A stretch of DNA of 64,000 bases from Pseudonocardia hydrocarbonoxydans (GTDB lineage Bacteria; Actinomycetota; Actinomycetes; Mycobacteriales; Pseudonocardiaceae): positions 62,001-126,000 of the forward strand of contig NZ_BJNG01000015.1 in NCBI RefSeq assembly GCF_006539565.1. The letters are read 5' to 3'. The position numbers and the translations under genes are program-made. This document shows, in pieces, positions 1-64,000 of the stretch. Under the pieces are notes generated by a model that saw only the letters and a list, made by a program, of their open reading frames with translations, searched no databases and was not told the DNA's origin. Positions within the stretch are counted from its first letter, which is position 1; every line of letters begins with the position of its first letter.

Positions 1-1001
1 ATCACCAGGGTCAGCCCGGCCAGCGCGGAGAGCAGCCCGCGCCGCCCAGCCCCGGCCGGGGCGAGGCGGGCCCCCGCCACGATGACGCCCAGCGCGAGCA
101 CGGTGACCGCGAGCAGCTGCCAGAAGCCGCTGCGCGCGTACTCGGCGTAGGTGAGGCCGGTGGTGGCGAGCACGTGGTCGTCCGAGCCGAACAGCGTGCG
201 GAACTGCACCGCGACGAACGCCGCGAACAGCGCCACCAGGAGCCCGACCGGCAGCGCCCACTCCACGGGCCGCAGCCGCGACGGCGGCACCGGGCGCGGC
301 GCCGGCGCCTCCGGCGGGGCGGCGAGCAGGAAGCAGGCGCCGACGGTGCCCGCGGCGCCGAGCGCGAACAGCCACACCGCACGCCCGAACCCGCCGCCGT
401 CCCAGGCCGGCACCAGCCCGTCGACGAGCCCGGCGAACGCGGCGTCGGCCGAGGTCAGCAGCGCCCCGAACACCGCGACCAGCCCGAGCCCCACCACCGC
501 CGCCACCGCCAGCCGCAGGGTCCCCCGCGTCCGCACCCCGACCAGGCCGCGCGCGACCCACGGCAGGCCGCGGAGTGCGGCCACCGGGAGCGCGAGCGCC
601 CCCGTGACGATCCCCCGGAACGACCGGCCCGCGACGGCCAGCGAGCCCGCCGCGCACGCCCCCAGCAGGCACAGCGTCACCAGCCACTCGGCGTCGCGCA
701 GCGCGGCCACCGCGGCGAGCGCGACGGCGAGGGTGCCCCACGCGGCGTCGACCGGGTGCGGGACGCGGCGCTGCACGGCGAGGGTGACGGCGGCCAGCAG
801 CAGCGCCACCAGCGGCCAGCCGAGGCCGGGCGGGCCCTGCGGGACGGCGACCGCGGCCCCCGCCCCGGCGACGGCGGCCGCGGCGAGCACCGTCCGCGAC
901 GCCGGTGGGGGAGGGCCCGGCCAGTGCGCGGGGAACAGCGGGGGCGGCGGCGGGACGAGCGGGGCGGCGGATCGCTTCCGCAGGTCGACCGGCGCGTTCA
1001 C
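1..1001 (-). CDS. DUF4173/DUF4153-like multi-pass membrane protein (C-terminus outside window)
   Basis: The GTG start at 1001 overlaps the stop of the histidine kinase gene by 4 nt (GTGA), so the two are probably co-transcribed. About 333 codons are visible and the frame is open to the left edge. A proline-rich N-terminus (VPPPPPLFP) is followed by many Ala/Leu/Val-rich membrane segments. The stretch TYAEYARSGFWQLLAV near the visible end is typical of the DUF4173 family of integral membrane proteins of unknown function. Its position after a sensor kinase suggests it could be part of, or a target of, that signalling system (inference). Confidence 0.75.
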   Translation of the reverse strand, partial: MNAPVDLRKRSAAPLVPPPPPLFPAHWPGPPPPASRTVLAAAAVAGAGAAVAVPQGPPGLGWPLVALLLAAVTLAVQRRVPHPVDAAWGTLAVALAAVAALRDAEWLVTLCLLGACAAGSLAVAGRSFRGIVTGALALPVAALRGLPWVARGLVGVRTRGTLRLAVAAVVGLGLVAVFGALLTSADAAFAGLVDGLVPAWDGGGFGRAVWLFALGAAGTVGACFLLAAPPEAPAPRPVPPSRLRPVEWALPVGLLVALFAAFVAVQFRTLFGSDDHVLATTGLTYAEYARSGFWQLLAVTVLALGVIVAGARLAPAGAGRRGLLSALAGLTLV

Positions 1002-2038
1002 GAGCCCTCCCCGACCGCGCGCGGGGCCGCGGCGACGGCGTGCGGGCCGGGCAGCGTCACCCGGATGCGGCAGCCGGGCGCGGGGCCCGACGCGGGGGGC
1101 CCGACCACCGCGATCGTGCCGCCGTGCAGGTCGACGGCCCAGCGGGCGATGGCCAGCCCCAGCCCCGTCCCGCGCCCGACGGCCCGCTCGCCGCGGGTGA
1201 AGCGGCCGAACACCCGCTCCCGGTCCTCGGGAGCGATCCCCGGGCCCTCGTCGCGCACCTCGATCACGATGTCTCCTCCGTCGCGTCGTCCGCTGACGTG
1301 CACCTCGCTGCCGGGTGGCCCGTGCCGCGCGGCGTTGTCGAGCAGGTTGACCAGCACCTGATGCAGCCGTCCCGGGTCGGCGTGTACGAGGGTCCTCCCG
1401 CGGACGTCCGTGCGGAAGGCGATCCCGCGACCGGCCAGCGCCGCGGTCACCTCGGCCTCGGCGACCGCGCCGGCCAGCAGCGGGGCCAGCTCGGTGTCGC
1501 GGGCCTGGAGGACGTACGTGCCGGCGTCGATCCGGGACAGGTCCAGCAGCTCGGTGACCAGCCGGCCCAGCCGCCGGGTCTGGGTCAGGGCGGTGTCCAG
1601 GGCCGCGGGCTCCGCGACCCCGTCGACGGCGTTCTCCAGCACGGCCTGCAGCGCCGCGATCGGCGTGCGCAGCTCGTGGGAGACGTTGGCGATCAGCTCG
1701 CGGCGCCGCCGGTCGGCGGCCTCGAGGTCGGTGGCCATCCGGTTGAACGCCGCGGCCAGCTCCCCGACCTCGTCGCGGGAGGTGGCGCGGACGCGGCGGG
1801 TGTAGTCGCCCGAGGCCATCGCGCGCGCCGCCTCGATCATCTCCCGGACCGGGCGCGTCATCCCGTTGCCCAGGACCTGCGCGGTGAGCAGCACGAGCGC
1901 GACCGTCACCAGCGTCGAGGAGACCGGGGGCTGCCAGCGGAACTCGAACCACAGGTAGGTCAGCCCCACGCCGCCGGAGGCCAGCAGCAGGATGCTGATC
2001 TTCAGCTTGATCGACCGGACCCGGTCGAGCGGACGCAT
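998..2038 (-). CDS. HAMP-domain sensor histidine kinase
   Basis: 346 aa. Two membrane segments (about residues 12-30 and 38-56) are followed by a HAMP linker (about 58-110), a HisKA helix with the phospho-acceptor in SHELRTP (His121), and a HATPase domain with an N box (NLLDNAARHG), a G1 box (DEGPGIAPED) and a G2 box (GTGLGLAIA). There is almost no extracellular sensor loop, so it probably senses within or through the membrane. The ATG shares one base with the stop of the upstream response regulator (TGATG). That regulator is frameshifted, which would leave this kinase without its cognate partner unless the shift is a sequence error. Confidence 0.92.
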   Translation of the reverse strand: MRPLDRVRSIKLKISILLLASGGVGLTYLWFEFRWQPPVSSTLVTVALVLLTAQVLGNGMTRPVREMIEAARAMASGDYTRRVRATSRDEVGELAAAFNRMATDLEAADRRRRELIANVSHELRTPIAALQAVLENAVDGVAEPAALDTALTQTRRLGRLVTELLDLSRIDAGTYVLQARDTELAPLLAGAVAEAEVTAALAGRGIAFRTDVRGRTLVHADPGRLHQVLVNLLDNAARHGPPGSEVHVSGRRDGGDIVIEVRDEGPGIAPEDRERVFGRFTRGERAVGRGTGLGLAIARWAVDLHGGTIAVVGPPASGPAPGCRIRVTLPGPHAVAAAPRAVGEGS

Positions 2039-2729
2039 CACGACGTCACCTCGCAGGCGTAGCCGACGCCGTGGACGGTGCGGATGAGGTCGGCACCCAG
2101 CTTGCGGCGCAGGGCCTTGACGTGGGAGTCGACGGTCCGCGCGCCCGTGCCGTCCGACCAGCCCCACACGCTCGCCAGCAGCGCCTCGCGGGTCACCACG
2201 GTGCGCGGCCGCCCGGCCAGGTGGACGAGGACGTCGAACTCGAGCGGGTGAGGTGGGCGGGCGTCCCGGCGCGGGAGACGCGGCGCTGCGCGGTGTCGAT
2301 CTCCAGGTCGCCCAGCACGATGCGGGTCTCCGCGCGCTCCTGCGCCCGGTCGACCCGGCGCAGCAGGGCGTGCACCCTGGCGGCCAGCTCCCGGATGGAG
2401 AACGGCTTGGTCAGGTAGTCGTCGGCGCCGACGGCCAGTCCCACCAGCAGGTCGGTCTCGGCGTCGCGCGCGGTGAGCATCAGGACCGGGATCGGGCGGC
2501 GCCGGAACGAGGGGTGGGCGTGGATCCGGCGGCACACCTCCAGCCCGTCGAACCCGGGCAGCATGACGTCGAGGACGACCAGGTCCGGCTCCACCGCCTC
2601 CACCGCGGCCATCGCCGACGGCCCGTCGTGCGCCACCTCGACCGCGTACCCCTCCGACCGCAGCCGGGCGGCGACCGACGCGGCGATCGTCGGCTCGTCG
2701 TCGACGACCAGCACCCTGCGTCCACCCAT
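2038..2729 (-). pseudogene. OmpR/PhoB-family response regulator, frameshifted
   Basis: The ATG at 2729 opens a receiver domain (VLVVDDEP, phospho-acceptor Asp54 in LVVLDVMLPG, conserved Lys in LTKPFS) that runs into the winged-helix effector domain as far as TPAHLT. The frame then turns to nonsense. The rest of the effector domain (PLEFDVLVHLAGR, then VDSHVKALRRKLG and VHGVGYACEV) continues in the neighbouring frame to the stop at 2038. Restoring one G to the GGG run at 2246-2248 (a C on the coding strand) would recreate the family-standard LTPLEFDVL. This is either a recent inactivating deletion or an assembly error in a homopolymer. Both halves are otherwise well conserved, so the event is recent. 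Confidence 0.85.
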
Positions 2730-2856
2730 GGCGGGAAACGTAGCGACGATCCGTGGAGGGGTCCCGGAGCCGATGTGGAGATCCCGTGGAGACGTGTTGA
2801 CCGGGCGGCCAGTCAGGCGTAGAACGGAGGCATCCTCACGAGGGAAGGTGATCGCG

Positions 2857-3219
2857 ATGACCCCGAGGTCATGGCAGCGGTGGCAGGACTGGGCGGCGCT
2901 GGTGATCGGCGTGCTCACGGCGCTGACGCCGATCGTGGTGGCGACGAGCACCGCCGCGCTGTGGACGCTGGTCGTGTTCGGCGTGCTGGTCGCCGCCGCG
3001 GCGCTGTGGTCGCTGGCGCAACCGGGCTCGGCCGTCAGCGAGTACGTGCACGTGGTGCTGGGCGTGCTGCTGTTCATCTCGCCCTGGGTGTTCGCCTACA
3101 CGGCGTTCACCGGTGCGGCGTGGACGTCCTGGGTGGCCGGCGTGCTGGTCGTCGGCGCGGGGCTCGCCGCCCTGCCCGCCGCCAACGCGGAGCACCGCGG
3201 GCTGGCCGGGCAGCACTGA
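2857..3219 (+). CDS. SPW repeat membrane protein
   Basis: 120 aa, with AGGGAAGG 8 nt upstream of the ATG at 2857. Four hydrophobic segments are visible, with the hallmark Ser-Pro-Trp inside LLFISPWVFAY and a related segment near the N-terminus (WQDWAALVIGVLTALTP). SPW proteins are small integral membrane proteins of unknown function, common in actinobacteria and proteobacteria. It is divergent from the broken response regulator and may have been its target (inference). Confidence 0.85.
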   Translation: MTPRSWQRWQDWAALVIGVLTALTPIVVATSTAALWTLVVFGVLVAAAALWSLAQPGSAVSEYVHVVLGVLLFISPWVFAYTAFTGAAWTSWVAGVLVVGAGLAALPAANAEHRGLAGQH

Positions 3220-3283
3220 TCCCGATCCCGGTACGGCCGTGGCGGAGGTGCGCCGCGGCCGTGCCGGGCGTCAGGATGGGCGC

Positions 3284-3886
3284 GTGACGGAGGAGGCAGG
3301 GGCCCGCGAGCGGATACTGGCCGCGGCCGAGGAGCTGTTCGCCCGCGACGGGTTCGACGCCACACCCACCTCCCGCATCGCGGAGCGGGCCGGGGTCCCG
3401 AAGGGGCTCGTGCACTACTACTTCCGCCGCAAGCCCGACCTGCTCGCCGCGCTCGTCGAGCACCTGCCCGCCGACACCGTCGACCCGGCGCAGGTGGTGG
3501 TGGTCGGCGACGTCGCGGCGAGCCTGCACCGCCTCGTCGACGCCCTGGACCGGGCGCTGGACGCCTCTGCCGTGCTCTCGCACCTGCTCTGGCGCGAGGC
3601 CGACACGCACCCGGCGGTGCTCGCCGAGCTGGAGGTGCGCTTCGACCGGCTGGTCGCGCTGATCGGGGACGTCGTCGCCGCGGCCCGTCCCGCCGGAGCC
3701 CCGCCCGCCGACGTCGACAGCGCCGCGCGGCTGCTCGCCTCGGCCGTCAGCCACCGGCACGCCGTCGCCCGGCACGCCGACGACGGGCAGGAGACCATGC
3801 ACCGCGAGCTGCGGTTCCTCGCGGCCGCGCTGGCCGCCGGGGCGGGCGCCCGGCCTGGCCCCCGGCCCGCAGCCGGGGCAGGATGA
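3284..3886 (+). CDS. TetR/AcrR-family transcriptional regulator
   Basis: 200 aa from the GTG at 3284, which lies 6 nt after CAGGAT, so the mRNA may be leaderless. The N-terminal helix-turn-helix is clear (ERILAAAEELFARDGFDATPTSRIAERAGVPKGLVHYYFRRK). The C-terminal ligand-binding half is helical and not assignable. The ligand is unknown. It ends 4 nt before the VWA gene, which it may regulate or accompany. Confidence 0.9.
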   Translation: MTEEAGARERILAAAEELFARDGFDATPTSRIAERAGVPKGLVHYYFRRKPDLLAALVEHLPADTVDPAQVVVVGDVAASLHRLVDALDRALDASAVLSHLLWREADTHPAVLAELEVRFDRLVALIGDVVAAARPAGAPPADVDSAARLLASAVSHRHAVARHADDGQETMHRELRFLAAALAAGAGARPGPRPAAGAG

Positions 3887-3890
3887 CGGG

Positions 3891-5324
3891 ATGGACACCG
3901 CGGTGCGCGTGGCGCACGACCACGGCCTGCCCGGCCACCTGGTCGACTTCGTGGCCGCGCTGCGCCGGCACGGCGTGTCCGTCGGGCCGGGGGAGACCGT
4001 CGACGCCGCGCGCGTGCTCGGCGCGCTCGACCTGATGTACCGCGAGCACCTGCGCGAGGGGCTCGCCGCCGCGCTGCTGCGCCGCTCGGGGCAGCGCCAG
4101 GCGTTCGACACGCTGTTCGAGCTGTACTTCCCGGCCGCGCTGGGCGCGGGCACCGGGGAGGTGGAGGTGCCGCGCGTCGACGACAGCGAGGACGGCCCGG
4201 TCGACGTCGACGCGCTGCGCGACGTCCTGGCCGACCTGCTGCGCGACGGCGACACCGACGCGCTCGCCGAGCTCGCGCGCGCCGTCGTCGACGCGCTGGG
4301 CAACTCCGGCGCCCGGGGTCAGGGCATCCGGGGCGCGGGCGGGCAGCCCAGCTGGTCGGCCTACCAGGCGCTGCGGATGCTCTCGCCGGAGACGCTGCTG
4401 GCCCGGATCCTCGACGAGCTGCGCGCCGGCGGCGACGTCGGCGGCGCCTTCGCCGACGAGGTGCTGCGCCGCGAGATCCGCGACCGCATCGCCGCGTTCC
4501 GGAAGATGATCACCGACGAGGTGCGCCGTCGCACGGCGGAGACGCGCGGGCGCGAGCAGGTGGCGCGCACGGCGGTGCCCAAGCAGGCCGAGCAGGTGGA
4601 GTTCCTCTCCGCCCACGCCGAGCAGCTCGCCGCGCTGCGCCGCACCGTGCACCCGCTGGCCCGGCGGCTGGCCTCGCGGCTCGCGGTCCGCCGCAGGCAC
4701 GCGCGGCGGGGCACCCTCGACATGCGCCGCACGCTGCGCCGCTCGATGTCCACCGGTGGCGTGCCGATGCGCCCGGCGTTCCGCACCCGCCGTCCCGGCC
4801 GCCCGGAGCTGGTGGTGCTCTGCGACGTCTCCGGGTCCGTCGCCGGGTTCAGCCACTTCACGTTGCTGCTGGTCCAGGCGCTGCGCGAGCAGTTCTCCAA
4901 GGTGCGGGTGTTCGCCTTCGTCGAGCGCGCCGACGAGGTCACGCACCTGTTCGAGCCCGGGGCGGAGCTGTCCGGGGTCATGGCGCGGGTCCTGCGCGAG
5001 GCCGAGCTCGTCGCCTTCGACGGCCACAGCGACTACGGCAGCTCGCTGGGCGGCTTCGCCGAGCACTGGGGCGAGGCGATCACCTCGAAGACGTCGCTGC
5101 TGATCCTCGGCGACGCCCGCACCAACTACCGCGACCCCAACCTCACCGTGCTGCGGCGGCTGGTCGGGGCCGCGCGGCACGCGCACTGGCTCAACCCCGA
5201 GCCGAGGCGCCAGTGGGGCAGCGGCGACTCCGCCGCGCTGCGCTACGCCGACGTCGTCCCCATGCACGAGTGCCGCACGGCGGCCCAGCTCGCCGCGGTC
5301 GTGGAGGCCCTGCTCCCGGTCTGA
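3891..5324 (+). CDS. VWA domain-containing CoxE-like protein
   Basis: 477 aa. The N-terminal half (FVAALRRHGVSVGPGETVDAARVL) is typical of CoxE-like VWA proteins. The C-terminal von Willebrand A domain carries a MIDAS motif DVSGSVAGFS near residue 315 and a second acidic loop (GDARTNYRDP). Family members usually work with a MoxR-type AAA+ ATPase in metal insertion or maturation of a partner enzyme. No MoxR gene is visible nearby, so the partner must be elsewhere. The ATG at 3891 lies 6 nt after CAGGAT. Confidence 0.88.
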   Translation: MDTAVRVAHDHGLPGHLVDFVAALRRHGVSVGPGETVDAARVLGALDLMYREHLREGLAAALLRRSGQRQAFDTLFELYFPAALGAGTGEVEVPRVDDSEDGPVDVDALRDVLADLLRDGDTDALAELARAVVDALGNSGARGQGIRGAGGQPSWSAYQALRMLSPETLLARILDELRAGGDVGGAFADEVLRREIRDRIAAFRKMITDEVRRRTAETRGREQVARTAVPKQAEQVEFLSAHAEQLAALRRTVHPLARRLASRLAVRRRHARRGTLDMRRTLRRSMSTGGVPMRPAFRTRRPGRPELVVLCDVSGSVAGFSHFTLLLVQALREQFSKVRVFAFVERADEVTHLFEPGAELSGVMARVLREAELVAFDGHSDYGSSLGGFAEHWGEAITSKTSLLILGDARTNYRDPNLTVLRRLVGAARHAHWLNPEPRRQWGSGDSAALRYADVVPMHECRTAAQLAAVVEALLPV

Positions 5325-5371
5325 TGATCCGGATTTGACGGCCCGGACCCCGGTCGGCAGGGTCGCCCCCC

Positions 5372-6883
5372 ATGGGTATCCGGGCGACCTCGATCGCCGT
5401 GACCGCGCTCGTCGGGCTCACCGCGTCGGTGGTGGCGATCGTCGCGTCCGAGCCGGGCTGCGACGCCGCCGCGCCCGCCGACGCCGCGGCCCTCGTCGGG
5501 TGCGTCACCGTCGAGGACGTGCGCGCGCACCAGCGGGCACTGCAGGACGTCGCCGACGCCCACGGCGGCACCCGCGCGTCCGGCACGCCCGGCTACGACG
5601 CCTCGGTCGCCTACGTCGCCGAGCAGGCCCGCGCGGCCGGGCTCACCGTCACCACGCAGGACTTCGAGTTCCCGTTCTTCGAGGTGCGCGGCGAGTCGCT
5701 GGCCCGCGACGGGCAGGAGTACGTACCCGGCACCGACTTCGCGACGATGGCCTTCTCCGGCAGTGGCGACGCGAGCGGCACCGCGGTGCCCGTCGATCTC
5801 CAGCTGCCGCCCGCGGGGTCGTCCACCAGCGGCTGCGAGCCCGAGGACTTCGACGACTTCCCCGACGGCGCGGTGGCCCTGCTGCAGCGCGGCACCTGCC
5901 CGTTCGGGGTCAAGGCGGCCAACGCGGCGGACGCGGGCGCGAGCGGGGCGGTGATCGTCAACGCCGGGGACACGCCGGAGACCACCGGCGTGCTGCAGGG
6001 CACCCTCGGTGCGCCCGCCGCGATCCCGGTCGTCGGCGCCGCGTCCGCACTCGCCGACGAGCTGGACGGCGCCGAGGTGACGCTGTCGACCGACACCGTC
6101 AGCGAGACCCGCTCGTCGACCACCGTGTTCGCCGAGACCACCGGCGGCTCGGGCGAGGGCGTGCTGATGGTCGGCGCCCACCTGGACTCGGTGCCCGAGG
6201 GCCCCGGCATCAACGACAACGGCAGCGGCACCGGCGCGGTCCTCGCCGTCGCGCAGCGGATGGCCGCCGCGTCGACGGAGCGGACGGTGCGGTTCGCCTG
6301 GTGGGGCGCGGAGGAGCTGGGGCTGCTCGGCGCCGCCGACTACGTCGCGACCCTGCCCGCCGCGGAGGCGCGACGCATCGAGGCCTACCTCAACTTCGAC
6401 ATGGTCGGCTCGCCCAACCCGGTGCGCTTCGTCTACGACGGCGACGACTCCGACGCCGTCGGCGCCCCGGCGGGCCCGGACGGCTCCGCCGCGATCGAGG
6501 ACGTCTTCGAGGCCTTCTACGCCGCCCGCGGGCTGGCCTACGAGGGCACCGACTTCGACGGCCGCTCCGACTACGGACCGTTCATCGAGGCCGGCATCCC
6601 GGCCGGTGGCCTGTTCACCGGGGCGGAGGACGTCAAGTCGCCGGAGCAGGCGCGGACCTTCGGCGGGGAGGCCGGCAGCGCCTACGACCCCTGCTACCAC
6701 GCGGCCTGCGACACCTACGACAACGTCGACGTCGGCGTGCTCGACGAGAACACCGACGCCGTCGCCCACGCCACCTTCACGCTGGCGAGCGGCCCGCTGG
6801 TCGCCACCGGCGGCCCCGCGGGCCCGCCCGGTTCCGGCGACGGCGGGCTCGCCCCGCACGACCACGGTCCCGCCCGCTCCTGA
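5372..6883 (+). CDS. Secreted M28-family zinc aminopeptidase with PA domain
   Basis: 503 aa. A hydrophobic N-terminal segment (about residues 8-30) looks like a signal peptide. A protease-associated domain follows (VALLQRGTCPFGVKAANAAD). The M28 catalytic domain shows metal ligands and catalytic residues in GAHLDSVPEGPGINDNGSG, the Glu pair in WWGAEELGLLGA, an Asp in FDMVGSPNP and a late Cys/His region (DPCYHAACD). The C-terminus is short, Gly/Pro/His-rich and without a sorting motif. It probably degrades extracellular peptides. The ATG lies 7 nt after CAGGGT. Confidence 0.9.
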   Translation: MGIRATSIAVTALVGLTASVVAIVASEPGCDAAAPADAAALVGCVTVEDVRAHQRALQDVADAHGGTRASGTPGYDASVAYVAEQARAAGLTVTTQDFEFPFFEVRGESLARDGQEYVPGTDFATMAFSGSGDASGTAVPVDLQLPPAGSSTSGCEPEDFDDFPDGAVALLQRGTCPFGVKAANAADAGASGAVIVNAGDTPETTGVLQGTLGAPAAIPVVGAASALADELDGAEVTLSTDTVSETRSSTTVFAETTGGSGEGVLMVGAHLDSVPEGPGINDNGSGTGAVLAVAQRMAAASTERTVRFAWWGAEELGLLGAADYVATLPAAEARRIEAYLNFDMVGSPNPVRFVYDGDDSDAVGAPAGPDGSAAIEDVFEAFYAARGLAYEGTDFDGRSDYGPFIEAGIPAGGLFTGAEDVKSPEQARTFGGEAGSAYDPCYHAACDTYDNVDVGVLDENTDAVAHATFTLASGPLVATGGPAGPPGSGDGGLAPHDHGPARS

Positions 6884-6899
6884 ACCCGCTGCGCGGGGC

Positions 6900-7358
6900 T
6901 CAGTACCGGACGTCGAGCTCGACGAGGAACCCCGCACCGGCGGGGTCGTCGGTCGAGGACCGCACCGGGACCGGTTCCGTGCCGCGGCGCACGACCCGGA
7001 TCGTGCGCACCCACCCCGGCGTCGACGGGCCGGTCGCGCCGAACCCGCCGTGCCGGTCCTCGGCGAGCAGGCCGACCGGGTGCCGGGCCGCGGCGGGGTC
7101 GGCGCCGGGCAGCAGGACGGACAGGTCGCCCTCCCCGGCGACGACGACCTCCCCGCCGTCGCCCGCCGGCACGGTGCCGCGGTCGGGCAGGTCCGCGGTC
7201 CAGCCGGGCAGGTGCGGACCGAGCAGCGGGGCGAGGAACGCCCGGTCGGCGGGGCCGAGGGTCCACGACACCCGGTCGCCGACGCCGAACGCCGCACCGC
7301 AGCAGGCGTACTGCCACTCGTCCACCCACACCGGGACGGTGAGCCGGTTCCGCGTCAC
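6900..7358 (-). CDS. DUF6578-like protein
   Basis: 152 aa from a GTG at 7358 that sits 7 nt after TACCCT. The N-terminus VPVWVDEWQYACCGAAFGVGDRVSW matches my recollection of DUF6578, an actinobacterial family with a Trp-Gln-Cys-Cys-Gly core and no known function. The protein is soluble and mostly beta-predicted. It is divergent from the AlkB-like gene; the SOS box at 7398-7411 lies between the two starts and could affect both. Confidence 0.7.
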   Translation of the reverse strand: MTRNRLTVPVWVDEWQYACCGAAFGVGDRVSWTLGPADRAFLAPLLGPHLPGWTADLPDRGTVPAGDGGEVVVAGEGDLSVLLPGADPAAARHPVGLLAEDRHGGFGATGPSTPGWVRTIRVVRRGTEPVPVRSSTDDPAGAGFLVELDVRY

Positions 7359-7397
7359 GGACGCGAGGGTAGGCGCAGCCCCCGGACAATTCGTGGT

Positions 7398-7411
7398 CGA
7401 ACCCATGTTCG
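7398..7411. promoter_or_regulatory. SOS box (LexA site) before the AlkB-like gene
   Basis: CGAAC-CCAT-GTTCG, extended by a further T/A pair, is a perfect match to the CGAACn4GTTCG box bound by LexA in mycobacteria and other Gram-positives. It lies about 9 nt upstream of TAGCGT (7420-7425), a probable -10, so bound LexA would block RNA polymerase. The downstream gene is a DNA-repair-type dioxygenase, which fits SOS control. Confidence 0.8.
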
Positions 7412-7432
7412 ATGTCGGGTAGCGTGGAGCGG

Positions 7433-8038
7433 GTGGATCTGGCCTGGCAGCCCTCGCTCCTCGACGGGCCCGTCGTCGAGGTCGACGCCGGGTTCCACGG
7501 CCTGCGCCGCCACGCGCTGTCCCGCGGGGCCTGGGTCGACCACGCGCCCGGCTGGTGCCACGGGGCCGACGCGCTGTTCGCCGAGCTGCTGTCCGGTACC
7601 CCGTGGGGGCCGCAGCGGCAGGTCCGGATGTACGACCGGGTGCTTCCCGAGCCGCGGCTGACGCACCGCTGGGCGGCCGCCGACGCCCCGGACCCGCTGC
7701 GCGCGATGGCCGGGCGGCTGGGGGAGCGCTACGGCGTCGCGTTCACCCAGATCGGGGTCAACCTCTACCGCGACGGCTCCGACGCCGTCGCCTGGCACGG
7801 CGACCGGGTGGCCCGCGAGATGCGCTGCGCGACCGTGGCGCTGGTGTCCCTCGGTGCGGTCCGGCCGTTCCGGCTGCGGCCCCACGGCGGCGGGGCGTCG
7901 GTCGGGTTCCTGCCCGGGCCGGGCGACCTGCTGGTCATGGGCGGCACCTGCCAGCGCACCTGGCAGCACGCCGTCCCGCGGTCCGCGGGTGCCGGCCCGC
8001 GGATCAGCATCCAGTTCCGGCACGCCCACCTGCGCTGA
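7433..8038 (+). CDS. AlkB-like 2-oxoglutarate/Fe(II)-dependent dioxygenase
   Basis: 201 aa from the GTG at 7433, which lies 7 nt after TAGCGT. An upstream in-frame ATG at 7412 overlaps the SOS box and is less likely. The jelly-roll core shows the Fe(II) ligands in WHGDRV (HxD) and WQHAVPR (His), and the 2-oxoglutarate-binding Arg in [22 protein letters not shown] is the AlkB signature. AlkB enzymes oxidatively remove alkyl groups from DNA or RNA bases. It ends 13 nt before nadD but has its own LexA-type operator. Confidence 0.9.
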
Positions 8039-8051
8039 TTACCCTGCGACG

Positions 8052-8642
8052 GTGCAGCGGAAGATCGGTGTGATGGGCGGGACGTTCGACCCGATCCACC
8101 ACGGCCACCTGGTGGCCGCCAGCGAGGTCGCCGACCGGTTCGGCCTCGACGAGGTCGTCTTCGTGCCCACCGGCCAGCCGTGGCAGAAGGACGGGCGCCC
8201 GGTCAGCGCGCCGGAGGAGCGGTACCTGATGACGGTGGTCGCCACCGCGTCCAACCCGCGGTTCACCGTGAGCCGCGTCGACATCGACCGCGGCGGCCCC
8301 ACCTACACCAAGGACACGCTCACCGACCTGCACGCGGCGATGCCCGACGCGTCGCTGTTCTTCATCACCGGCGCGGACGCGCTCGGCGCGATCCTGTCCT
8401 GGCGCGACGTCGAGGACCTGTTCGCCCTCGCGCACTTCGTCGGCGTCACGCGCCCCGGCTACGCGCTGGAGGACGACCACCTGCCCGACGGTTCGGTGAG
8501 CCTCGTCGAGGTGCCCGCGATGGCCATCTCGTCGACCGACTGCCGGCGCCGCGTCGCGGAGGGGCACCCGGTCTGGTACCTGGTACCCGACGGTGTGGTG
8601 CAGTACATCGCGAAGCGCAGGCTCTACCGGGAGAAGGGGTGA
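8052..8642 (+). CDS. nadD: Nicotinate-nucleotide adenylyltransferase
   Basis: 196 aa. It joins nicotinate mononucleotide to AMP in NAD synthesis. The nucleotidyltransferase signature [11 protein letters not shown] and the C-terminal ISSTDCRRR motif are intact. The GTG at 8052 is 6 nt after TACCCT (8040-8045), so it may have its own leaderless promoter just after the AlkB stop. It opens the conserved block that continues with rsfS, gpgP, octT and degV. Confidence 0.96.
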
Positions 8643-8649
8643 GACGCAG

Positions 8650-9468
8650 GTGACCAGGCCAGGGGGAGCGGTGATCGGGGCCGCGGCGGGGATCGCGAAG
8701 CTCGCCGCGGAGGCGGGCCGCGACGCGATCGGCGCCGTCACCGAGGCACGCGGGAAGCGGTTCCCGCTGGTCGTGGTGACGGGCGCCGCGGGATCGGGCA
8801 AGACGGTGCTGGCCCAGCACCTGCAGCGCGCGCGGCTGCGCAGCTACACGCCGTCGGCGGCGCGCTCGGAGCAGGAGGAGCACATCGACCAGCCGCTCTG
8901 GCGCGGCCGGGGCGTGCGGTTCCGGGTCGTGCCCGGCCACGGCGAGGGCGGGGTGCGGTACGCGTCGCTGGCGCGGCTGCTGCACACCGAGCCCGTCGTG
9001 GGCGTGGTGCACGTCGTCGCCAACGGCTTCCGCAGCCGCCGCGACGACGGTGCCGAGCCGGCCACCGCGGCGCTCTCGCTCGACGATCTGCTGGCCCAGC
9101 ACCGGATGCAGGAGCAGGCCGAGCTGGAGGAGACGCTCACCCACCTCAAGATGGCGATCTCCGCGCACCGCCGCCCCCGCTGGCTGGTGCTGGCGCTGGC
9201 CAAGAGCGACCTCTACGCCCCCGAGCTGCCCGAGCTGGCGGCCACGCACGGGCCCGGCGGGTCGTCGCCGACCGCGCAGAGCATCGACGCGCTGCGTTCC
9301 TTCGTCGGCACCGGCGGTCTGCGCTGGGAGTCGCTGCCCGTCGCGACCTGGCTGGAGGACTACCGCTGGCGCGACGAGGTGCGGCCCACCGGCATGGACA
9401 CCGCACAGCGCGACGAGCTGCTCCGGGTGTTCCGCGAGCGGATCTCCGCGCTCGTCGGCCACGTCTGA
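8650..9468 (+). CDS. P-loop NTPase-like protein between nadD and rsfS
   Basis: 272 aa from the GTG at 8650. Walker A GAAGSGKT is at residues 45-52. A G3-like segment (VVPGHGEGGVRY) and a G4-like segment (LALAKSDLYAPELP) suggest a divergent GTPase fold. The N-terminus (AAAGIAKLAAEAGRDAIGAV) is an amphipathic helix that could contact membrane. It sits in the nadD-rsfS interval, which is empty in mycobacteria as I recall. I do not recognise the family and assign no function. A strong hairpin follows it. Confidence 0.75.
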   Translation: MTRPGGAVIGAAAGIAKLAAEAGRDAIGAVTEARGKRFPLVVVTGAAGSGKTVLAQHLQRARLRSYTPSAARSEQEEHIDQPLWRGRGVRFRVVPGHGEGGVRYASLARLLHTEPVVGVVHVVANGFRSRRDDGAEPATAALSLDDLLAQHRMQEQAELEETLTHLKMAISAHRRPRWLVLALAKSDLYAPELPELAATHGPGGSSPTAQSIDALRSFVGTGGLRWESLPVATWLEDYRWRDEVRPTGMDTAQRDELLRVFRERISALVGHV

Positions 9469-9494
9469 CGCCCGCGGCCCCGTCGACGGCGCCT

Positions 9495-9529
9495 CCCAGG
9501 CGGGTCCCGGGGTCCCGGGCCCGCCTGGG
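9495..9529 (+). terminator. Strong hairpin between the P-loop gene and rsfS
   Basis: A perfect 10-bp inverted repeat (CCCAGGCGGG at 9495-9504 with CCCGCCTGGG at 9520-9529) encloses a 15-nt loop that can itself pair. There is no U-tract, as is common for actinobacterial terminators. It could end nadD transcription or attenuate entry into rsfS. Confidence 0.45.
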
Positions 9530-9578
9530 ACACTGGAGGCCTAGGCCGGGTGGGACCACCCGCAGGAGAGGGGACCGG

Positions 9579-9968
9579 GTGACCGCCACCGACCAGGCGC
9601 TCGACATGGCCCGCGTGGCCGTGGCCGCCGCCGCCGACAAGCTCGCGCAGGACATCGTCGTGCTCGACGTGTCCGAGCAGCTCGTGATCACCGACTGCTT
9701 CGTCATCGCCTCGGCGCCCAACGAGCGGCAGGTGCAGGCGATCGTCGACGAGGTCGAGGAGAAGCTGCGGCTCCACGGCGCCAAGCCCACCCGCCGCGAG
9801 GGCACGCGCGAGGGCCGCTGGGTGCTGCTGGACTTCGTCGACGTCGTGGTGCACGTCCAGCACACCGAGGAGCGCGGCTTCTACGGGCTCGACCGGCTGT
9901 GGAAGGACTGCCCGCGGATCGAGTTCGCGGAGGCGGCCGGCCCGCCGCCGGCCGCCGGGTCGGAGTGA
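9579..9968 (+). CDS. rsfS: Ribosome silencing factor RsfS
   Basis: 129 aa. RsfS binds ribosomal protein uL14 and blocks subunit joining when nutrients run low. The family core is present (KLAQDIVVLDVSEQLVITDCFVIAS, GRWVLLDFVDVVVHVQH, RGFYGLDRLWKD). GTG start at 9579 behind AGGAGAGGGG. The TGA overlaps the GTG of the next gene (GTGA). Confidence 0.96.
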   Translation: MTATDQALDMARVAVAAAADKLAQDIVVLDVSEQLVITDCFVIASAPNERQVQAIVDEVEEKLRLHGAKPTRREGTREGRWVLLDFVDVVVHVQHTEERGFYGLDRLWKDCPRIEFAEAAGPPPAAGSE

Positions 9969-10591
9969 CCCTGCGCCAGCTCGTGCTCCTGCGGCACGGG
10001 CAGACCGACCACAACGCCACCGGGCGGATGCAGGGCCACCACGACTCGCACCTCACCGCGGAGGGGTTCGCCCAGGCCGCCGTCGTGGCCCCCGAGGTCG
10101 CCCGGCTCAAGCCCGCGCGGCTGATCAGCTCCGACCTGCGGCGCGCCGCCGACACCGCCGCGGTCGTGGCGTCCGCGTGCGGGGTGTCGGTCGAGATCGA
10201 CCCCCGGCTGCGCGAGACCCACCTGGGCGAGTGGCAGGGCCGCACCGTCCCCGAGATCGAGGCGCGCTGGCCCGGCGCGATCGCCGTCTGGCGCCAGGAC
10301 CCGAACTGGGCGCCGCCGGGTGGCGAGTCGCGGATCGAGGTCGTGCGCCGCTCCACCCCCGTCGTCGACGAGCTCGACGACGCGATGGCCGACGGCTCGG
10401 AGTCCTCGACGGCGGTGCTGGTCGCGCACGGCGGGATGATCGCCGGGCTGGTGTGCGGGCTGCTCGCGATGCCGATCGAGGCGTGGCCCGCGATCGGGGG
10501 CATCGGCAACTGCCGCTGGGCCGCGCTCGCCCGCCGTGCCGACCACCCGCGCTGGCGCCTGGTCGGCTACAACGTGGGCACCGAGGGGTGA
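9965..10591 (+). CDS. gpgP: Histidine phosphatase, probable glucosyl-3-phosphoglycerate phosphatase
   Basis: 208 aa. Phosphoglycerate-mutase fold with the catalytic LLRHGQTD at the N-terminus, Glu in RETHLGEWQG and a second His in VAHGGM. In Mycobacterium the gene in this exact position (between rsfS and octT) is GpgP, which dephosphorylates glucosyl-3-phosphoglycerate on the way to methylglucose lipopolysaccharides. The phosphatase fold is read from sequence; the substrate is inferred from synteny. It overlaps both neighbours by 3-4 nt. Confidence 0.88.
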   Translation: MTLRQLVLLRHGQTDHNATGRMQGHHDSHLTAEGFAQAAVVAPEVARLKPARLISSDLRRAADTAAVVASACGVSVEIDPRLRETHLGEWQGRTVPEIEARWPGAIAVWRQDPNWAPPGGESRIEVVRRSTPVVDELDDAMADGSESSTAVLVAHGGMIAGLVCGLLAMPIEAWPAIGGIGNCRWAALARRADHPRWRLVGYNVGTEG

Positions 10592-11319
10592 CCGGACCGC
10601 GGCTGCTGGTGTTCGGCGACTCGCTGAGCTTCCACGGCCCGCGCCGCGCCGAGCCCGCCGACGAGCCGCGCCTGTGGCCCAACGTGGCCGCGGCCGCGCT
10701 CGGCGGCCGCGCCGACCTCGTCGCCGGCATCGGGTGGACGGCGAGGCACGCCTGGCACGCGCTGATCTCCGACCCGCGCGTGTGGACGCTGCTGCCGCAC
10801 GCCGACGCGCTGGTGCTCGGCGTCGGCGGCATGGACACCCTGCCCTCCCCGCTGCCGACGGCGCTGCGCGAGCTGATCCCCGTGCTGCGCCCCGACTCCC
10901 TGCGCCGCCGCGTCCGTGCGGGCTACCTGCGGGCCCAGCCGCGGCTGGCCCAGGCCTTCGCCCGCACGCTGCCCGGCGGCGGCCCGGTCGCGCTGCCGCC
11001 GCGGCTCACCGTGTCCTACCTGGAGCGGTGCCGGGAGGCCGTGCTCGCGATCCGCCCCGGCATCCCGGTCGTCGCCGCGGTGCCCCCGGTGCACCGCGCC
11101 GCCGTCTACGGCCCCGTGCACCCCGGCCGCGCCGCCGCGGAGCGTGCGATCCGGGCGTGGGCCGCGCCCGCCGGGGTGGAGCTGCTGGACCTGCGGGCCC
11201 TGGTCGGCGACCACGTTCTGGGCGGTCACGGCAACCCCGACGGCATGCACTGGGGGTGGGAAGCCCACGCCGCGGTCGGCCGGGCCTGCGCGGACGCCGT
11301 CCGGCCCCGTGTGGCCTAG
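10588..11319 (+). CDS. octT: SGNH hydrolase-type acyltransferase, probable diglucosylglycerate octanoyltransferase
   Basis: 243 aa. The SGNH block I motif VFGDSLSFHG carries the nucleophilic Ser, and the block V pair is in NPDGMHWGWEAH. In mycobacteria the homologue next to gpgP is OctT, which adds octanoate to diglucosylglycerate, a methylglucose lipopolysaccharide precursor. That role is inferred from synteny. GTG at 10588 overlaps the gpgP stop. Its TAG is part of TAGTGT, a probable -10 for degV. Confidence 0.82.
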   Translation: MTGPRLLVFGDSLSFHGPRRAEPADEPRLWPNVAAAALGGRADLVAGIGWTARHAWHALISDPRVWTLLPHADALVLGVGGMDTLPSPLPTALRELIPVLRPDSLRRRVRAGYLRAQPRLAQAFARTLPGGGPVALPPRLTVSYLERCREAVLAIRPGIPVVAAVPPVHRAAVYGPVHPGRAAAERAIRAWAAPAGVELLDLRALVGDHVLGGHGNPDGMHWGWEAHAAVGRACADAVRPRVA

Positions 11320-11328
11320 TGTCCGGTG

Positions 11329-12204
11329 GTGTCCGTTTCCCGCCCGACCGCCGTGGTGACCGACTCCACCGCCTACCTCCCGCCCGGCGTGGCGGTGCAA
11401 CGCGGTGTCCGGGTGGTGCCGCTGGAGGTTCGGCTCGGCGCCCGCAGCGGCCGTGAGGGCATCGACATCGACACCGCCGCGCTGTCCGCGGCGCTGGCCG
11501 ACCACCGCGTCGACGTGCAGACCTCCCGCCCCACCCCGGCCCAGTTCGCCGCCTGCTACCGCGAGGCCCTCGACGCGGGCGCGCGGTCGGTGGTGTCGGT
11601 GCACCTGTCGCGTGAGCTGTCGGGCACCTGGGAGGCGGCGCGGATCGCGGCCGAGGAGGTCGGCGCCGACCGCGTCCGCGTCGTCGACTCCCGGGCGGCG
11701 GCGATGGGCCTGGGCTACGCGGTACTGGCCGCCGTCGACGCCGCGGAGGCCGGGCGGTCCGGGGCGGAGGTCGAGGCCGCCGCGGCCGACGTCGCCGCGC
11801 GGTGCCGGGTGTTCTTCTCCGTCGACACCCTCGACCGGCTCCGCCGCGGCGGCCGCATCGGCGCGGCGGCCGCGTTCCTGGGCACCGCGCTCGCCGTCAA
11901 GCCGTTGCTGCACGTCGTCCAGGGCCGGATCGTTCCGCTGGAGAAGGTGCGGACGACGGCCCGCGCGGCGCAGCGGCTCGTCGACCTGGCGGTGCGGGCG
12001 GCCGGGGACGGGCCCGTCGACCTGGCGGTGCACCACCTCGGCGCCGCCGCCCGCGCCGAGGAGGTGGCGGCGCGGCTGCGGGAGCGGGTGCCGGCCGTCG
12101 CCCGGCTGCTGGTCTCGGAGGTCGGTGCCGTGATCGGTGCGCACGTGGGGCTCGGGGTGCTGGGCGTGGTCGTGGTGCCCCAGCGGACGCCGCCGGGCGC
12201 CTGA
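11329..12204 (+). CDS. DegV family fatty-acid-binding protein
   Basis: 291 aa. DegV proteins bind a fatty acid and in some bacteria (FakB) present it to a fatty-acid kinase. Visible hallmarks are VVTDSTAYLP at the N-terminus, VDVQTSRPTPAQF, SVHLSRELSGTWEAA and the Arg/Gly-rich DRLRRGGRIG loop. The GTG at 11329 lies 6 nt after TAGTGT, which overlaps the octT stop, so a leaderless start is favoured over the in-frame GTG at 11326. Confidence 0.92.
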   Translation: MSVSRPTAVVTDSTAYLPPGVAVQRGVRVVPLEVRLGARSGREGIDIDTAALSAALADHRVDVQTSRPTPAQFAACYREALDAGARSVVSVHLSRELSGTWEAARIAAEEVGADRVRVVDSRAAAMGLGYAVLAAVDAAEAGRSGAEVEAAAADVAARCRVFFSVDTLDRLRRGGRIGAAAAFLGTALAVKPLLHVVQGRIVPLEKVRTTARAAQRLVDLAVRAAGDGPVDLAVHHLGAAARAEEVAARLRERVPAVARLLVSEVGAVIGAHVGLGVLGVVVVPQRTPPGA

Positions 12205-12348
12205 CCGCCGGCCGCGGCGGCGGCCATCCTGCCACGCGAGAGTGACGGTCCGGCGCCCGTGGGCGCGGGTTGTGCACCTCGCGCGCCGGGCGTCCACAGC
12301 CTGCAGACTCGCCGCTCCGACCGGCCCCGGCGGACCTAGCGTCGGGGC

Positions 12349-13221
12349 GTGGCCAGACGCGAACCCTCCGCCGGCCGGTTGGCCGCGGCGCTCGCGACCC
12401 CGGGCCGTCCCGAGCGCATGCCGCCGGCGGGTGCCTGGCCGCCGGTGCTCCGGGAGCCGCCCGGGCCGGACCCCGATCCCGACCCGCCGACCGTGCCGCT
12501 GCCGATCGTCGCCCCGGTCGCGCCGGGCGCTCCGGTCGCGCCGGGCGAGCGACCCGGCCTGCGGGCCCGGGCCGTCGCCGCCGTGCTGCCCGCGGCCTGG
12601 CGGGGGGCGCGGATCGACCCGGGGCGACCGGGCGCGACGGCGCTGGCGCTGGTCGCGGCGCTGGCCGCGGTGGTCGCCGCCGTCGGGGTGTGGCTGGACC
12701 GGCCGCGGGCCGAGCCGGTGGCGGCGCTGCCCGCGGTCGTGGTCACCGACCCGACCGGGGCCGCCACGCCCACCCGGCCCGACGAGCCCGTCCCGGCCGG
12801 GCCGCTGGTGCTCAGCGTGTCGGGGAAGGTCGCGCGGCCGGGTCTGATCGAGCTGCCCGACGGCTCCCGCGTCGCCGACGCCCTGGAGGCCGCCGGCGGA
12901 GCGCTGCCCGGCACCGACCTGTCCGCGCTCAACCTGGCCCGCCGCGTCGTCGACGGCGAGCAGATCGCCGTCGGGGTGCCGGCCGCGCCGGACGCCGCGC
13001 CCGCGGGCGGCCCGGCCGCGGCGGCGGGCGGCCCGGTCGACCTCAACACCGCCACCGAGGCCCAGCTCGACGCGCTGCCCGGCGTCGGGCCCGTCACCGC
13101 GGCGCGGATCCTGGAGTGGCGCGAGCGCAACGGGCGGTTCACCCGCGTCGAGCAGCTGCGCGAGATCGAGGGGATCGGGGAGCGACGGTTCGCCCAGCTC
13201 CGCGACCTGGTGGCGGTGTGA
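12349..13221 (+). CDS. comEA: ComEA-like helix-hairpin-helix DNA-binding protein
   Basis: 290 aa. A long Pro-rich cytoplasmic N-terminus precedes one membrane segment (about residues 85-108), an SLBB-like domain (LVLSVSGKVARPGLIELPDGSRV) and a C-terminal double helix-hairpin-helix (VDLNTATEAQLDALPGVGP, then IEGIGERRFAQL). ComEA binds incoming DNA outside the membrane and hands it to ComEC. The GTG at 12349 lies exactly 6 nt after TAGCGT (12337-12342). Its stop overlaps the comEC start. Confidence 0.92.
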   Translation: MARREPSAGRLAAALATPGRPERMPPAGAWPPVLREPPGPDPDPDPPTVPLPIVAPVAPGAPVAPGERPGLRARAVAAVLPAAWRGARIDPGRPGATALALVAALAAVVAAVGVWLDRPRAEPVAALPAVVVTDPTGAATPTRPDEPVPAGPLVLSVSGKVARPGLIELPDGSRVADALEAAGGALPGTDLSALNLARRVVDGEQIAVGVPAAPDAAPAGGPAAAAGGPVDLNTATEAQLDALPGVGPVTAARILEWRERNGRFTRVEQLREIEGIGERRFAQLRDLVAV

Positions 13222-15665
13222 GCACCCCCGAGCCCCCGGGCCGCCCGCCCGACCTGCGGCTGGTGCCCGCGGCGCTCGCCGCGTGGGCGGCCGTGCTGGT
13301 CGGGCTGGGTCTCGGTCCCGTGGCGGCGTCGGTGGTGGCCGGGTTCGCCGCCGCGGCCGCGCTGGTCGGGGCGCTGCGCCGGTCGCCGGTGCTGCTCGCC
13401 GCCGCGGCGTGCGCGGCCGCGGCCGGCCTCGTCGTCGCCGCGCACGGCGTGCACGTGGCCCAGCACCCGCTGCGCGCGGCGGCGGAGGCCGGGGCGGCGG
13501 CGACGCTGCGGGTGGTCGCCACCGACGACCCGCGACGCATCCGGGCGGCGGTGCCCGGTGCCGCGCAGGTGCTCGTCGAGGCCGGGCTGGTGCACGCCGA
13601 GGCGGCCGGGAGCGGCTGGCGCACCGGCGGCCGGGTGCTGCTGATCGCACCCGCCGACGGCTGGGCGGGCCTGCTGCCGGGCCAGGAGCTCACCGCGCAG
13701 GGTCTGCTCGCCCCGGCCGGGCGCAGCGACCTCACCGTCGCCGTGCTGCGCGTGCGGGGCGCGCCCGCCGCGGTGGCGGCGCCGCCCTGGTGGCAGACCG
13801 GGGCCGGGGTGCTGCGCGCGGGCCTCCGCGACGCCGCCGCGGTGCTCCCGGCCGCGCCCGGCGGCCTGCTGCCCGGCCTCGCGGTGGGCGACACGACCCG
13901 GCTGCCCACCGAGGTCGAGGACGACTTCCGGGCCTCCGGGCTCACCCACCTCACGGCGGTGTCCGGGGCCAACCTCGCCATCGTGGCGGGCGCGGTGCTC
14001 GCACTGGCGCGCCTGGCCCGGTCCGACCCGCGGTGGGCGGCTCTGGCCGGCGGGGCGGCGGTGCTCGGGTTCGTCGTGCTGGCCCGGCCCTCACCGAGCG
14101 TGGTGCGGGCCGCGGCGATGGGGGCGGTGGTGCTGCTGGCGCTCGCGCTGGGCCGCGGCCGGTCGGCGGTGCCCGCGCTCGCCGTCGCGGTGCTGGTGCT
14201 GGTGCTGGCCGACCCCGCCCTCGCCGTCGACCCCGGGTTCGCGTTGTCGGTACTGGCCACCGGCGCCCTCGTGCTCGTCGCCCCCGGGTGGGCGGCCGGG
14301 CTGCGCCGCCGGGGGGCGCCGAGGTGGGCCGCGGAGGCGCTCGTCGTGCCCGCGGCGGCCTTCCTGGCCACCGCCCCGGTGATCGCGGGGCTGTCCGGGC
14401 AGGTCGCGCCGGTCGCGGTGCTGGCCAACCTGCTCGCGGTGCCGGCCGTCGCGCCCGCGACGGTGCTGGGGGTGCTGGCCGCGCTGGTCTCGCCTCTCAG
14501 CCCCGTGGCGGCCCAGGTCTGCGCGTGGCTGGCCTGGCCCGCCGTGGCCTGGCTGGTGGAGGTCGCCGACCGGTCCGCCGCGGTGCCCGACGCCGCCCTG
14601 CCCTGGCCCGACGGTGTGCCGGGCGGGCTGCTGCTCACCCTCGTGCTCGCCGTGCTCGTGCTGTGCTGGCGGGCCCGCCGGGGGCGGGCGCTGCTGGTGG
14701 CGGTGCTGCTGGGGCTCGCGCTGGTGCTGGTGCCGACCCGGGTCGTGCCTCCGGGCTGGCCACCCGCGGACTGGACGGTGGTGGCCTGCGACGTCGGCCA
14801 GGGCGACGCGATCGTGCTGGCCACCGGGGATCCGGGCCGGGCGGTGCTCGTCGACGCGGGCCCCGACACCGGCCCCGTCGACGCCTGCCTCGACCGTCTC
14901 GGGGTGCGCAGCCTCGCGCTGGTGGTGCTGAGCCACCTGCACGCCGACCACATCGGCGGCCTCGACGGCGCGCTGCGCGGGCGCTCCGCGGGCGGCGTGG
15001 CCGTCGGCCCGGTGCGCGTCCCCGACGGCGGGCTCGCCGCCGTGGCGCGGGTGACGGCGGGGCGCGGCGTGCCGGTCGTGGCACTGGCCGCCGGGCAGCG
15101 CCTGGAGTGGCCCGGCCTCGCGCTCGACGTCCTGGGTCCGCGCGAGCCGGACCCGGCGCCCGACCCCGACGACGGCACCGCGGTCAACGACGGGTCGCTG
15201 GTGCTGCGTGCCACCACCCCGGGCGGCACGGTGCTGCTCAGCGGCGACATCGAGCTGGCCGCCCAGGCCGACCTCGTGTCGTCGGGGGTCGACCTGCGGG
15301 CCGACGTGCTGAAGATGCCGCACCACGGCAGCCGCTACACCAGCGTGGAGTTCCTCAACGCCGTCGCCCCGCGCGCGGTGCTGGTCAGCGTCGGGCTGGG
15401 CAACACCTACCGGCACCCCGACCCCGGGCTCGTCGGCGGGCTGGAACGCGCCGGGGTCGTGGTGGCCCGCACCGACCGCTCGGGCGACGTCGCCGTGCTC
15501 GTCACCGACGAGCTGGTCCACCGCGGCGACCCGCTGCCGGCCCGGCGTCGCCGGGCCGGCGGGCCGGGCCTCAGCGGCCGGCGAGGGCCTCGCGCACCGC
15601 CGCGCTCGTGGAGGGCACGGTGGCGGTCGGGCCGATGTGGCCGGCCACGGCGTCGAGGGTCTTGA
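13218..15665 (+). CDS. comEC: ComEC/Rec2 family DNA-uptake channel
   Basis: 815 aa. N-terminal membrane segments, a competence domain (LPTEVEDDFRASGLTHLTAV), a long polytopic region and a C-terminal metallo-beta-lactamase-like domain (ACDVGQGDAIVL, LSHLHADHIGGLD, LKMPHHGSRYTS). ComEC forms the inner-membrane channel for transforming DNA. The last roughly 30 codons, rich in Arg and Pro, are read from the strand opposite the 3' end of thrC, a 95-bp tail-to-tail overlap. The functional protein may end in practice near 15560. Confidence 0.9.
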   Translation: MSTPEPPGRPPDLRLVPAALAAWAAVLVGLGLGPVAASVVAGFAAAAALVGALRRSPVLLAAAACAAAAGLVVAAHGVHVAQHPLRAAAEAGAAATLRVVATDDPRRIRAAVPGAAQVLVEAGLVHAEAAGSGWRTGGRVLLIAPADGWAGLLPGQELTAQGLLAPAGRSDLTVAVLRVRGAPAAVAAPPWWQTGAGVLRAGLRDAAAVLPAAPGGLLPGLAVGDTTRLPTEVEDDFRASGLTHLTAVSGANLAIVAGAVLALARLARSDPRWAALAGGAAVLGFVVLARPSPSVVRAAAMGAVVLLALALGRGRSAVPALAVAVLVLVLADPALAVDPGFALSVLATGALVLVAPGWAAGLRRRGAPRWAAEALVVPAAAFLATAPVIAGLSGQVAPVAVLANLLAVPAVAPATVLGVLAALVSPLSPVAAQVCAWLAWPAVAWLVEVADRSAAVPDAALPWPDGVPGGLLLTLVLAVLVLCWRARRGRALLVAVLLGLALVLVPTRVVPPGWPPADWTVVACDVGQGDAIVLATGDPGRAVLVDAGPDTGPVDACLDRLGVRSLALVVLSHLHADHIGGLDGALRGRSAGGVAVGPVRVPDGGLAAVARVTAGRGVPVVALAAGQRLEWPGLALDVLGPREPDPAPDPDDGTAVNDGSLVLRATTPGGTVLLSGDIELAAQADLVSSGVDLRADVLKMPHHGSRYTSVEFLNAVAPRAVLVSVGLGNTYRHPDPGLVGGLERAGVVVARTDRSGDVAVLVTDELVHRGDPLPARRRRAGGPGLSGRRGPRAPPRSWRARWRSGRCGRPRRRGS

Positions 15666-16839
15666 GGCCGTCGCCGGTGATCAGCAGGACGGTCTCGGCG
15701 TCGGGGTCGAGCTTGCCCTCGGCGAGGAGCTTGCGGGTGGTGGCCACGGTGACCCCGCCCGCGGTCTCGGCGAACACGCCCTCGGTGCGGGCGAGCAGCC
15801 GGATGCCCTCCACGACCTCCTCGTCGCTGACGTGCCCGACCGCGCCGCCGGTGCGGCGCACCGCGTCGAGGACGTAGGGGCCGTCGGCGGGGTTGCCGAT
15901 CGCGAGCGAGCGGGCGATGGTGTCCGGCCGCACCGGCTGGATCCAGTCGTGACCGTCGTCGAACGCCTTCGCCACGGGCGAGCAGCCGGTGGCCTGGGCG
16001 CCGAACACCGCGTAGGGGGTGGGCTCCACGAGCCCGAGGGAGCCGAACTCCTGGAAGCCCTTGTCGACCTTCGTCAGCTGCGACCCCGACGCCACCGGCA
16101 CCACGATCTGCTCGGGCAGCCGCCAGCCCAGCTGCTCGGCCACCTCGTAGCCCAGCGTCTTGGAGCCCTCGGCGTAGTAGGGCCGCACGTTGACGTTGAC
16201 GAACGCCCAGTCCTCGTGCTCGGCGGCGAGCTCGGTGGCCAGCCGGTTGACGTCGTCGTAGTTGCCGTCGACGGCGAGCAGCGTGCCGTCGTACACGGCG
16301 GTGGTGAGGACCTTGGCCTGCTCCAGCGACTTCGGGATCAGGACCACGGAGTCCCATCCGGCGCGCGCCGCGGCGGCGGCCACGGCGTTCGCGAGGTTGC
16401 CGGTGGAGGGGCAGCACAGCACGGTGAAGCCGAGCTCGCGGGCGGCGGCCAGCGCCACGGCCACGACGCGGTCCTTGAACGAGTGCGTCGGGTTGCCGGT
16501 GTCGTCCTTGACCCACAGGTTGCGGATGCCCAGTGCGGCGCCCAGGCGGTCGGCCTTGATCAGGCGGGTGAGGCCGGGCTCGGTGTTGGGGTGCTCCTGC
16601 ACCGTCGACGGCACGGGCAGCAGGCTGCGGTAGCGCCAGATGGAACGGGGGCCGGCCTCGATGGAGGCGCGGGTGACGTCACCGAACTCGTAGGCGATCT
16701 CGAGGGGGCCGAAGCACTGGGGGCACGCGAACTCGGCGGCGAGCGGGATCTGGTGGCCGCACTCCCGACAGGACAGGGCGCGCGCGGGCCCCAGGTCGAA
16801 CGTGGAGGTGGGCGTGGTGACGTCGGCAAGCAGCGTCAT
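15571..16839 (-). CDS. thrC: Threonine synthase with N-terminal zinc ribbon
   Basis: 422 aa. A pyridoxal-phosphate enzyme converting O-phosphohomoserine to threonine. An N-terminal ribbon with Cys24, Cys27, Cys39 and Cys42 precedes the catalytic domain; the PLP lysine is Lys122 in THSFKDR, with the phosphate-binding loop in CCPSTGNLANAV. The ATG at 16839 is chosen because GAGGAG lies 7 nt upstream. That Shine-Dalgarno is part of a SAM-I riboswitch. The zinc-ribbon class is longer than the roughly 360-aa mycobacterial ThrC, so it may be a second isozyme. Confidence 0.93.
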   Translation of the reverse strand: MTLLADVTTPTSTFDLGPARALSCRECGHQIPLAAEFACPQCFGPLEIAYEFGDVTRASIEAGPRSIWRYRSLLPVPSTVQEHPNTEPGLTRLIKADRLGAALGIRNLWVKDDTGNPTHSFKDRVVAVALAAARELGFTVLCCPSTGNLANAVAAAAARAGWDSVVLIPKSLEQAKVLTTAVYDGTLLAVDGNYDDVNRLATELAAEHEDWAFVNVNVRPYYAEGSKTLGYEVAEQLGWRLPEQIVVPVASGSQLTKVDKGFQEFGSLGLVEPTPYAVFGAQATGCSPVAKAFDDGHDWIQPVRPDTIARSLAIGNPADGPYVLDAVRRTGGAVGHVSDEEVVEGIRLLARTEGVFAETAGGVTVATTRKLLAEGKLDPDAETVLLITGDGLKTLDAVAGHIGPTATVPSTSAAVREALAGR

Positions 16840-16846
16840 TGAAGAA

Positions 16847-16971
16847 CTCCTCATCTTCCCCGCGACATGCGGGTCGGAATTGGCACCGTGATCGAGCACG
16901 CGCTCAGAAGACGTGTCTCGCCGGTTGCCGGGGCTTCAACGGGCCGTTCCCTCTGCCCCTCTGGATGAGCC
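16847..16971 (-). promoter_or_regulatory. SAM-I (S-box) riboswitch controlling thrC
   Basis: Read on the minus strand, the conserved S-box core is clear: CCAGAGGGGCAGAGGGA, then CGGCCCGTTGAAGCCCC, GGCAACC, GGTGCCAATTCCGAC and a P4 hairpin (CCCGC-ATGT-CGCGGG). P1 pairs CTCATC (16964-16969) with GATGAG (16850-16855). The P1 3' strand shares three bases with the thrC Shine-Dalgarno GAGGAG (16847-16852). SAM binding, which stabilises P1 in this class, should therefore block translation directly with no separate expression platform. Confidence 0.93.
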
Positions 16972-17082
16972 ATGTTCAGTTGTGGCCTCGACGGTACGAC
17001 ACCGGAGTGCCGATCCCAAGTCCTGTCCGGCATCTGGGAGCCGGGTCACGGATTGTCGGGACCGTGCGCGACGATGGCGGGC

Positions 17083-18039
17083 GTGGCTCCCGCACCGGTC
17101 CGGCTCGTCCTCGGCGAGGAGGAGCTGCTCGTCGAGCGGGCGGTCCAGGCCGTCGCCGACGAGGTGCGCGCGGGCGAGCCCGGGGCCGAGCTGCGCCGCC
17201 ACCGCGCCACCGACCTGACGCCCGCCGCACTGGCCGACGCGCTGAGCCCGTCGCTGTTCGCCGAGGCGCGCCTGGTGGTCGTCACGTCGGCGCACGAGGC
17301 GGGCAAGGACCTGGCGACGGCGGTGGCCGAGCAGGCAGCCGACGTCGCCGAGGGCGTCACGCTGGTCGTCACCCACGCCGGCGGGGCCCGCAACAAGGCG
17401 CTGGTCGAGGCGCTGCGCTCGGTCGGGGCCGACGTCGTCACCTGCCCCCAGGTGCGCTGGCCCAACGAGCGGGTGGCGTGGGTGCGGGCCGAGGTGAAGC
17501 GGCTGGGCGCCACGCTGTCCGCCGGCACGGCCGAGGTCCTGGTCGACGCCGTGGGGTCGGACCTGAGGGAGCTGGCGGCCTCGGTGGGCCAGCTCGTCGC
17601 CGACACCGGCGGCCGGATCGACGACGCCGCGGTGCGGCGCTACCACCGCGGCCGGGCGGAGGTGTACGGCTGGGACATCTCCGACCTCGCCGTGGCGGGC
17701 GACCGCGCCGGGGCGCTGGAGGCGCTGCGCTGGGCCGAGTCGCTCGGCGTGCCCGCGGTCGTCATCGCCGACGCACTGGCCTCGGGCCTGCGCACCCTGG
17801 CCCGGGTGGGGGCGGCGGGGCGGGGCGACCCGAACCGGCTCGCCGGCGCGCTCGGGATGCCGCCGGGCAAGGTCCGCCGCGCCCAGCAGCAGGTGCGGGG
17901 CTGGAGCCCGGAGGGCCTGGCCGTGGCCTTCGCCACGGTCGCCACGCTCAACGCCGAGGTCAAGGGCGCCGCCGCCGACGCGGGCTACGCGCTGGAGCGC
18001 GCGCTGTCGGGCATCTGCGCGGCCCGCGAGCGCCGCTGA
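17083..18039 (+). CDS. holA: DNA polymerase III delta subunit
   Basis: 318 aa. It is the clamp-loader wrench that opens the beta clamp. Family features are APVRLVLGEEELLVERAV at the N-terminus, a divergent AAA+ fold without a working P-loop, and the C-terminal collar (VYGWDISDLAVAGDRAGALEALRW). GTG at 17083 lies 7 nt after GACGAT; an ATG at 17074 overlaps that hexamer. Divergent from thrC, convergent with rpsT. Confidence 0.93.
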   Translation: MAPAPVRLVLGEEELLVERAVQAVADEVRAGEPGAELRRHRATDLTPAALADALSPSLFAEARLVVVTSAHEAGKDLATAVAEQAADVAEGVTLVVTHAGGARNKALVEALRSVGADVVTCPQVRWPNERVAWVRAEVKRLGATLSAGTAEVLVDAVGSDLRELAASVGQLVADTGGRIDDAAVRRYHRGRAEVYGWDISDLAVAGDRAGALEALRWAESLGVPAVVIADALASGLRTLARVGAAGRGDPNRLAGALGMPPGKVRRAQQQVRGWSPEGLAVAFATVATLNAEVKGAAADAGYALERALSGICAARERR

Positions 18040-18042
18040 GGC

Positions 18043-18087
18043 CCGGCACGCAGGACGCCGGCACGCAGGACCCCGGCACGCAGAACG
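18043..18087. repeat. Three tandem 15-bp repeats between holA and rpsT
   Basis: CCGGCACGCAGGACG, CCGGCACGCAGGACC and CCGGCACGCAGAACG lie head to tail right after the holA stop. An imperfect GC-rich inverted repeat follows (about 18087-18119) that could terminate both convergent genes. Confidence 0.7.
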
Positions 18088-18137
18088 GCGCCGACCCCGT
18101 GGTGTGCGGGGGCGACGCCGTTGCGGAGCGCGTGGTG

Positions 18138-18395
18138 CTAGGCCGAGACCTGCTTGGCCATCGCCGACTTGCGGTTGGCGGCCTGGTTCTTGTGGATGAC
18201 GCCCTTGCTGGCCGCCTTGTCCAGGGCCTTGGCCGCGGCGCGCTGCAGCTCGACGGCCTTCTCGGTGTCGCCGGCGGCCGAAGCCTCGCGGAAGCGGCGG
18301 ATCGCGGTGCGGACGGCGGACTTGACCGACTTGTTGCGCTGCCGCGCCTTCTCGTTGGTCTTGACCCGCTTGATCTGGGACTTGATGTTGGCCAC
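18138..18395 (-). CDS. rpsT: 30S ribosomal protein S20
   Basis: 85 aa, very Lys/Arg/Ala-rich, with the S20 core ([36 protein letters not shown]). It binds 16S rRNA early in 30S assembly. GTG start at 18395. It lies convergent to holA, the same arrangement as in mycobacteria. Confidence 0.95.
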
Positions 18396-18487
18396 GCGTT
18401 GTGCCTCGGTTCTTCCTGCCGCTGGTGTCTTCCGGGAGGCCCAGGCGGTGGTGATCGCGCAACACGCCGGGCGTTCGACGGACCATG

Positions 18488-19663
18488 CTACAGCCGGGTC
18501 CCGGCGACCACGACATCGGCCCGGCCCAGCGGCAGCAGGGCGAGGAACGACCCCACGCCGCAGACGCCGGCGAACGCGATCGCCCACCCGTACCCGCCGG
18601 TGGCGTCGACGAGCAGGCCGGCCACGGGCGCGCCGAGCAGCGCCCCGATCCCGCCCGAGGTGTAGACGAGCCCGACCACGCCGCCGAGCCCGCGCAGCCC
18701 GAACAGCTCGGCGATGACGGCGGGCTGCAGCGCGATCCAGCCCCCGTAGCCGACGCCGAGCACGACGGCGAAGAGCGCCAGGACGGGGTAGGACCCGGCC
18801 GCGAACCAGATCGCGAAGCTCGCGCCGAGCACCGCGAAGCACGCCTGGAACGTCCGGATCCGCCCCAGCCGCTCGGCGACGGCGCCCATCGCGAGCCGCC
18901 CGGCCACGCTCGCGATCCCGATGACGCCCACGAGCGCGGCCGCGGCCACCGGTGTCGCCCCCGTCGCGAGGGCGGTGGCGGGCAGGAACACGAACGGCAC
19001 GAACAGCGCCAGCGAGGACAGCAGCGTGGCGCCGTACATCGAGCGGAACGCGACGGTGCGCACGAGCTCCCCGACCGGCAGCGACGGGGCGCCGGTCGGC
19101 GCGGGCGGGCGGCGCACCACGAAGGCGCAGGCCACGAGCAGCGCCCCGCCGGCGATGCCGAAGAGCACGTGGGTCTGCCGCCAGCCCACGGCGTCGATCA
19201 GTGCGGCGGCCAGCGGGGCCCCGACGAGCGTCCCGACCCCGATCCCGGACACGGCGACGGCCAGCGCGATCGCCCTGCGCCGCACGAACCAGGCGCCGAC
19301 CACGGCCACCATCGGCACGTACCCGCAGGCCACGGCGACGCCGACCCCGAGGCCGTAGGACAGGTACCCGACCCACAGCCGCTCCACCGTCGCCGTGACG
19401 AGGAGCCCGGCGGTCAGCGCCACGGCGGCCACCAGCAGCACCGGCCGCGGCCCGAACCGGTCGACCGCGCGGCCGCTGACCGACCCCAGCAGGAACCAGG
19501 CGAACGCCGTGACCCCGAAGACGACCGACGTGGCGCCGCTGCCGGTGCCGAACTCCCGGGCCATCGGCGTGAAGAACGCCCCGAAGCTGTAGGCGACCGC
19601 GAACACCACCGCCATCGAGGTGAACGCCGCGGCCACCGTGATCCACCCGCTGCGCGCGTCCAC
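18488..19663 (-). CDS. Major facilitator superfamily transporter
   Basis: 391 aa with about 12 membrane segments and an MFS motif A-like loop ([14 protein letters not shown]). The N-terminal half ([29 protein letters not shown]) resembles the monocarboxylate/oxalate-formate branch. The substrate cannot be read from sequence. The GTG at 19663 lies 7 nt after TAGTGT on the minus strand, and an inverted repeat overlaps that hexamer, which suggests local regulation. Confidence 0.88.
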
Positions 19664-19673
19664 GCCGGGGACA

Positions 19674-19699
19674 CTACGTGCCGCGTTACCGGGACGTAG
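19674..19699. promoter_or_regulatory. Inverted repeat (candidate operator) between MFS and ATP-grasp genes
   Basis: CTACGTGCC and GGGACGTAG form two 9-nt arms (one mismatch) separated by 8 nt. The left arm overlaps TAGTGT, the probable -10 of the MFS gene. Spacing is right for a dimeric regulator. No regulator gene is adjacent. Confidence 0.5.
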
Positions 19700-19780
19700 C
19701 ACGGCGAACTGGCCCGGCCCACCGCGCTGGGCGAGGATGACCCCCGTCGGTCGCACCACGTGATCGCTGCAAGGAGGACC

Positions 19781-21454
19781 GTGACTGATGCGCACCCCGG
19801 CAAGATCCGTCCGGTGACCCGAGCACCCGAGCGCCGGCGCCCCGAGCCGGCCCCGACCGGGGACGGTTCCGCGCTGTTCGACGGCTACCTCGAACCCGAC
19901 CGGCCCTACGCCGGGGCGTTCGACGAGATGTTCCACGCCGACGGCCGGGTGCGGTCGCACTACCGCGCCCTGCACGACGCGATCGCGCCCACCGCCGCCG
20001 CCGACCTCGCGGTGCGGTCCGAGGCGCTCGACCGCGCCTACGTCGACCAGGGCATCACGTTCTCGCTGTCGGGCCAGGAGCGCCCGTTCCCGCTCGACAT
20101 CGTGCCGCGCGTGATCAGCGCGGCGGAGTGGTCGCGGCTGCAGAAGGGGATCGTGCAGCGGGTGCAGGCCCTGGAGGCCTTCCTCGCCGACATCTACGGC
20201 GACGCCGAGATCGTCCGCGACGAGGTGCTGCCCCGGCGGCTGATCACCAGCTGCGAGCACTACCACCGCGCCGCGCACGGGCTGAACCCGCCCAACGGGG
20301 TGCGCATCCACGTCGCCGGGATCGACCTGGTGCGCGACGAGGGCGGCACGTTCCGGGTGCTGGAGGACAACCTGCGCAACCCCTCGGGTGTGTCCTACGT
20401 CATGGAGAACCGCCGCACGATGGCGCGGGTGTTCCCCGACCTGTTCAGCCGCCAGCGGGTGCGCGCGGTCGGCGACTACTCCACGCACCTGCTGCGCGCC
20501 CTGCGCTCGGCGGCGGCGGCCAACGAGGCCGACCCGACGGTCGTCGTGCTCACCCCCGGGGTGTTCAACTCCGCCTACTTCGAGCACTCGCTGCTGGCCC
20601 GGCAGATGGGCGTCGAGCTCGTCGAGGGGCGCGACCTGTTCTGCCGCGACAACGTCGTCTACATGCGTACGACCGAGGGCGAGCAGCAGGTCGACGTCAT
20701 CTACCGGCGCATCGACGACGAGTTCCTCGACCCGCTGCAGTTCAACCCACGCTCGGTGCTCGGCGTCGCCGGGGTGCTGAACGCCGCGCGCGCGGGCAAC
20801 GTGGTGATCGCCAACGCGGTGGGCAACGGCGTGGGCGACGACAAGCTCGTCTACACCTACGTCCCGGAGATGATCTCCTACTACCTGGGCGAGAAGCCGT
20901 TGCTGCCCAACGTCGACACCTTCCGCTGCTGGCTCGACGACGAGTGCGCGCACGTGCTCGACCGCCTCGACGAGCTGGTGCTCAAGCCCGTCGAGGGCTC
21001 CGGCGGGTACGGGATCCTCTTCGGCCCCAACGCCTCCCGCACGCAGCTCGCCGCCGCGCGCAAGGAGATCCGCGCCGACCCGCGGGGGTGGATCGCCCAG
21101 CCGGTCGTCCAGCTCTCCACGGTCCCGACCAAGGTCGACGACCGGCTGGTGCCGCGTCACGTCGACCTGCGGCCCTTCGCCGTCAACGACGGCGACGGGG
21201 TGTTCGTGCTCCCGGGCGGGCTCACCCGCGTCGCGCTGCCGAAGGGGAGCCTGGTCGTCAACTCCAGCCAGGGCGGGGGCAGCAAGGACACCTGGGTGCT
21301 CGCCGCGCAGCGCTCGCCGGAGGCCGAGCGCGAGCTGGGCCAGCGCGGCCTCGCGGTGGCCTCGCCCGCCGGGTCGCCCGCCGCCGAGCACGGGCCGGAG
21401 CTGACGATCGGCCAGCAGCAACAGCAGCAACAGCAGCAGGGCGGGGATGCGTAG
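19781..21454 (+). CDS. Circularly permuted ATP-grasp protein (Rv2411c-like)
   Basis: 557 aa. The family region DGYLEPDRPYAGAFDEMF and the ATP-grasp core (RVLEDNLRNPSGVSYVMENR, ELVLKPVEGSGGYGILFGP) match circularly permuted ATP-grasp proteins (DUF404/DUF407). They are found next to an alpha-E protein and a transglutaminase-like protein and are predicted to ligate a peptide or amine; no activity is proven. AAGGAGG (19771-19777) precedes the GTG at 19781 with tight spacing; a GTG at 19760 is also in frame. The C-terminus carries an unusual nine-residue polyglutamine tract. Confidence 0.88.
   Translation: MTDAHPGKIRPVTRAPERRRPEPAPTGDGSALFDGYLEPDRPYAGAFDEMFHADGRVRSHYRALHDAIAPTAAADLAVRSEALDRAYVDQGITFSLSGQERPFPLDIVPRVISAAEWSRLQKGIVQRVQALEAFLADIYGDAEIVRDEVLPRRLITSCEHYHRAAHGLNPPNGVRIHVAGIDLVRDEGGTFRVLEDNLRNPSGVSYVMENRRTMARVFPDLFSRQRVRAVGDYSTHLLRALRSAAAANEADPTVVVLTPGVFNSAYFEHSLLARQMGVELVEGRDLFCRDNVVYMRTTEGEQQVDVIYRRIDDEFLDPLQFNPRSVLGVAGVLNAARAGNVVIANAVGNGVGDDKLVYTYVPEMISYYLGEKPLLPNVDTFRCWLDDECAHVLDRLDELVLKPVEGSGGYGILFGPNASRTQLAAARKEIRADPRGWIAQPVVQLSTVPTKVDDRLVPRHVDLRPFAVNDGDGVFVLPGGLTRVALPKGSLVVNSSQGGGSKDTWVLAAQRSPEAERELGQRGLAVASPAGSPAAEHGPELTIGQQQQQQQQQGGDA
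21413..21439 (+). repeat. CAG/CAA microsatellite encoding polyglutamine
   Basis: Nine consecutive Gln codons (CAG/CAA) lie near the 3' end of the ATP-grasp gene, five residues before its stop. The mix of codons argues for a stable tract, though length may still vary between strains. Confidence 0.85.
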
Positions 21455-22398
21455 TGCTGGCCAGGAACGCCGAGTCGCTGTACTGGATCGGCCGCTACGT
21501 CGAGCGCGCCGACGACACCGCCCGGATCCTCGACGTCTCGGTGCACCAGCTGCTGGAGGACGCCACCGTCGACGCCGACACCACCGCGCGCACGCTGCTC
21601 GCCGTGCTCGGGGTGGAGGCGCCGCAGGGCGACCCGCTCGACGCGTGGTCGCTCACCGAGCTGGTCGGCTACTCCCCGGACCAGGCGGGCTCGATCGTGG
21701 CGTCGGTGTCCAGTGCGCGGGAGAACGCCCGCGGCGCGCGCGAGGTCGTCAGCTCCGAGATGTGGGAGTGCCTCAACGCCACCTGGAACGCGCTGCCCGA
21801 GCGCCAGCGCTACGCCCGCTGGGTCGGTCCGCACGCGTTCTTCTCCTACGTCGAGGACCGCGCGGCGATGTTCTCCGGGCTCGCCGCCTCGACGATGAGC
21901 CGCGACGACAGCTGGCGGTTCTACCTGCTCGGCCGCTCCGTCGAGCGCGTCGACATGGTGGTGCGGCTGCTGCTGTCGCGGGTGTCGGACCGCATGTCGT
22001 CACCGGGCTGGCTGACGGTGCTGCGCAGCGCGGGCGCCGCCGACACCTACCTGCGCACCTACCGCGGCGCCCTGGACGCCAGCCGCGTGGTGCAGTTCCT
22101 GCTGATGGACAAGCTGTTCCCGCGGTCGGTGTTCCACGCGCTGCGCCAGGCCGAGACCTGCCTGGTCGACCTGGACAACCGCCCCACCGCCCGGATCGGG
22201 GCGAAGGCCGAGGCCCTGCGCCTGCTCGGCCGGGCCCGCTCGGAGCTGGAGTTCCTGCGCCCCGAGGAGCTCCTCGACGACCTGCCCGCCCAGCTCATGG
22301 GTCTGCAGGAGACCATCCGCGACGTCGGCGAGGCCGTGTCGCTGCAGTACTTCCACGCCGCCCCCTGGGTCGCGTGGACCGCACCGGAGGTGTCCTGA
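21454..22398 (+). CDS. Alpha-E domain protein (Rv2410c-like)
   Basis: 314 aa, all-helical. It begins with the family signature VLARNAESLYWIGRYVERADDTARIL and carries a second copy of the motif (FYLLGRSVERVDMVVRLL). Alpha-E proteins always accompany the permuted ATP-grasp and transglutaminase proteins, and are thought to be part of the same peptide-modifying complex. GTG start overlaps the upstream TAG by one base; its TGA overlaps the next ATG. Confidence 0.9.
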   Translation: MLARNAESLYWIGRYVERADDTARILDVSVHQLLEDATVDADTTARTLLAVLGVEAPQGDPLDAWSLTELVGYSPDQAGSIVASVSSARENARGAREVVSSEMWECLNATWNALPERQRYARWVGPHAFFSYVEDRAAMFSGLAASTMSRDDSWRFYLLGRSVERVDMVVRLLLSRVSDRMSSPGWLTVLRSAGAADTYLRTYRGALDASRVVQFLLMDKLFPRSVFHALRQAETCLVDLDNRPTARIGAKAEALRLLGRARSELEFLRPEELLDDLPAQLMGLQETIRDVGEAVSLQYFHAAPWVAWTAPEVS

Positions 22399-23240
22399 TG
22401 GGCTGGCGGATCCGCGTGGTGCACGAGACGGGCTACCGCTACGCCGCTCCCGTCCACGAGTCCTACAACGAGGTGCGGCTCACCCCGCGCAGCGACAACC
22501 GGCAGAACGTGATCGTCAGCCGGGTGGAGACGGTGCCCCCGACGCGGTCCTACCGCTACGCCGACTACTGGGGCACCACCGTCACCGCGTTCGACCTGCA
22601 CGCCCCGCACACCGAGCTGGCCGTGACGGCCACGTCGGTGGTGGAGACGGCCGACGCGCTGGCCCCCGCCCGGTCCGCCACCTGGGAGGAGCTGGCCTCC
22701 GAGCCGATCCGCGACCGGTTCACCGAGACCCTCGAGTTCACCGACTACGTGGTGCGCAACCGCGACCTGTCCCGCGCGGCGAAGGCGCTCAAGCGCGGCA
22801 AGGACCCCGCCGACGCGGTGCTGGCCGCCTGCCGCTGGGTGCGCGAGCACCTGACCTACCAGGCGGGCACGACGGGCGTGCACACCAACGCGGTGGAGGC
22901 GTGGGAGACGCGCAAGGGCGTCTGCCAGGACTTCGCGCACCTCACGCTGCTGCTGGTGCGCGAGATGGGCGTCCCGGCGCGCTACGTGTCGGGGTACCTG
23001 CTGCCGCGCGCGGAGACCGAGATCCGGCAGACCGTGACGGGGGAGAGCCACGCCTGGATCGAGGCCTGGACCGGCGGCTGGTGGGGCTACGACCCGACCA
23101 ACGACATCGAGATCGGCCACCGGCACGTCTGGGTCGCGGTCGGGCGCGACTACTCCGACGTGCCGCCGCTCAAGGGCATCTACTCCGGGGGCACCGCCGC
23201 CGCCCTCGACGTCAGCGTGGACATGACGCGGCTGGCCTGA
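22398..23240 (+). CDS. Transglutaminase-like cysteine peptidase (Rv2409c-like)
   Basis: 280 aa. A beta-rich N-terminal domain (VVHETGYRYAAPVHESYNEVRL) precedes the papain-fold core with the catalytic triad Cys in RKGVCQDFAHL, His in GESHAWIEAW and Asp in GYDPTND. It is the third gene of the conserved trio and probably hydrolyses or transfers the bond made by the ATP-grasp protein (inference). Confidence 0.92.
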   Translation: MGWRIRVVHETGYRYAAPVHESYNEVRLTPRSDNRQNVIVSRVETVPPTRSYRYADYWGTTVTAFDLHAPHTELAVTATSVVETADALAPARSATWEELASEPIRDRFTETLEFTDYVVRNRDLSRAAKALKRGKDPADAVLAACRWVREHLTYQAGTTGVHTNAVEAWETRKGVCQDFAHLTLLLVREMGVPARYVSGYLLPRAETEIRQTVTGESHAWIEAWTGGWWGYDPTNDIEIGHRHVWVAVGRDYSDVPPLKGIYSGGTAAALDVSVDMTRLA

Positions 23241-23247
23241 GCCCGGC

Positions 23248-25119
23248 TCAGCGCCCGGCCGTGCGGTGGCCGGGCGCTCCCGAGTGGACCTGCGACATGA
23301 CCCGCCGCAGCCGGCCGGTGCGCTCGACCGGGCCGGCCGGGATGTCGCCGGTGGGCACCGTGCCGATGACGACGCGGTTGCCGCCCTGGTGCTTGGCCCG
23401 GTACATCGCGGCGTCGGCCCCGGCCAGCGCCGCGGACGGGTCGACGTCGAGCGGGGCGCGCACCACCCCCACCGACATGGTGACGCCCGCGGCGACGTCC
23501 TCGGGCAGCGCGGCGACGGCGTCGGCGGCGCGGACCAGCGCGGCGCGCGCCACGGGCAGCGCGGTGGCCGGCATGACGACGACGAACTCGTCGCCGCCGT
23601 AGCGCGCGACCATGTCGGGGGCCCGCAGCGCGGTGCGCAGGCAGGAGGCGACGGCGCGCAGCACGCGGTCGCCCGCGGCGTGCGAGCGGGCGTCGTTGAC
23701 GTCCTTGAATCGGTCGAGGTCGACCAGCGCCACCGCGCACGGCTGGCTGGTGGGGGACGCGACCTCCTCGGCCAGGCGCATGTCGAGCGCGCGGCGGTTG
23801 GGCAGCCCGGTGAGCGGGTCCTGCAGGGCCTGCGCGGCGACGGCGCCGTGCTCGCGGGCGAGGCGGTGGTGCTCGGAGTGGCTGCGCAGCGCGAGCAACC
23901 GGGCCTCGCGCAGCGCCCACAGCTCCTCCTCCAGCGCCGCCGCGTAGTGCTCCAGGCCGGGGGAGCGGGGTACGCCGCCGCGGGCGGCCCCCTCGACGAG
24001 GGCGAACTCGCGGTGCAGGGCCAGCGCGAGCAGCGGCTCGGGCCCGTCGCGGCCGGACAGCTCGGCGCGCAGCGGCTCCAGCGCGCGCACGGCGTCGTGC
24101 GCGCGGCCGGCGGTCATGTGGCAGCGCGCCGCGGCGATGGCGAGCAGGATGCGGTCGTCGACGAGGAAGGCCATGCGGCCCAGGTCGGCGAGCCGGGCGA
24201 GGTGCTGCGGGCCGGGGTGCTGCATCGCGTACGCGGTGCCCACCACGATGCACTCCTCGACCGGGGGCAGCCCGCCGCCGAGGTGCCGGTCGCGGGCGTC
24301 GGTCCAGAGCCGGGCGGCGATGTGCGCGATCTGCGCGGCGGCGACGAACCGGGTGGCGGCCGCGGCCTCCCGCCCGCCGCGCTCCAGGCGCAGCGCCCAC
24401 GACAGCTGCAGCCGCACCCGGTTGAGCTGGTGGATCAGCCGGTCGATGGGCCCGCTGCCGGACTCGGCGACGGCCAGTGCCCGCTGCGACACCTCGTCGG
24501 CCAGCTCGTGGGCGCCGAGCTTGAGCAACACCAGCAGCAGCCCGTTGAGGGTGCGCGACATCCGCTGCGTGCGGGCGAGACCGTCGGGGCCGGGCCCGGG
24601 ATCGGCGACGTCGGCGAGGATCGCCAGTGCCGCGGCGGTGTCGGGCAGCGCGGCGTCGCCGTGGTCGAAGATGACGGCCCGGTGCGCGCGCAGCACGGCG
24701 ACCTCGGCGAGCCAGCACACGTCGCCGCTGATCTCGGCCAGCTCGCCGTAGGCGCGCAGCAGGGCGTCGATCTCGACGAGGTGCGCGGTGTCCTCCTCCA
24801 TGATCCGCAGCAGCACCGACATCCGCAGCAGCTCGGCGACCAGCGCGGACGGTCCCCGGCCGCGGGCGTGGGCGAGCAATCCGTCGATGCCGCGGCGGGC
24901 GGCGGCCCGGCCGGCGGGCGGGGCCTTCTGCTGCCAGACGAACATGCCGCGGGCGCGGGCCTCGACGGCGGCGTCGTCGAGGTGCGGGGCGCGGGCGGGG
25001 CAGTCGCACTCCGGCGCCCCGGCGATCAGGCTGCACCCGGCGAAGACGATCGGGGTCGGGCCGGTGACCAGGGCGGAGGACAGCGGGGCCGTCGGGCGTC
25101 TCGTGTCGGGTGAGGTCAT
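23248..25119 (-). CDS. GGDEF-domain diguanylate cyclase with TPR-like N-terminus
   Basis: 623 aa. About 430 residues of helical, tetratricopeptide-like sequence, without membrane segments, precede a C-terminal GGDEF domain with an intact active site (ARYGGDEFVVV), substrate-contacting DLDRFKDVND and the entry motif LTGLPNRRALD. It should make cyclic di-GMP. No RxxD inhibitory site is apparent just upstream of GGDEF and there is no EAL domain. ATG at 25119 preferred; an in-frame start exists at 25164. Convergent with the transglutaminase gene. Confidence 0.9.
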   Translation of the reverse strand: MTSPDTRRPTAPLSSALVTGPTPIVFAGCSLIAGAPECDCPARAPHLDDAAVEARARGMFVWQQKAPPAGRAAARRGIDGLLAHARGRGPSALVAELLRMSVLLRIMEEDTAHLVEIDALLRAYGELAEISGDVCWLAEVAVLRAHRAVIFDHGDAALPDTAAALAILADVADPGPGPDGLARTQRMSRTLNGLLLVLLKLGAHELADEVSQRALAVAESGSGPIDRLIHQLNRVRLQLSWALRLERGGREAAAATRFVAAAQIAHIAARLWTDARDRHLGGGLPPVEECIVVGTAYAMQHPGPQHLARLADLGRMAFLVDDRILLAIAAARCHMTAGRAHDAVRALEPLRAELSGRDGPEPLLALALHREFALVEGAARGGVPRSPGLEHYAAALEEELWALREARLLALRSHSEHHRLAREHGAVAAQALQDPLTGLPNRRALDMRLAEEVASPTSQPCAVALVDLDRFKDVNDARSHAAGDRVLRAVASCLRTALRAPDMVARYGGDEFVVVMPATALPVARAALVRAADAVAALPEDVAAGVTMSVGVVRAPLDVDPSAALAGADAAMYRAKHQGGNRVVIGTVPTGDIPAGPVERTGRLRRVMSQVHSGAPGHRTAGR

Positions 25120-25419
25120 GACGGCGGGTCGCCCCCCTGGCCGGTCGGGTACGGCACGTCGCACCGGGCTGGGGCCCCGCTGCGCTCAGGCGCCGGCTCC
25201 CGGTGGGCTGCAGTCCCGAGCGACGCGGCGCCCATCGTCGCACGTGCAGGCGCACATGCAACAGGCCCGGTCGGGACGGCACGACATGATCGTGCACAGT
25301 GTGATCGGCGGACCACGGCCGGTGCCTGACCCGGCGGGTCCGCGCCGGTCCGCATGGTCGGTGCCGCATGATTCCGCCGTCGCCGGGCCGGTCCGGCGCG
25401 TGGCGGAAGGGACGGAACC
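25120..25419. other. Intergenic region between the GGDEF gene and mscL
   Basis: 300 bp between divergent genes with no convincing coding sequence. The only structure I see is an inverted repeat at 25279-25295. Promoters for both genes must lie here, but no clear -35/-10 pair stands out. Confidence 0.5.
25279..25295. promoter_or_regulatory. Inverted repeat in the mscL/GGDEF intergenic region
   Basis: GCACGA and TCGTGC form a perfect 6-bp inverted repeat around CATGA. It could be an operator for a small dimeric regulator serving either divergent gene. No family is assignable. Confidence 0.35.
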
Positions 25420-25872
25420 GTGAAGGGTCTGTGGAGCGAGTTCAAGGCGTTCGCGCTCGGCGGCAACATGCTCGACCTCGCGCTGGGCTTCATCATCGGC
25501 ACCGCGTTCGCCGGGCTGGTCGACAGCCTCGCGGGCGACGTGATCATGCAGTTCGTCGCGGCGATCTTCGGCCAGCCGGACTTCTCGACGCTGGCGTTCA
25601 CCGTCAACGGCTCGGAGATCCGCTACGGGGCGTTCCTGACCGTCGTCGTCAACTTCCTGCTGCTGGCCGTGGTGCTGTTCGGTCTCGTGCAGCTGCTCAA
25701 GCGGGCCGGCCTGGGCAACTTCAAGGCCCAGGGCAGCCAGGAGTGCCCCTACTGCAAGGAGTTCGTGGCGATCGACGCGACGCGGTGCAAGTTCTGCACC
25801 GCCGAGATCGAGCCCGGCGTGGCCGACGAGGAGTCCCCGCAGATCGCGACCGAGACCCGGGTGGCCGAGTGA
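25420..25872 (+). CDS. mscL: Large-conductance mechanosensitive channel MscL with C-terminal zinc ribbon
   Basis: 150 aa. The first roughly 105 residues are ordinary MscL: an amphipathic N-terminus (LWSEFKAFALGGNMLDLALGF), TM1 with the pore glycines, a periplasmic loop and TM2. The usual charged cytoplasmic helix is replaced by a double CxxC ribbon (CPYCKEFVAIDATRCKFC) and an acidic tail. MscL releases solutes on hypo-osmotic shock. The ribbon is an odd addition that may bind zinc and tune gating or assembly (inference). Confidence 0.93.
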   Translation: MKGLWSEFKAFALGGNMLDLALGFIIGTAFAGLVDSLAGDVIMQFVAAIFGQPDFSTLAFTVNGSEIRYGAFLTVVVNFLLLAVVLFGLVQLLKRAGLGNFKAQGSQECPYCKEFVAIDATRCKFCTAEIEPGVADEESPQIATETRVAE

Positions 25873-25925
25873 GCCCCGCCGCCGTGGGACCATGGACGGG
25901 AACCCGCAGCTGAATGGAACCGTGA

Positions 25926-27767
<1,842 letters not shown>

Positions 27768-27829
27768 GCCGGACCGGCGGCCGCCCGCCCGCGTCGGCAC
27801 GCACGCGCGGCGCGGGGCAGACTGGTCGC

Positions 27830-28219
27830 ATGACGGTCGGGGCCGTGACGTTCCTGGACGGCGACGCCGCGGGCGCCGCGGTGCTCGCGGTCGTGTTCGT
27901 CGTCGGGCTGCTCGCGGGCCTGGCCAAGCAGCGGCTCGGGCTGCTGCTGGGCGGGCTCGTCGCGGTGGTGGTGCTGGGGCTGGTCGTCGCCGGGGTCACC
28001 GGGCTCGACCTGTCCGGCCCGCGCGACGCCGTGGCCACCCGGCTCGCCGGCGTCTACGCCGCGGTGCTGCCGCCCGCGATCGCGTTCGTCGCGGGCTGGC
28101 TGGCCACCCGCGGCACCTGGTTCCGGCGGGCGCTCACCGTCGGGGTGGCGGTGCTGGTGCTGGCGGCCTTCCCCTACGCCGCGGCCGGGGCGGCCACGGC
28201 GGGGGTGCTCGTTCCGTAG
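27830..28219 (+). CDS. Small integral membrane protein
   Basis: 129 aa with four hydrophobic segments (AAVLAVVFVVGLLAGL, LGGLVAVVVLGLVVAGV, VLPPAIAFVAGWLA, ALTVGVAVLVLAAFPYAAA). No family recognised. The ATG lies 6 nt after CAGACT, consistent with a leaderless transcript independent of lepA. Convergent with the MarR gene 6 nt away. Confidence 0.7.
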   Translation: MTVGAVTFLDGDAAGAAVLAVVFVVGLLAGLAKQRLGLLLGGLVAVVVLGLVVAGVTGLDLSGPRDAVATRLAGVYAAVLPPAIAFVAGWLATRGTWFRRALTVGVAVLVLAAFPYAAAGAATAGVLVP

Positions 28220-28225
28220 GGCCGG

Positions 28226-28708
28226 TCAGCGGCGCTGGACGGCCAGTGGCTGGGTGGCGAGGGCCTCGAGGAGCTCGGCGAGCCGCGCCCGCTCGGGGGT
28301 GTGGGAGGCACCCAGCGCCTCGCCCGCGCCGCGCTCGACGCGGCCGCACACCCGTTCGACGACCGCGCGGCCGTCGCCGGCGAGATGGACCAGCACGCGC
28401 CGTCGGTCGATCGGGTCGGTGCGCCGGAACGCGAGGTGGCCGGCCACCAGCCGGTCGACGACCCGGGTGGCGGTGGGAGCGGGGAGCGCGGTGTGCGAGG
28501 CGATCTCGCCCATGCTGCGGCCGCCGCCGCGGGCGAGCATGAGGAGGACCCGCCAGCCGTCGCGGCTGACGCCCTCCGCCGAGGTGGCCGGGGACAGCGC
28601 CGTGGCGAGGGCGCGGTCCAACCGGTCCAACAGCTCGACCAGACCTGTCACTGGTGGCGCCGGGGCGTACACCGACCCCGGCGCCATTCGACTTCGTGGC
28701 TCAGACAC
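28226..28708 (-). CDS. MarR-family transcriptional regulator
   Basis: 160 aa from the GTG at 28708 (8 nt after TACAGT; starts at 28714 and 28687 are also in frame). Winged helix-turn-helix with the MarR order SRDGWRVLLMLARGGGRSMGEIA, LPAPTATRVVDRLVAGHLAFR and the wing DPIDRRRVLVHLA. The ligand is unknown. It lies just downstream of the oxidoreductase gene on the same strand and may control it. Confidence 0.88.
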   Translation of the reverse strand: MSEPRSRMAPGSVYAPAPPVTGLVELLDRLDRALATALSPATSAEGVSRDGWRVLLMLARGGGRSMGEIASHTALPAPTATRVVDRLVAGHLAFRRTDPIDRRRVLVHLAGDGRAVVERVCGRVERGAGEALGASHTPERARLAELLEALATQPLAVQRR

Positions 28709-28788
28709 GGTCACAGACTGTACGTCCACACCGGGCGCACGTGCAGCCGAGTGTGCAGAATGACTCCGTTCGGCCCTGTACCGCGGTG

Positions 28789-29754
28789 TCAGCGAGTGAA
28801 CACGATCTTGCCCGATGTGGACCCGTCGAGCATGGCCTGGAACCCCTCCTCGGCCTTCTCCATCGGCAGCTCCAGACCGATCTCGGGGGCGATCCCGGCG
28901 GTGGCGATGAACGACAGCATGTCGGCCAGCTCCTCGCGCGTGCCCATTGTGGACCCCACCACGCGGAGCTGGAGGAAGAACAGCCGCTGGAGGTCGGCGG
29001 GCGGGTTGGGACCGCTGGTGGAGCCGGAGATCACGATGATGCCGCCGGGCTTGAGCGCCCGCATCGAGTGCGACCAGGTGGCCTCGCCGACCGTCTCGAA
29101 CACGGCGTCGACCTTGCCGGGCAGACGCTCGCCGGACGGGAACACCGCGTGGGCGCCCAGGCGCTCGGCCACCGCGCGCTTCTCCTCGGTGCGCCCGGTG
29201 ACCCAGACCTGCATGCCCGCCGCGCGGCCGAGCTGGATCAACGCGGTGGAGACCCCACCGGATGCGCCCTGCACCAGCATGGTCTGGCCCGGGCGCAGCC
29301 CGGACTTGGTGAAGATCATGCGGTAGGCGGTGAGCCAGGCGGTGCCCATGCAGGCGGCCTGCACGGTCGAGAGGCCCTCGGGCTTGGGGACGGCGTTGCG
29401 CGCCGGCACGATCACGGTGTCGGCGAAGCTGCCCTGGTGCTTCTCGGTGAGCAGCGTGCGCTTCGGGTCCAGCGTCTCGTCGCCGCTCCACTGTGGATCG
29501 CCGATGACCGAGTGCAGGACGACCTCGCTGCCGTCGGGCAGGGTGCCCGCGCCGTCGCAGCCGAGGATCATCGGGAACTGGTCGGGCTTGATCCCGACGC
29601 CGCGCAGCGTCCAGATGTCGTGCATGTTGAGGCTGGCGGCCTGGACACGGACCGTGACCCAACCCTCGGGGGCTTCGGGCTCCGGTCGCTCACCCACGGT
29701 GAGCGAGGAGAGCGGAGCGTCGGCATTGGGCTCTGCTGCATAGACGGCGAACAT
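28789..29754 (-). CDS. Zinc-type alcohol dehydrogenase-like oxidoreductase (MDR superfamily)
   Basis: 321 aa. GroES-like N-terminal domain (VTVRVQAASLNMHDIWTL) and a Rossmann domain with the NAD(P) loop in VQGASGGVSTALIQLGRAAG. The catalytic zinc Cys/His set of true alcohol dehydrogenases is not evident, so a quinone-oxidoreductase or enoyl-reductase type reaction is more likely. ATG at 29754 lies 7 nt after TAGGTT on the minus strand. Confidence 0.88.
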   Translation of the reverse strand: MFAVYAAEPNADAPLSSLTVGERPEPEAPEGWVTVRVQAASLNMHDIWTLRGVGIKPDQFPMILGCDGAGTLPDGSEVVLHSVIGDPQWSGDETLDPKRTLLTEKHQGSFADTVIVPARNAVPKPEGLSTVQAACMGTAWLTAYRMIFTKSGLRPGQTMLVQGASGGVSTALIQLGRAAGMQVWVTGRTEEKRAVAERLGAHAVFPSGERLPGKVDAVFETVGEATWSHSMRALKPGGIIVISGSTSGPNPPADLQRLFFLQLRVVGSTMGTREELADMLSFIATAGIAPEIGLELPMEKAEEGFQAMLDGSTSGKIVFTR

Positions 29755-29798
29755 GGGTGTGAACCTAGTGGTCCGCGTCCCTGGGTACCGTGTGGACC

Positions 29799-29963
29799 GT
29801 GACACGTGCGCTCGCCGACTGGTACGACGCGGTCGAGCTGTGGGTCACGCAGCTCGCCTTCCCGCTCCAGGTGCTGCTCGCGGTGGTCGTCGTACTGCCG
29901 CTGTGCCTGATGGTCGCGGTCGTGCTCGACCGGGTGTCGGAGCGGCTGGTCGGCGGCCGCTGA
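29799..29963 (+). CDS. 54-aa single-pass membrane protein
   Basis: Reading from GTG 29799 gives an amphipathic start (TRALADWYDAVELWVTQLAF), one strong membrane helix (LQVLLAVVVVLPLCLMVAVVL) and a charged end (DRVSERLVGGR). TACCGT lies 7 nt upstream, matching other leaderless starts here. Its coding bias is strong and it is divergent from the oxidoreductase gene. I recall similar small proteins in actinobacteria, without a function. Confidence 0.7.
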   Translation: MTRALADWYDAVELWVTQLAFPLQVLLAVVVVLPLCLMVAVVLDRVSERLVGGR

Positions 29964-29975
29964 GCCGTCCGGCCC

Positions 29976-30791
29976 TCATGCGGCGGTGGCGAGCAGCGCG
30001 GGCAGGACCTCCGAGCACCCGGCGTCGACGAGGACGGTGGCGAGGTCGTCGCCCCGGGTCGTGCCCCGGTTGACGATGACGACCGGCACACCCAGCTTGT
30101 GGGCGTGCCGGACGAACCGCAGCCCGGACATGACCGTCAGCGAGGACCCGGCGACCAGCAGCGCGCCGCCCGCCGGCTCCATCGCCTCGACCAGGGCGTA
30201 GGCGCGGGTGACGCGCTCGCGGGGCACGTTCTCCCCGAAGAACACGACGTCGGGCTTGAGGACGCCGTCGCACGCGGTGCAGCCGGCGAGCGCGAACGCG
30301 GCGACGTCGGCGGCGGCGAGCTCGGCGTCGCCGTCGGGACGGATCTGCACGGCGGCCGCCTGCGCGAAGCCCGGGTTGAGCGCGGCCAGCCGCTCCTGCA
30401 GCGCGACCCGGGGGGTGCGCCGGGCGCAGCCCAGGCAGACGACGGTGTCGATGCGGCCGTGCAGGTCGATCACCGCCCGGTGCCCGGCCGCCGAGTGCAG
30501 GCCGTCGACGTTCTGGGTGATCAGCCCGTGCAGCACGCCCGCGTCCTCCAGCGCGGCCAGCGCGCGGTGCCCGGGATTGGGGGCGGCGTGCGCCATCCGG
30601 GCCCAGCCGACGTGGCTGCGCGCCCAGTACCGCCGCTGCGCGTCGGCGCCGGAGACGAACTCCTGGTAGGTCATCGGCGTGCGGGCGGGCGAGCCGGGGC
30701 CGCGGTAGTCGGGGATGCCGGAGTCGGTGGACAGCCCCGCACCGGTCAGGGCCACCAGCGGGCGGCCGCCGAGCACGTCGAACATGTCCAC
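29976..30791 (-). CDS. Sir2-family NAD-dependent protein deacetylase
   Basis: 271 aa. Sirtuin motifs are complete: GAGLSTDSGIPDYRG, TQNVDGLH with the downstream catalytic His in DLHGRID, a zinc site of two CxxC pairs (CLGC, CTAC), and LKPDVVFFGE. It removes acyl groups from lysines using NAD. GTG at 30791 chosen because TACGCT lies 6 nt upstream; ATG at 30785 is the alternative. Confidence 0.93.
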   Translation of the reverse strand: MDMFDVLGGRPLVALTGAGLSTDSGIPDYRGPGSPARTPMTYQEFVSGADAQRRYWARSHVGWARMAHAAPNPGHRALAALEDAGVLHGLITQNVDGLHSAAGHRAVIDLHGRIDTVVCLGCARRTPRVALQERLAALNPGFAQAAAVQIRPDGDAELAAADVAAFALAGCTACDGVLKPDVVFFGENVPRERVTRAYALVEAMEPAGGALLVAGSSLTVMSGLRFVRHAHKLGVPVVIVNRGTTRGDDLATVLVDAGCSEVLPALLATAA

Positions 30792-30857
30792 GGATCCAGC
30801 GTAGCCGTGTCGCGTTCGTCCAAGACGGGTCCGCGGCGCCGCGGGCAGGATCACCAC

Positions 30858-31424
30858 ATGGACATGAGCAGCACCCTCGACCTCGCCGTCCGGGCGATCC
30901 GCGGCGCCGACCCCGCCCGCTTCGGCGATCCCACGCCGTGCCCCGAGTTCACCGTGGCCGCGTTGATCGACCACATGGCGTCCGGGATGCGCCTGGCCGA
31001 GAACTCCGCGCGGCGGGTCGTCGTCGCGTGGGACCCGGGCAGCTCCCCGGTGCTCGGCGGGCTCGACGAGAAGGACTGGGCGCAGGCCTGCGCCGACCAG
31101 GCCGACGCCACGGCCGCCGCCTGGGCGGACCCCGCGGCCTGGGAGGGCGACGCCCACATGGCCGAGACCCCGATGCCCGCCGCCGTGATCGGCTCGCTGA
31201 TGACCGCCGAGTTCGCCCTGCACGCCTGGGACCTCGCCGTCGCCACCGGGCAGCGCCTCGACGTGGCCCCGGACGTGGGCCGGGCCGTCCTCGACGGCGT
31301 CACACCGGTGGCGCAGATGGGCCGCGACGGCGGCTGGTACGGCCCGGAGGTCCCGGTGGGCGACGGCGCGAGCGACTGGGAGCGCGCGCTGGCGGCGTCC
31401 GGCCGGGACCCGGCCCGCTCCTGA
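30858..31424 (+). CDS. TIGR03086-type DinB-like metal-binding protein
   Basis: 188 aa, four-helix bundle. The family pattern TPCPEFTVAALIDHM near the N-terminus and the later FALHAWDLAVATGQ supply the His ligands of the predicted metal site. These proteins resemble mycothiol-dependent maleylpyruvate isomerase and may use mycothiol (inference). ATG lies 6 nt after CAGGAT. Confidence 0.88.
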   Translation: MDMSSTLDLAVRAIRGADPARFGDPTPCPEFTVAALIDHMASGMRLAENSARRVVVAWDPGSSPVLGGLDEKDWAQACADQADATAAAWADPAAWEGDAHMAETPMPAAVIGSLMTAEFALHAWDLAVATGQRLDVAPDVGRAVLDGVTPVAQMGRDGGWYGPEVPVGDGASDWERALAASGRDPARS

Positions 31425-31433
31425 CCGGGCGCG

Positions 31434-32201
31434 TCAGCGGGCCCAGGAGGGCGGGCGCTTCTCCGCGAACGCCGCCATGCCCTCCTGGCCCTCCGCGCCG
31501 GCGAAGAAGCCGGCCGAGAGCTCCTGCATCCGCGTGAACTGCTCCGCCATCGACGACGGGCGCTCGGCCCGCAGCATCTGCTTCGTGGCCGCGAGCGCGC
31601 CGGGCGCCCCCAGGCGCAGCATCTCGACGTAGCGGGTCACCTCGGCGTCCAGACCGGCCGCGGGCACGGCGGAGTTGACCAGGCCGACGGTGACGGCGCG
31701 GGCCGCGTCGAACGTCTCCCCGGTGAGGAACAGCTCGTGCGCGGCCCGGGGGAGCAGCCGGGGCAGCACCGTGACCGAGATGACGGCGGGCACCACGCCG
31801 ATCCGCACCTCGCTGAAGGCGAACGTGGCGTCCTCGGCGGCCACGGCGATGTCGCACGCCGAGACCAGGCCCACCCCGCCCGCCCTGGCGGGCCCGGCGA
31901 CGCGGGCGACGACCGGCTTGGGGGAGTCCCAGATCGTCGACAGGATGCGGGGCACCTCCTGGACGCCCTGCTCCTGCACGCCCGCGCCGCGCGTCTCCTT
32001 GAGGTCCATCCCGGAGCAGAACACGCGGCCGGTGTGACCCAGCACGATCACCCGCACCGCGTCGTCGGCCAGTGCGGTGGACAGGTGCGCCAGCAGCTCG
32101 CGGCGCAGCTGCGCGGACAGCGCGTTGCGGTTGGCGGGGGAGTCCAGGGTGATCGTCGCGATCCCGGCCTCGACGGCGAGGTGCACCAGCTCTGAGGTCA
32201 T
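31434..32201 (-). CDS. Enoyl-CoA hydratase/isomerase family protein
   Basis: 255 aa. Crotonase fold with oxyanion-hole segments GRVFCSGMDLKE and AGGVGLVSACDIAVA and a candidate acidic residue in FSEVRIGVVPAV. It probably hydrates or isomerises an acyl-CoA. The ATG overlaps the stop of the XRE regulator by 4 nt (ATGA), so the two form an operon. Confidence 0.9.
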   Translation of the reverse strand: MTSELVHLAVEAGIATITLDSPANRNALSAQLRRELLAHLSTALADDAVRVIVLGHTGRVFCSGMDLKETRGAGVQEQGVQEVPRILSTIWDSPKPVVARVAGPARAGGVGLVSACDIAVAAEDATFAFSEVRIGVVPAVISVTVLPRLLPRAAHELFLTGETFDAARAVTVGLVNSAVPAAGLDAEVTRYVEMLRLGAPGALAATKQMLRAERPSSMAEQFTRMQELSAGFFAGAEGQEGMAAFAEKRPPSWAR

Positions 32202-33007
32202 GGCGGGACGGTATACGCGCCCGCCCGCTGCGCCAGGTAGGCGCTCGTGGCGGCGTCGGCGGGCAGGAACGACTCGATGCAGACCTCGTCGAGGGTGACG
32301 TCGAGCGGGGCACCGAGCACCGCGACGGTCGAGAAGAACGCCAGCTCGCCGTCGGGGTGCCGCAGCCGAAGCGGCAGCACGATCCGGTCCCGCGGCTGGG
32401 CGCCCGGGTCGAGCCCCTGCGCCGCGCAGAACCCGACCGCCTCGGTGAGCAGCGCGCGTAGGCCCGTCGTCGCCGACCGCTCGGCCTGGCGGCGCACCCG
32501 CGACACCAGGTGCGCCGCGTACTCGGGCAGGTCGACGACGTGCGGTGCGAGCCCGAGCGGGTGCAGCGCCAGCCGCAGGACGTTGACCGGTCCGCCGAGC
32601 AGTGCCGGGTCGACCAGCTCGGTGAGCACCCCGACGGCGGCGTTGGCGCCCACCAGGTTCCACATGCCGTCGACGAGGACGGCCGGGTGCGGGCAGTGGC
32701 CGTCGAGCACCCGCTGCAGCGACGCCCGGACCTCGGCCAGCTCGGCGTCGTCGAGTCCGTGGTGGGTGTAGGCCGGTGCGTACCCGGCGGCGACCATCAG
32801 CTCGTTGCGCCCGCGCAGCGGCACGTCGAGCTCCTCGGACAGGTGCAGCACCATGTCGCGGCTCGGCCGCGCCCGCCCGGTCTCCAGGAAGCTGAGGTGC
32901 CGCGCGGAGACGTCGGCGGCCAGCCCCAGGTCGAGCTGGGTGAGCCGCCGGCGCCGGCGCCAGTCGCGCAGCAGCGATCCGAACGCGGACGCGGTCGCGG
33001 TGGTCAT
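32198..33007 (-). CDS. XRE-family regulator with MmyB-like ligand-binding domain
   Basis: 269 aa. N-terminal helix-turn-helix (LTQLDLGLAADVSARHLSFLETGRARPS) followed by the MmyB-type domain, which binds a fatty-acid-like ligand in characterised members. This fits its coupling to an enoyl-CoA hydratase gene. ATG at 33007 lies 8 nt after TAGCGT. Confidence 0.9.
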   Translation of the reverse strand: MTTATASAFGSLLRDWRRRRRLTQLDLGLAADVSARHLSFLETGRARPSRDMVLHLSEELDVPLRGRNELMVAAGYAPAYTHHGLDDAELAEVRASLQRVLDGHCPHPAVLVDGMWNLVGANAAVGVLTELVDPALLGGPVNVLRLALHPLGLAPHVVDLPEYAAHLVSRVRRQAERSATTGLRALLTEAVGFCAAQGLDPGAQPRDRIVLPLRLRHPDGELAFFSTVAVLGAPLDVTLDEVCIESFLPADAATSAYLAQRAGAYTVPP

Positions 33008-33063
33008 GTCCGAGGACGCTAGCGGCCACCGTGACCGCGTTCGACTACCTCACGGGTAGCGCC

Positions 33064-33519
33064 TCAGGAGGGCGTGACCTGCGTCCAGTCGTTGGTGATC
33101 TTCACGCCGGCGCGCGCGAACAGCACGCTGACCGGGCAGCGGCGGGCGGTGTCGTCGCGCAGGGTGGCGAACTGCTCGGGGGTCGCGTCCGTGGTGATCT
33201 CCGCGGTGATCACCAGGTTCTGGAACGTGGCGTCGGCGGTGCCCCGGCCGGTGGTCATGACGGTGGGGTCGAAGTCGGAGGAGACGTCGAACTTCACGGC
33301 GTCGATGGTGATGCCGAGCTCCTTGGCCACGATCGAGGAGGTGACCTGGTTGCACGAGCTGAGCGAGGCGAGGGTGTAGGCCAGCGGGCTGGGGTGCTTG
33401 TCCTGGCCGCCGAACGCCTCGTAGGCGTCGGTCTCGATGACGTAGTCGGCGCCGGCGACGGCGACGGTCTGCGCGACGCCGGTGCCGGCACCGCTCACGG
33501 CGAAGTTGACGAGGGGCAT
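33064..33519 (-). CDS. OsmC family protein
   Basis: 151 aa. OsmC/Ohr proteins reduce organic hydroperoxides through reactive cysteines. One Cys is in LASLSSCNQVTS and the second in ARRCPVSVLF, the usual two positions. ATG at 33519 with AGGAG 8 nt upstream. It is preceded by an RRLHVDL-type leader peptide, which ties it to the sulfur-linked genes nearby. Confidence 0.92.
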   Translation of the reverse strand: MPLVNFAVSGAGTGVAQTVAVAGADYVIETDAYEAFGGQDKHPSPLAYTLASLSSCNQVTSSIVAKELGITIDAVKFDVSSDFDPTVMTTGRGTADATFQNLVITAEITTDATPEQFATLRDDTARRCPVSVLFARAGVKITNDWTQVTPS

Positions 33520-33544
33520 GGCTGTGGCTCCTGGGGTGTGCTGC

Positions 33545-33567
33545 GAGGGGAGAACGAGAGGGGAGAA
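33545..33567 (-). repeat. Direct pyrimidine repeat between leader and OsmC
   Basis: On the minus strand TTCTCCCCTC occurs twice (33558-33567 and 33545-33554) between the leader stop and the OsmC Shine-Dalgarno. Each copy is complementary to GGAG and could hide the ribosome-binding site. Confidence 0.5.
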
Positions 33568-33580
33568 GGGGCGGACCGGA

Positions 33581-33655
33581 TCAGCGACAGCTGGAGGCGC
33601 CCAGGCGCATCAGGTCGACGTGCAGGCGGCGCACGAGACCCGGATCGATCGGCAT
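33581..33655 (-). CDS. Leader peptide of OsmC (HVDL type, ends SCR)
   Basis: 24 codons from the ATG at 33655, which lies 6 nt after GACTGT (leaderless). The peptide contains LVRRLHVDLMRLG and ends ASSCR-stop, with the Cys encoded by TGT in TGTCGCTGA. An internal in-frame GTG at 33634 would give the same conserved end. OsmC starts 62 nt downstream. This is one of six such leaders between 33 and 49 kb. Confidence 0.75.
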   Translation of the reverse strand: MPIDPGLVRRLHVDLMRLGASSCR

Positions 33656-33776
33656 GGTTGCACAGTCAACCGGGCGCGCGGGGGATGCGCCAGGCCCGGT
33701 GGGATGGTGCACGTCCGGCGAACCACCCCGGGGTCCGCGACCGAACGCCCTTCTCGTGCGTGGTGAGCTGTCCCGC

Positions 33777-34520
33777 GTGGACCCGCACCCACCCGGTGAC
33801 GAGCGCAGCCCCGTCGTGCTGCACGTCCCGCACGCGGGCACCCACGTCCCCACCTGGACCCGCCCGCACCTGCTCCTCGACGACGCCGCGCTGGCCGCCG
33901 AGGTCGCCGCGCTGACCGACCACCGCACCGACCGCACGGCCCTCGACGCCGCCGCCCGCGCCCGGGTGCGGCCGTGGGTCGCGGTGAACCCGGTGTCGCG
34001 GTTCGTCGTCGACGTGGAGCGGTTCCCCGACGAGCGGGAGGAGATGGCCGCGGCCGGGATGGGCGCGGTCTACACCCACGGCACCCGGGGGCAGCGCATC
34101 CGCGCCGACGACCCGGGGCACCGCGACGCCCTGCTGGCCGCGTTCTACACACCGTGGGCGCGGCGGATGGAGAAGGTGGTGGCGCACCGGATCGCGGCCA
34201 CCGGCCGCTGCGTGCTGCTCGACGTCCACTCCTACCCGCCCGACCCGCTGCCCTACGAGCTGCACGCCGACGGCCCCCGCCCGCAGGTCTGCCTCGGCAC
34301 CGACCCCGCGCACACCCCGGGGTGGCTCCTCGACGCCGCACGGGACGCGTTCGGGGCCGGGGTCGCGCTGGACACCCCGTTCTCCGGCGCCTACGTGCCG
34401 CTGTCGCGGTACGGCGTCGACGCGCGGGTGGCCGCGCTGATGATCGAGATCCGGCGCGACGTCCCCGAGGACACCGTCGTCGCGGCCCTGACCGGCCTCG
34501 TCGACGTCGTCGGGGCGTGA
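33777..34520 (+). CDS. N-formylglutamate amidohydrolase family protein
   Basis: 247 aa from the GTG at 33777. The family core is visible: VVLHVPHAGTHVP, VNPVSRFVVDVERFPDE, LLDVHSYPPDPLPYE and MIEIRRDVPED. Characterised members cleave N-formylglutamate to formate and glutamate late in histidine degradation. No other hut gene is nearby, so the natural substrate is uncertain. Confidence 0.88.
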   Translation: MDPHPPGDERSPVVLHVPHAGTHVPTWTRPHLLLDDAALAAEVAALTDHRTDRTALDAAARARVRPWVAVNPVSRFVVDVERFPDEREEMAAAGMGAVYTHGTRGQRIRADDPGHRDALLAAFYTPWARRMEKVVAHRIAATGRCVLLDVHSYPPDPLPYELHADGPRPQVCLGTDPAHTPGWLLDAARDAFGAGVALDTPFSGAYVPLSRYGVDARVAALMIEIRRDVPEDTVVAALTGLVDVVGA

Positions 34521-34559
34521 CGCGGGCCCGGTCCGCTGGCCGCCCGGCGCCGCCCGCCG

Positions 34560-34565
34560 TACCGT
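34560..34565 (+). promoter_or_regulatory. -10 hexamer of the flavoprotein leader
   Basis: TACCGT lies exactly 6 nt before the ATG of the leader peptide at 34572, predicting a leaderless transcript. The -35 position (TGGCCG, 17 nt upstream) is weak. Confidence 0.5.
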
Positions 34566-34571
34566 CGAGGC

Positions 34572-34634
34572 ATGGGGACCCCGCTCGCGCGCCGCCGGCA
34601 CGTGGATCTCTGCCGGACGAGCGCCGCGCTGTAG
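34572..34634 (+). CDS. Leader peptide of the FAD/NAD(P)-binding protein (HVDL type)
   Basis: 20 codons: MGTPLARRRHVDL then CRTSAAL-stop. It shares the RRHVDL core with the OsmC and sir leaders, but its single Cys (TGC) directly follows HVDL instead of sitting by the stop. A CGGAC-ACC-GTCCG hairpin and a CCTC/GAGG pair that could cover the Shine-Dalgarno lie between it and the flavoprotein start 42 nt downstream. Confidence 0.75.
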   Translation: MGTPLARRRHVDLCRTSAAL

Positions 34635-34675
34635 GGACCGGACACCGTCCGATCCCTCCGAGCCCGAGGACCTCC

Positions 34676-36583
34676 ATGACCCCCCACGTCGCGACCTCCT
34701 CCATCGCGATCGTCGGCGCCGGGCCGCGTGGCGCCGGGCTGCTGGAACGCCTGGCCGCCAGCGCCCCCGAACTGGTCGGCTCCGATCTCCCGGCGGGCGG
34801 CCTCGACGTCCACCTGATCGACCCCTACCCGGCGGGCGCCGGCCGGATCTGGCGCCACGAGCAGTCGCCGCTGCTGGCGATGAACTCGATGGCCGCCGAC
34901 GTCACGATGTTCACCGACGACTCGGTGGTCTGTGACGGCCCGATCCGCCCGGGGCCCTCGATGTGGGACTGGGTGCGGTCCGGTCCCGAGGTCGACCCGG
35001 AGCTGGCCGAGGAGCTCGCGGGCGTCACGGCGTCGACGTTCCCGAGCCGCCGCCTGCAGAGCGCCTACCTCGGCTGGGTGCTGCAGCACGTGATCGACGG
35101 GCTGCCGGCCGGGATGCGTGCGCACGTGCACCGCACCCGCGCCACCGGCCTCACCGAGGACCCCGGGCCCGACGGCGGCGCCACGCAGGTCGTGCACCTC
35201 GAGGGCGCCCCGCCGCTGCGCGTCGACGCAGTGGTGCTCGCCTCGGGCCACCTCGACGCCACCCCCACCGCCGACGAGGTCGCCCTCGCCGGGCGGGCGG
35301 CCGCGGCGGGCCTGCGCTACCTGCCGCCGGAGCAGACCACCGACTCCGACCTGTCGGTGCTCGCCCCGGGCGAGACGGTGCTGGTGCGCGGGATGGGGCT
35401 GGCGTTCGTCGACCTGGTGGTGCTGCTGTTCGAGGGCCGCGGCGGGCGCTTCACCGACGCCGGGTACGTGCCGTCGGGGCGCGAGCCGCGGCTGGTCGTC
35501 GGGTCACCGCGCGGCAGCACGTACCACTCGAAGACCCACTACGCGCTGCAGGCCCCGCGCCCGCCGCTGCCGCGCTTCTTCGGGCCCGCGGCCGTCGACC
35601 CGCTGATCGCGGCCGGCGAGGTCGACCTGCGCGCGCAGGCCTGGCCGCTGATGGCCAAGGAGATCGCCTGGGGCTGGTACCACGAGCTGTTCCTGGGCCA
35701 CCCCGACGCGGTCGCGCAGCCGTGGGCGGAGTTCGCCGCGTCCTACGCCGCGCTCGACTGGGACTCGCCCGGGATGCGCGCGCTGATCGAGGCCGCCGTC
35801 CCCGACCCCGTCGACCGGATCGACTTCGCCGCGCTGGACCGCCCCCTCGACGGCCTCACCGCCCCCGACCTGGCCGCCCTGCAGCCGCTGGTGCGCGAGC
35901 GGATCGCCGAGGACCTGCGCCAGCACGTCGACGTCCGGCACAGCGCCCACCTGGGCGCGTTCGTCGCGATGCTGTCGGTGTACGGGGAGACCACCCGGCT
36001 GGCCGACGCCCTCTCGACCCGCTCGCGGGCGTCGGACATGGGGTGGTGGCAGGGCTTCTTCAACTCCGTGGCCAGCGGCCCGCCCGGGTTCCGGGTGCGC
36101 CAGCTGCTCGCGCTGTCCCGGGCCGGGTACATCGACTTCCTCGGGGCGGGGATGTGGGTCGAGGTCGAGGACGGCGCGTTCGTCGCCGGCAGCGCCACCC
36201 TGGCCGGGGCCGAGCCGGTGCGGGCCGGCGCGCTGGTCGACGCCCGGCTGCCCGACCCCAGCGCCGCCCGCACGACCGACCCGCTGCTCGCCGACCTGGT
36301 GCGCCGCGGCGACGCCGCCGAGGACATCCTGATCGACGACGACGGCACCGTGCTGCGCAACACCGGCCTGGTCCGCGTGCGTCCCGAGGACGGTGCGCTG
36401 CTCGACGCGGACGGGGCGGTGCACCCGCGGCGCTTCGCGGTGGGCCCGCACACCACGGTCAAGGTGGCGGGCGCCTTCACCCGCCCCGGCATGAACGCCC
36501 AGAGCCTGCGCTACAACGACGCGATCGCCCGCGCCGTGCTGCGCAGCCTCCCGGCCGCGCGGTCGGCCACGCGCGCGGCCTGA
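34676..36583 (+). CDS. FAD/NAD(P)-binding protein
   Basis: 635 aa. N-terminal FAD-binding fold (SIAIVGAGPRGAGLLERL) with family motifs PAGAGRIWRHEQSPLLAMN and ARGMGLAFVDLVV-type second nucleotide site (LVRGMGLAFVDL). It belongs to the family of large flavoproteins annotated only as FAD/NAD(P)-binding (NAD_binding_9). The reaction is unknown. GAGGA precedes the ATG at 34676. The upstream HVDL leader places it in the sulfur-linked regulon, a hint to its function. Confidence 0.88.
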   Translation: MTPHVATSSIAIVGAGPRGAGLLERLAASAPELVGSDLPAGGLDVHLIDPYPAGAGRIWRHEQSPLLAMNSMAADVTMFTDDSVVCDGPIRPGPSMWDWVRSGPEVDPELAEELAGVTASTFPSRRLQSAYLGWVLQHVIDGLPAGMRAHVHRTRATGLTEDPGPDGGATQVVHLEGAPPLRVDAVVLASGHLDATPTADEVALAGRAAAAGLRYLPPEQTTDSDLSVLAPGETVLVRGMGLAFVDLVVLLFEGRGGRFTDAGYVPSGREPRLVVGSPRGSTYHSKTHYALQAPRPPLPRFFGPAAVDPLIAAGEVDLRAQAWPLMAKEIAWGWYHELFLGHPDAVAQPWAEFAASYAALDWDSPGMRALIEAAVPDPVDRIDFAALDRPLDGLTAPDLAALQPLVRERIAEDLRQHVDVRHSAHLGAFVAMLSVYGETTRLADALSTRSRASDMGWWQGFFNSVASGPPGFRVRQLLALSRAGYIDFLGAGMWVEVEDGAFVAGSATLAGAEPVRAGALVDARLPDPSAARTTDPLLADLVRRGDAAEDILIDDDGTVLRNTGLVRVRPEDGALLDADGAVHPRRFAVGPHTTVKVAGAFTRPGMNAQSLRYNDAIARAVLRSLPAARSATRAA

Positions 36584-36610
36584 CCGGCGGCGGGACCCGA
36601 CCGCACCGCC

Positions 36611-36844
36611 TCAGTGCAGGGGTGGGTACCGGTGCAGCGCGCTGCGCGCCATGGCCAGCTCGTACGCCATCTCCGCGGCGATGAGCTCGGCGTGCAGGGC
36701 GATGTGCTCGCCCGCCTGGTTGCCGTGCAGGGCCAGCGCGCGATGGCGGCGCACGAGGTCCTCCAGTGCGTTCAGCAGCCGGTCGGCGATGCGGCGGCGG
36801 CTCTCGTCACGGGTGGGGACGGGGGTGGGGTCGGTGATGGTCAC
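36611..36844 (-). CDS. Small helical hypothetical protein
   Basis: 77 aa from the GTG at 36844, supported by CAGGAG 6 nt upstream. Two amphipathic helices (ESRRRIADRLLNALEDLVRRH and EHIALHAELIAAEMAYELAMARS). It lies about 100 nt after the sulfate exporter gene on the same strand. No family recognised. Confidence 0.7.
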   Translation of the reverse strand: MTITDPTPVPTRDESRRRIADRLLNALEDLVRRHRALALHGNQAGEHIALHAELIAAEMAYELAMARSALHRYPPLH

Positions 36845-36948
36845 GGATGCTCCTGGAGTGGGTGTCGGACGGGCCGGTGGGCGGGCCGGTCCGACAGCGG
36901 TCACTCGCGTCGTGGCACAGGTCGCGGTCACGTCGCCGGGTCAGCACG

Positions 36949-38058
36949 TCAGGCCCCGGAGGAGAACCCGGAGAACAGCAGGACGGCCAGTCCCAGGCCG
37001 ACCAGCAGGTTCACCGCGGTGGCGCTCGCGAACACCCCGACCGGCCGCCAACCCGCGTCCTTGAGCGGGGCGACCCGGAACTCCAGCCCGATCGAGACGA
37101 ACGCCAGGATCAGGAAGATCGTCCGGAGGTCGTTCACCGTCGAGATGTAGGGCCGAGCCACGTCGGACCCGACCGCGCCGATGTAGATCGTCGCGATGAT
37201 CGACGCGGCCAGGAAGCCGAGCACGAACTTCGGGAACCGCTCCCACAGCTCGCGGGCCTTCGGGCGGGCCGAGTCGGCCGTGCGCTCGACGGAGAAGGCG
37301 AAGTAGGCCGTCAGCGCGACGGCCACGACGCCGAGCAGCGCGTTCTGCGTGGTCTTGACGATCGTGGCGATCTGCAGGGCCTCCTCGCCGACGATCGCCC
37401 CGGCCGCCGACACCGCGGCGGTGGTGTCGATGTTGCCGCCGATCCAGGCGCCGGCCACCGGGTTCTCCAGCCCGAGCCAGCCGACGGCCGCGGGCAGCAG
37501 GAAGATCGAGGGCAGTGCGAAGATGATCACCATGCTGGCCGTGTAGGCCAGCTGCTCCTTCTTCGCCTGCACCGCGCCCGCGGCCGCGATGGCCGCGCTC
37601 ACGCCGCAGATCGACACCGCCGACGCCAGCAGCGCGCGCAGCTTGTCGTCGAGGTCCAGGCGCCCGCCCAGCCACCACGTGAAGCCGAACACGACGCTGA
37701 TCAGCACCACGGCCTGCACGATCGCCGGCCCGGCCGCGCTGACGATCACCGCGAAGTTGATCGACGCGCCGAGCAGCACCAGGCCGGTCTTGATGAAGAA
37801 CTCGGTCCGGAAACCGCCCGCGAGCTTCTCGCGGACACCCAGCTGGGTCAGCACGACGTTGCCGAGCAGACCGAGCACGATCGCGTAGACGGGGTACTCG
37901 ATCGCGCCCGCGACCTCCCCGAACGCGGTCCCCTCCGTCAGGTCCGGGATGTTCTGCTCCAGGTACCGGACGATCGCGCCCAGCCCCACCACGACGGCGA
38001 CGCCGCCGACGGCCCAGCCGACGCCCGAGCGCCTTCCGGTCTGCTCCGTGGTGCTCAT
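36949..38058 (-). CDS. YeiH/UPF0324-type putative sulfate exporter
   Basis: 369 aa with about ten membrane segments. Conserved family stretches are KTGLVLLGASINFA, LLASAVSICGVSAAIAA, WIGGNIDTTAAVSAAG and TTQNALLGVVAVA. The family is annotated as putative sulfate exporter. Its ATG shares one base with the stop of a 46-aa membrane protein (TGATG), and a DLEPFWPSRR leader lies further upstream. Confidence 0.9.
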   Translation of the reverse strand: MSTTEQTGRRSGVGWAVGGVAVVVGLGAIVRYLEQNIPDLTEGTAFGEVAGAIEYPVYAIVLGLLGNVVLTQLGVREKLAGGFRTEFFIKTGLVLLGASINFAVIVSAAGPAIVQAVVLISVVFGFTWWLGGRLDLDDKLRALLASAVSICGVSAAIAAAGAVQAKKEQLAYTASMVIIFALPSIFLLPAAVGWLGLENPVAGAWIGGNIDTTAAVSAAGAIVGEEALQIATIVKTTQNALLGVVAVALTAYFAFSVERTADSARPKARELWERFPKFVLGFLAASIIATIYIGAVGSDVARPYISTVNDLRTIFLILAFVSIGLEFRVAPLKDAGWRPVGVFASATAVNLLVGLGLAVLLFSGFSSGA

Positions 38059-38198
38059 CAGGGCACCAGCCAGGCGGGGATCACGCCGGTCAGCACCAGC
38101 GCCAGGATGACCAGGCCGACGATCGTGGCCAGCCAGTCCTCGTTCAGCGCGGTCCGCCGCTGCGCGCGGACGCCGTCGTCAGGAGTCGCGTCGGTCAT
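38058..38198 (-). CDS. 46-aa single-pass membrane protein coupled to the exporter
   Basis: ATG at 38198 behind GGAGAGGTG. A short polar N-terminus (MTDATPDDGVRAQRRTALNE) is followed by one membrane helix (DWLATIVGLVILALVLTGVI) and PAWLVP. It is translationally coupled to the exporter by TGATG. Too short for routine gene calling. It is likely an accessory subunit of the exporter (inference). Confidence 0.8.
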   Translation of the reverse strand: MTDATPDDGVRAQRRTALNEDWLATIVGLVILALVLTGVIPAWLVP

Positions 38199-38346
38199 CG
38201 TCGATCACCTCTCCGGAGGTCGGGACGGGCCGGTCGGTCGTCGGCTCGCCGACGGTCTGCCGGCAGGCGAAGACGAGGAGAATGCGCATGAGGGGGGAAC
38301 TCCGGGACGGGAGTGACGACGAGGGCGGACCCGGGCGAACCGGTGG

Positions 38347-38421
38347 TCAGCGACAGAGCTCGTCGAACGCGTGCAGGCGACGGGAGGGCCAGAACGGCTC
38401 CAGGTCCCGACGCGGCGTCAT
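38347..38421 (-). CDS. Leader peptide of the sulfate-exporter operon (FWPSRR type)
   Basis: 24 codons from the ATG at 38421: MTPRRDLEPFWPSRR then LHAFDELCR-stop. The Cys codon is TGT, in TGTCGCTGA. It is nearly identical over its last 19 residues to the leaders at 41366 and 42699. The 46-aa membrane protein and exporter follow 148 nt downstream. Confidence 0.85.
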   Translation of the reverse strand: MTPRRDLEPFWPSRRLHAFDELCR

Positions 38422-38427
38422 CACCCC

Positions 38428-38456
38428 ATCGTGCGCGGTGGGTCCCGGCGGGACAA
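38428..38456 (-). promoter_or_regulatory. Promoter of the exporter leader
   Basis: TTGTCC (38451-38456), 17-nt spacer, CACGAT (38428-38433), then 6 nt to the ATG. GTCCC-GGC-GGGAC, a palindrome, overlaps the -35 and spacer (38442-38454). The same layout recurs at 41495 and 42825. Confidence 0.75.
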
Positions 38457-38498
38457 CCAGGTGTCCGCCCGCCGGGATCCGCACGGAATGTCCGGACC

Positions 38499-39389
38499 TC
38501 ATACCGGTGCGGCCAGGCCCCGGGTCTGCAGCACCCGGCGTTCCAGCGGTTTGAACACCAGCAGCTCGATGCCCACGCCCACGATCAGGATCAGCACGAT
38601 CGCCGAGATCACCCCGGCGATGTTGTTCACGTCGCTGCCCTGCTTGAGGTACGCGCCGAGACCGACGCCGAGCTGCGGGGACGTGGCGATGATCTCCGCG
38701 GCCATCAGCGAGCGCCAGGCGAACGCCCAGCCCTGCTTGCAGCCGGCCAGGTACCCGGGCAGGGCCGCGGGCAGCAGGATCAGCCGGGCCGAGGCGAGGC
38801 GGCCCGCGCCCATCACGTCGCCGACCCGGCCCAGGATCGGCGGCACCTGGTCGATGCCGGAGACCAGACCGTTGGCGATCGAGGGCACCGAGCCCAGGAG
38901 CACGACGAAGTAGATGGTGGCGTCGGTGAGCCCGAACCACAGCACGGCGGCCGGCACCCAGGCCACCGACGGCAGGCTCTGCATGCCCGAGAGCAGCGGC
39001 CCGATCGCGGTCCGCACGAACGCGACCTTGGCCACCAGCAGCCCGAGCGGGGTGGCGATGGCGACGGCGACGAGGAAGCCGACGACCGCCCGGCCGACCG
39101 AGGTCCAGGTGATCGACCAGATCGAGCCGTCGACGACGATCTCGCCGAACTGCTCGGCCACGGTGCCCGGGGCCGGGAGCTTGAACTCCGGGAACAGCGC
39201 CGAGGCCCACAGGGCCTGCCAGGCCACGATGACCACGACGAGGGTGAGCACCGGCGGCACCGTGGCACCCAGTGCCCGGCGCCACAGCGGCGTGCGGGTG
39301 ACGGTGGGGGTGTCGAGCGCGTCGAGCCCGGCGACCGCCGCGGCCGCGTCGCGGTCGACGACCCGGACGGTCTCAGGCGGCGCGGCCAT
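38499..39389 (-). CDS. ABC transporter permease (nitrate/sulfonate/taurine type)
   Basis: 296 aa with six membrane segments and the permease EAA loop region (VMGAGRLASARLILLPAALPGYLAG). It resembles SsuC/TauC. Its start overlaps the stop of the ATPase gene by 17 nt. Sulfonate or taurine uptake is inferred from the family, the sulfur-linked leader of the operon and the surrounding sulfur genes. Confidence 0.9.
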   Translation of the reverse strand: MAAPPETVRVVDRDAAAAVAGLDALDTPTVTRTPLWRRALGATVPPVLTLVVVIVAWQALWASALFPEFKLPAPGTVAEQFGEIVVDGSIWSITWTSVGRAVVGFLVAVAIATPLGLLVAKVAFVRTAIGPLLSGMQSLPSVAWVPAAVLWFGLTDATIYFVVLLGSVPSIANGLVSGIDQVPPILGRVGDVMGAGRLASARLILLPAALPGYLAGCKQGWAFAWRSLMAAEIIATSPQLGVGLGAYLKQGSDVNNIAGVISAIVLILIVGVGIELLVFKPLERRVLQTRGLAAPV

Positions 39390-40176
39390 GGGTCGAGATC
39401 ACCTCCCGCAGGTGGTCGGTGATCTCGCCGGTGAGCGCGCGGCGGTCGGCCGTGCCGGTGAGGTCCCACTCCCGCACGACGGTGCCCGGGCGCGAGGACA
39501 GCAGCACCACGCGCTGCCCCAGCCGCACCGCCTCCCGCACGTCGTGGGTGACGAAGACGACCGCGGTCCCGGTGGCCCGCCACACCCGCTCCAGCTCGCC
39601 CTGCAGGACGTCGCGGGTGATCGCGTCGAGCGCGGCGAACGGCTCGTCCATCAGCATCAGCCGCCCGCCCTTCTCGGCGTCGCCCGAGGTGGTGTCGACC
39701 GTCGTGGCCGCCAGCGCCCGGGCCAACGCCACGCGCTGGCGCATGCCGCCGGACAGCTCGTGCGGGCGCTTGCGCGCCTGGCCGTCGAGCCGGACCAGCT
39801 CCAGCAGCTCGTTCGCGGTGCCGCGGCGGTTCGACCGGCCCACCCCGGCCAGCCGCAGCGGCAGCTCGACGTTGCGCACGGCGGTGAGCCACGGCAGCAG
39901 CGCGGGCTCCTGGAACATCACCGCCGGCCGGTCCGTCGCGACGTCCACCGTGCCGCGGGTGGGTCGGTCCAGCCCGGCGAGCAGGTTGAGCAGGGTCGTC
40001 TTGCCGCAGCCCGACGCCCCCAGCAGGCAGACGAACTCGCCCGGCTCGACCCGCAGGTCGACGCCGGTGAGCGCGGTGACGGCGCCCGCGCCGGTCCCGA
40101 AGACCTTCGCGACCCCGGTGAGCTGCGCGGCGGGCCGGGTGGGTGCTACCTGGGTGCGGTCCAGCGTGGCGGTCAT
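39373..40176 (-). CDS. ABC transporter ATP-binding protein (sulfonate type)
   Basis: 267 aa. Walker A GASGCGKTT, Q-loop MFQEPALLPW, signature LSGGMRQR, Walker B LMLMDEPFAALD and H-loop FVTHDVREA are all intact. It resembles SsuB/TauB. An unusual insert (ATTVDTTSGDAEKGGR) sits between the signature and Walker B. ATG at 40176 with GGAGG 8 nt upstream. Confidence 0.92.
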   Translation of the reverse strand: MTATLDRTQVAPTRPAAQLTGVAKVFGTGAGAVTALTGVDLRVEPGEFVCLLGASGCGKTTLLNLLAGLDRPTRGTVDVATDRPAVMFQEPALLPWLTAVRNVELPLRLAGVGRSNRRGTANELLELVRLDGQARKRPHELSGGMRQRVALARALAATTVDTTSGDAEKGGRLMLMDEPFAALDAITRDVLQGELERVWRATGTAVVFVTHDVREAVRLGQRVVLLSSRPGTVVREWDLTGTADRRALTGEITDHLREVISTHGRAA

Positions 40177-40208
40177 CGTCGTCCTCCGGTGGTGAGATGT
40201 GCCGGGCG

Positions 40209-41258
40209 TCAGGATGCGGCGACGGCCGGTTGCCCCGCCGCCTCCAGCTCGGCGTTGAGCGGGCCCACGTCGATGAACCCGGTCAGGTCGGTCAGCTCGT
40301 CGGTGATGCCGGCGGTCACGCTGTCCTGCGCGAGCTGCGGGAACGTCGCGGCCAGCGGGTCGGTGGAGAAGGAGAGCTCGCCGAACGCGCGCTCGATCAC
40401 CGGGTCGGTGAGCCGGTTGCCGGTGATCTCCTCGATCCCGTCGTTGACGATGGTCCGCGCGCGCACCGGGTCGGTGGTGGCGAGCTCGGTGGCGGCGATG
40501 TGCCCGCGGATCAGGGCGCGGACGGTGTCCGGGTAGGCCTGCAGGAACTCGGTGGACACCAGCAGCACGGTGGTGGGGAAGTTCCCGCCGTCCCACAGCT
40601 CCCGCTCGTCGAGCAGCACGCTCGCGCCCGCGTCGAGGACCAGCCGCGAGCTCCACGGCTCGGGCAGCCACGCGGCCTGCACCTCGCCCGCCCGGAACGC
40701 GTCGAGCGTGCGCGGGTTCTCCAGGTTGGCGATCTGCACGTCGGTGCCGACCGCCAGGCCCTGCTCGTCGAGCCACACCTTGAGCGCGATGTCCTGGGTG
40801 TTGCCCAGCTGCGGGGTGGCGATGGTGGTGCCGCGCAGCTGCTCGGGCGAGGTGATGTCCGGGCGGACGACGAGCTGCGCCCCGCCGTCGGTGGCCCCGG
40901 CGACCAGGCGCACCGCGGCGCCGTCGGACTGGGCGAACGCGTTGATCGCGGGCCCGGAGCCGATGTAGGTGGCGTCGAGCGAGCCGCCGAACAGCGCGTT
41001 GACGGCCTCGCCGCCGGCGTTGAAGTTCTGGACGGTCAGCGTGGTGTCGCCGAGCTCCTGCGTGAACAGGCCCTCCGTGTCGCCGATGATCGCGGCGGCG
41101 TGGGTGACGTTGGGGAAGTAGCCCAGCCGCAGCTCCGCGGCGGTGCCCCCGGCGGCCGGTGCGGCCGCGGTGTCGGGTGCGGGCTCGGCGCGGGAGCAGC
41201 CGGCGAGGGCGAGTGCGGCGGTCAGGGCGACGATCAGCGAACGGGTCCGGCGGGACAT
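40209..41258 (-). CDS. ABC transporter substrate-binding lipoprotein (sulfonate type)
   Basis: 349 aa. Lipoprotein signal ending LALAGCS (Cys about residue 21). The mature protein shows the SsuA/TauA-like pattern LRLGYFPNVTHAAAI, ALFGGSLDATYIGSGPAINA and AWLPEPWSSRL. It is the first structural gene of the three-gene transporter operon and is preceded by an FWPSRR leader peptide. Confidence 0.92.
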   Translation of the reverse strand: MSRRTRSLIVALTAALALAGCSRAEPAPDTAAAPAAGGTAAELRLGYFPNVTHAAAIIGDTEGLFTQELGDTTLTVQNFNAGGEAVNALFGGSLDATYIGSGPAINAFAQSDGAAVRLVAGATDGGAQLVVRPDITSPEQLRGTTIATPQLGNTQDIALKVWLDEQGLAVGTDVQIANLENPRTLDAFRAGEVQAAWLPEPWSSRLVLDAGASVLLDERELWDGGNFPTTVLLVSTEFLQAYPDTVRALIRGHIAATELATTDPVRARTIVNDGIEEITGNRLTDPVIERAFGELSFSTDPLAATFPQLAQDSVTAGITDELTDLTGFIDVGPLNAELEAAGQPAVAAS

Positions 41259-41365
41259 CGGGGTGGTCTCTCTTTCGGGTGGCGCGGCAGGCCGACGGGA
41301 GCGGCGCGCGCCGGGACGAGGGGGGTGCGGACGCGACGGGGTCCGCGAGGGGGTGGGTCAGGTAC

Positions 41366-41488
41366 TCAGCGACAGAACTCGTCGAACGCGTGGCCGCGCC
41401 GGGACGGCCAGAAGCGTTCGAGGTCGGTGGCGAGCGGGGACGCCGGAACCGCGGACCTGTGCGTCACGCACGGCGGGGTCGGCATCAC
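41366..41488 (-). CDS. Leader peptide of the sulfonate-type ABC operon (FWPSRR type)
   Basis: 40 codons from a GTG at 41488 (ATG at 41485 also in frame). The variable N-terminal part includes an extra Cys (TPPCVTH). The conserved part is TDLERFWPSRR then GHAFDEFCR-stop, with TGT in TGTCGCTGA. The substrate-binding protein starts 107 nt downstream; a CCCCCTC segment follows the leader stop. Confidence 0.85.
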   Translation of the reverse strand: MMPTPPCVTHRSAVPASPLATDLERFWPSRRGHAFDEFCR

Positions 41489-41494
41489 CACCCC

Positions 41495-41523
41495 ATCGTG
41501 AGCGGTGTGCACACCCGGTACAA
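41495..41523 (-). promoter_or_regulatory. Promoter of the ABC-operon leader
   Basis: TTGTAC (41518-41523), 17-nt spacer, CACGAT (41495-41500), then 6 nt to the GTG. The spacer contains a perfect 12-bp palindrome GGTGTGCACACC (41504-41515). Confidence 0.75.
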
Positions 41524-41717
41524 GGGAGGCATCCGGCATGCAGGACGCGCCCGGACCTGTCCGGTCAATAGCCGTCACGGCCGCGCGCAGACCGTTGACC
41601 TGCGACGATGACAGAGGATGCCGGCGGACCGGGTAGGCCGGGGCGCTGAACGGCCCAACGCCTCGGCACGCCGGCGTCCGGACGTGACCGAGCCCACCGT
41701 CCGGGTGACGGGAGGGG

Positions 41718-42626
41718 TCAGACGTGCTGCGGGACGTCGAGCGCGTCGGCGTCGGCGGCGGCCCGGCGCGTGGCGCGCAGCCGGCGCGCCGCCATGACCA
41801 CCAGCGCCACCGACGCCACCGCGACCACGACGTGCGCCACGGGCACGGCCACCCCGTCGACCCCGGCGGAGCCCAGCACGATGCGCAGGTTGGACAGCAC
41901 GATCAGCCCGCCCACCGCGACGCCGAGCACGGTGGCGGGCAGGCGGGTGACCAGCCACGCCGCGACCGGGGCCGCGAGGACGCCGCCGACGAGCAGCCCG
42001 GCGACGGCGAGCCAGTCGATCCCGGCGTGGCCCAGCCCGATGACGAACCCGGCCGAGGCCGCGACTGTCACCAGGAACTCCGAGGCGCTGACCGAGCCAA
42101 TGACGGTGCGCGGCGCGGTGCGCCCTGCGGTGAGCAGCGTGGACGTGGCGACCGGGCCCCACCCGCCGCCACCGGTGGCGTCGACGAACCCGCCGACGAG
42201 CCCGACCGGGACCAGGAAGCGCCGGCCGTGCGGCGAGACGCGGGCCACGGACTCGCGCGGCGGCCGGACCGAGTACTTGACCAGGATGAACACGCCGATC
42301 CCGATCAGCAGCGCGGCCATCAGCGGCGCGGAGGCCTCGGTGGACAGCCACGACAGCAGCAGCGCCCCGACCAGCGCCCCGAACGCACCGGGCACGCCCA
42401 GGCGCAGGACGAGCTTCGGGTCGATGTTGTCGAAGCGCCAGTGCGCGTAACCCGACGCCAGCGCCGTGCCGATCTTCGCGAAGTGCACCGACGCGCTGGC
42501 CGCGGCGGGGGTGAGCCCGGCGAGCAGCAGCAGCGTGGTCGAGGTGACCCCGTAGCCCATGCCGAGGGCGCCGTCGACGAGCTGGGCGCCGAAACCGGCG
42601 AGGGCGAGCAGGACGAGCATGGTCAC
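41718..42626 (-). CDS. TauE/SafE-family sulfite/sulfonate exporter
   Basis: 302 aa with about eight membrane segments and the two TauE/SafE repeats (GAQLVDGALGMGYGVTSTTLL; GLVGGFVDATGGGGWGPVATSTLL). The family exports sulfite, sulfoacetate or related organosulfur anions. GTG at 42626 with GGAG 8 nt upstream. An FWPSRR leader precedes it. Confidence 0.92.
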   Translation of the reverse strand: MTMLVLLALAGFGAQLVDGALGMGYGVTSTTLLLLAGLTPAAASASVHFAKIGTALASGYAHWRFDNIDPKLVLRLGVPGAFGALVGALLLSWLSTEASAPLMAALLIGIGVFILVKYSVRPPRESVARVSPHGRRFLVPVGLVGGFVDATGGGGWGPVATSTLLTAGRTAPRTVIGSVSASEFLVTVAASAGFVIGLGHAGIDWLAVAGLLVGGVLAAPVAAWLVTRLPATVLGVAVGGLIVLSNLRIVLGSAGVDGVAVPVAHVVVAVASVALVVMAARRLRATRRAAADADALDVPQHV

Positions 42627-42698
42627 GACGGGACTCCAGGGGCGAGCGCGGGCCCGGGCGGCGACCGGCCGGGCGACGGGATCAGCGGGGGAGAACGG

Positions 42699-42818
42699 TC
42701 AGCGACAGAACTCGTCGTAGGCGTGGCCGCGGCGCGAGGGCCAGAACTCCTCGAGATCGGGGCGCAGGCCACCGGTCGCGTCGACCGGACGCGCGATCTC
42801 GTACCCGGCCGTCGTCAC
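42699..42818 (-). CDS. Leader peptide of the TauE/SafE gene (FWPSRR type)
   Basis: 39 codons from the GTG at 42818. Variable start VTTAGYEIARPVDAT, then RPDLEEFWPSRR and GHAYDEFCR-stop, with TGT in TGTCGCTGA. TTCTCCCCC lies right after the stop and is complementary to the TauE Shine-Dalgarno. TauE starts 72 nt downstream. Confidence 0.85.
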   Translation of the reverse strand: MTTAGYEIARPVDATGGLRPDLEEFWPSRRGHAYDEFCR

Positions 42819-42824
42819 GCCCCC

Positions 42825-42853
42825 ATCGTCCGGACTCATCCGGTGGACGACAA
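42825..42853 (-). promoter_or_regulatory. Promoter of the TauE/SafE leader
   Basis: TTGTCG (42848-42853), 17-nt spacer, GACGAT (42825-42830), then 6 nt to the GTG. The -35 lies inside the 3' end of the chelatase gene. CCGGA-n4-TCCGG (42830-42843) lies in the spacer. Confidence 0.75.
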
Positions 42854-43615
42854 CCGGACGTCCGCAGATCGGGAAACCGCGCAAATGTCCGTACCGGCGA
42901 CCGCGTCGTAGCGGGCCAGGACGGTGGCGGCCACCCCGGTGTCCGCGCCCAGCGGTGCGGCGACCACCGCGCCCGCGGCGCGGGCGTCACGGGCGATCCG
43001 GTCCGGCAGCAGGCCCGGCGCGAGGATCCACGGCGCCACCGCGACCCGGCGCGCGCCGGCCGCTCGCAGGGTGGCGACGGCCTCGGGCACGGTGGGCCCG
43101 GCCGCGGTGGCGAACGCGGCGCACGCCCCCGCCCAGCCGGACCGGGCGGCCCAGCCCGCGGCGATCCGCTGCACGGCCGCGTTGGCGGGCGCGTGCGACG
43201 AGCCGATCGCGGCCACCACGACGCCGAGGCCGGGGTCGTCGAGCGGGCCGGCGACGGCGGCCAGGCGGCGCAGCGCCGCGTCCTCCAGCCGGGGATGGCC
43301 GCCCAGCACCGCGGCGGTGCGGATGGCGAGGCCGGGATGGCGTTGGGCGGCCTGAACGACGGCGCCCGGGACGTCGACGCGGGCGTGGAAGGCGTGGCCG
43401 AGCAGCAGCGGCACCACGACGGCGCGGTCGTGCGTGGCGTCGACGGCGGCCAGGACGTCGGGCAGCCGCGGGGCGGACAGGTCCAGGAAGGCCACCCGCA
43501 CGTCGAGGCCGGGACGCAGCCGGCGCACGAGGTCCATCAGCGCCGTCACGGTCGCCGCGGACCGCGGGTCCCGGCTCCCGTGGGCGACGGCGACGAGTGC
43601 GGGGCCCGCGGACAC
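42836..43615 (-). CDS. CbiX/SirB-like sirohydrochlorin chelatase
   Basis: 259 aa. Metal-binding His residues are in VAHGSRDPRS and LLLGHAFHARVDV, the two-site pattern of CbiX/SirB. Here it probably inserts iron into sirohydrochlorin to make the siroheme of the sulfite reductase encoded first in the operon. GTG at 43615, 3 nt after cysN. Confidence 0.88.
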   Translation of the reverse strand: MSAGPALVAVAHGSRDPRSAATVTALMDLVRRLRPGLDVRVAFLDLSAPRLPDVLAAVDATHDRAVVVPLLLGHAFHARVDVPGAVVQAAQRHPGLAIRTAAVLGGHPRLEDAALRRLAAVAGPLDDPGLGVVVAAIGSSHAPANAAVQRIAAGWAARSGWAGACAAFATAAGPTVPEAVATLRAAGARRVAVAPWILAPGLLPDRIARDARAAGAVVAAPLGADTGVAATVLARYDAVAGTDICAVSRSADVRLSSTG

Positions 43616-43618
43616 CGG

Positions 43619-44908
43619 TCAGCCGGCCAGCGTGAGCGGCGTGCCGACCAGGCCCGCCGCCAGGGTGTTGCCGGTGGGCGGGTCGATGAGCAGGAAGCTG
43701 CCGGTGGCGCGGATGTCGGCGTAGTCGTCGACCGGCAGCGGGTCGGCGGTGCGCAGCGACACCCGGGCGATGTCGTTGATCGCCAGCTGCTCGGGGGCGT
43801 CGGCCCAGGACACCGTGTCGGTGTCGAGCCGGTCGCCCAGCACCCCGACGATCACCTGCGTGGTGCGCGCCCCGTGCTTGAGCAGCAGCCGCGCCCCGGG
43901 GCGCAGCGCCTTGTCCGAGAGCCAGCACAGCGTGGCGTCCAGCTCGTTCGTGACGCGCGGCGGCGTGCCCGCCGCGGCCAGGACGTCGCCGCGGGCGATG
44001 TCGATGTCGTCGGCCAGCCGGATCGTGACGCTGCGCCCGGCGCCCGCCTGCTCCAGCGGGCCGTCGGCGGTGTCGACGCCGGTGACCGTGGTGCGGGTGC
44101 CGCCGGGCAGGACGACGACCTCGTCGCCGGGGCGCACGGTGCCCGAGGCGACCTGGCCCGCGTAGCCGCGGTAGTCGCTCGCGTGCTCGCGGATGACGTA
44201 CTGCACCGGCATCCGGAACGGCGCGTCCGCCTCCGGCGGGGTGACCGGCACCGACTCCAGGTGCCCGAGCAGCGTCGGCCCGTCGTACCAGGGGGTGTGC
44301 GCGGAGCGCTCGACGACGTTGTCGCCGACGAGGGCGGAGACCGGGATCGTCACGACGGACTCGAAGCCCAGCGAACGGGCGAGCTCGGCGAAGTCCTTGC
44401 CGATCGCGGTGAGCACGGCCTCGTCGTAGCCCACGAGGTCGATCTTGTTGATGCACAGCACCAGCCGCGGCACGCGCAGCAGCGCGAGCACCGCCGCGTG
44501 CCGGCGGGTCTGCTCGACCACCCCGTGCCGGGCGTCGACCAGCAGCACGGCCAGCTCGGCGGTGGACGCGCCGGTGACGGTGTTGCGCGTGTACTGCACG
44601 TGGCCGGGGGTGTCGGCCAGCACGAACTCGCGCGTGGGCGTGGAGAAGTAGCGGTAGGCCACGTCGATGGTGATGCCCTGCTCGCGCTCGGCGCGCAGGC
44701 CGTCGACCAGCAGCGACAGGTCGGGCGTGGCCAGGCCCCGGTCGACCGAGGCGCGCTGCACGGCCTCGATCTGGTCGGCCAGCACCGACTTGGTGTCGTA
44801 GAGCAGGCGCCCGACGAGGGTGGACTTGCCGTCGTCGACGGAGCCCGCCGTGGCGAACCGCAGCAGCGCGACCTGCTTGCAGGGTCGCGCCGTCGATTGA
44901 GTCTTCAC
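43619..44908 (-). CDS. cysN: Sulfate adenylyltransferase GTPase subunit
   Basis: 429 aa. EF-Tu-like GTPase with G1 GSVDDGKST, G3 DTPGH and G4 NKID. It drives ATP sulfurylase with CysD, activating sulfate to APS. There is no fused CysC (APS kinase) domain, unlike mycobacterial CysNC, which fits a pathway reducing APS directly through CysH. GTG start abuts the cysD stop. Confidence 0.95.
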   Translation of the reverse strand: MKTQSTARPCKQVALLRFATAGSVDDGKSTLVGRLLYDTKSVLADQIEAVQRASVDRGLATPDLSLLVDGLRAEREQGITIDVAYRYFSTPTREFVLADTPGHVQYTRNTVTGASTAELAVLLVDARHGVVEQTRRHAAVLALLRVPRLVLCINKIDLVGYDEAVLTAIGKDFAELARSLGFESVVTIPVSALVGDNVVERSAHTPWYDGPTLLGHLESVPVTPPEADAPFRMPVQYVIREHASDYRGYAGQVASGTVRPGDEVVVLPGGTRTTVTGVDTADGPLEQAGAGRSVTIRLADDIDIARGDVLAAAGTPPRVTNELDATLCWLSDKALRPGARLLLKHGARTTQVIVGVLGDRLDTDTVSWADAPEQLAINDIARVSLRTADPLPVDDYADIRATGSFLLIDPPTGNTLAAGLVGTPLTLAG

Positions 44909-45811
44909 TTAGAAATACCCCTCGCGCTTGCGGTCTTCCATGGCGGCCTCGGAGAGGCGGTCGTCGGCGCGGGTGGCCCCGCGCTCGGTGAGTCGCGACG
45001 CCGTGACCTCGGCGATGATCTCGTCGAGCGTGGTGGCGGTGGACTCGACGGCGCCGGTGCACGAGCCGTCGCCGACGGTGCGGTAGCGGACCGTCCGCTC
45101 CTCGAGCACCTCCGTGCCGCGGGGGCCGCCCCACGGCCCCTCGGCCAGCCACATCCCGTCGCGGCGGAACACCTCGCGCCGGTGGGAGTAGTAGATCGAC
45201 GGCAGCTCGATGCGCTCGCGCTGGATGTAGCGCCAGACGTCGAGCTCGGTCCAGTTGGAGATCGGGAACACCCGGACGTGCTCGCCGGGGGCGTGCCGGC
45301 CGTTGTAGAGGTTCCACAGCTCCGGGCGCTGGCTGCGGGGGTCCCAGCGGCCGAAGCCGTCGCGCAGGGACATGATCCGTTCCTTGGCCCGGGCTCGTTC
45401 CTCGTCACGGCGGCCGCCGCCGAAGACCGCGTCGTGGCGCTTCTCGACGATCGTGTCGAGCAGCGGCACGGTCTGCAGCGGGTTGCGGGTGCCGTCGGGG
45501 CGCTCGGTGAGGCGGCCGTCGTCGATCCAGTCCTGGACGTGCGCCACCTCCAGCCGCAGCCCCTTCTCGGCGACGATCCGGTCGCGGAACTCGATGACCT
45601 CGGCGTAGTTGTGCCCGGTGTCGACGTGCAGCAGCGGGAACGGCACCGGCGCGGGCGCGAAGGCCTTGACCGCCAGGTGTACCAGCAGCGTGGAGTCCTT
45701 GCCGCCGGAGAACAGGATCACCGGGCGGTCGAACTCGCCCGCGACCTCGCGGAAGATGTGGATCGCCTCGGACTCGAGGGCGTCCAGGGCGTCCAGCACG
45801 GGGGTCGTCAT
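44909..45811 (-). CDS. cysD: Sulfate adenylyltransferase subunit 2
   Basis: 300 aa. PP-loop ATP sulfurylase with LFSGGKDSTLL, the loops HVDTGHNYAEVIEFRD and FGGGRRDEERARAKER, and the C-terminal EDRKREGYF typical of CysD. ATG overlaps the cysH stop (ATGA). Confidence 0.96.
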   Translation of the reverse strand: MTTPVLDALDALESEAIHIFREVAGEFDRPVILFSGGKDSTLLVHLAVKAFAPAPVPFPLLHVDTGHNYAEVIEFRDRIVAEKGLRLEVAHVQDWIDDGRLTERPDGTRNPLQTVPLLDTIVEKRHDAVFGGGRRDEERARAKERIMSLRDGFGRWDPRSQRPELWNLYNGRHAPGEHVRVFPISNWTELDVWRYIQRERIELPSIYYSHRREVFRRDGMWLAEGPWGGPRGTEVLEERTVRYRTVGDGSCTGAVESTATTLDEIIAEVTASRLTERGATRADDRLSEAAMEDRKREGYF

Positions 45812-46548
45812 GACGGGTGCAGCCCACATTCGATCTTGGCGGTGCCGGCCCAGCGGCCGGACCGGGGGTCGGCGCCGGGGGCCGGCTTGGCGGTGCACGG
45901 GGCGCAGCCGATGGACGGGTAACCCTCGGCGACCAGCGGGTTGACCAGGATCCCGTGCTCGGCGATGTAGGCGTCCATGTCCGCGTCGCTCCACGGCGCG
46001 ATCGGGTTGATCTTGACGAGCCCGAACTTCTCGTCGAACTGGATCAGCGGCGTGTTCGCCCGGGTGGGGGCCTCGACGCGGCGCACCCCGGTGACCCAGG
46101 CGTCGTAGTCGGCGAGCGTCTCCTGCAGCGGCTCGACCTTGCGCATCCCGCAGCAGGCGCCCGGGTCGCGGGCGAACAGGTCCTTGCCGAACTCGAGGTC
46201 CTGCTGGGCGACGGTCCGGCGCGCCCGCGCGTCGACGATCCGCACGTCGTAGACGTGCTCGACGGCGTCGCGGGTGCCGATGGTCTCGGCGAAGTGGTAG
46301 CCGGTCTCCAGGAACAAGACATCGAGGACGCCGGGGCCCTCGGGCTGCTTGCAGGCCCGAGCATCGGACACCGCCTTCGCGGCCAGGTCGACCAGCACGG
46401 CGTCCTGCATGTTGGAGGCGACGATCAGCCTGTCGCCGAAGGTCTGCGCCGCCCAGGCCAGCAGCTGTGGCGCCGTGGCGTCCGGACCCAGCTCGGCGGC
46501 GCCGCGCTCGGCGACGCCCCGCAGGTCGGTCTCCGTCGCGATGCTCAT
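45808..46548 (-). CDS. cysH: Assimilatory adenylylsulfate (APS) reductase
   Basis: 246 aa. The [4Fe-4S] ligands are Cys132-Cys133 (ACCGMRKVEPL) and Cys215/Cys218 (GCAPC); the catalytic Cys241 is in the C-terminal ECGLH. Their presence marks an APS rather than PAPS reductase and agrees with the lack of CysC. It yields sulfite using thioredoxin. ATG overlaps the stop of the 48-aa gene. Confidence 0.95.
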   Translation of the reverse strand: MSIATETDLRGVAERGAAELGPDATAPQLLAWAAQTFGDRLIVASNMQDAVLVDLAAKAVSDARACKQPEGPGVLDVLFLETGYHFAETIGTRDAVEHVYDVRIVDARARRTVAQQDLEFGKDLFARDPGACCGMRKVEPLQETLADYDAWVTGVRRVEAPTRANTPLIQFDEKFGLVKINPIAPWSDADMDAYIAEHGILVNPLVAEGYPSIGCAPCTAKPAPGADPRSGRWAGTAKIECGLHPS

Positions 46549-46691
46549 GAGGGCACTCCGATCCCGATCATCTTCAGCGTGAACGTGCGCAGGCAGGAAC
46601 CGCAGTACCAGGCCCCGTGCGCGGCCTCCGCGGGCCGCAGGTCCTCGTCGCCGCAGTACGGGCAGTAGAACGGGACCGCCCGCTCGCTCAT
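46545..46691 (-). CDS. 48-aa double-CxxC protein in the sulfate assimilation operon
   Basis: Starts ATG at 46691, overlapping both the sir stop and the cysH start by 4 nt. Two CxxC pairs (FYCPYCGDEDL and WYCGSCLRTFTLK) make a compact zinc-ribbon or rubredoxin-like knot. Its locked position between sulfite reductase and APS reductase suggests a partner of one of them, for electron transfer or metal-centre assembly (inference). Confidence 0.85.
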   Translation of the reverse strand: MSERAVPFYCPYCGDEDLRPAEAAHGAWYCGSCLRTFTLKMIGIGVPS

Positions 46692-48355
46692 TTCAGGTCG
46701 TCTTCGTCCGCGCGCAGCACCCACTGCGCGAAGCGCTCGTCGCCCTCGCGCTGCGCGGCGAAGCGGCGCACCACCCGGTCGACGTAGTCGCCCAGCTCGG
46801 CGCTGGTGACCTTGAGCCCGCGCAGCTTGCGGCCGAACCCGGAGTCGAGCCCCAGCCCGCCGCCCAGGTGCACCTGGAATCCCTCGACCTGGTTGCCGTC
46901 GGTGTCGGTGACGATCTGGCCCTTGAGCCCGATGTCGGCCACCTGGGTGCGGGCGCACGAGTTGGGGCACCCGTTGAGGTGGATGGAGATCGGGTGCTCG
47001 GGCACGACGTCGGACAGGCGCTTCTCCAGCTCCTCGACCAGCCGGATCGCCCGCTCCTTGGTCTCCACGATCGCGAGCTTGCAGAACTCGATGCCGGTGC
47101 AGGCCATCGTCGCGCGCCGCCACGGCGACGGGTCGGCCTGCAGGCCCAGGGTGTTGAGCCGGGCGACCAGGGCGTCGACGCGGTCGTCGGCGACGTCGAG
47201 CACCACGATCTTCTGCTGGGCGGTGAGCCGGACCCGGCCCGAGCCGGCCTTCTCGACGGCGTCGGCCAGCGCCACGAGCGTGGTGCCCGAGACGCGGCCG
47301 GAGGCGGGGGCGACCCCGACGTAGTTGCGGCCGTCGACCTGCCTGTGCACGCCCACGTGGTCGATCGGGCGCTCCGGGGTGGCGGGCGCGGGGCCGTCGA
47401 TCAGGCTGCGGCCCAGGTACTCGTCCTCCAGGACGCGGCGGAACTCCGCGGCACCCCAGTCGGCGACCAGGAACTTGATGCGGGCGCGGTGGCGCAGGCG
47501 CCGGTAGCCGTAGTCGCGGAAGACCGAGATGATCCCGGCCCACACGTCGGGCACCTCGTCGAGCGGCACCCACGCGCCGAGGCGCTGCGCGATCTTCGGG
47601 TTGGTCGAGAGCCCGCCGCCGACCCACACGTCGAAGCCGGGGCCGTGCTCGGGGTGCACCGAGCCGATGAACGACACGTCGTTGATCTCGTGGGCGACGT
47701 CCTGCTGCCACGAGATCGCCGACTTGAACTTGCGGGGCAGGTTGGAGAACTTCGGGTCCCCGACGTACCGGTCGACGATCGCGTCGATGGCCGGGGTGGG
47801 GTCGAGGACCTCGTCGGCGGAGACCCCGGCGACCGGGGAGCCGAGCACGACGCGCGGGGTGTCGCCGCAGGCCTCGGTGGTGAGCATGCCCAGACCCTCG
47901 AGCTTCGCCCAGATCGCCGGCATGTCGACGATGTCGATCCAGTGGTACTGGATGTTCTGCCGGTCGGTGACGTCGGCGGTGTCGCGGGCGTAGGTCTGGC
48001 TGATCCCACCCAGCGCGCGCAGCTGCTCGGTGGTGAGCGCGCCGCCGTCGAGCCGGACGCGGAGCATGAAGTAGGAGTCGTCGAGCTCCTCGGGCTCCAG
48101 CGCGGCGGTGCGCCCGCCGTCGATCCCGGGGCGGCGCTGGGTGTAGAGGCCCCACCAGCGCATCCGCCCGCGCAGGTCGGCCGGGTCGATCGAGTCGAAC
48201 CCGCGCTTGCTGTAGACGTTCTCGATGCGCGCCCGGACGTTGAGCCCGTCGTCGTCCTTCTTGGTGCGCTCGTTGGGGTTGAGCGGCTCGCGATGGCCCA
48301 GCTTCCACTGGCCCTCTCCGCGCTTGCGCTTGACTGCAGGGGTCGAGGGGGGCAA
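46688..48355 (-). CDS. sir: Ferredoxin-dependent sulfite reductase
   Basis: 555 aa. Siroheme/[4Fe-4S] enzyme of the SirA/NirA type reducing sulfite to sulfide with six electrons. Cluster ligands are in ACTGIEFCKLA and NGCPNSCAR. WGLYTQRRPG and TEACGDTPR hold the Tyr and Cys cross-linked in mycobacterial SirA. The start is a TTG at 48355, supported by GGAGG 6 nt upstream. It opens a six-gene operon with 4-nt overlaps and is preceded by an HVDL leader. Confidence 0.94.
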   Translation of the reverse strand: MPPSTPAVKRKRGEGQWKLGHREPLNPNERTKKDDDGLNVRARIENVYSKRGFDSIDPADLRGRMRWWGLYTQRRPGIDGGRTAALEPEELDDSYFMLRVRLDGGALTTEQLRALGGISQTYARDTADVTDRQNIQYHWIDIVDMPAIWAKLEGLGMLTTEACGDTPRVVLGSPVAGVSADEVLDPTPAIDAIVDRYVGDPKFSNLPRKFKSAISWQQDVAHEINDVSFIGSVHPEHGPGFDVWVGGGLSTNPKIAQRLGAWVPLDEVPDVWAGIISVFRDYGYRRLRHRARIKFLVADWGAAEFRRVLEDEYLGRSLIDGPAPATPERPIDHVGVHRQVDGRNYVGVAPASGRVSGTTLVALADAVEKAGSGRVRLTAQQKIVVLDVADDRVDALVARLNTLGLQADPSPWRRATMACTGIEFCKLAIVETKERAIRLVEELEKRLSDVVPEHPISIHLNGCPNSCARTQVADIGLKGQIVTDTDGNQVEGFQVHLGGGLGLDSGFGRKLRGLKVTSAELGDYVDRVVRRFAAQREGDERFAQWVLRADEDDLK

Positions 48356-48419
48356 AGCGGTGCCTCCGATGGCGGTGGTGCGCCGAGAGTCGGTTCGGGA
48401 TGGACGCGGAGAGATCGCG

Positions 48420-48530
48420 TCAGAGACAGATCGCGCTGCTGACCCGGCTGAGATCGACGTGCCGCCGGGCGACGAGGCGCAGGCCCAACGCGGCGACCCC
48501 GGGGGACGGGGCGGGCATCGGCACGGTCAC
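48420..48530 (-). CDS. Leader peptide of the sulfate assimilation operon (HVDL type)
   Basis: 36 codons if read from the GTG at 48530 (7 nt after CACTCT); an ATG at 48518 is also possible. The conserved end is GLRLVARRHVDLSR then VSSAICL-stop, with the Cys as TGT in TGTCTCTGA. TCTCTCCGCG follows the stop and could pair with the sir Shine-Dalgarno GGAGG. sir begins 64 nt downstream. Confidence 0.78.
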   Translation of the reverse strand: MTVPMPAPSPGVAALGLRLVARRHVDLSRVSSAICL

Positions 48531-48621
48531 GGTGACCAGAGTGCCACCTGTCCGGTCCACGATCCATCCGCGCCCGCATGCTGGGAGACGATTCACACGG
48601 GTTCTCCCGGGGCGGACCGCC

Positions 48622-49827
48622 TCACCCCGCCGCGCGACGCTCCGCGGCGACCCCGGGACCGCCCCACCCGGGGGCGTCGACGAGCAGCACCGGCACCGTC
48701 TCCCCGGCCGCGTGGCCGCCCGACGAGGGGCCGAGCCGCAGCACGCCGTCGGCGCGGGCCAGTGCGGCGTGCGCCCCCGCCCCGCGGGGCAGCGGGCGGG
48801 CCGTCCCGTCCCCGGGCAGGGTGACCAGCAGGTACTCCTCGACCCCCGCACGTCCGGACACCGCTTCGGTGAGCCGCGCCTGTACGGAGAGCGGCGGCAC
48901 CGTGGCCCGACCCTGCAGGTCGGCCAGCAGCGGCACGACGAACAGCTCCAGCGCCACCGCCGCCGACACCGGGTAGCCGGGCACCCCCACCACCGGGACC
49001 GGCGGCGGGCCGGACAGCGCGCCGAGCAGCACCGGGTGCCCGGGCCGCACCGCCACGCCCTGCACCACCACGGTGCCCAGCCCGCGCAGCACGGACGCGG
49101 TGTGGTCGTCGCGGCCCGCGCTCGACCCGGCCAGCACCAGCACGAGATCGGCGTCGACGGCGGCCGCGCGCACCGTCGCGGCGATCACGGCCGGGTCGTC
49201 GGGCCGGATCGGGGTGACGTGCACGGTGGCGCCGAGCCCGCGCAGCGTCGCACCGAGGAACAGGGAGTTGGTGTCGAGCAGCTCGCCGGGGGCGAGGTCG
49301 GTGCCCAGAGGGCGCACCTCGTCGCCGGTGGGGACGATCGCGACGCGCGGGCGGCGCCGCACGTCGAGGGTGCGGTGCCCGCCCGCCGCGGCGACGGCCA
49401 GGTCGGCGGGCCGCAGCACCCGCCCCGCGGCCACCAGCTCCTCCCCGCACCGCACCGACTCCCCGACCGGCCGGACGTGCTGCCCGGGCCGGGCGGGGTC
49501 GCGCAGCCGCACCGACCCGTCGGGGCGGTGGCGCAGGTGCTCGCGCATGACGACGGCGTCGCGCCCGGCCGGCAGCGGGTCGCCGGTGTCGACGACGTCG
49601 TAGGCGCCCGCGGCGAGCACCGTCGACGGCCCGGCGAGCACCGCGATGCCGTCCATCGCGGCGGACGGCACGGCCGGCACCGACACCCGCGCCCGCACCG
49701 GCGCGGCCAGGACCCGTCCCGCCGCGTCCGGCAGCGGGACGGTCTCCGCCCCGAGGACGTCCACGGTCAGCGCCGCCCGCCAGAGCGCGGTGGCCGCGCC
49801 CACCGAGAACGGGGCGTGGCCCCCCAT
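48622..49827 (-). CDS. moeA: MoeA-like molybdopterin molybdotransferase
   Basis: 401 aa. MoeA inserts molybdate into adenylated molybdopterin. Family motifs: SAAMDGIAVL, DTGDPLPAGRDAVVMRE, PTGDEVRPLG, LDTNSLFLGATLRGLGA and GVPGYPVSAAVALE. A GSSAGRDDHT segment replaces the usual GGxSxGxxD with small changes. ATG shares a base with the oxidoreductase stop (TGATG), so cofactor insertion is coupled to synthesis of the enzyme that uses it. Confidence 0.88.
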   Translation of the reverse strand: MGGHAPFSVGAATALWRAALTVDVLGAETVPLPDAAGRVLAAPVRARVSVPAVPSAAMDGIAVLAGPSTVLAAGAYDVVDTGDPLPAGRDAVVMREHLRHRPDGSVRLRDPARPGQHVRPVGESVRCGEELVAAGRVLRPADLAVAAAGGHRTLDVRRRPRVAIVPTGDEVRPLGTDLAPGELLDTNSLFLGATLRGLGATVHVTPIRPDDPAVIAATVRAAAVDADLVLVLAGSSAGRDDHTASVLRGLGTVVVQGVAVRPGHPVLLGALSGPPPVPVVGVPGYPVSAAVALELFVVPLLADLQGRATVPPLSVQARLTEAVSGRAGVEEYLLVTLPGDGTARPLPRGAGAHAALARADGVLRLGPSSGGHAAGETVPVLLVDAPGWGGPGVAAERRAAG

Positions 49828-51956
49828 CAGACGACCTCGACCTCGACGCGGGTGTCGGAGAACGTCGGCGCGTTGCCCAGGTCGGCGAACCGGAACGGGT
49901 TGACGGCGTTGACCGTCGAGTCGTCCTTCGCGTTCTTGCGCCAGGTCCCCATCGGCGACATCGCCACGCCCGGCGCGATGTCCTCGCTGACCTCCGCGAG
50001 CGCGACGAACTGGCCGCGGTCGTTGAACACCCGCACGTACTGCCCGCTGGTGATGCCCCGCTCCTGGGCGTCCTGCGGGTGCAGGACCACCTTCTGCTCG
50101 CCCTGCACGCGCTTCTGCTTGTCCTGGTCGCCCGCGCTGGAGTTGACGTAGGCGTGCGACTTCGGCGAGATCAGGTTGAGCCGGTAGCCGGTGTCGGCGG
50201 TCTCCCGCGGCGGGATGTAGTGCGGCAGCGGGTCGACCGGCTGACCGGGCTGGTGGTCGTTGGAGAGCTGCCGGAACAGCGGCACGACGAAGTTGTTCTC
50301 GATCGAGGACCGGAACTCGGTCTTCCCCGACGGCGTCGGGAAGTTCCCCTCGGCGTGCGGGGCGTACTCGTCGGGGGAGGGCAGGTTCAGCCGCGCCCAG
50401 CCGGTCTCGCGCAGCGACTCCAGCGTGATGCCCGCCATCTGCGGGGCCGACCAGTCGTAGGACTCGGCGAGGATCTCCTCGTCGGTGCGGTGCAGGCACG
50501 GGTCGGTGAAGCCCATCGCCGTCGAGAGCCTGCGGAACAGCTCGGTGTTGGAGACGGCCTCGCCCTCCGGCGCGACCGCCGGGGTGTTGAGCGTGATGTA
50601 GAAGTGGCCCCAGCTGAACATGATGTCGTGCTGCTCGAGCTGGGTGGTCGCGGGCAGCACGATGTCGGCGTAGCGCGCGGTGTCGGTCAGCACGTGGTCG
50701 CTGACCACGGTGAACAGGTCCTCCCGCGCCAGCCCGGCGGCCATCTTGTCCTGCTCGGGGCAGACGACGAGCGGGTTGGAGTTGTAGACCATCAGCGCGT
50801 TGACCGGCGGGTCGAGCTCCATCTCGCCGGTGAGCGCGCGGCCGAGCAGGTACTGGTTGACGACCCGCGTGCCCGTCTTCTGCAGCTCGGGGTGGATCAG
50901 CGCGCCCCAGTTCACCGGGTGCGCCCACAGCGGCAGCTGCAGCAGCCCGCCGCCGACCTCGCGCCACGCGCCGACGAGCGCGGGCAGGCAGGAGATCGCG
51001 CGGACGGTCTGGCCGCCGCCCGCGTGCCGCTCGATCGCGACGCCGATCCGGATCATCGACGGCGACGACGTCGCGTACTCCCGCGCCAGGGTGCGGATGT
51101 CCTCGGCCGGGATGCCGGTCTGCTCCGCCGCCCACTCGGGGGTGCGGTCCCGCACCCGCTCGACGAGCTCGTCGTAGCCGACGGTGTGGTCGCGGACGTA
51201 GGCCTCGTCCGTCAGCCCCTCGGTGATGATCACGTGCATCATCGCCAGCGCGAGCGCACCGTCGGTGCCGGGCCGGATCGGGATGTGCCAGTCGGCGGCC
51301 TTGGCGGTGCGGTGGCGCATCGGGTCGATCACCACGACCTTCGCGCCGCGCTTCTGCGCCTCGGCGACGAACGGCCACAGGTGCAGGTTCGTGGAGATCA
51401 TGTTGCAGGCCCAGATGATGATGTAGCGGGAGTGCACGAGGCTCTCCGGGGCGACGCCCGCGGTGGCGCCGATCGTCATCGAGTAGGCGGTGCAGGAGCC
51501 GGAGTCGCAGTAGGTGCGCTCGGTGACCGTCGCGCCGAGGCGGTGGAAGAACGGGTCGCCGACCGACAGGCCGTTGAGGATCCCCTGGGTGCCCAGGTAG
51601 CTCACCGGCATGATCGACTCGGGGCCGTGGGAGTCGATCGTCGCGCGGAAGCGGTCGGCGATCTCGGTGAGCGCCTCGTCCCAGGTGATCCGCTCGAACC
51701 GGCCGCTGCCCTTGGGGCCGGTGCGGCGCAGCGGGTGCAGCACCCGGTCGGGGCTGTAGGTCTTCTCCGGGTAGTTGTTGACCTTGACGCAGAGCCCGCC
51801 GCGGGTGAACGGGTGGTCGGGGTCGCCGCGGACCTCCACGGCCTTCCCGTCGGCCACGGTCACCAGCATCGCGCAGGTGTCCGGGCAGTCGTGCGGGCAG
51901 GCGGCGCGCACGGTGGTGGTGACGTCGGTGAGGGGGATGTCCTCGATCGCGGTCAT
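49827..51956 (-). CDS. Molybdopterin-dependent oxidoreductase (DMSO reductase superfamily)
   Basis: 709 aa. An N-terminal [4Fe-4S] site is formed by Cys20, Cys24, Cys28 and Cys55 (CPHDCPDTC, GGLCVK), followed by the bis-MGD catalytic domains; TYCDSGSC is the likely metal-ligand region. There is no Tat signal, so it is probably cytoplasmic. The substrate is not readable; sulfoxide or thiosulfate-type reactions are possible given the sulfur island. ATG 51956 preferred; an in-frame start at 52028 exists. Confidence 0.9.
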   Translation of the reverse strand: MTAIEDIPLTDVTTTVRAACPHDCPDTCAMLVTVADGKAVEVRGDPDHPFTRGGLCVKVNNYPEKTYSPDRVLHPLRRTGPKGSGRFERITWDEALTEIADRFRATIDSHGPESIMPVSYLGTQGILNGLSVGDPFFHRLGATVTERTYCDSGSCTAYSMTIGATAGVAPESLVHSRYIIIWACNMISTNLHLWPFVAEAQKRGAKVVVIDPMRHRTAKAADWHIPIRPGTDGALALAMMHVIITEGLTDEAYVRDHTVGYDELVERVRDRTPEWAAEQTGIPAEDIRTLAREYATSSPSMIRIGVAIERHAGGGQTVRAISCLPALVGAWREVGGGLLQLPLWAHPVNWGALIHPELQKTGTRVVNQYLLGRALTGEMELDPPVNALMVYNSNPLVVCPEQDKMAAGLAREDLFTVVSDHVLTDTARYADIVLPATTQLEQHDIMFSWGHFYITLNTPAVAPEGEAVSNTELFRRLSTAMGFTDPCLHRTDEEILAESYDWSAPQMAGITLESLRETGWARLNLPSPDEYAPHAEGNFPTPSGKTEFRSSIENNFVVPLFRQLSNDHQPGQPVDPLPHYIPPRETADTGYRLNLISPKSHAYVNSSAGDQDKQKRVQGEQKVVLHPQDAQERGITSGQYVRVFNDRGQFVALAEVSEDIAPGVAMSPMGTWRKNAKDDSTVNAVNPFRFADLGNAPTFSDTRVEVEVV

Positions 51957-52101
51957 CACAGCATCCTGCGACGTCCCGGGCGCCCCGGTTTGGCGCTGCG
52001 TGACGAACGTGTTGTCGGTGCGTGACACATCGACGCGGCCGTTGACCCCGGTCCGATGGCCTCCCTACTGTCGGACGTCATCCCGAACAGCTGAGGTGCA
52101 C

Positions 52102-53037
52102 ATGGGCTCACCACCCACGACCACCGACCGCCTGGACGTGTGGCGCGACCTGATCCGCGACCACTTCGTCGCCCTCGACATCGACGCCGACCGGCGGGAC
52201 CGGTTCCGGGGCTCGGTCCGGTGCACCGAGCTGGGGCACCTGCGCGTCGCGTCCGTCGTCTCCGGGCCGCAGGGCTTCCGGCGCACCCCGGGTCTGGTCC
52301 GTCGGCTCCCCGACGACTACCTGCAGGTCGGTCTGGTCGCCTCGGGTGCGGCCCGGGTCGTCCAGGACGGCCGCGACGCCGTGCTGGGGCCCGGTGACTT
52401 CGCCGTGTACGAGACCGACCGGCCGTTCCACTGGGGGATGACCGACGACTGGGAGCTGCTGGTGTTCACCTGGCCGCGGGCCAGCATCGCCCTGGACGAC
52501 ACGGCGTCCCGGCAGCTGACGGCCCGCGCGCTGACCGGGCGCGACGGACTCGGTGCGATCGTCGGACGGATGCTGCGCGTCCTGGTCGCGGCCCCGCCCG
52601 AACTCTCCGCGGCCGGTGCGGTCCGGCTGGCCGACGAGGTGGCCGAGCTCGTCACCACCGTCGCGGGGGAGCAGGTGCGCCCGCCCGCGCCCACCCGCGC
52701 CGCCGACGACCTGCTCCGCCGGATCGACGCCCACATCGCCGAGCACCTCGCCGACCCCGACCTGGGTCCCACCGGCATCGCCGCGGCCCACTTCGTCTCC
52801 ACCCGGCACCTGCACCGGCTCTTCGCGCACCGGGGCGGCACCGTCGCCCAGCAGATCCAGCGGATGCGCCTGGAGCGCTGCCGCCGCGAGCTGCGCGACC
52901 CGCGCAGCACCCGCTCGATCACCGAGGTCTCCCGGCACTGGGGCTTCACCGACCTGGCCGCGTTCAGCCGCGCGTTCCGCACCGCCTACGGCATGTCGCC
53001 CAGCGCGTGGCGGGCGCAGGGACGTGACTCGCCCTAG
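52102..53037 (+). CDS. AraC-family regulator with AraC-binding-like domain
   Basis: 311 aa. The N-terminal half (LQVGLVASGAARVVQDGRDAVLGPGDFAVYETDRP) is a cupin-like ligand-binding domain as in FeaR/NitR relatives. The C-terminal double helix-turn-helix (GIAAAHFVSTRHLHRLFAHRG; ITEVSRHWGFTDLAAFSRAF) is typical. Divergent from the molybdenum oxidoreductase, its likely target. ATG at 52102 with GAGG 5 nt upstream. Confidence 0.92.
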   Translation: MGSPPTTTDRLDVWRDLIRDHFVALDIDADRRDRFRGSVRCTELGHLRVASVVSGPQGFRRTPGLVRRLPDDYLQVGLVASGAARVVQDGRDAVLGPGDFAVYETDRPFHWGMTDDWELLVFTWPRASIALDDTASRQLTARALTGRDGLGAIVGRMLRVLVAAPPELSAAGAVRLADEVAELVTTVAGEQVRPPAPTRAADDLLRRIDAHIAEHLADPDLGPTGIAAAHFVSTRHLHRLFAHRGGTVAQQIQRMRLERCRRELRDPRSTRSITEVSRHWGFTDLAAFSRAFRTAYGMSPSAWRAQGRDSP

Positions 53038-53108
53038 ACCCCGCCCGCCCCCCGGCGAACTCCATGCGGCACCCGAGCCGCGTCCCCGGGCTGGCAGACT
53101 GGGATGTC

Positions 53109-54251
53109 GTGCCGCCTCCGTTCGGGATCTACGTCCACGTGCCGTTCTGTGCGGCGCGCTGCGGCTACTGCGACTTCAACACCTACACCGCCTCCGAGCT
53201 CGACGGCAGCGGCGCGTCCCCGGACGGCTGGCTCGACGCCGTGCGCCGCGAGCTGGACATCGCCGCGGCGGTCGTGGGGGAGCGGGCCGTCGACACCGTG
53301 TTCGTCGGCGGCGGCACCCCGTCGCTGCTGGGGGCCGCGCGGCTCGGCGAGGTGCTGGGCGCGGTCCGGTCGACGTTCGGGCTGGCGCCGGGCGCCGAGG
53401 TCACCACCGAGTCCAACCCGGAGTCGACGTCGCCGGAGTTCTTCACGGGACTGGTCGAGGCCGGGTTCACCCGGGTGTCGCTGGGCATGCAGTCCGCGGC
53501 GCCGCACGTCCTGCGCGTGCTCGACCGCAGGCACACCCCCGGCCGCGCCGTCGAGGCCGCGCGGGAGGCGCGCGCGGCCGGGCTCGGGCACGTCAACCTG
53601 GACCTGATCTACGCCACCCCCGGCGAGACCGAGGACGACCTGGCGGCCTCCCTGGACGCCGTGCTCGACGCCGGGGTCGACCACGTGTCGGCCTACGCGC
53701 TGATCGTCGAGAACGGCACCGCGCTGGCCCGCCGCGTGGCCCGCGGCGAGCTCCCCGCCCCCGACGACGACGTCGCGGCCGCCCGCTACGAGCTGATCGA
53801 CGACCGGCTCTCCGCCGCCGGCCTGGGCTGGTACGAGGTCTCGAACTGGGCCGCGGACGACGCCGCCCGCTGCCGGCACAACCTCGGCTACTGGCTCGAC
53901 GGCGACTGGTGGGGCCTGGGGCCCGGCGCGCACTCCCACCTGGCGGGGGCCCGCTGGTGGAACGTCAAGCACCCCGCGCGCTACGCCACGGCGGTGGCCG
54001 CGGGGTCCGCGGAGGCCGGTCGTGAGGAGCTGACCGCCGCCGAGCGGCACACCGAGCGGGTGATGCTGCGGCTGCGGCTGCGCTCCGGTCTGCCGCTGGA
54101 CCTGCTCGACGACGCGGGCTGCGCGGCCGCGGCGCGGGCTACGGCCGACGGGCTGCTCGACGTCGACGGGGGCGTGGCCGTGCTCACCCGCCGCGGCAGG
54201 CTGCTGGCCGACGGCGTGGCGCACGCGCTGCTGGCCGCGGCGCCGGTGTGA
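53109..54251 (+). CDS. hemW: Radical SAM heme chaperone HemW
   Basis: 380 aa from the GTG at 53109, 8 nt after CAGACT and close to the start of mycobacterial homologues; ATG 53064 would add 15 residues. The radical-SAM cluster motif is HVPFCAARCGYCDFNTY, followed by VGGGTPSLL and ESNPES. The C-terminal HemN-like domain is present. HemW delivers heme to respiratory enzymes; it is not itself a coproporphyrinogen dehydrogenase. Confidence 0.93.
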   Translation: MPPPFGIYVHVPFCAARCGYCDFNTYTASELDGSGASPDGWLDAVRRELDIAAAVVGERAVDTVFVGGGTPSLLGAARLGEVLGAVRSTFGLAPGAEVTTESNPESTSPEFFTGLVEAGFTRVSLGMQSAAPHVLRVLDRRHTPGRAVEAAREARAAGLGHVNLDLIYATPGETEDDLAASLDAVLDAGVDHVSAYALIVENGTALARRVARGELPAPDDDVAAARYELIDDRLSAAGLGWYEVSNWAADDAARCRHNLGYWLDGDWWGLGPGAHSHLAGARWWNVKHPARYATAVAAGSAEAGREELTAAERHTERVMLRLRLRSGLPLDLLDDAGCAAAARATADGLLDVDGGVAVLTRRGRLLADGVAHALLAAAPV

Positions 54252-54277
54252 GCGGCGGGCGGTTCGGCTGAACCGCC

Positions 54278-54853
54278 CTACCCCGGTGGGTGCAGGTACG
54301 CACGGCCTCGCGGCGAGAGGCGGTAGCCGACCTCCAGGCTCTCGGTCAGCCCCAGCTCCTTGAGCTTGCGGACGTCGCGCTTGAACGGGGCGGTCTCGCG
54401 GCCCAGCCGCGCGGCGAGGTCCGGGGCCCGGACGCCGGGGTGCTCCGCGATCAGGGCGAGCACGGCGGCGGTCCACGGCGTGCGCCGGTCCATCCGGGCC
54501 AGCCGGGCGGTGAGCGCCGCGCGGTCGTCCGCGGACAGGTCGGCGGACTCGCGCAGTGCGATGCGCGGGTCGGGCCCGGCCGGGCGCAGCGTGACGCGGT
54601 AGAGCGTGCCCTCGCGGCGGGCGTTCTCGGCCCGGAGCGCGGCCAGCGTCGCGTAACCGGCGCTGCGGGCGTCGGCGGCGGTGAGCCGGCTCGCCGCCAC
54701 CGGCTCGACCGAGACGATCTCCAGCACCCCCACGGCGGTGCGCAGCATCGTGCCCGGCCGCACCCGCGGGGCGGACCACCGGCGGAACGCGCACGTGACG
54801 GTGCCCGCCGCGATGGCGTCGAGCACCGGTCTGCGGATCAGCACGCCGGCCAT
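54278..54853 (-). CDS. ASCH-like domain protein with C-terminal winged helix
   Basis: 191 aa. The N-terminal half ([47 protein letters not shown]) resembles an ASCH/PUA-type RNA-binding fold. The C-terminal half ([43 protein letters not shown]) is a winged helix. Function unknown. Divergent from hrcA, 38 nt away. Confidence 0.75.
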
Positions 54854-54862
54854 CCTGCCCCG

Positions 54863-54868
54863 TAGAAT
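54863..54868 (+). promoter_or_regulatory. Probable -10 of hrcA
   Basis: TAGAAT, a near-consensus hexamer flanked by CCCCG and GGGG, lies 23 nt before the hrcA ATG; CCGGAG precedes the ATG as Shine-Dalgarno. I see no CIRCE element here. Confidence 0.55.
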
Positions 54869-54891
54869 GGGGCGATGGACGGGGGCCGGAG

Positions 54892-55911
54892 ATGAACGCC
54901 GACGAACGGCGGTTCGCGGTGCTGCGGGCGATCGTCGCCGACTACGTCTCCACGCAGGAGCCGGTCGGCTCGAAGATGATCGTGGAGCGGCACAACCTCG
55001 GTGTGTCCAGCGCCACGGTGCGCAACGACATGGCCGTGCTGGAGGAGGACGGGCTGATCGCCCAGCCCCACACCAGTGCCGGCCGGGTGCCCACCGACAA
55101 GGGCTACCGGATGTTCGTCGACCGGTTGGCGCAGGTGAAGCCGCTGAGCGTGGCCGAGCGCCGCGCCGTCACCGCGTTCCTCGACGGCGCCGTCGACCTC
55201 GACGACGTGATGCGCCGCAGCGTGCGGCTGCTCGCCCAGCTCACCCGCCAGGTCGCCGTCGTGCAGTACCCGACGCTGACCCGCTCCACGGTGCGCCACT
55301 GCGAGGTGGTCTCGCTCACCCCGGCCCGGCTCATGCTGGTGCTGATCACCGACTCCGGTCGCGTCGACCAGCGGGTCGTCGACCTGGGCCAGGTCCTCAC
55401 CGACGACGACGTGGCGCGCATCCGCGCGCTGCTCGGGGCGTCGCTGAACGGGCGGCCGCTGGCCGCGGCGTCGGTCGCCGTGGCCGACCTGCCCGCCAGC
55501 GCCCCCGCCGAGCTGCGCGAGGTCGTCACCACCATCGCGACGGTGCTCATCGAGACCCTCGTCGAGCACCCCGAGGAGCGCCTGGTGCTCGGCGGCACCG
55601 GCAACCTCACCCGCAACGTCGCCGACTTCCCCGGCTCCCTGCGCACCGTCCTGGAGGCGCTGGAGGAGCAGGTCGTCGTCCTCAAGCTGCTCGCCGCCGC
55701 GCAGGACCCGGGCACCGTCACCGTCCGCATCGGCGAGGAGAACGAGGCCGAGGAGATGCGCGACACCTCCGTGCTGTCCATCGGCTACGGATCGGGCACC
55801 GTGTTGGGTGGGATGGGTGTCGTCGGGCCCACCCGGATGGACTACCCGGGCGGTATCGCGGCGGTGCATGCCGTCGCCCGGTACGTGGGTGAGATCCTGG
55901 CGGGACGCTAA
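54892..55911 (+). CDS. hrcA: Heat-inducible transcription repressor HrcA
   Basis: 339 aa. The N-terminal winged helix ([50 protein letters not shown]) and HrcA core ([19 protein letters not shown]) are complete. HrcA represses groEL-type genes through CIRCE sites. It lies upstream of dnaJ as in other actinobacteria. Confidence 0.96.
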
Positions 55912-55948
55912 TCCGTTCGTTGCTGGGCACGACCGATCGAGAAGGACC

Positions 55949-57118
55949 ATGGGGAACACGCACGTGGCACGGGACTACTACGGGATTCTGGGTGTCTCGA
56001 GCGACGCCGGAGCCGACGAGATCAAGCGGGCCTACCGCAAGCTGGCCCGCGAGCTGCACCCCGACGTCAACCCGGACCCGGGGGCGCAGGAGCGCTTCGC
56101 CGAGGTCGGTGCGGCCTACGAGGTGCTGTCCGACCCGGAGAAGCGCCGGATCGTCGACCTGGGCGGCGACCCGCTCGGCAACGGCGCGGCCGGGGGCGGC
56201 GGCGGTGACTTCGGGGCCTTCGGCTTCGGCGACATCATGGACGCCTTCTTCGGCGGCCAGGGCGGCGCGGCCGGCCGGGGCCGCGGACCGCGCAGCCGGG
56301 TCCAGCCCGGCGCCGACGCGCTGATCCGCATGCAGCTCACGCTGGAGGAGTGCGCGGTCGGCGTGACCCGCGACCTCGCCGTCGACACCGCCGTGCTGTG
56401 CACCGAGTGCACCGGTTCGGGCTGCTCGCCGGGCAGCTCGCCCACCCGTTGCGACATCTGCGCCGGGCGCGGCGAGGTCCAGAGCGTGCAGCGCTCGTTC
56501 CTCGGCCAGGTCGTCACCTCGCGGGTGTGCCCGAACTGCCGCGGCTTCGGCGAGGTCATCCCCGACCCCTGCCACCAGTGCGGCGGCGACGGCCGGGTGC
56601 GCTCGCGGCGCACGGTCGGCGTCCGCATCCCGGCCGGGGTGGCCGACGGGATGCGCGTGCGCCTGTCCGGGCAGGGTGAGGTCGGCTCGGGCGGCGGGCC
56701 CGCGGGCGACCTGTACGTCGAGGTCGAGGAGGAGCCGCACGAGCTGTTCACCCGCGACGGCGCCGACCTGCACTGCACCGTCAAGCTCCCGATGACCGCG
56801 GCCGCGCTGGGCACCGCCCTGCCGCTGCCCACCCTCGACGGCACCCACGAGATCACCATCGAGCCCGGCACCCAGACCGGTGCGGTGCGCACGCTGCGCG
56901 GCAAGGGCATGCCCCGGCTGCGCTCCACGGGCCGCGTCGACGGGCACGGCGACCTGATGGTGCACGTCGACGTCGAGGTGCCGACCAACCTCACCAAGGA
57001 GCAGACCGAGCTGCTGCGTCAGCTCGCCGCGCTGCGCGGCGAGGAGCAGCCCGGCGTCGGGTCGGGGCGCAACGGCCACGGCCTGTTCGGGCGGCTGCGC
57101 GACTCGTTCGGCCGGTGA
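55949..57118 (+). CDS. dnaJ: Chaperone DnaJ
   Basis: 389 aa. J domain with the HPD motif (ELHPDVN), a Gly/Phe-rich linker, four CxxCxG-type zinc motifs ([32 protein letters not shown]) and C-terminal substrate-binding domains. It corresponds to mycobacterial DnaJ2, next to hrcA. ATG at 55949 follows AAGGA; a GTG at 55964 (ARDYYGIL) is the alternative. Confidence 0.95.
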
Positions 57119-57119
57119 G

Positions 57120-57872
57120 GTGGGCACCGCCCCGCTCTACCTGATCGACGCGCTGCCGGACGGGGGGATCGCCGTCCTCGACGGCGCCGAGGGCCGCCAC
57201 GCCGCCACCGTGAAGCGGATGCGGGTCGGCGAGGTGGTGCAGCTGGCCGACGGGGTCGGCGGGCTGGCCCACGGTGTCGTCGACGGGGTGGGCCGGGACC
57301 GCGTCGACGTGCGGATCACCGGGCGCACCGCCGTCGCGCCACCGGAGCCACGGGTGCTGCTCGCGCAGGCACTGGTGAAGGGCGACCGCGGCGAGCTGGC
57401 CGTCGAGCTGGCCACCGAGGCGGGGGTCGACGGCGTGCTGCCCTGGCGCGCGGCCCGCTGCGTCGCCCGCTGGGAGGACGGCCCGCGCGGTGACAAGGCG
57501 CTCGCGCGCTGGCGCAGCACGGCGCGGGAGGCGGCGAAGCAGGCCCGGCGGTCGTGGCTGCCCGTCGTCGAGGACCCGGTGGGCACGCCCGCGCTCGCCC
57601 GCCGCGTCGCGCAGACCGCCTGCACGCTGGTGCTGCACGAGTCCGCCCCGGACGCGCTCGCGTCGGTCCCGCTCCCCACCGCCGGGGACGTGCTGCTCGT
57701 CGTCGGCCCGGAGGGCGGGATCAGCGACGAGGAGCTCGACGCGCTGGTCGCGGCCGGTGCCCGCCCGGTGCGGCTGGGCCCGCAGGTGCTGCGCGCGTCG
57801 ACCGCCGCCGCGGTGGCCCTGGGCGCGCTCGGCGTCCTGACCGGGCGCTGGACCCCTCTCCACCCGGGCTGA
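57120..57872 (+). CDS. rsmE: 16S rRNA (uracil-1498-N3)-methyltransferase
   Basis: 250 aa. SPOUT-fold enzyme with an N-terminal PUA-like domain (GAEGRHAATVKRMRVGEVVQL) and the SAM-binding knot VVGPEGGISDEEL...LGPQVLRASTA. It methylates U1498 in the decoding centre. The GTG is 2 nt after dnaJ. Confidence 0.94.
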   Translation: MGTAPLYLIDALPDGGIAVLDGAEGRHAATVKRMRVGEVVQLADGVGGLAHGVVDGVGRDRVDVRITGRTAVAPPEPRVLLAQALVKGDRGELAVELATEAGVDGVLPWRAARCVARWEDGPRGDKALARWRSTAREAAKQARRSWLPVVEDPVGTPALARRVAQTACTLVLHESAPDALASVPLPTAGDVLLVVGPEGGISDEELDALVAAGARPVRLGPQVLRASTAAAVALGALGVLTGRWTPLHPG

Positions 57873-57946
57873 TCCGGACGGTTCGACACGCCGACGCCAC
57901 GCCCGCCATCCGGGTCAGGGGCTGTGGCGCGCCGGGCCCGGCGGGC

Positions 57947-57952
57947 TAAGGT
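57947..57952 (+). promoter_or_regulatory. Probable -10 ahead of the structured region
   Basis: TAAGGT follows a GCCGGGCCCGGC palindrome (57931-57942) and predicts a start near 57959, directly ahead of four consecutive hairpins. Confidence 0.45.
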
Positions 57953-57958
57953 CTGCCG

Positions 57959-58086
57959 CGTCCCGGGCGCCGTGCGCGCCCGGCCCGCAGACGCGGGTGT
58001 TCGCACCCGTGGGCCGCCGGGGGGTCCCCCCTCGCCCGGCGGAGCCACGCCGCGGTGGGTGTCCCCCCACGTCCACCGCGGCGTGG
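57959..58086 (+). ncRNA. Candidate structured RNA with four hairpins
   Basis: Four perfect stems follow each other: CCGGGCGC/GCGCCCGG (57963-57983), CGGGTG-TTCG-CACCCG with a UUCG tetraloop (57994-58009), CCGCCGGG/CCCGGCGG (58014-58042) and a 14-bp stem CCACGCCGCGGTGG with its complement (58045-58086). It has no coding bias. It could be a 5' leader of the hydrolase gene, an sRNA or an rsmE terminator region. I do not recognise an Rfam family. Confidence 0.5.
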
Positions 58087-58146
58087 CAACCATGGCCGCC
58101 CGAACTGGGCACCGCGCGACCGCGAACGCCTGCCATGATCGGACCC

Positions 58147-58986
58147 GTGTCCCGCCGCGCGCTGTCGCGCCTCCTGCTGACCCTCCCCGCCGCGGTGCTC
58201 GCCGCGTGCGCGGCGGGGCCCCGCCCGGCCGCGGGCACCGGGGGGCCGGTGCGCCTGGACTACGGCCCCGACCCCAGCCAGTTCGGGGAGCTGACGCTGC
58301 CCGCCGGCGACGGTCCGGTCCCGGTCGTGATGGTGGTGCACGGCGGGTTCTGGCGCAGCTCCTTCGGTGCGGAGCTGGGCCGCCCGCTCGCGGTGGACCT
58401 GGCGAACCAGGGGTTCGCCGCCTGGAACGTCGAGTACCGCCGCGTGGGCGGCGGTGGCGGCTGGACGGCGACCTTCGACGACGCCGCGGCCGCGCTGGAC
58501 CGCCTGGCGGACGCGGATCCCCGGCTCGACCTGAGTCGGGTCGTCGCCGTCGGGCACTCCGCGGGCGGTCACCTCGCCGCGTGGCTCGCGGCCCGGCCCG
58601 GCCTGCCCGCCGGGGCGCCCGGGGCCGGGCCGCGGGTGCGGCTGCGCGGCGCCGTCAGCCAGGCGGGGGTGCTCGACCTGGTCGACGCGGTGCGCGAGGG
58701 CGTCGGGGGCTCGGCGGTGACCGACCTGGTGGGCGGGACGCCCGAGCAGGTCCCCGACCGGTACGCGCTGGCGTCACCGGTGGAGCGGGTGCCCCTCGGG
58801 GTGCCGGTCGTGTGCGTGCACGGCACCGACGACCGCAACGTGCCGATCCGGCAGAGCGAGCGGTTCACCGCGGCGTCCGGCGACGAGCTGGTCACCCTGC
58901 CCGGCGTCGACCACTTCGCCGTCATCGACCCGTCGACCGACGCCTGGCGCGCCTGCCGCGACGCGGCGGCCCGCCTGGCAGGCTGA
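58147..58986 (+). CDS. Alpha/beta hydrolase lipoprotein
   Basis: 279 aa. Signal peptide with lipobox LAAC (SRLLLTLPAAVLAAC). The hydrolase core has the oxyanion HGGFWRSSFG, nucleophile Ser in GHSAGGHLAAW, Asp in HGTDDRNVP and His in GVDHFAV, close to the BD-FAE/prolyl-oligopeptidase branch. It is probably a cell-surface esterase or peptidase. GTG at 58147 lies 7 nt after CATGAT; ATG at 58135 is the alternative. Confidence 0.87.
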   Translation: MSRRALSRLLLTLPAAVLAACAAGPRPAAGTGGPVRLDYGPDPSQFGELTLPAGDGPVPVVMVVHGGFWRSSFGAELGRPLAVDLANQGFAAWNVEYRRVGGGGGWTATFDDAAAALDRLADADPRLDLSRVVAVGHSAGGHLAAWLAARPGLPAGAPGAGPRVRLRGAVSQAGVLDLVDAVREGVGGSAVTDLVGGTPEQVPDRYALASPVERVPLGVPVVCVHGTDDRNVPIRQSERFTAASGDELVTLPGVDHFAVIDPSTDAWRACRDAAARLAG

Positions 58987-58990
58987 GCCG

Positions 58991-59524
58991 ATGCTGCTCT
59001 CCCGCGAGGACTCGACGCTGCTGCTGGTGGACTTCCAGGCGCGGCTGATGCCGGTCATCCACGACGGCGCCGCCGTCGTCGCCCGCGCCCGGATGCTCGC
59101 GCAGGGGGCCGGGCTGCTCGACGTCGCGGTCCGGGCGACCGAGCAGAACCCGGCCGGGCTGGGGCCGACCGTGCCGGAGCTGGTGGAGTTCCCGCAGCGG
59201 GTGCTGGCCAAGACCTCGTTCGGGGCCGTCGCCGAGGCGGGATTCGCCGACCTGCTGCCGCCGGGAACCGGCGAGGTCGTCGTCGCGGGGTGCGAGGCGC
59301 ACGTGTGCGTGCAGCAGACCGTGCTCGGCCTGCTCGCCCGGCGCCACCGCGTCGTGCTGGTGGCCGACGCGATCGGCTCGCGCGACCCCGCCGACCGCGA
59401 TCTCGCGATCGACCGGATGCGCCGGCACGGGGCCGAGGTCGTGAGCAGCGAGATGGTGCTGTTCGAGTGGCTGCGCGACTCGACCCACCCCCGCTTCCGT
59501 GAGGTGCACCGGCTCCTGCGCTGA
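58991..59524 (+). CDS. Isochorismatase-family cysteine hydrolase
   Basis: 177 aa. The catalytic triad is Asp in LLVDFQARL, Lys in VLAKTSFGA and Cys in GCEAHVCVQQT. It resembles the YcaC/nicotinamidase-like branch acting on small amides. It starts 5 nt after the lipoprotein hydrolase and is likely co-transcribed. The substrate is unknown. Confidence 0.9.
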   Translation: MLLSREDSTLLLVDFQARLMPVIHDGAAVVARARMLAQGAGLLDVAVRATEQNPAGLGPTVPELVEFPQRVLAKTSFGAVAEAGFADLLPPGTGEVVVAGCEAHVCVQQTVLGLLARRHRVVLVADAIGSRDPADRDLAIDRMRRHGAEVVSSEMVLFEWLRDSTHPRFREVHRLLR

Positions 59525-59555
59525 GCCGCGGGCTGTCGGGGTGGGTCGCTACGGT

Positions 59556-59569
59556 CGAACACATGTTCC
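59556..59569. promoter_or_regulatory. Near-consensus SOS box at the HNH gene start
   Basis: CGAAC-ACAT-GTTCC differs from CGAACn4GTTCG at one base. It directly follows TACGGT (59550-59555), a probable -10, and includes the ATG at 59563, so LexA binding would cover the transcription start. Several mycobacterial 13E12-family genes are known LexA targets. Confidence 0.6.
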
Positions 59570-60873
59570 CCTCGATGACCACCGAACGGGTCGAGTCCGA
59601 GCTGGTGGAGATGGCCGGGCACCTCGCCGCCGGCACCTGCCGGTTCCTGCAGCTGCTCGCCGAGTTCGACGAGCGCGACGGCTGGGCGGGCCCCGGTATG
59701 CGCACGTGCGCACAGTGGCTCAACTGGCGGGTCGGGCTGAGCCTGCGCACCGCGCGCGACCACCTGCGCGTCGCCCACGCCCTGCGTGCGCTGCCCGCCA
59801 CCACCGCCGCCTTCGCGGCCGGGCGCGTCTCCTACTCCAAGGTCCGGGCGCTGACCCGCATCGCCACCCCGGCCACCGAGGACGGCCTGCTCACCGTGGC
59901 GCTGCACGGCACCACCTCGCAGCTGGAGAGCCTGGTGCAGGCCACCCGCGCGGCCGTCGACCCGCGCCCCGCCCACGCCCGCCGGGCGCTGCACACCTCC
60001 CGCGCCGCCGACGGGTCGCTGCTCGTCCGGCTCCGGGTGCCGGCCGAGCGCGGTGAGGAGCTGATGGCCGCGATCGAGGCGCTGGTCGCGCAACAGGACG
60101 CCCCGCCGGTCGAGGAGCAGTGCCGGCGCGGTTCAGGTGAACCGCCCGGGCACCGTCCCGATCCCGAGCGCTACCCCGGTGACGTGCCCGACCCCCGGGC
60201 AGCACGGCGGCTCGACGCGCTGCTCGACCTGGTCGCGGGTGCGCACGTCGAACGGCCGACGGCTCTCGTGGTGCACGTCCGCGCCGACGACCCGCCCGCC
60301 GACGACCCGCCGGACCGTCGCGCCGCCTGGATCGAGGGCGGACCGGTGGTGCCGCGGGCGGTGGCGGAGCGGCTCACCTGCACCGCAACCGTGCAGGCCC
60401 TGCTGACCGACCGCGCCGGCAACCCGCTGTATCTGGGCCGTACCCACCGCACCGCGAGCCCACGACAGCTCCGGGCGCTGCGGGTGCGCGACGGGGGGCG
60501 CTGCGTCTTCCCCGGCTGCACCGCCACCCGCCGGCTCGATGCCCACCACGTCCGCTGGTGGCGACGGGGAGGGCCGACCGACCTCGACAACCTCGCGCTC
60601 GTCTGCCGCCACCACCACACCCTGGTGCACGACCACGGCTACCGCATGGCCCCCGTCCCCGGCGGGGGGTTCGCGTTCCTGCGCCCCGACGGCGTCCCGA
60701 TCCCACGGGCGGGCGCCCCCACCGCGGGCACGCCGGACGTGCTGGTCACCGCCGGGACGGCGGTCGGGATCGACGACCGCACCCTCACCCCGCTGTGGGG
60801 TGGCGAACGGCTCGACCGCGACCACGTGCTCACCTGGCTCCTGCCGGCCCGGGCCCGGGAGCGGGCGGCCTGA
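59563..60873 (+). CDS. DUF222/13E12-family HNH endonuclease
   Basis: 436 aa. N-terminal DUF222 helical domain (CAQWLNWRVGLSLRTARDHLRVA, GRVSYSKVRALTRIA) and C-terminal HNH nuclease (CVFPGCTATRRLDAHHVRWW, TDLDNLALVCRHHHTLVH). This expanded actinobacterial family is often repeated in genomes and its role is unclear. ATG at 59563 lies 7 nt after TACGGT; ATG 59575 is the alternative. Confidence 0.92.
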   Translation: MFPSMTTERVESELVEMAGHLAAGTCRFLQLLAEFDERDGWAGPGMRTCAQWLNWRVGLSLRTARDHLRVAHALRALPATTAAFAAGRVSYSKVRALTRIATPATEDGLLTVALHGTTSQLESLVQATRAAVDPRPAHARRALHTSRAADGSLLVRLRVPAERGEELMAAIEALVAQQDAPPVEEQCRRGSGEPPGHRPDPERYPGDVPDPRAARRLDALLDLVAGAHVERPTALVVHVRADDPPADDPPDRRAAWIEGGPVVPRAVAERLTCTATVQALLTDRAGNPLYLGRTHRTASPRQLRALRVRDGGRCVFPGCTATRRLDAHHVRWWRRGGPTDLDNLALVCRHHHTLVHDHGYRMAPVPGGGFAFLRPDGVPIPRAGAPTAGTPDVLVTAGTAVGIDDRTLTPLWGGERLDRDHVLTWLLPARARERAA

Positions 60874-60882
60874 GCCGGGGTC

Positions 60883-62160
60883 TCAGCGGGGCAGCGGGGG
60901 CAGCGCGGGGCGGTGCAGCCAGGCCGTGAACAGTTCGGCCGGGTCGGTGGGGGAGTGCTGCGCGGCCAGGGCCGTGAACTGCCCGGTGGTCACCGAGCCG
61001 TGCCGGTACCGGGTGGCCCAGTCCCGGACGAGCGCGAAGAACGCGGCGTCGCCGGTGTGCCGCCGCAGCGCGTGCAGGGTGAGCGCGCCGCGCTTGTAGA
61101 CCCGCAGGTCGAACAGGTCGTCCGGGCCGGGGTCGGCGAGCACGAACGGGCCGCGCAGGCCGGCGATCGCGGCGTGCCACTCGCGGGCGTGCGACGCGGC
61201 GTCGCGCCCGCCCGAGACCTCCGACCACAGCCACTCGGCGTAGGTCGCGAAGCCCTCGTTGAGCCAGATGTGGCGCCAGGCGGCGACGGTCAGGCTGTTG
61301 CCGAACCACTGGTGCGCGAGCTCGTGCAGCACCAGGCGTTCGTGGGTGCGCCTGCCGTCGACGTGGTTGGCGCCGAACACCGACATGCCCTGCGCCTCGA
61401 TCGGCACGTCGAGGTCGTCGTCGGCGACCACGACCTGGTGGTCGGCGAACGGGTACGGGCCGAACAGGCCGGTCAGCGCCGTCATCATCGCGGCGTGCCG
61501 GCCGAGGTCCCGGGTGGCGGCGCGGCGCAGCCGGGGCGGCACGAACGCCGTCTGGCCAGGGCCGAGGGGCAGCTCCTCGTAGCGGCCGATCTGCACGCCG
61601 GCGAGGTAGGTGGCGGTCGGCTCGGGTCGCTCGAACACCCAGGTCCGGGTGCCGGCGGAGCGGCTCCGCGCCGTCAGCACACCGGTGGCGCGGACGGTGT
61701 AGGGCGCCTCCGCGGTGACGGCGATCCGGTAGGCCGCCTTGTCCGACACCAGGTCGTTGCACGGGAACCAGGACGGCGCCCCCACGGGCTGGCTCGCGAC
61801 CAGCGCGCCGTCGGTGAGCTCGTCCCAGCCGATGTCGCCCCAGCGGCCCCGCACCGGCCGCGGGTTGCCGCCGTAGCGCACCTCCATGACGCACCCGCCG
61901 TGCACGGGCCGGGCCGGGGTGACGCGCAGTTTGCCGCCGCGGTGGGTGAACCGCGCCGCGCGGCCGTCGACGACGACCCGGCGGACGGCCAGGTTCCCGG
62001 CCAGGTCCAGGGCGAAGCGGTCGAGCGGGGCGGTGCAGGAGGCGGTGAGCACCGCGCGGCCGCCGAGCCGGTTGGACCCGACCCGGTAGTCGAGCTCCAG
62101 GTCGTAGTGCTCGACGTGCAGGTCCGCCGTGCCGTGGCCGGGCAGGTAGGGGTCGGTCAC
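60883..62160 (-). CDS. M1-family zinc metallopeptidase
   Basis: 425 aa, shorter than typical aminopeptidase N because the C-terminal helical domain is missing. Zinc and catalytic residues are His279, Glu280 and His283 (HELAHQWFG) and Glu302 ([10 protein letters not shown]). The usual GAMEN exopeptidase motif is replaced by EAQGMS. No signal peptide is visible. GTG overlaps the stop of the Pls/PosA-type gene (GTGA), so it may trim, release or degrade its product (inference). Confidence 0.9.
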
Positions 62161-64000
62161 CAGGACCGGATCGGGTTGCCCCGCCAGCGCGTGCCGGCGG
62201 GCACCGCGTCGCCGCGGGTGACCAGCGAGCCGGGGCCGACGGTCGTGCCGGCCCCGATCCCGGCGCCGGGCAGCACGATGCCGTGCGGGCCGAGCGTGGC
62301 GCCGTCGTCGAGGTGGACGGGGGACATGCTCATGATCCTGTCGTGGAACAGGTGGGTCTGCACGACACACCCACGGTTGACGGTGGCGCCGCGGCCGATC
62401 GTGACGAGGTCGGACTCGGGCAGCCAGTAGGTCTCCAGCCACGCCCCGCGCCCGATCCGCGCGCCCATCGTCCGCAGCCAGGCGCCGAGCACCGGCGTGC
62501 CGGTGGCCGGGCCGACCAGCCACGGCACGGCGAGCACCTCGACGAAGGTGTCGGCCAGCTCGTCGCGCCACACGAACGCGCTCCACAGCGGGTGCTCCAC
62601 CGCGCGGAACCGGCCGACCAGAACCCACTTGGCCGCCGTCGCGGTCCCGGCCGCGAGCAGCCCCGCGACCAGCAGGAACGGCCCCGCCAGCGCCGCGGCG
62701 GCCAGCGGCCCGGCAGCCGTCCACACCGCCAGGACCGCGCCCAGGACGAGCACCGCGAGCGTCGCGGAGACCATCACCGGCACCACCCGGCACACCTCGA
62801 CGAGCGCCCGGGCGACGCGCAGCCGCCGCGGCGGGTGGAAGGTGCGGGCGGTGCCGGCGTCGGAGGCGCTGCGCTGCAGCGGCATCGGCGGCAGCCCCAG
62901 CCAGGACGAGCCCTTCTTCGCCTTGCGCGGGGTCGCGGACAACACCCCGACCAGCCCGCGGTCGGGCACCGAGCGGCCCGGAGCCGTCATCCCGGAGTTG
63001 CCCAGGAACGCGCGCTCACCGATGCGGCTGGGTGCGACGTGCAGCCACCCGCCGCGCAGCTCGTAGGTCCCGACCATCGTGTCGTCGGCCAGGAACGCGC
63101 CGTCGCCGATGGTGGTCATCCGCGGCTGGGCGATCACCGTGGAGATCTCGACGTCGCGGCCGACGGTGGCGCCGAGCGCGCGCAGCCAGGTGGGGGTCAG
63201 CGAGCTGGCGTAGAGCGGGAAGAGCCCGGTGCGGGCCATCCCCATCAGCCGCTCGGTGGTCCACACCCGCCAGCCGACGCGGCCGTGCACCGGGTGGTAG
63301 CCCGCCGTGGTGCCGGCGCCCAGCACCCGCACCGCGAGCAGCACGAGCAGGGCGTAGGTGAGCAGGTAGGCCAGCGTCGCGGCGGGCACCGCGAGCAGCG
63401 ACCGGGTGACGACGAGCAGCGCCAGCCCGGGCAGCGCGGCGACGGCGGGCAGCAGGCCCAGCGCGGCGGACGTGGCGCCGTAGACCCCGGTCCAGAACCG
63501 GGACCGCGGCGCCGGCTCGGCGGGCCACTCCAGGCGCGAGCGGCCGGTGCGCGCGGCGGGGGAGCCCGCCCAGCGCCGGCCGGCCGGGACGGGGCCCGCC
63601 ACCGTCGACCCGGCGACGACCTCCGCGCCCTTCCCGATCCGCGTGCCGGGCAGCAGGGTGCTGCGCGACCCGACGCGGGCGCCCGCGCCGATCCGGATGC
63701 GCCCGACGTGCACGACGTCGCCGTCGACCCAGTGCCCGGCCAGGTCGACCTCCGGCTCCACCGACGCGCCGCGGCCCAGCTTGAGCATCCCGGTGACCGG
63801 CGGCGGCGCGTGCAGGTGCACGTCGGCGCCGACCTTCGCGCCGAGCAGCCGCGCGTGGCGCAGCGTCCAGGACGCCCCGGCGACGCCGGTGGCCCCGGAG
63901 AGCTCGGCGAGGCGCTCGGCGGCCCAGATCCGCAGGTGCACCGATCCGCCGCGCGGGTGGGTGCCCGGGCGGACGCCGCGCAGCAGCAGGCGGGCCCCGC
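62157..64000 (-). CDS. Pls/PosA-type peptide synthetase, C-terminal part (N-terminus outside window)
   Basis: About 614 residues are visible and the frame stays open past the right edge ([15 protein letters not shown] before [14 protein letters not shown]). Three left-handed beta-helix segments (for example [51 protein letters not shown]) alternate with about six membrane helices. This is the C-terminal layout of epsilon-poly-L-lysine synthetase and PosA-like enzymes, which make amino-acid homopolymers. The adenylation domain that would define the monomer is not in the window. Confidence 0.85.

Follow-up and report, generated by a model that had tools for sequence, protein, structure and literature searches.

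Leader reading frames in the window

Six short leader ORFs were analysed in the window, a stretch of 64,000 nucleotides of Pseudonocardia hydrocarbonoxydans DNA. They are probably cis-acting, cysteine-responsive attenuators (estimated probability about 0.6), in which the ribosome would stall at a UGU codon with help from the nascent chain. One ORF each lies 5' of osmC, a flavoprotein gene, yeiH, ssuABC, tauE, and sir-cysHDN, five on the minus strand and the flavoprotein leader on the plus strand (Table 1). The leaders split into two families, the FW type (FWPSRR) and the RH type (RxHVDL). In coordinate order, the encoded peptides are MPIDPGLVRRLHVDLMRLGASSCR, MGTPLARRRHVDLCRTSAAL, MTPRRDLEPFWPSRRLHAFDELCR, (V)MPTPPCVTHRSAVPASPLATDLERFWPSRRGHAFDEFCR, (V)TTAGYEIARPVDATGGLRPDLEEFWPSRRGHAYDEFCR, and (V)TVPMPAPSPGVAALGLRLVARRHVDLSRVSSAICL. 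A sequence-only reading of this DNA had claimed six small ORFs with two common motifs. All six are present at the coordinates of Table 1, and both motifs proved genuine. In its exact form, the FW string has three copies in the window and none in 20 mononucleotide shuffles. The end shared by four leaders, CTGTCGCTGA, occurred in four copies against 0.19 expected. The leaders precede the genes with which they had been paired, except that the yeiH leader first meets a 46-aa ORF. The single Cys that had been proposed as regulatory is present in the three FW leaders, which carry one Cys in the core and no series of consecutive Cys codons ahead of the stop; the flavoprotein leader has a stop at that position. 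Genome-wide, ten leaders were found, four of them outside the window.

Table 1. Coordinates of leader ORFs, promoter-like hexamers, and downstream genes in the window
Feature	Position	Strand	Details
osmC leader, RH	33581..33655	-	ends CR-stop; UGU codon 33587-33589; NF042934 21 bits (cut-off 27)
FAD/NAD(P)-binding protein leader, RH	34572..34634	+	NF042934 29.3 bits; TAG stop at key-Cys position
yeiH leader, FW	38347..38421	-	MTPRRDLEPFWPSRRLHAFDELCR-stop; core 38350-38406; UGU codon 38353-38355
ssuA-ssuB-ssuC leader, FW	41366..41488	-	core 41369-41425; UGU codon 41372-41374
tauE leader, FW	42699..42818	-	core 42702-42758; UGU codon 42705-42707
sir-cysHDN leader, RH	48420..48530	-	UGU codon 48426-48428; NF042934 33.5 bits
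-10-like GACTGT	33662..33667	-	6 nt before osmC-leader start, by eye
-10-like TACCGT	34560..34565	+	6 nt before flavoprotein-leader start, by eye
-10-like CACGAT	38428..38433	-	6 nt before yeiH-leader start; TTGTCC farther upstream (by eye)
-10-like CACGAT	41495..41500	-	6 nt before ssu-leader start
-10-like GACGAT	42825..42830	-	6 nt before tauE-leader start
-10-like CACTCT	48538..48543	-	7 nt before sir-leader start, by eye
OsmC-like protein	33064..33519	-	PF02566
Orphan FAD/NAD(P)-binding protein	34676..36583	+	PF13454
YeiH-like putative sulfate exporter	36949..38058	-	PF03601; TIGR00698 87.6 bits, under cut-off 232.6
46-aa ORF overlapping yeiH start, membrane-like	38058..38198	-	by eye
ssuA, ssuB, ssuC	38499..41258	-	TIGR01728 over cut-off; PF00005; PF00528
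TauE/SafE-family permease	41718..42626	-	PF01925
Sulfite reductase, two PAPS-reductase-domain proteins (cysH-, cysD-like), cysN-like GTPase	43619..48355	-	

Family status, distribution, and target genes

The RH family corresponds to the NCBIfam entry NF042934, 'putative leader peptide' (cis_reg_atten). Its cut-off was passed by two of the three window RH leaders, the osmC leader scoring below it. None of the three FW peptides matched NF042934 at E values up to 10, no NCBIfam or Pfam model matched the FW type, and it was absent from the open-licence PMC literature searched. FW thus seems to be a leader-peptide family not described before; of the two motifs, RxHVDL had earlier been catalogued by NCBI as a putative leader peptide. 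The cores of the two families do not align (hhalign probability 0.4); they are unrelated, yet lie 5' of the same gene clusters.

The FW sample consisted of 183 loci with 168 distinct 57-nt sequences, 80 of 550 FW relatives having been kept and read, and the RH sample of 76 loci with 74 distinct sequences. Among 99 NF042934 matches outside the genome, 70 were fetched and 69 read, while 29 were left out. L111 and L112 (partial chance matches), L180 (no readable RH motif), and L004 (stop at the key position) were excluded before counting, and the window RH copies wOsmC and wSir, which duplicate L007 and L002, were omitted from the counts of distinct sequences. L001 was rejected as a leader, being a chance DNA match within a coding gene.

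The FW type was spread over at least 10 actinobacterial family groups, and the peptides of both families proved to be kept across many actinobacterial genera. A first downstream gene could be assigned for 180 of 183 FW and 71 of 76 RH loci. FW loci were found 5' of TauE, SsuA-like, carbonic anhydrase, and cysteine dioxygenase genes and of a winged-helix regulator in Streptomyces; this Streptomyces-type group accounts for 68 of the 180 assigned FW loci. Beyond it, sulfur or thiol families supply most of the downstream genes, in support of the proposed sulfur regulon; the Streptomyces-type regulator is predicted to be a sulfur regulator. Targets of both families included cysteine dioxygenase (10 FW, 3 RH), SsuA-like proteins (16 FW, 2 RH), DUF4395 (PF14340), a common RH target (1 FW, 13 RH), luciferase-like proteins (2 FW, 4 RH), OsmC (1 FW, 2 RH), and a Cys/Met PLP enzyme (one each). 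An FW operon in family f79 combines cysteine dioxygenase with a fusion protein of rhodanese and a related winged-helix domain. A Streptomyces FW peptide query gave no match in plasmid records and a window FW peptide query none in phage records; a composite FW query located one place among the plasmids, on an Embleya megaplasmid.

Selection on the key codon and on the peptide

The last conserved Cys was encoded by UGU in 182 of 183 FW loci, the sole exception being a stop, and in 76 of 76 RH loci (167/168 and 74/74 by distinct sequences). In the flanking genes, TGT made up 176 of 2071 Cys codons (8.5%). Upstream Cys codons within the same peptides were mostly TGC: by distinct sequences, TGC 27 and TGT 3 at RH position -7, TGC 22 and TGT 4 at RH -2, TGC 3 at RH -1, and TGC 3 each at FW -7 and FW -1. 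Cys codons that directly follow the key codon depart from the usual preference, with TGC 38 and TGT 30 at FW +1 and TGT in 19 of 21 in the genus g2. Because UGU is nearly invariant at the key position but not at the upstream Cys codons of the same peptides, which serve as a control, selection acts on the codon itself. No statement of a fixed UGU was found in the open-licence PMC literature.

The peptide must be selected too, since conserved residues are retained with free exchange of synonymous codons. Among the 168 distinct FW sequences, Phe(-13), Trp(-12), and Arg(-9) were present in all; Arg(-9) was encoded by CGC 56, CGT 55, CGG 50, and CGA 7 times, both TCN and AGC were used for Ser(-10), and synonymous codons of the conserved Arg, Pro, and Ser interchange freely. 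Conservation of the chain is limited to its tunnel-proximal portion, the roughly 16 residues N-terminal to the key Cys, while the N-terminus and the tail vary. The FW key Cys lies at residue 15-51 (122 loci with an assigned start) and the stop 1-15 codons further on, the stop position and the sequence 3' of UGU varying among lineages. Both the peptide and the codon matter. The sequence-only reading had favoured nascent-chain sensing over codon counting; as a contrast this is not supported and is only half right, since selection acts on the amino acids and on the UGU codon as well.

Plain codon-reading attenuation, in which the peptide does no more than carry the Cys codon, would account for the fixed UGU, and related mycobacterial leaders that have several Cys codons in a row are reported to be Cys-responsive attenuators. 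It is nevertheless quite unlikely, as about ten positions are kept as amino acids over many genera with synonymous change left free, and a lone Cys codon would be a weak sensor. That the leader ORFs encode small proteins acting in trans is extremely improbable: the peptides are conserved, but the length of their N-terminal segment and of their tail differs, a gene follows the ORF immediately at nearly all loci, and the genome holds ten copies.

One tRNA-Cys gene, with anticodon GCA, was found in the genome. An argument for codon choice from selective charging has been published (PMC1183508), but it does not apply here because there is one tRNA-Cys, and selective charging of tRNA-Cys isoacceptors was rejected. 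A wobble-rate account of UGU is for this reason a guess.

Leaderless geometry

Each of the six window leaders has a -10-like hexamer 6-7 nt upstream of its start, located by test for the three FW and by eye for the three RH leaders. In the same test, such a hexamer preceded an in-frame start in 61 of 66 Streptomyces-type, 22 of 31 Pseudonocardia-type, 3 of 3 window FW, and 53 of 74 RH leaders, against 0-5 in either other frame. Starts of the Streptomyces-type, Pseudonocardia-type, and RH leaders thus look mostly leaderless, judging from hexamer spacing. The geometry was without support in the genus g2 (3/39) and in Actinomycetospora (0/7).

RNA structure and C-rich gaps

An excess of C over G 3' of the leader stop was observed in eight of eight groups (171 loci) in comparison with 231 other upstream regions. 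The C-rich, G-poor stretch following the leader stop in these groups would suit a Rho-dependent attenuator. The best perfect stem 3' of UGU was compared with dinucleotide shuffles. A stem was seen in the Streptomyces-type group (n=64, p=5e-11), g2 (n=38, p=4e-12), and f79 (n=7, p=0.008), and RH (n=34) gave p=0.014. It was absent from the Pseudonocardia group (n=30, p=0.63) and from the window FW leaders (n=3, under the shuffles); the values for Actinomycetospora (n=7) and the beta-CA group (n=7) were p=0.77 and p=0.15. A folding-energy test gave a partly different outcome, with mean z of -1.0 for Streptomyces-type, -1.2 for Actinomycetospora, -1.0 for beta-CA, -2.7 for four f79 leaders, -0.5 for g2, -0.5 for RH, -0.1 for the Pseudonocardia group, and +0.7 for the window.

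A hairpin just 3' of UGU was rejected as a universal switch, being missing from the Pseudonocardia group and the window FW leaders. No stem recurs consistently at this place in these two, and the conserved terminator hairpin with competing antiterminator of a classical transcription attenuator was likewise not found. The Streptomyces-type helix 3' of UGU contained no compensatory pair, and g2 helix 1 was no better than shuffles and without compensatory support. The g2 helix 2, between leader and gene, has only partial support: three of five measures put it above all 500 shuffles, but the other two, the counts of pairs and of pair types, were reached by 183 and 413 of the 500. No Rfam match at the gathering threshold was obtained for window positions 30000-52000. 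RNA structure was not supported as the cause of UGU, since an in-silico change to UGC gave no consistent change in third-base pairing (UGU 0.74 and UGC 0.74 in 70 of 183 FW loci; 0.58 and 0.63 in 69 of 76 RH loci). With UGC, the FW fold was slightly more stable (mean -0.42 kcal/mol).

The C-rich gaps, the stems that follow UGU in three lineage groups, and some covariation in the second g2 hairpin could be taken to mean that UGU and the core are kept for an RNA fold, or for binding at the DNA or RNA level, with no need of translation. This is very improbable, given that third positions of fourfold codons vary freely, that the swap to UGC lacks a consistent pairing effect in silico, and that the stop position and the sequence 3' of UGU differ by lineage.

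Cysteine content of target proteins

Products without Cys amounted to 68 of 69 winged-helix regulators (background 18/64, 150-260 aa) and 47 of 55 TauE proteins (background 28/116, 261-360 aa). Against a background of 0.96 Cys per 100 aa, higher values were obtained for sulfite reductase (1.33), CysH (2.23), DUF4395 (1.37), and carbonic anhydrase (1.32). The Cys-poor winged-helix and TauE targets suit a response to cysteine shortage, and the Cys-rich target groups count against it; among the targets, cysteine dioxygenase fits an excess of cysteine better than a lack of it.

An arrest peptide would act in the opposite sense, the FW or RH chain binding cysteine or a sulfur compound in the tunnel and stalling at abundance, with export and catabolic genes turned on. 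TnaC stalls in this ligand-sensing manner with tryptophan. Conservation close to the key Cys, a Trp-to-end spacing like that of TnaC, and targets such as cysteine dioxygenase (with rhodanese/winged-helix as second gene), YeiH, and TauE speak for such a peptide. It is unlikely all the same: a codon fixed beyond the fixed residue is left unexplained, the uptake and assimilation genes ssuABC and sir-cysHDN are also targets, and the low Cys content of the winged-helix and TauE proteins fits shortage, even though other targets are Cys-rich.

Proposed mechanism

For the preferred reading, attenuation by stalling at UGU, we infer the stalling itself, Cys-tRNA as the signal, the direction of the response, the output step, and the transcription starts as follows. 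Two unrelated leader families would share one design in a cysteine/sulfur regulon. In this genome, the mRNA would begin at the start codon of the leader and be translated immediately. About 13-16 conserved residues would occupy the upper exit tunnel as the ribosome meets the invariant UGU, which the single tRNA-Cys(GCA) would decode through a G-U wobble. When Cys-tRNA is scarce, the ribosome would stall there with the aid of the nascent chain, turning on the gene downstream. When Cys is ample, it would terminate one to fifteen codons further on and free the C-rich 5' stretch, whereupon Rho, a hairpin, or a block to initiation may attenuate the message, according to the lineage.

The sensed signal could be the charging of tRNA-Cys or a sulfur-dependent modification of its anticodon loop such as ms2i6A37, speculative as this is. 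The findings suggest that the reading of UGU by the ribosome acts as a sulfur gauge. A wider proposal is tentative: FW and RH may have converged on one sensor, in which a nascent chain of about 13-16 residues readies the ribosome, decoding of UGU by tRNA-Cys(GCA) may be an actinobacterial sulfur gauge for which UGC would not work, and the Streptomyces sensor may control a winged-helix regulator that is nearly always free of Cys.

Significance and comparison with known systems

The FW type adds an apparently undescribed leader-peptide family to the actinobacterial sulfur regulon and suggests sulfur-linked control for the Streptomyces winged-helix regulator, beta-carbonic anhydrases, and TauE and YeiH permeases. 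UGU for the key Cys is a near-exceptionless rule that can be tested by a single-base synonymous change, and such a strict codon constraint inside a conserved nascent chain makes single-codon amino-acid sensing directly testable.

A 2014 paper by Lyubetsky is reportedly titled on the regulation of PF00480 or PF14340 proteins and sulfur metabolism. As far as its title goes, it names PF14340, the DUF4395 family that is a common RH target here (13 RH, 1 FW). Cys-rich leaderless uORFs in mycobacteria provide a precedent (PMC4633059, PMC9094748). The Cys-rich leader peptides Ms5788A and Ms4527A (NF042933, NF042936) and the uORFs of PMC4633059 are short leaderless ORFs preceding sulfur genes, with one or more Cys codons towards the C-terminus, and resemble the putatively leaderless ORFs of the window; they carry a Cys run, whereas the window leaders have one key Cys and an unrelated FW core. 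Against the two models, the best window leaders scored 23.6 and 29.4 bits, under the 45-bit cut-offs. The available text of Seliverstov 2005 (PMC1262725) describes actinobacterial leader ORFs with Cys codons and no obvious terminator, as here, and suggests Rho; in Mycobacterium, Propionibacterium, and Bifidobacterium it has several successive Cys codons close to the stop, and in that part it does not mention the FW motif. Classical attenuators such as actinobacterial trp and ilvB also place a leader peptide with a regulatory codon 5' of a pathway operon; the present leaders differ in having a single regulatory codon and a conserved peptide, and no universal terminator hairpin was found in them. 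TnaC is a conserved short peptide that lies in the upper tunnel, and like FW it has an invariant Trp some 12 residues from its end. In TnaC, however, Pro-stop is the key, whereas in FW and RH it is a codon-fixed Cys, and the Streptomyces-type stop follows four or more codons further on.

Leader peptides in the window and their families

All six leader ORFs that the sequence-only reading had described could be recovered at their claimed coordinates, five of them on the minus strand. They share the two motifs it had proposed, DLExFWPSRRxHAxDExCR-stop in three ORFs (FWPSRR-type family, FW) and RxHVDL in the other three (RH). The FW string occurred three times in the window and in none of 20 mononucleotide shuffles. 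Profile searches of the genes 3' of the leaders revealed OsmC, an FAD/NAD(P)-binding protein, a YeiH-like permease, SsuA and TauE/SafE; SsuB, SsuC, sulfite reductase, two PAPS-reductase-domain proteins and a CysN-like GTPase were also identified.

Searching the genome with a profile built from the three FW cores revealed four FW leaders, and a search with NF042934 revealed six convincing RH leaders, the latter at a loose E up to 10, at which control genomes also match, none above the cut-off. Ten leaders (4 FW and 6 RH) were thus found in total.

Leader loci and neighboring small ORFs (loci L022, L003, L005 and L006 belong to the P. hydrocarbonoxydans genome)
Feature	Position	Strand	Setting	Found with
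FW leader	window 38347-38421	-	5' of yeiH	
FW leader	window 41366-41488	-	5' of ssuABC	
FW leader	window 42699-42818	-	5' of tauE	
RH leader	window 33581-33655	-	5' of osmC	
RH leader	window 34572-34634	+	5' of flavoprotein gene	
RH leader	window 48420-48530	-	5' of sir-cysHDN	
FW leader, L022	outside window		5' of beta-carbonic anhydrase	FW core profile
RH leader, L003	outside window		5' of DUF4395 and rhodanese-domain protein	NF042934
RH leader, L005	outside window		5' of luciferase-like monooxygenase	NF042934
RH leader, L006	outside window		5' of Cys/Met-metabolism PLP enzyme, presumably MetY-like	NF042934
36-codon ORF	window 38179-38289	-	after yeiH leader	
Small ORF, two CxxC motifs	window 46545-46691	-	between sir and cysH	
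FW-like leader, L318	L318:2501-2575		Embleya megaplasmid NZ_CP108785.1	

The 36-codon ORF begins MRILLVFA, similar by eye to the TauE start MRTLIVFA of another locus (L026); the region looks as if a tauE leader and the start of a tauE gene had been copied before yeiH. The small ORF between sir and cysH carries ...FYCPYCGDED...WYCGSCLR....

Distribution across actinobacteria

Both peptides proved to be conserved in related genomes. FW matches at E up to 1e-4 in the phylum, order, class, f79 and g2 samples, all of which were read, fell into ten family handles of the survey (f1, f2, f5, f74, f75, f79, f84, f88, f99 and f108), and NF042934 matched 45/60 genomes of the class at the same threshold compared to 0/14 control genomes. 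In samples that share genomes, FW was present in 36/298 genomes of the order and 38/296 of the class (E up to 1e-4), 7/24 of family f79, 30/118 of genus g2 and 11/296 of the phylum (E up to 0.01; 2 of the 11 were chance matches). At least 550 stretches encoding an FW relative occurred in the named collection; the best 80 of these, which were retained, include sequences from Streptomyces, Pseudonocardia, Actinomycetospora, Actinokineospora, Kitasatospora and Streptantibioticus.

The Embleya FW-like leader (SLEGFWPTRRVRLFDEACR), whose key Cys codon is TGT, was left out of the FW counts. It had no called same-strand gene directly 3', an inverted repeat could be seen by eye from about 50 nt past its stop, and it is possibly an orphan.

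The key cysteine codon is almost always UGU

The last conserved Cys of the peptide (position 0, with negative positions on the N-terminal side) was encoded by TGT in 182/183 FW loci and 76/76 RH loci, or 167/168 and 74/74 distinct 57-nt sequences, many of which are related and so are not independent events. The lone FW exception, L140, had TGA. TGT accounted for 176/2071 Cys codons (8.5%) in flanking genes of the leader loci and 7/147 in window genes. Cys codons 5' of the key codon within the leaders themselves were ordinary (RH: TGC 27 and TGT 3 at -7, TGC 22 and TGT 4 at -2; FW: TGC 3 at -7 and TGC 3 at -1). Those on the 3' side were mixed, with TGC 38 and TGT 30 at FW +1 (33 and 6 in the Streptomyces-type, 2 and 19 in genus g2) and 15 and 11 at RH +1 to +4 pooled. 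Other two-fold FW codons ended in the preferred C, namely Phe(-13) TTC (166/168) and Asp(-3) GAC (160/167). A search bias toward TGT is unlikely, since FW loci were found by degenerate patterns in the named-collection search and by six-frame protein comparison in later searches. Profile comparison gave no alignment between FW and RH, yet both families precede the same gene kinds in different lineages, which argues for convergence.

The base 3' of UGU was a pyrimidine in 167/168 distinct FW and 71/74 distinct RH sequences. A stop stood exactly at the UGU position in two leaders, the window flavoprotein leader (TAG) and L140, both 5' of flavin-type enzymes; these may be decayed, or variants that pause at termination.

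Selection also acts on the peptide. Phe(-13), Trp(-12) and Arg(-9) were present in 168/168 distinct FW sequences and Asp(-3) in 167, while Arg(-13), Asp(-9) and Arg(-6) were present in 74/74 RH sequences. FW Arg(-9) was encoded by CGC 56, CGT 55, CGG 50 and CGA 7 times. The constrained stretch spans about 16 residues 5' of the key Cys, the stretch held within the upper exit tunnel of the ribosome. The N-terminal part was variable, placing the key Cys at residue 15 to 51 in FW (122 loci with an assigned start) and 16 to 41 in RH (55), and the stop followed 1 to 15 codons past it.

Predicted starts, intergenic gap and RNA structure

The leaderless layout was scored as an in-frame start codon preceded at 6-7 nt by xAnnnT or TnnnAT, with the other two frames as control. 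From these counts, most Streptomyces-type, Pseudonocardia-type and RH starts are predicted to be leaderless; by this hexamer test genus g2 and Actinomycetospora lack the layout.

Leaderless layout by group
Group	In frame	Other frames
Streptomyces-type	61/66	2 and 4
Pseudonocardia-type	22/31	0 and 0
Window FW	3/3	0 and 0
f79	5/7	2 and 0
beta-CA	3/7	0 and 0
Actinomycetospora	0/7	0 and 0
Genus g2	3/39	2 and 3
RH	53/74	5 and 4

Within 60 nt past the leader stop, C exceeded G in every group (171 loci; 135 FW, 36 RH), with group means of 0.23 to 0.40 compared to 0.03 in 231 other upstream regions, as would be expected for Rho loading sites. Three lineage groups had strong stems immediately after the UGU, the window's own group did not, and covariation gave partial support for the second hairpin of genus g2 only; the output step may therefore differ between lineages. 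In silico replacement of UGU by UGC produced no consistent change in the pairing of the third base. In the genus g2 loci (alignment A5), the hairpin between leader and tauE (GGUCRC...GYGACC) showed some covariation. A further helix, predicted to pair the Shine-Dalgarno-like region with codons past the start, showed none.

Downstream genes

First downstream ORFs, assigned with a simple ORF caller in 180/183 FW and 71/76 RH loci, were clustered; for several clusters, 1 to 3 members were scanned with profiles, which gave matches to PF00486, PF00484, PF04264, PF05995, PF14340, PF00296, PF00581 and PF01053. FW targets comprised a Streptomyces-type winged-helix regulator (68), TauE (55), SsuA-like (16), a cysteine-dioxygenase cluster (10), beta-carbonic anhydrase (9), a luciferase-like fragment of Actinomycetospora (7), a lipoprotein-like binding protein (5, by eye), luciferase-like (2), YeiH (2), OsmC, DUF4395 and PLP enzyme (1 each) and three singletons. 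Sulfur or thiol families thus follow the leader in about half of the FW loci, and the Streptomyces regulator follows it in most of the others. RH targets were sulfite reductase (14), DUF4395 (13), rhodanese-domain (11), CysH (4), luciferase-like (4), cysteine dioxygenase (3) and smaller groups. Beta-carbonic anhydrases followed FW leaders in several genera (L022, L050, L062, L119, L122, L137 and L138).

A sulfur link is predicted for the Streptomyces regulator. The FW operon of L115 (family f79) encodes cysteine dioxygenase, then a fusion of a rhodanese domain with an OmpR-type winged-helix domain, and this winged-helix domain shares 40% identity over 101 residues with the regulator. This hint is suggestive only, because the DNA-binding family to which both belong is very common; the fusion is possibly a related sulfur-sensing regulator. 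The regulator itself (loci among L023-L102) is about 200 aa long, and two members scanned matched PF00486 only, without a receiver domain.

Proposed mechanism and relation to known systems

We favor the prediction that the ribosome would stall at UGU on Cys shortage and that the nascent chain would aid this stalling, because it explains why codon and peptide are both constrained and agrees with the scarce Cys in winged-helix and TauE products. Cys was absent from 68/69 winged-helix targets compared to 18/64 background proteins of similar length, and from 47/55 TauE targets compared to 28/116. As a sign of a shortage response this scarcity is only suggestive, since the Cys content of sulfite reductase, CysH, DUF4395 and carbonic anhydrase exceeds that of background proteins and the comparison set is general background rather than homologues that have no leader peptide. 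Cysteine dioxygenase among the targets points the other way, against a Cys-shortage reading.

The genome (99% complete) contains 45 tRNA genes (Rfam RF00005); 30 loci and 14 further stretches, covering all 45, revealed a single tRNA-Cys with anticodon GCA, so UGU is read by wobble. Selective charging of isoacceptors has been published as the basis of codon choice in attenuators (PMC1183508); with one tRNA-Cys only, it cannot account for UGU choice in this genome.

NF042934 ('putative leader peptide', NCBIfam) matched all three window RH leaders, the flavoprotein and sir leaders above its cut-off and the osmC leader at a score below the cut-off. Neither NCBIfam nor Pfam gave a match to any of the three FW peptides at E up to 10, and Rfam gave nothing at gathering score over window 30000-52000. 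FW and RH core strings (including FWPSRR, FWPSRQ and RRHVDL) gave a single, unrelated match in the full text of open-licence PMC, and no description of the FW family was recognised in that literature, judged mostly on titles and abstract openings. The RH family is already known; the FW family is absent from the model libraries. Cys leader peptides in actinobacteria were already the subject of PMC1262725 and PMC4633059. A 2014 publication whose title names PF14340 and sulfur metabolism probably belongs to the same line of work, as reportedly does Canestrari 2020.
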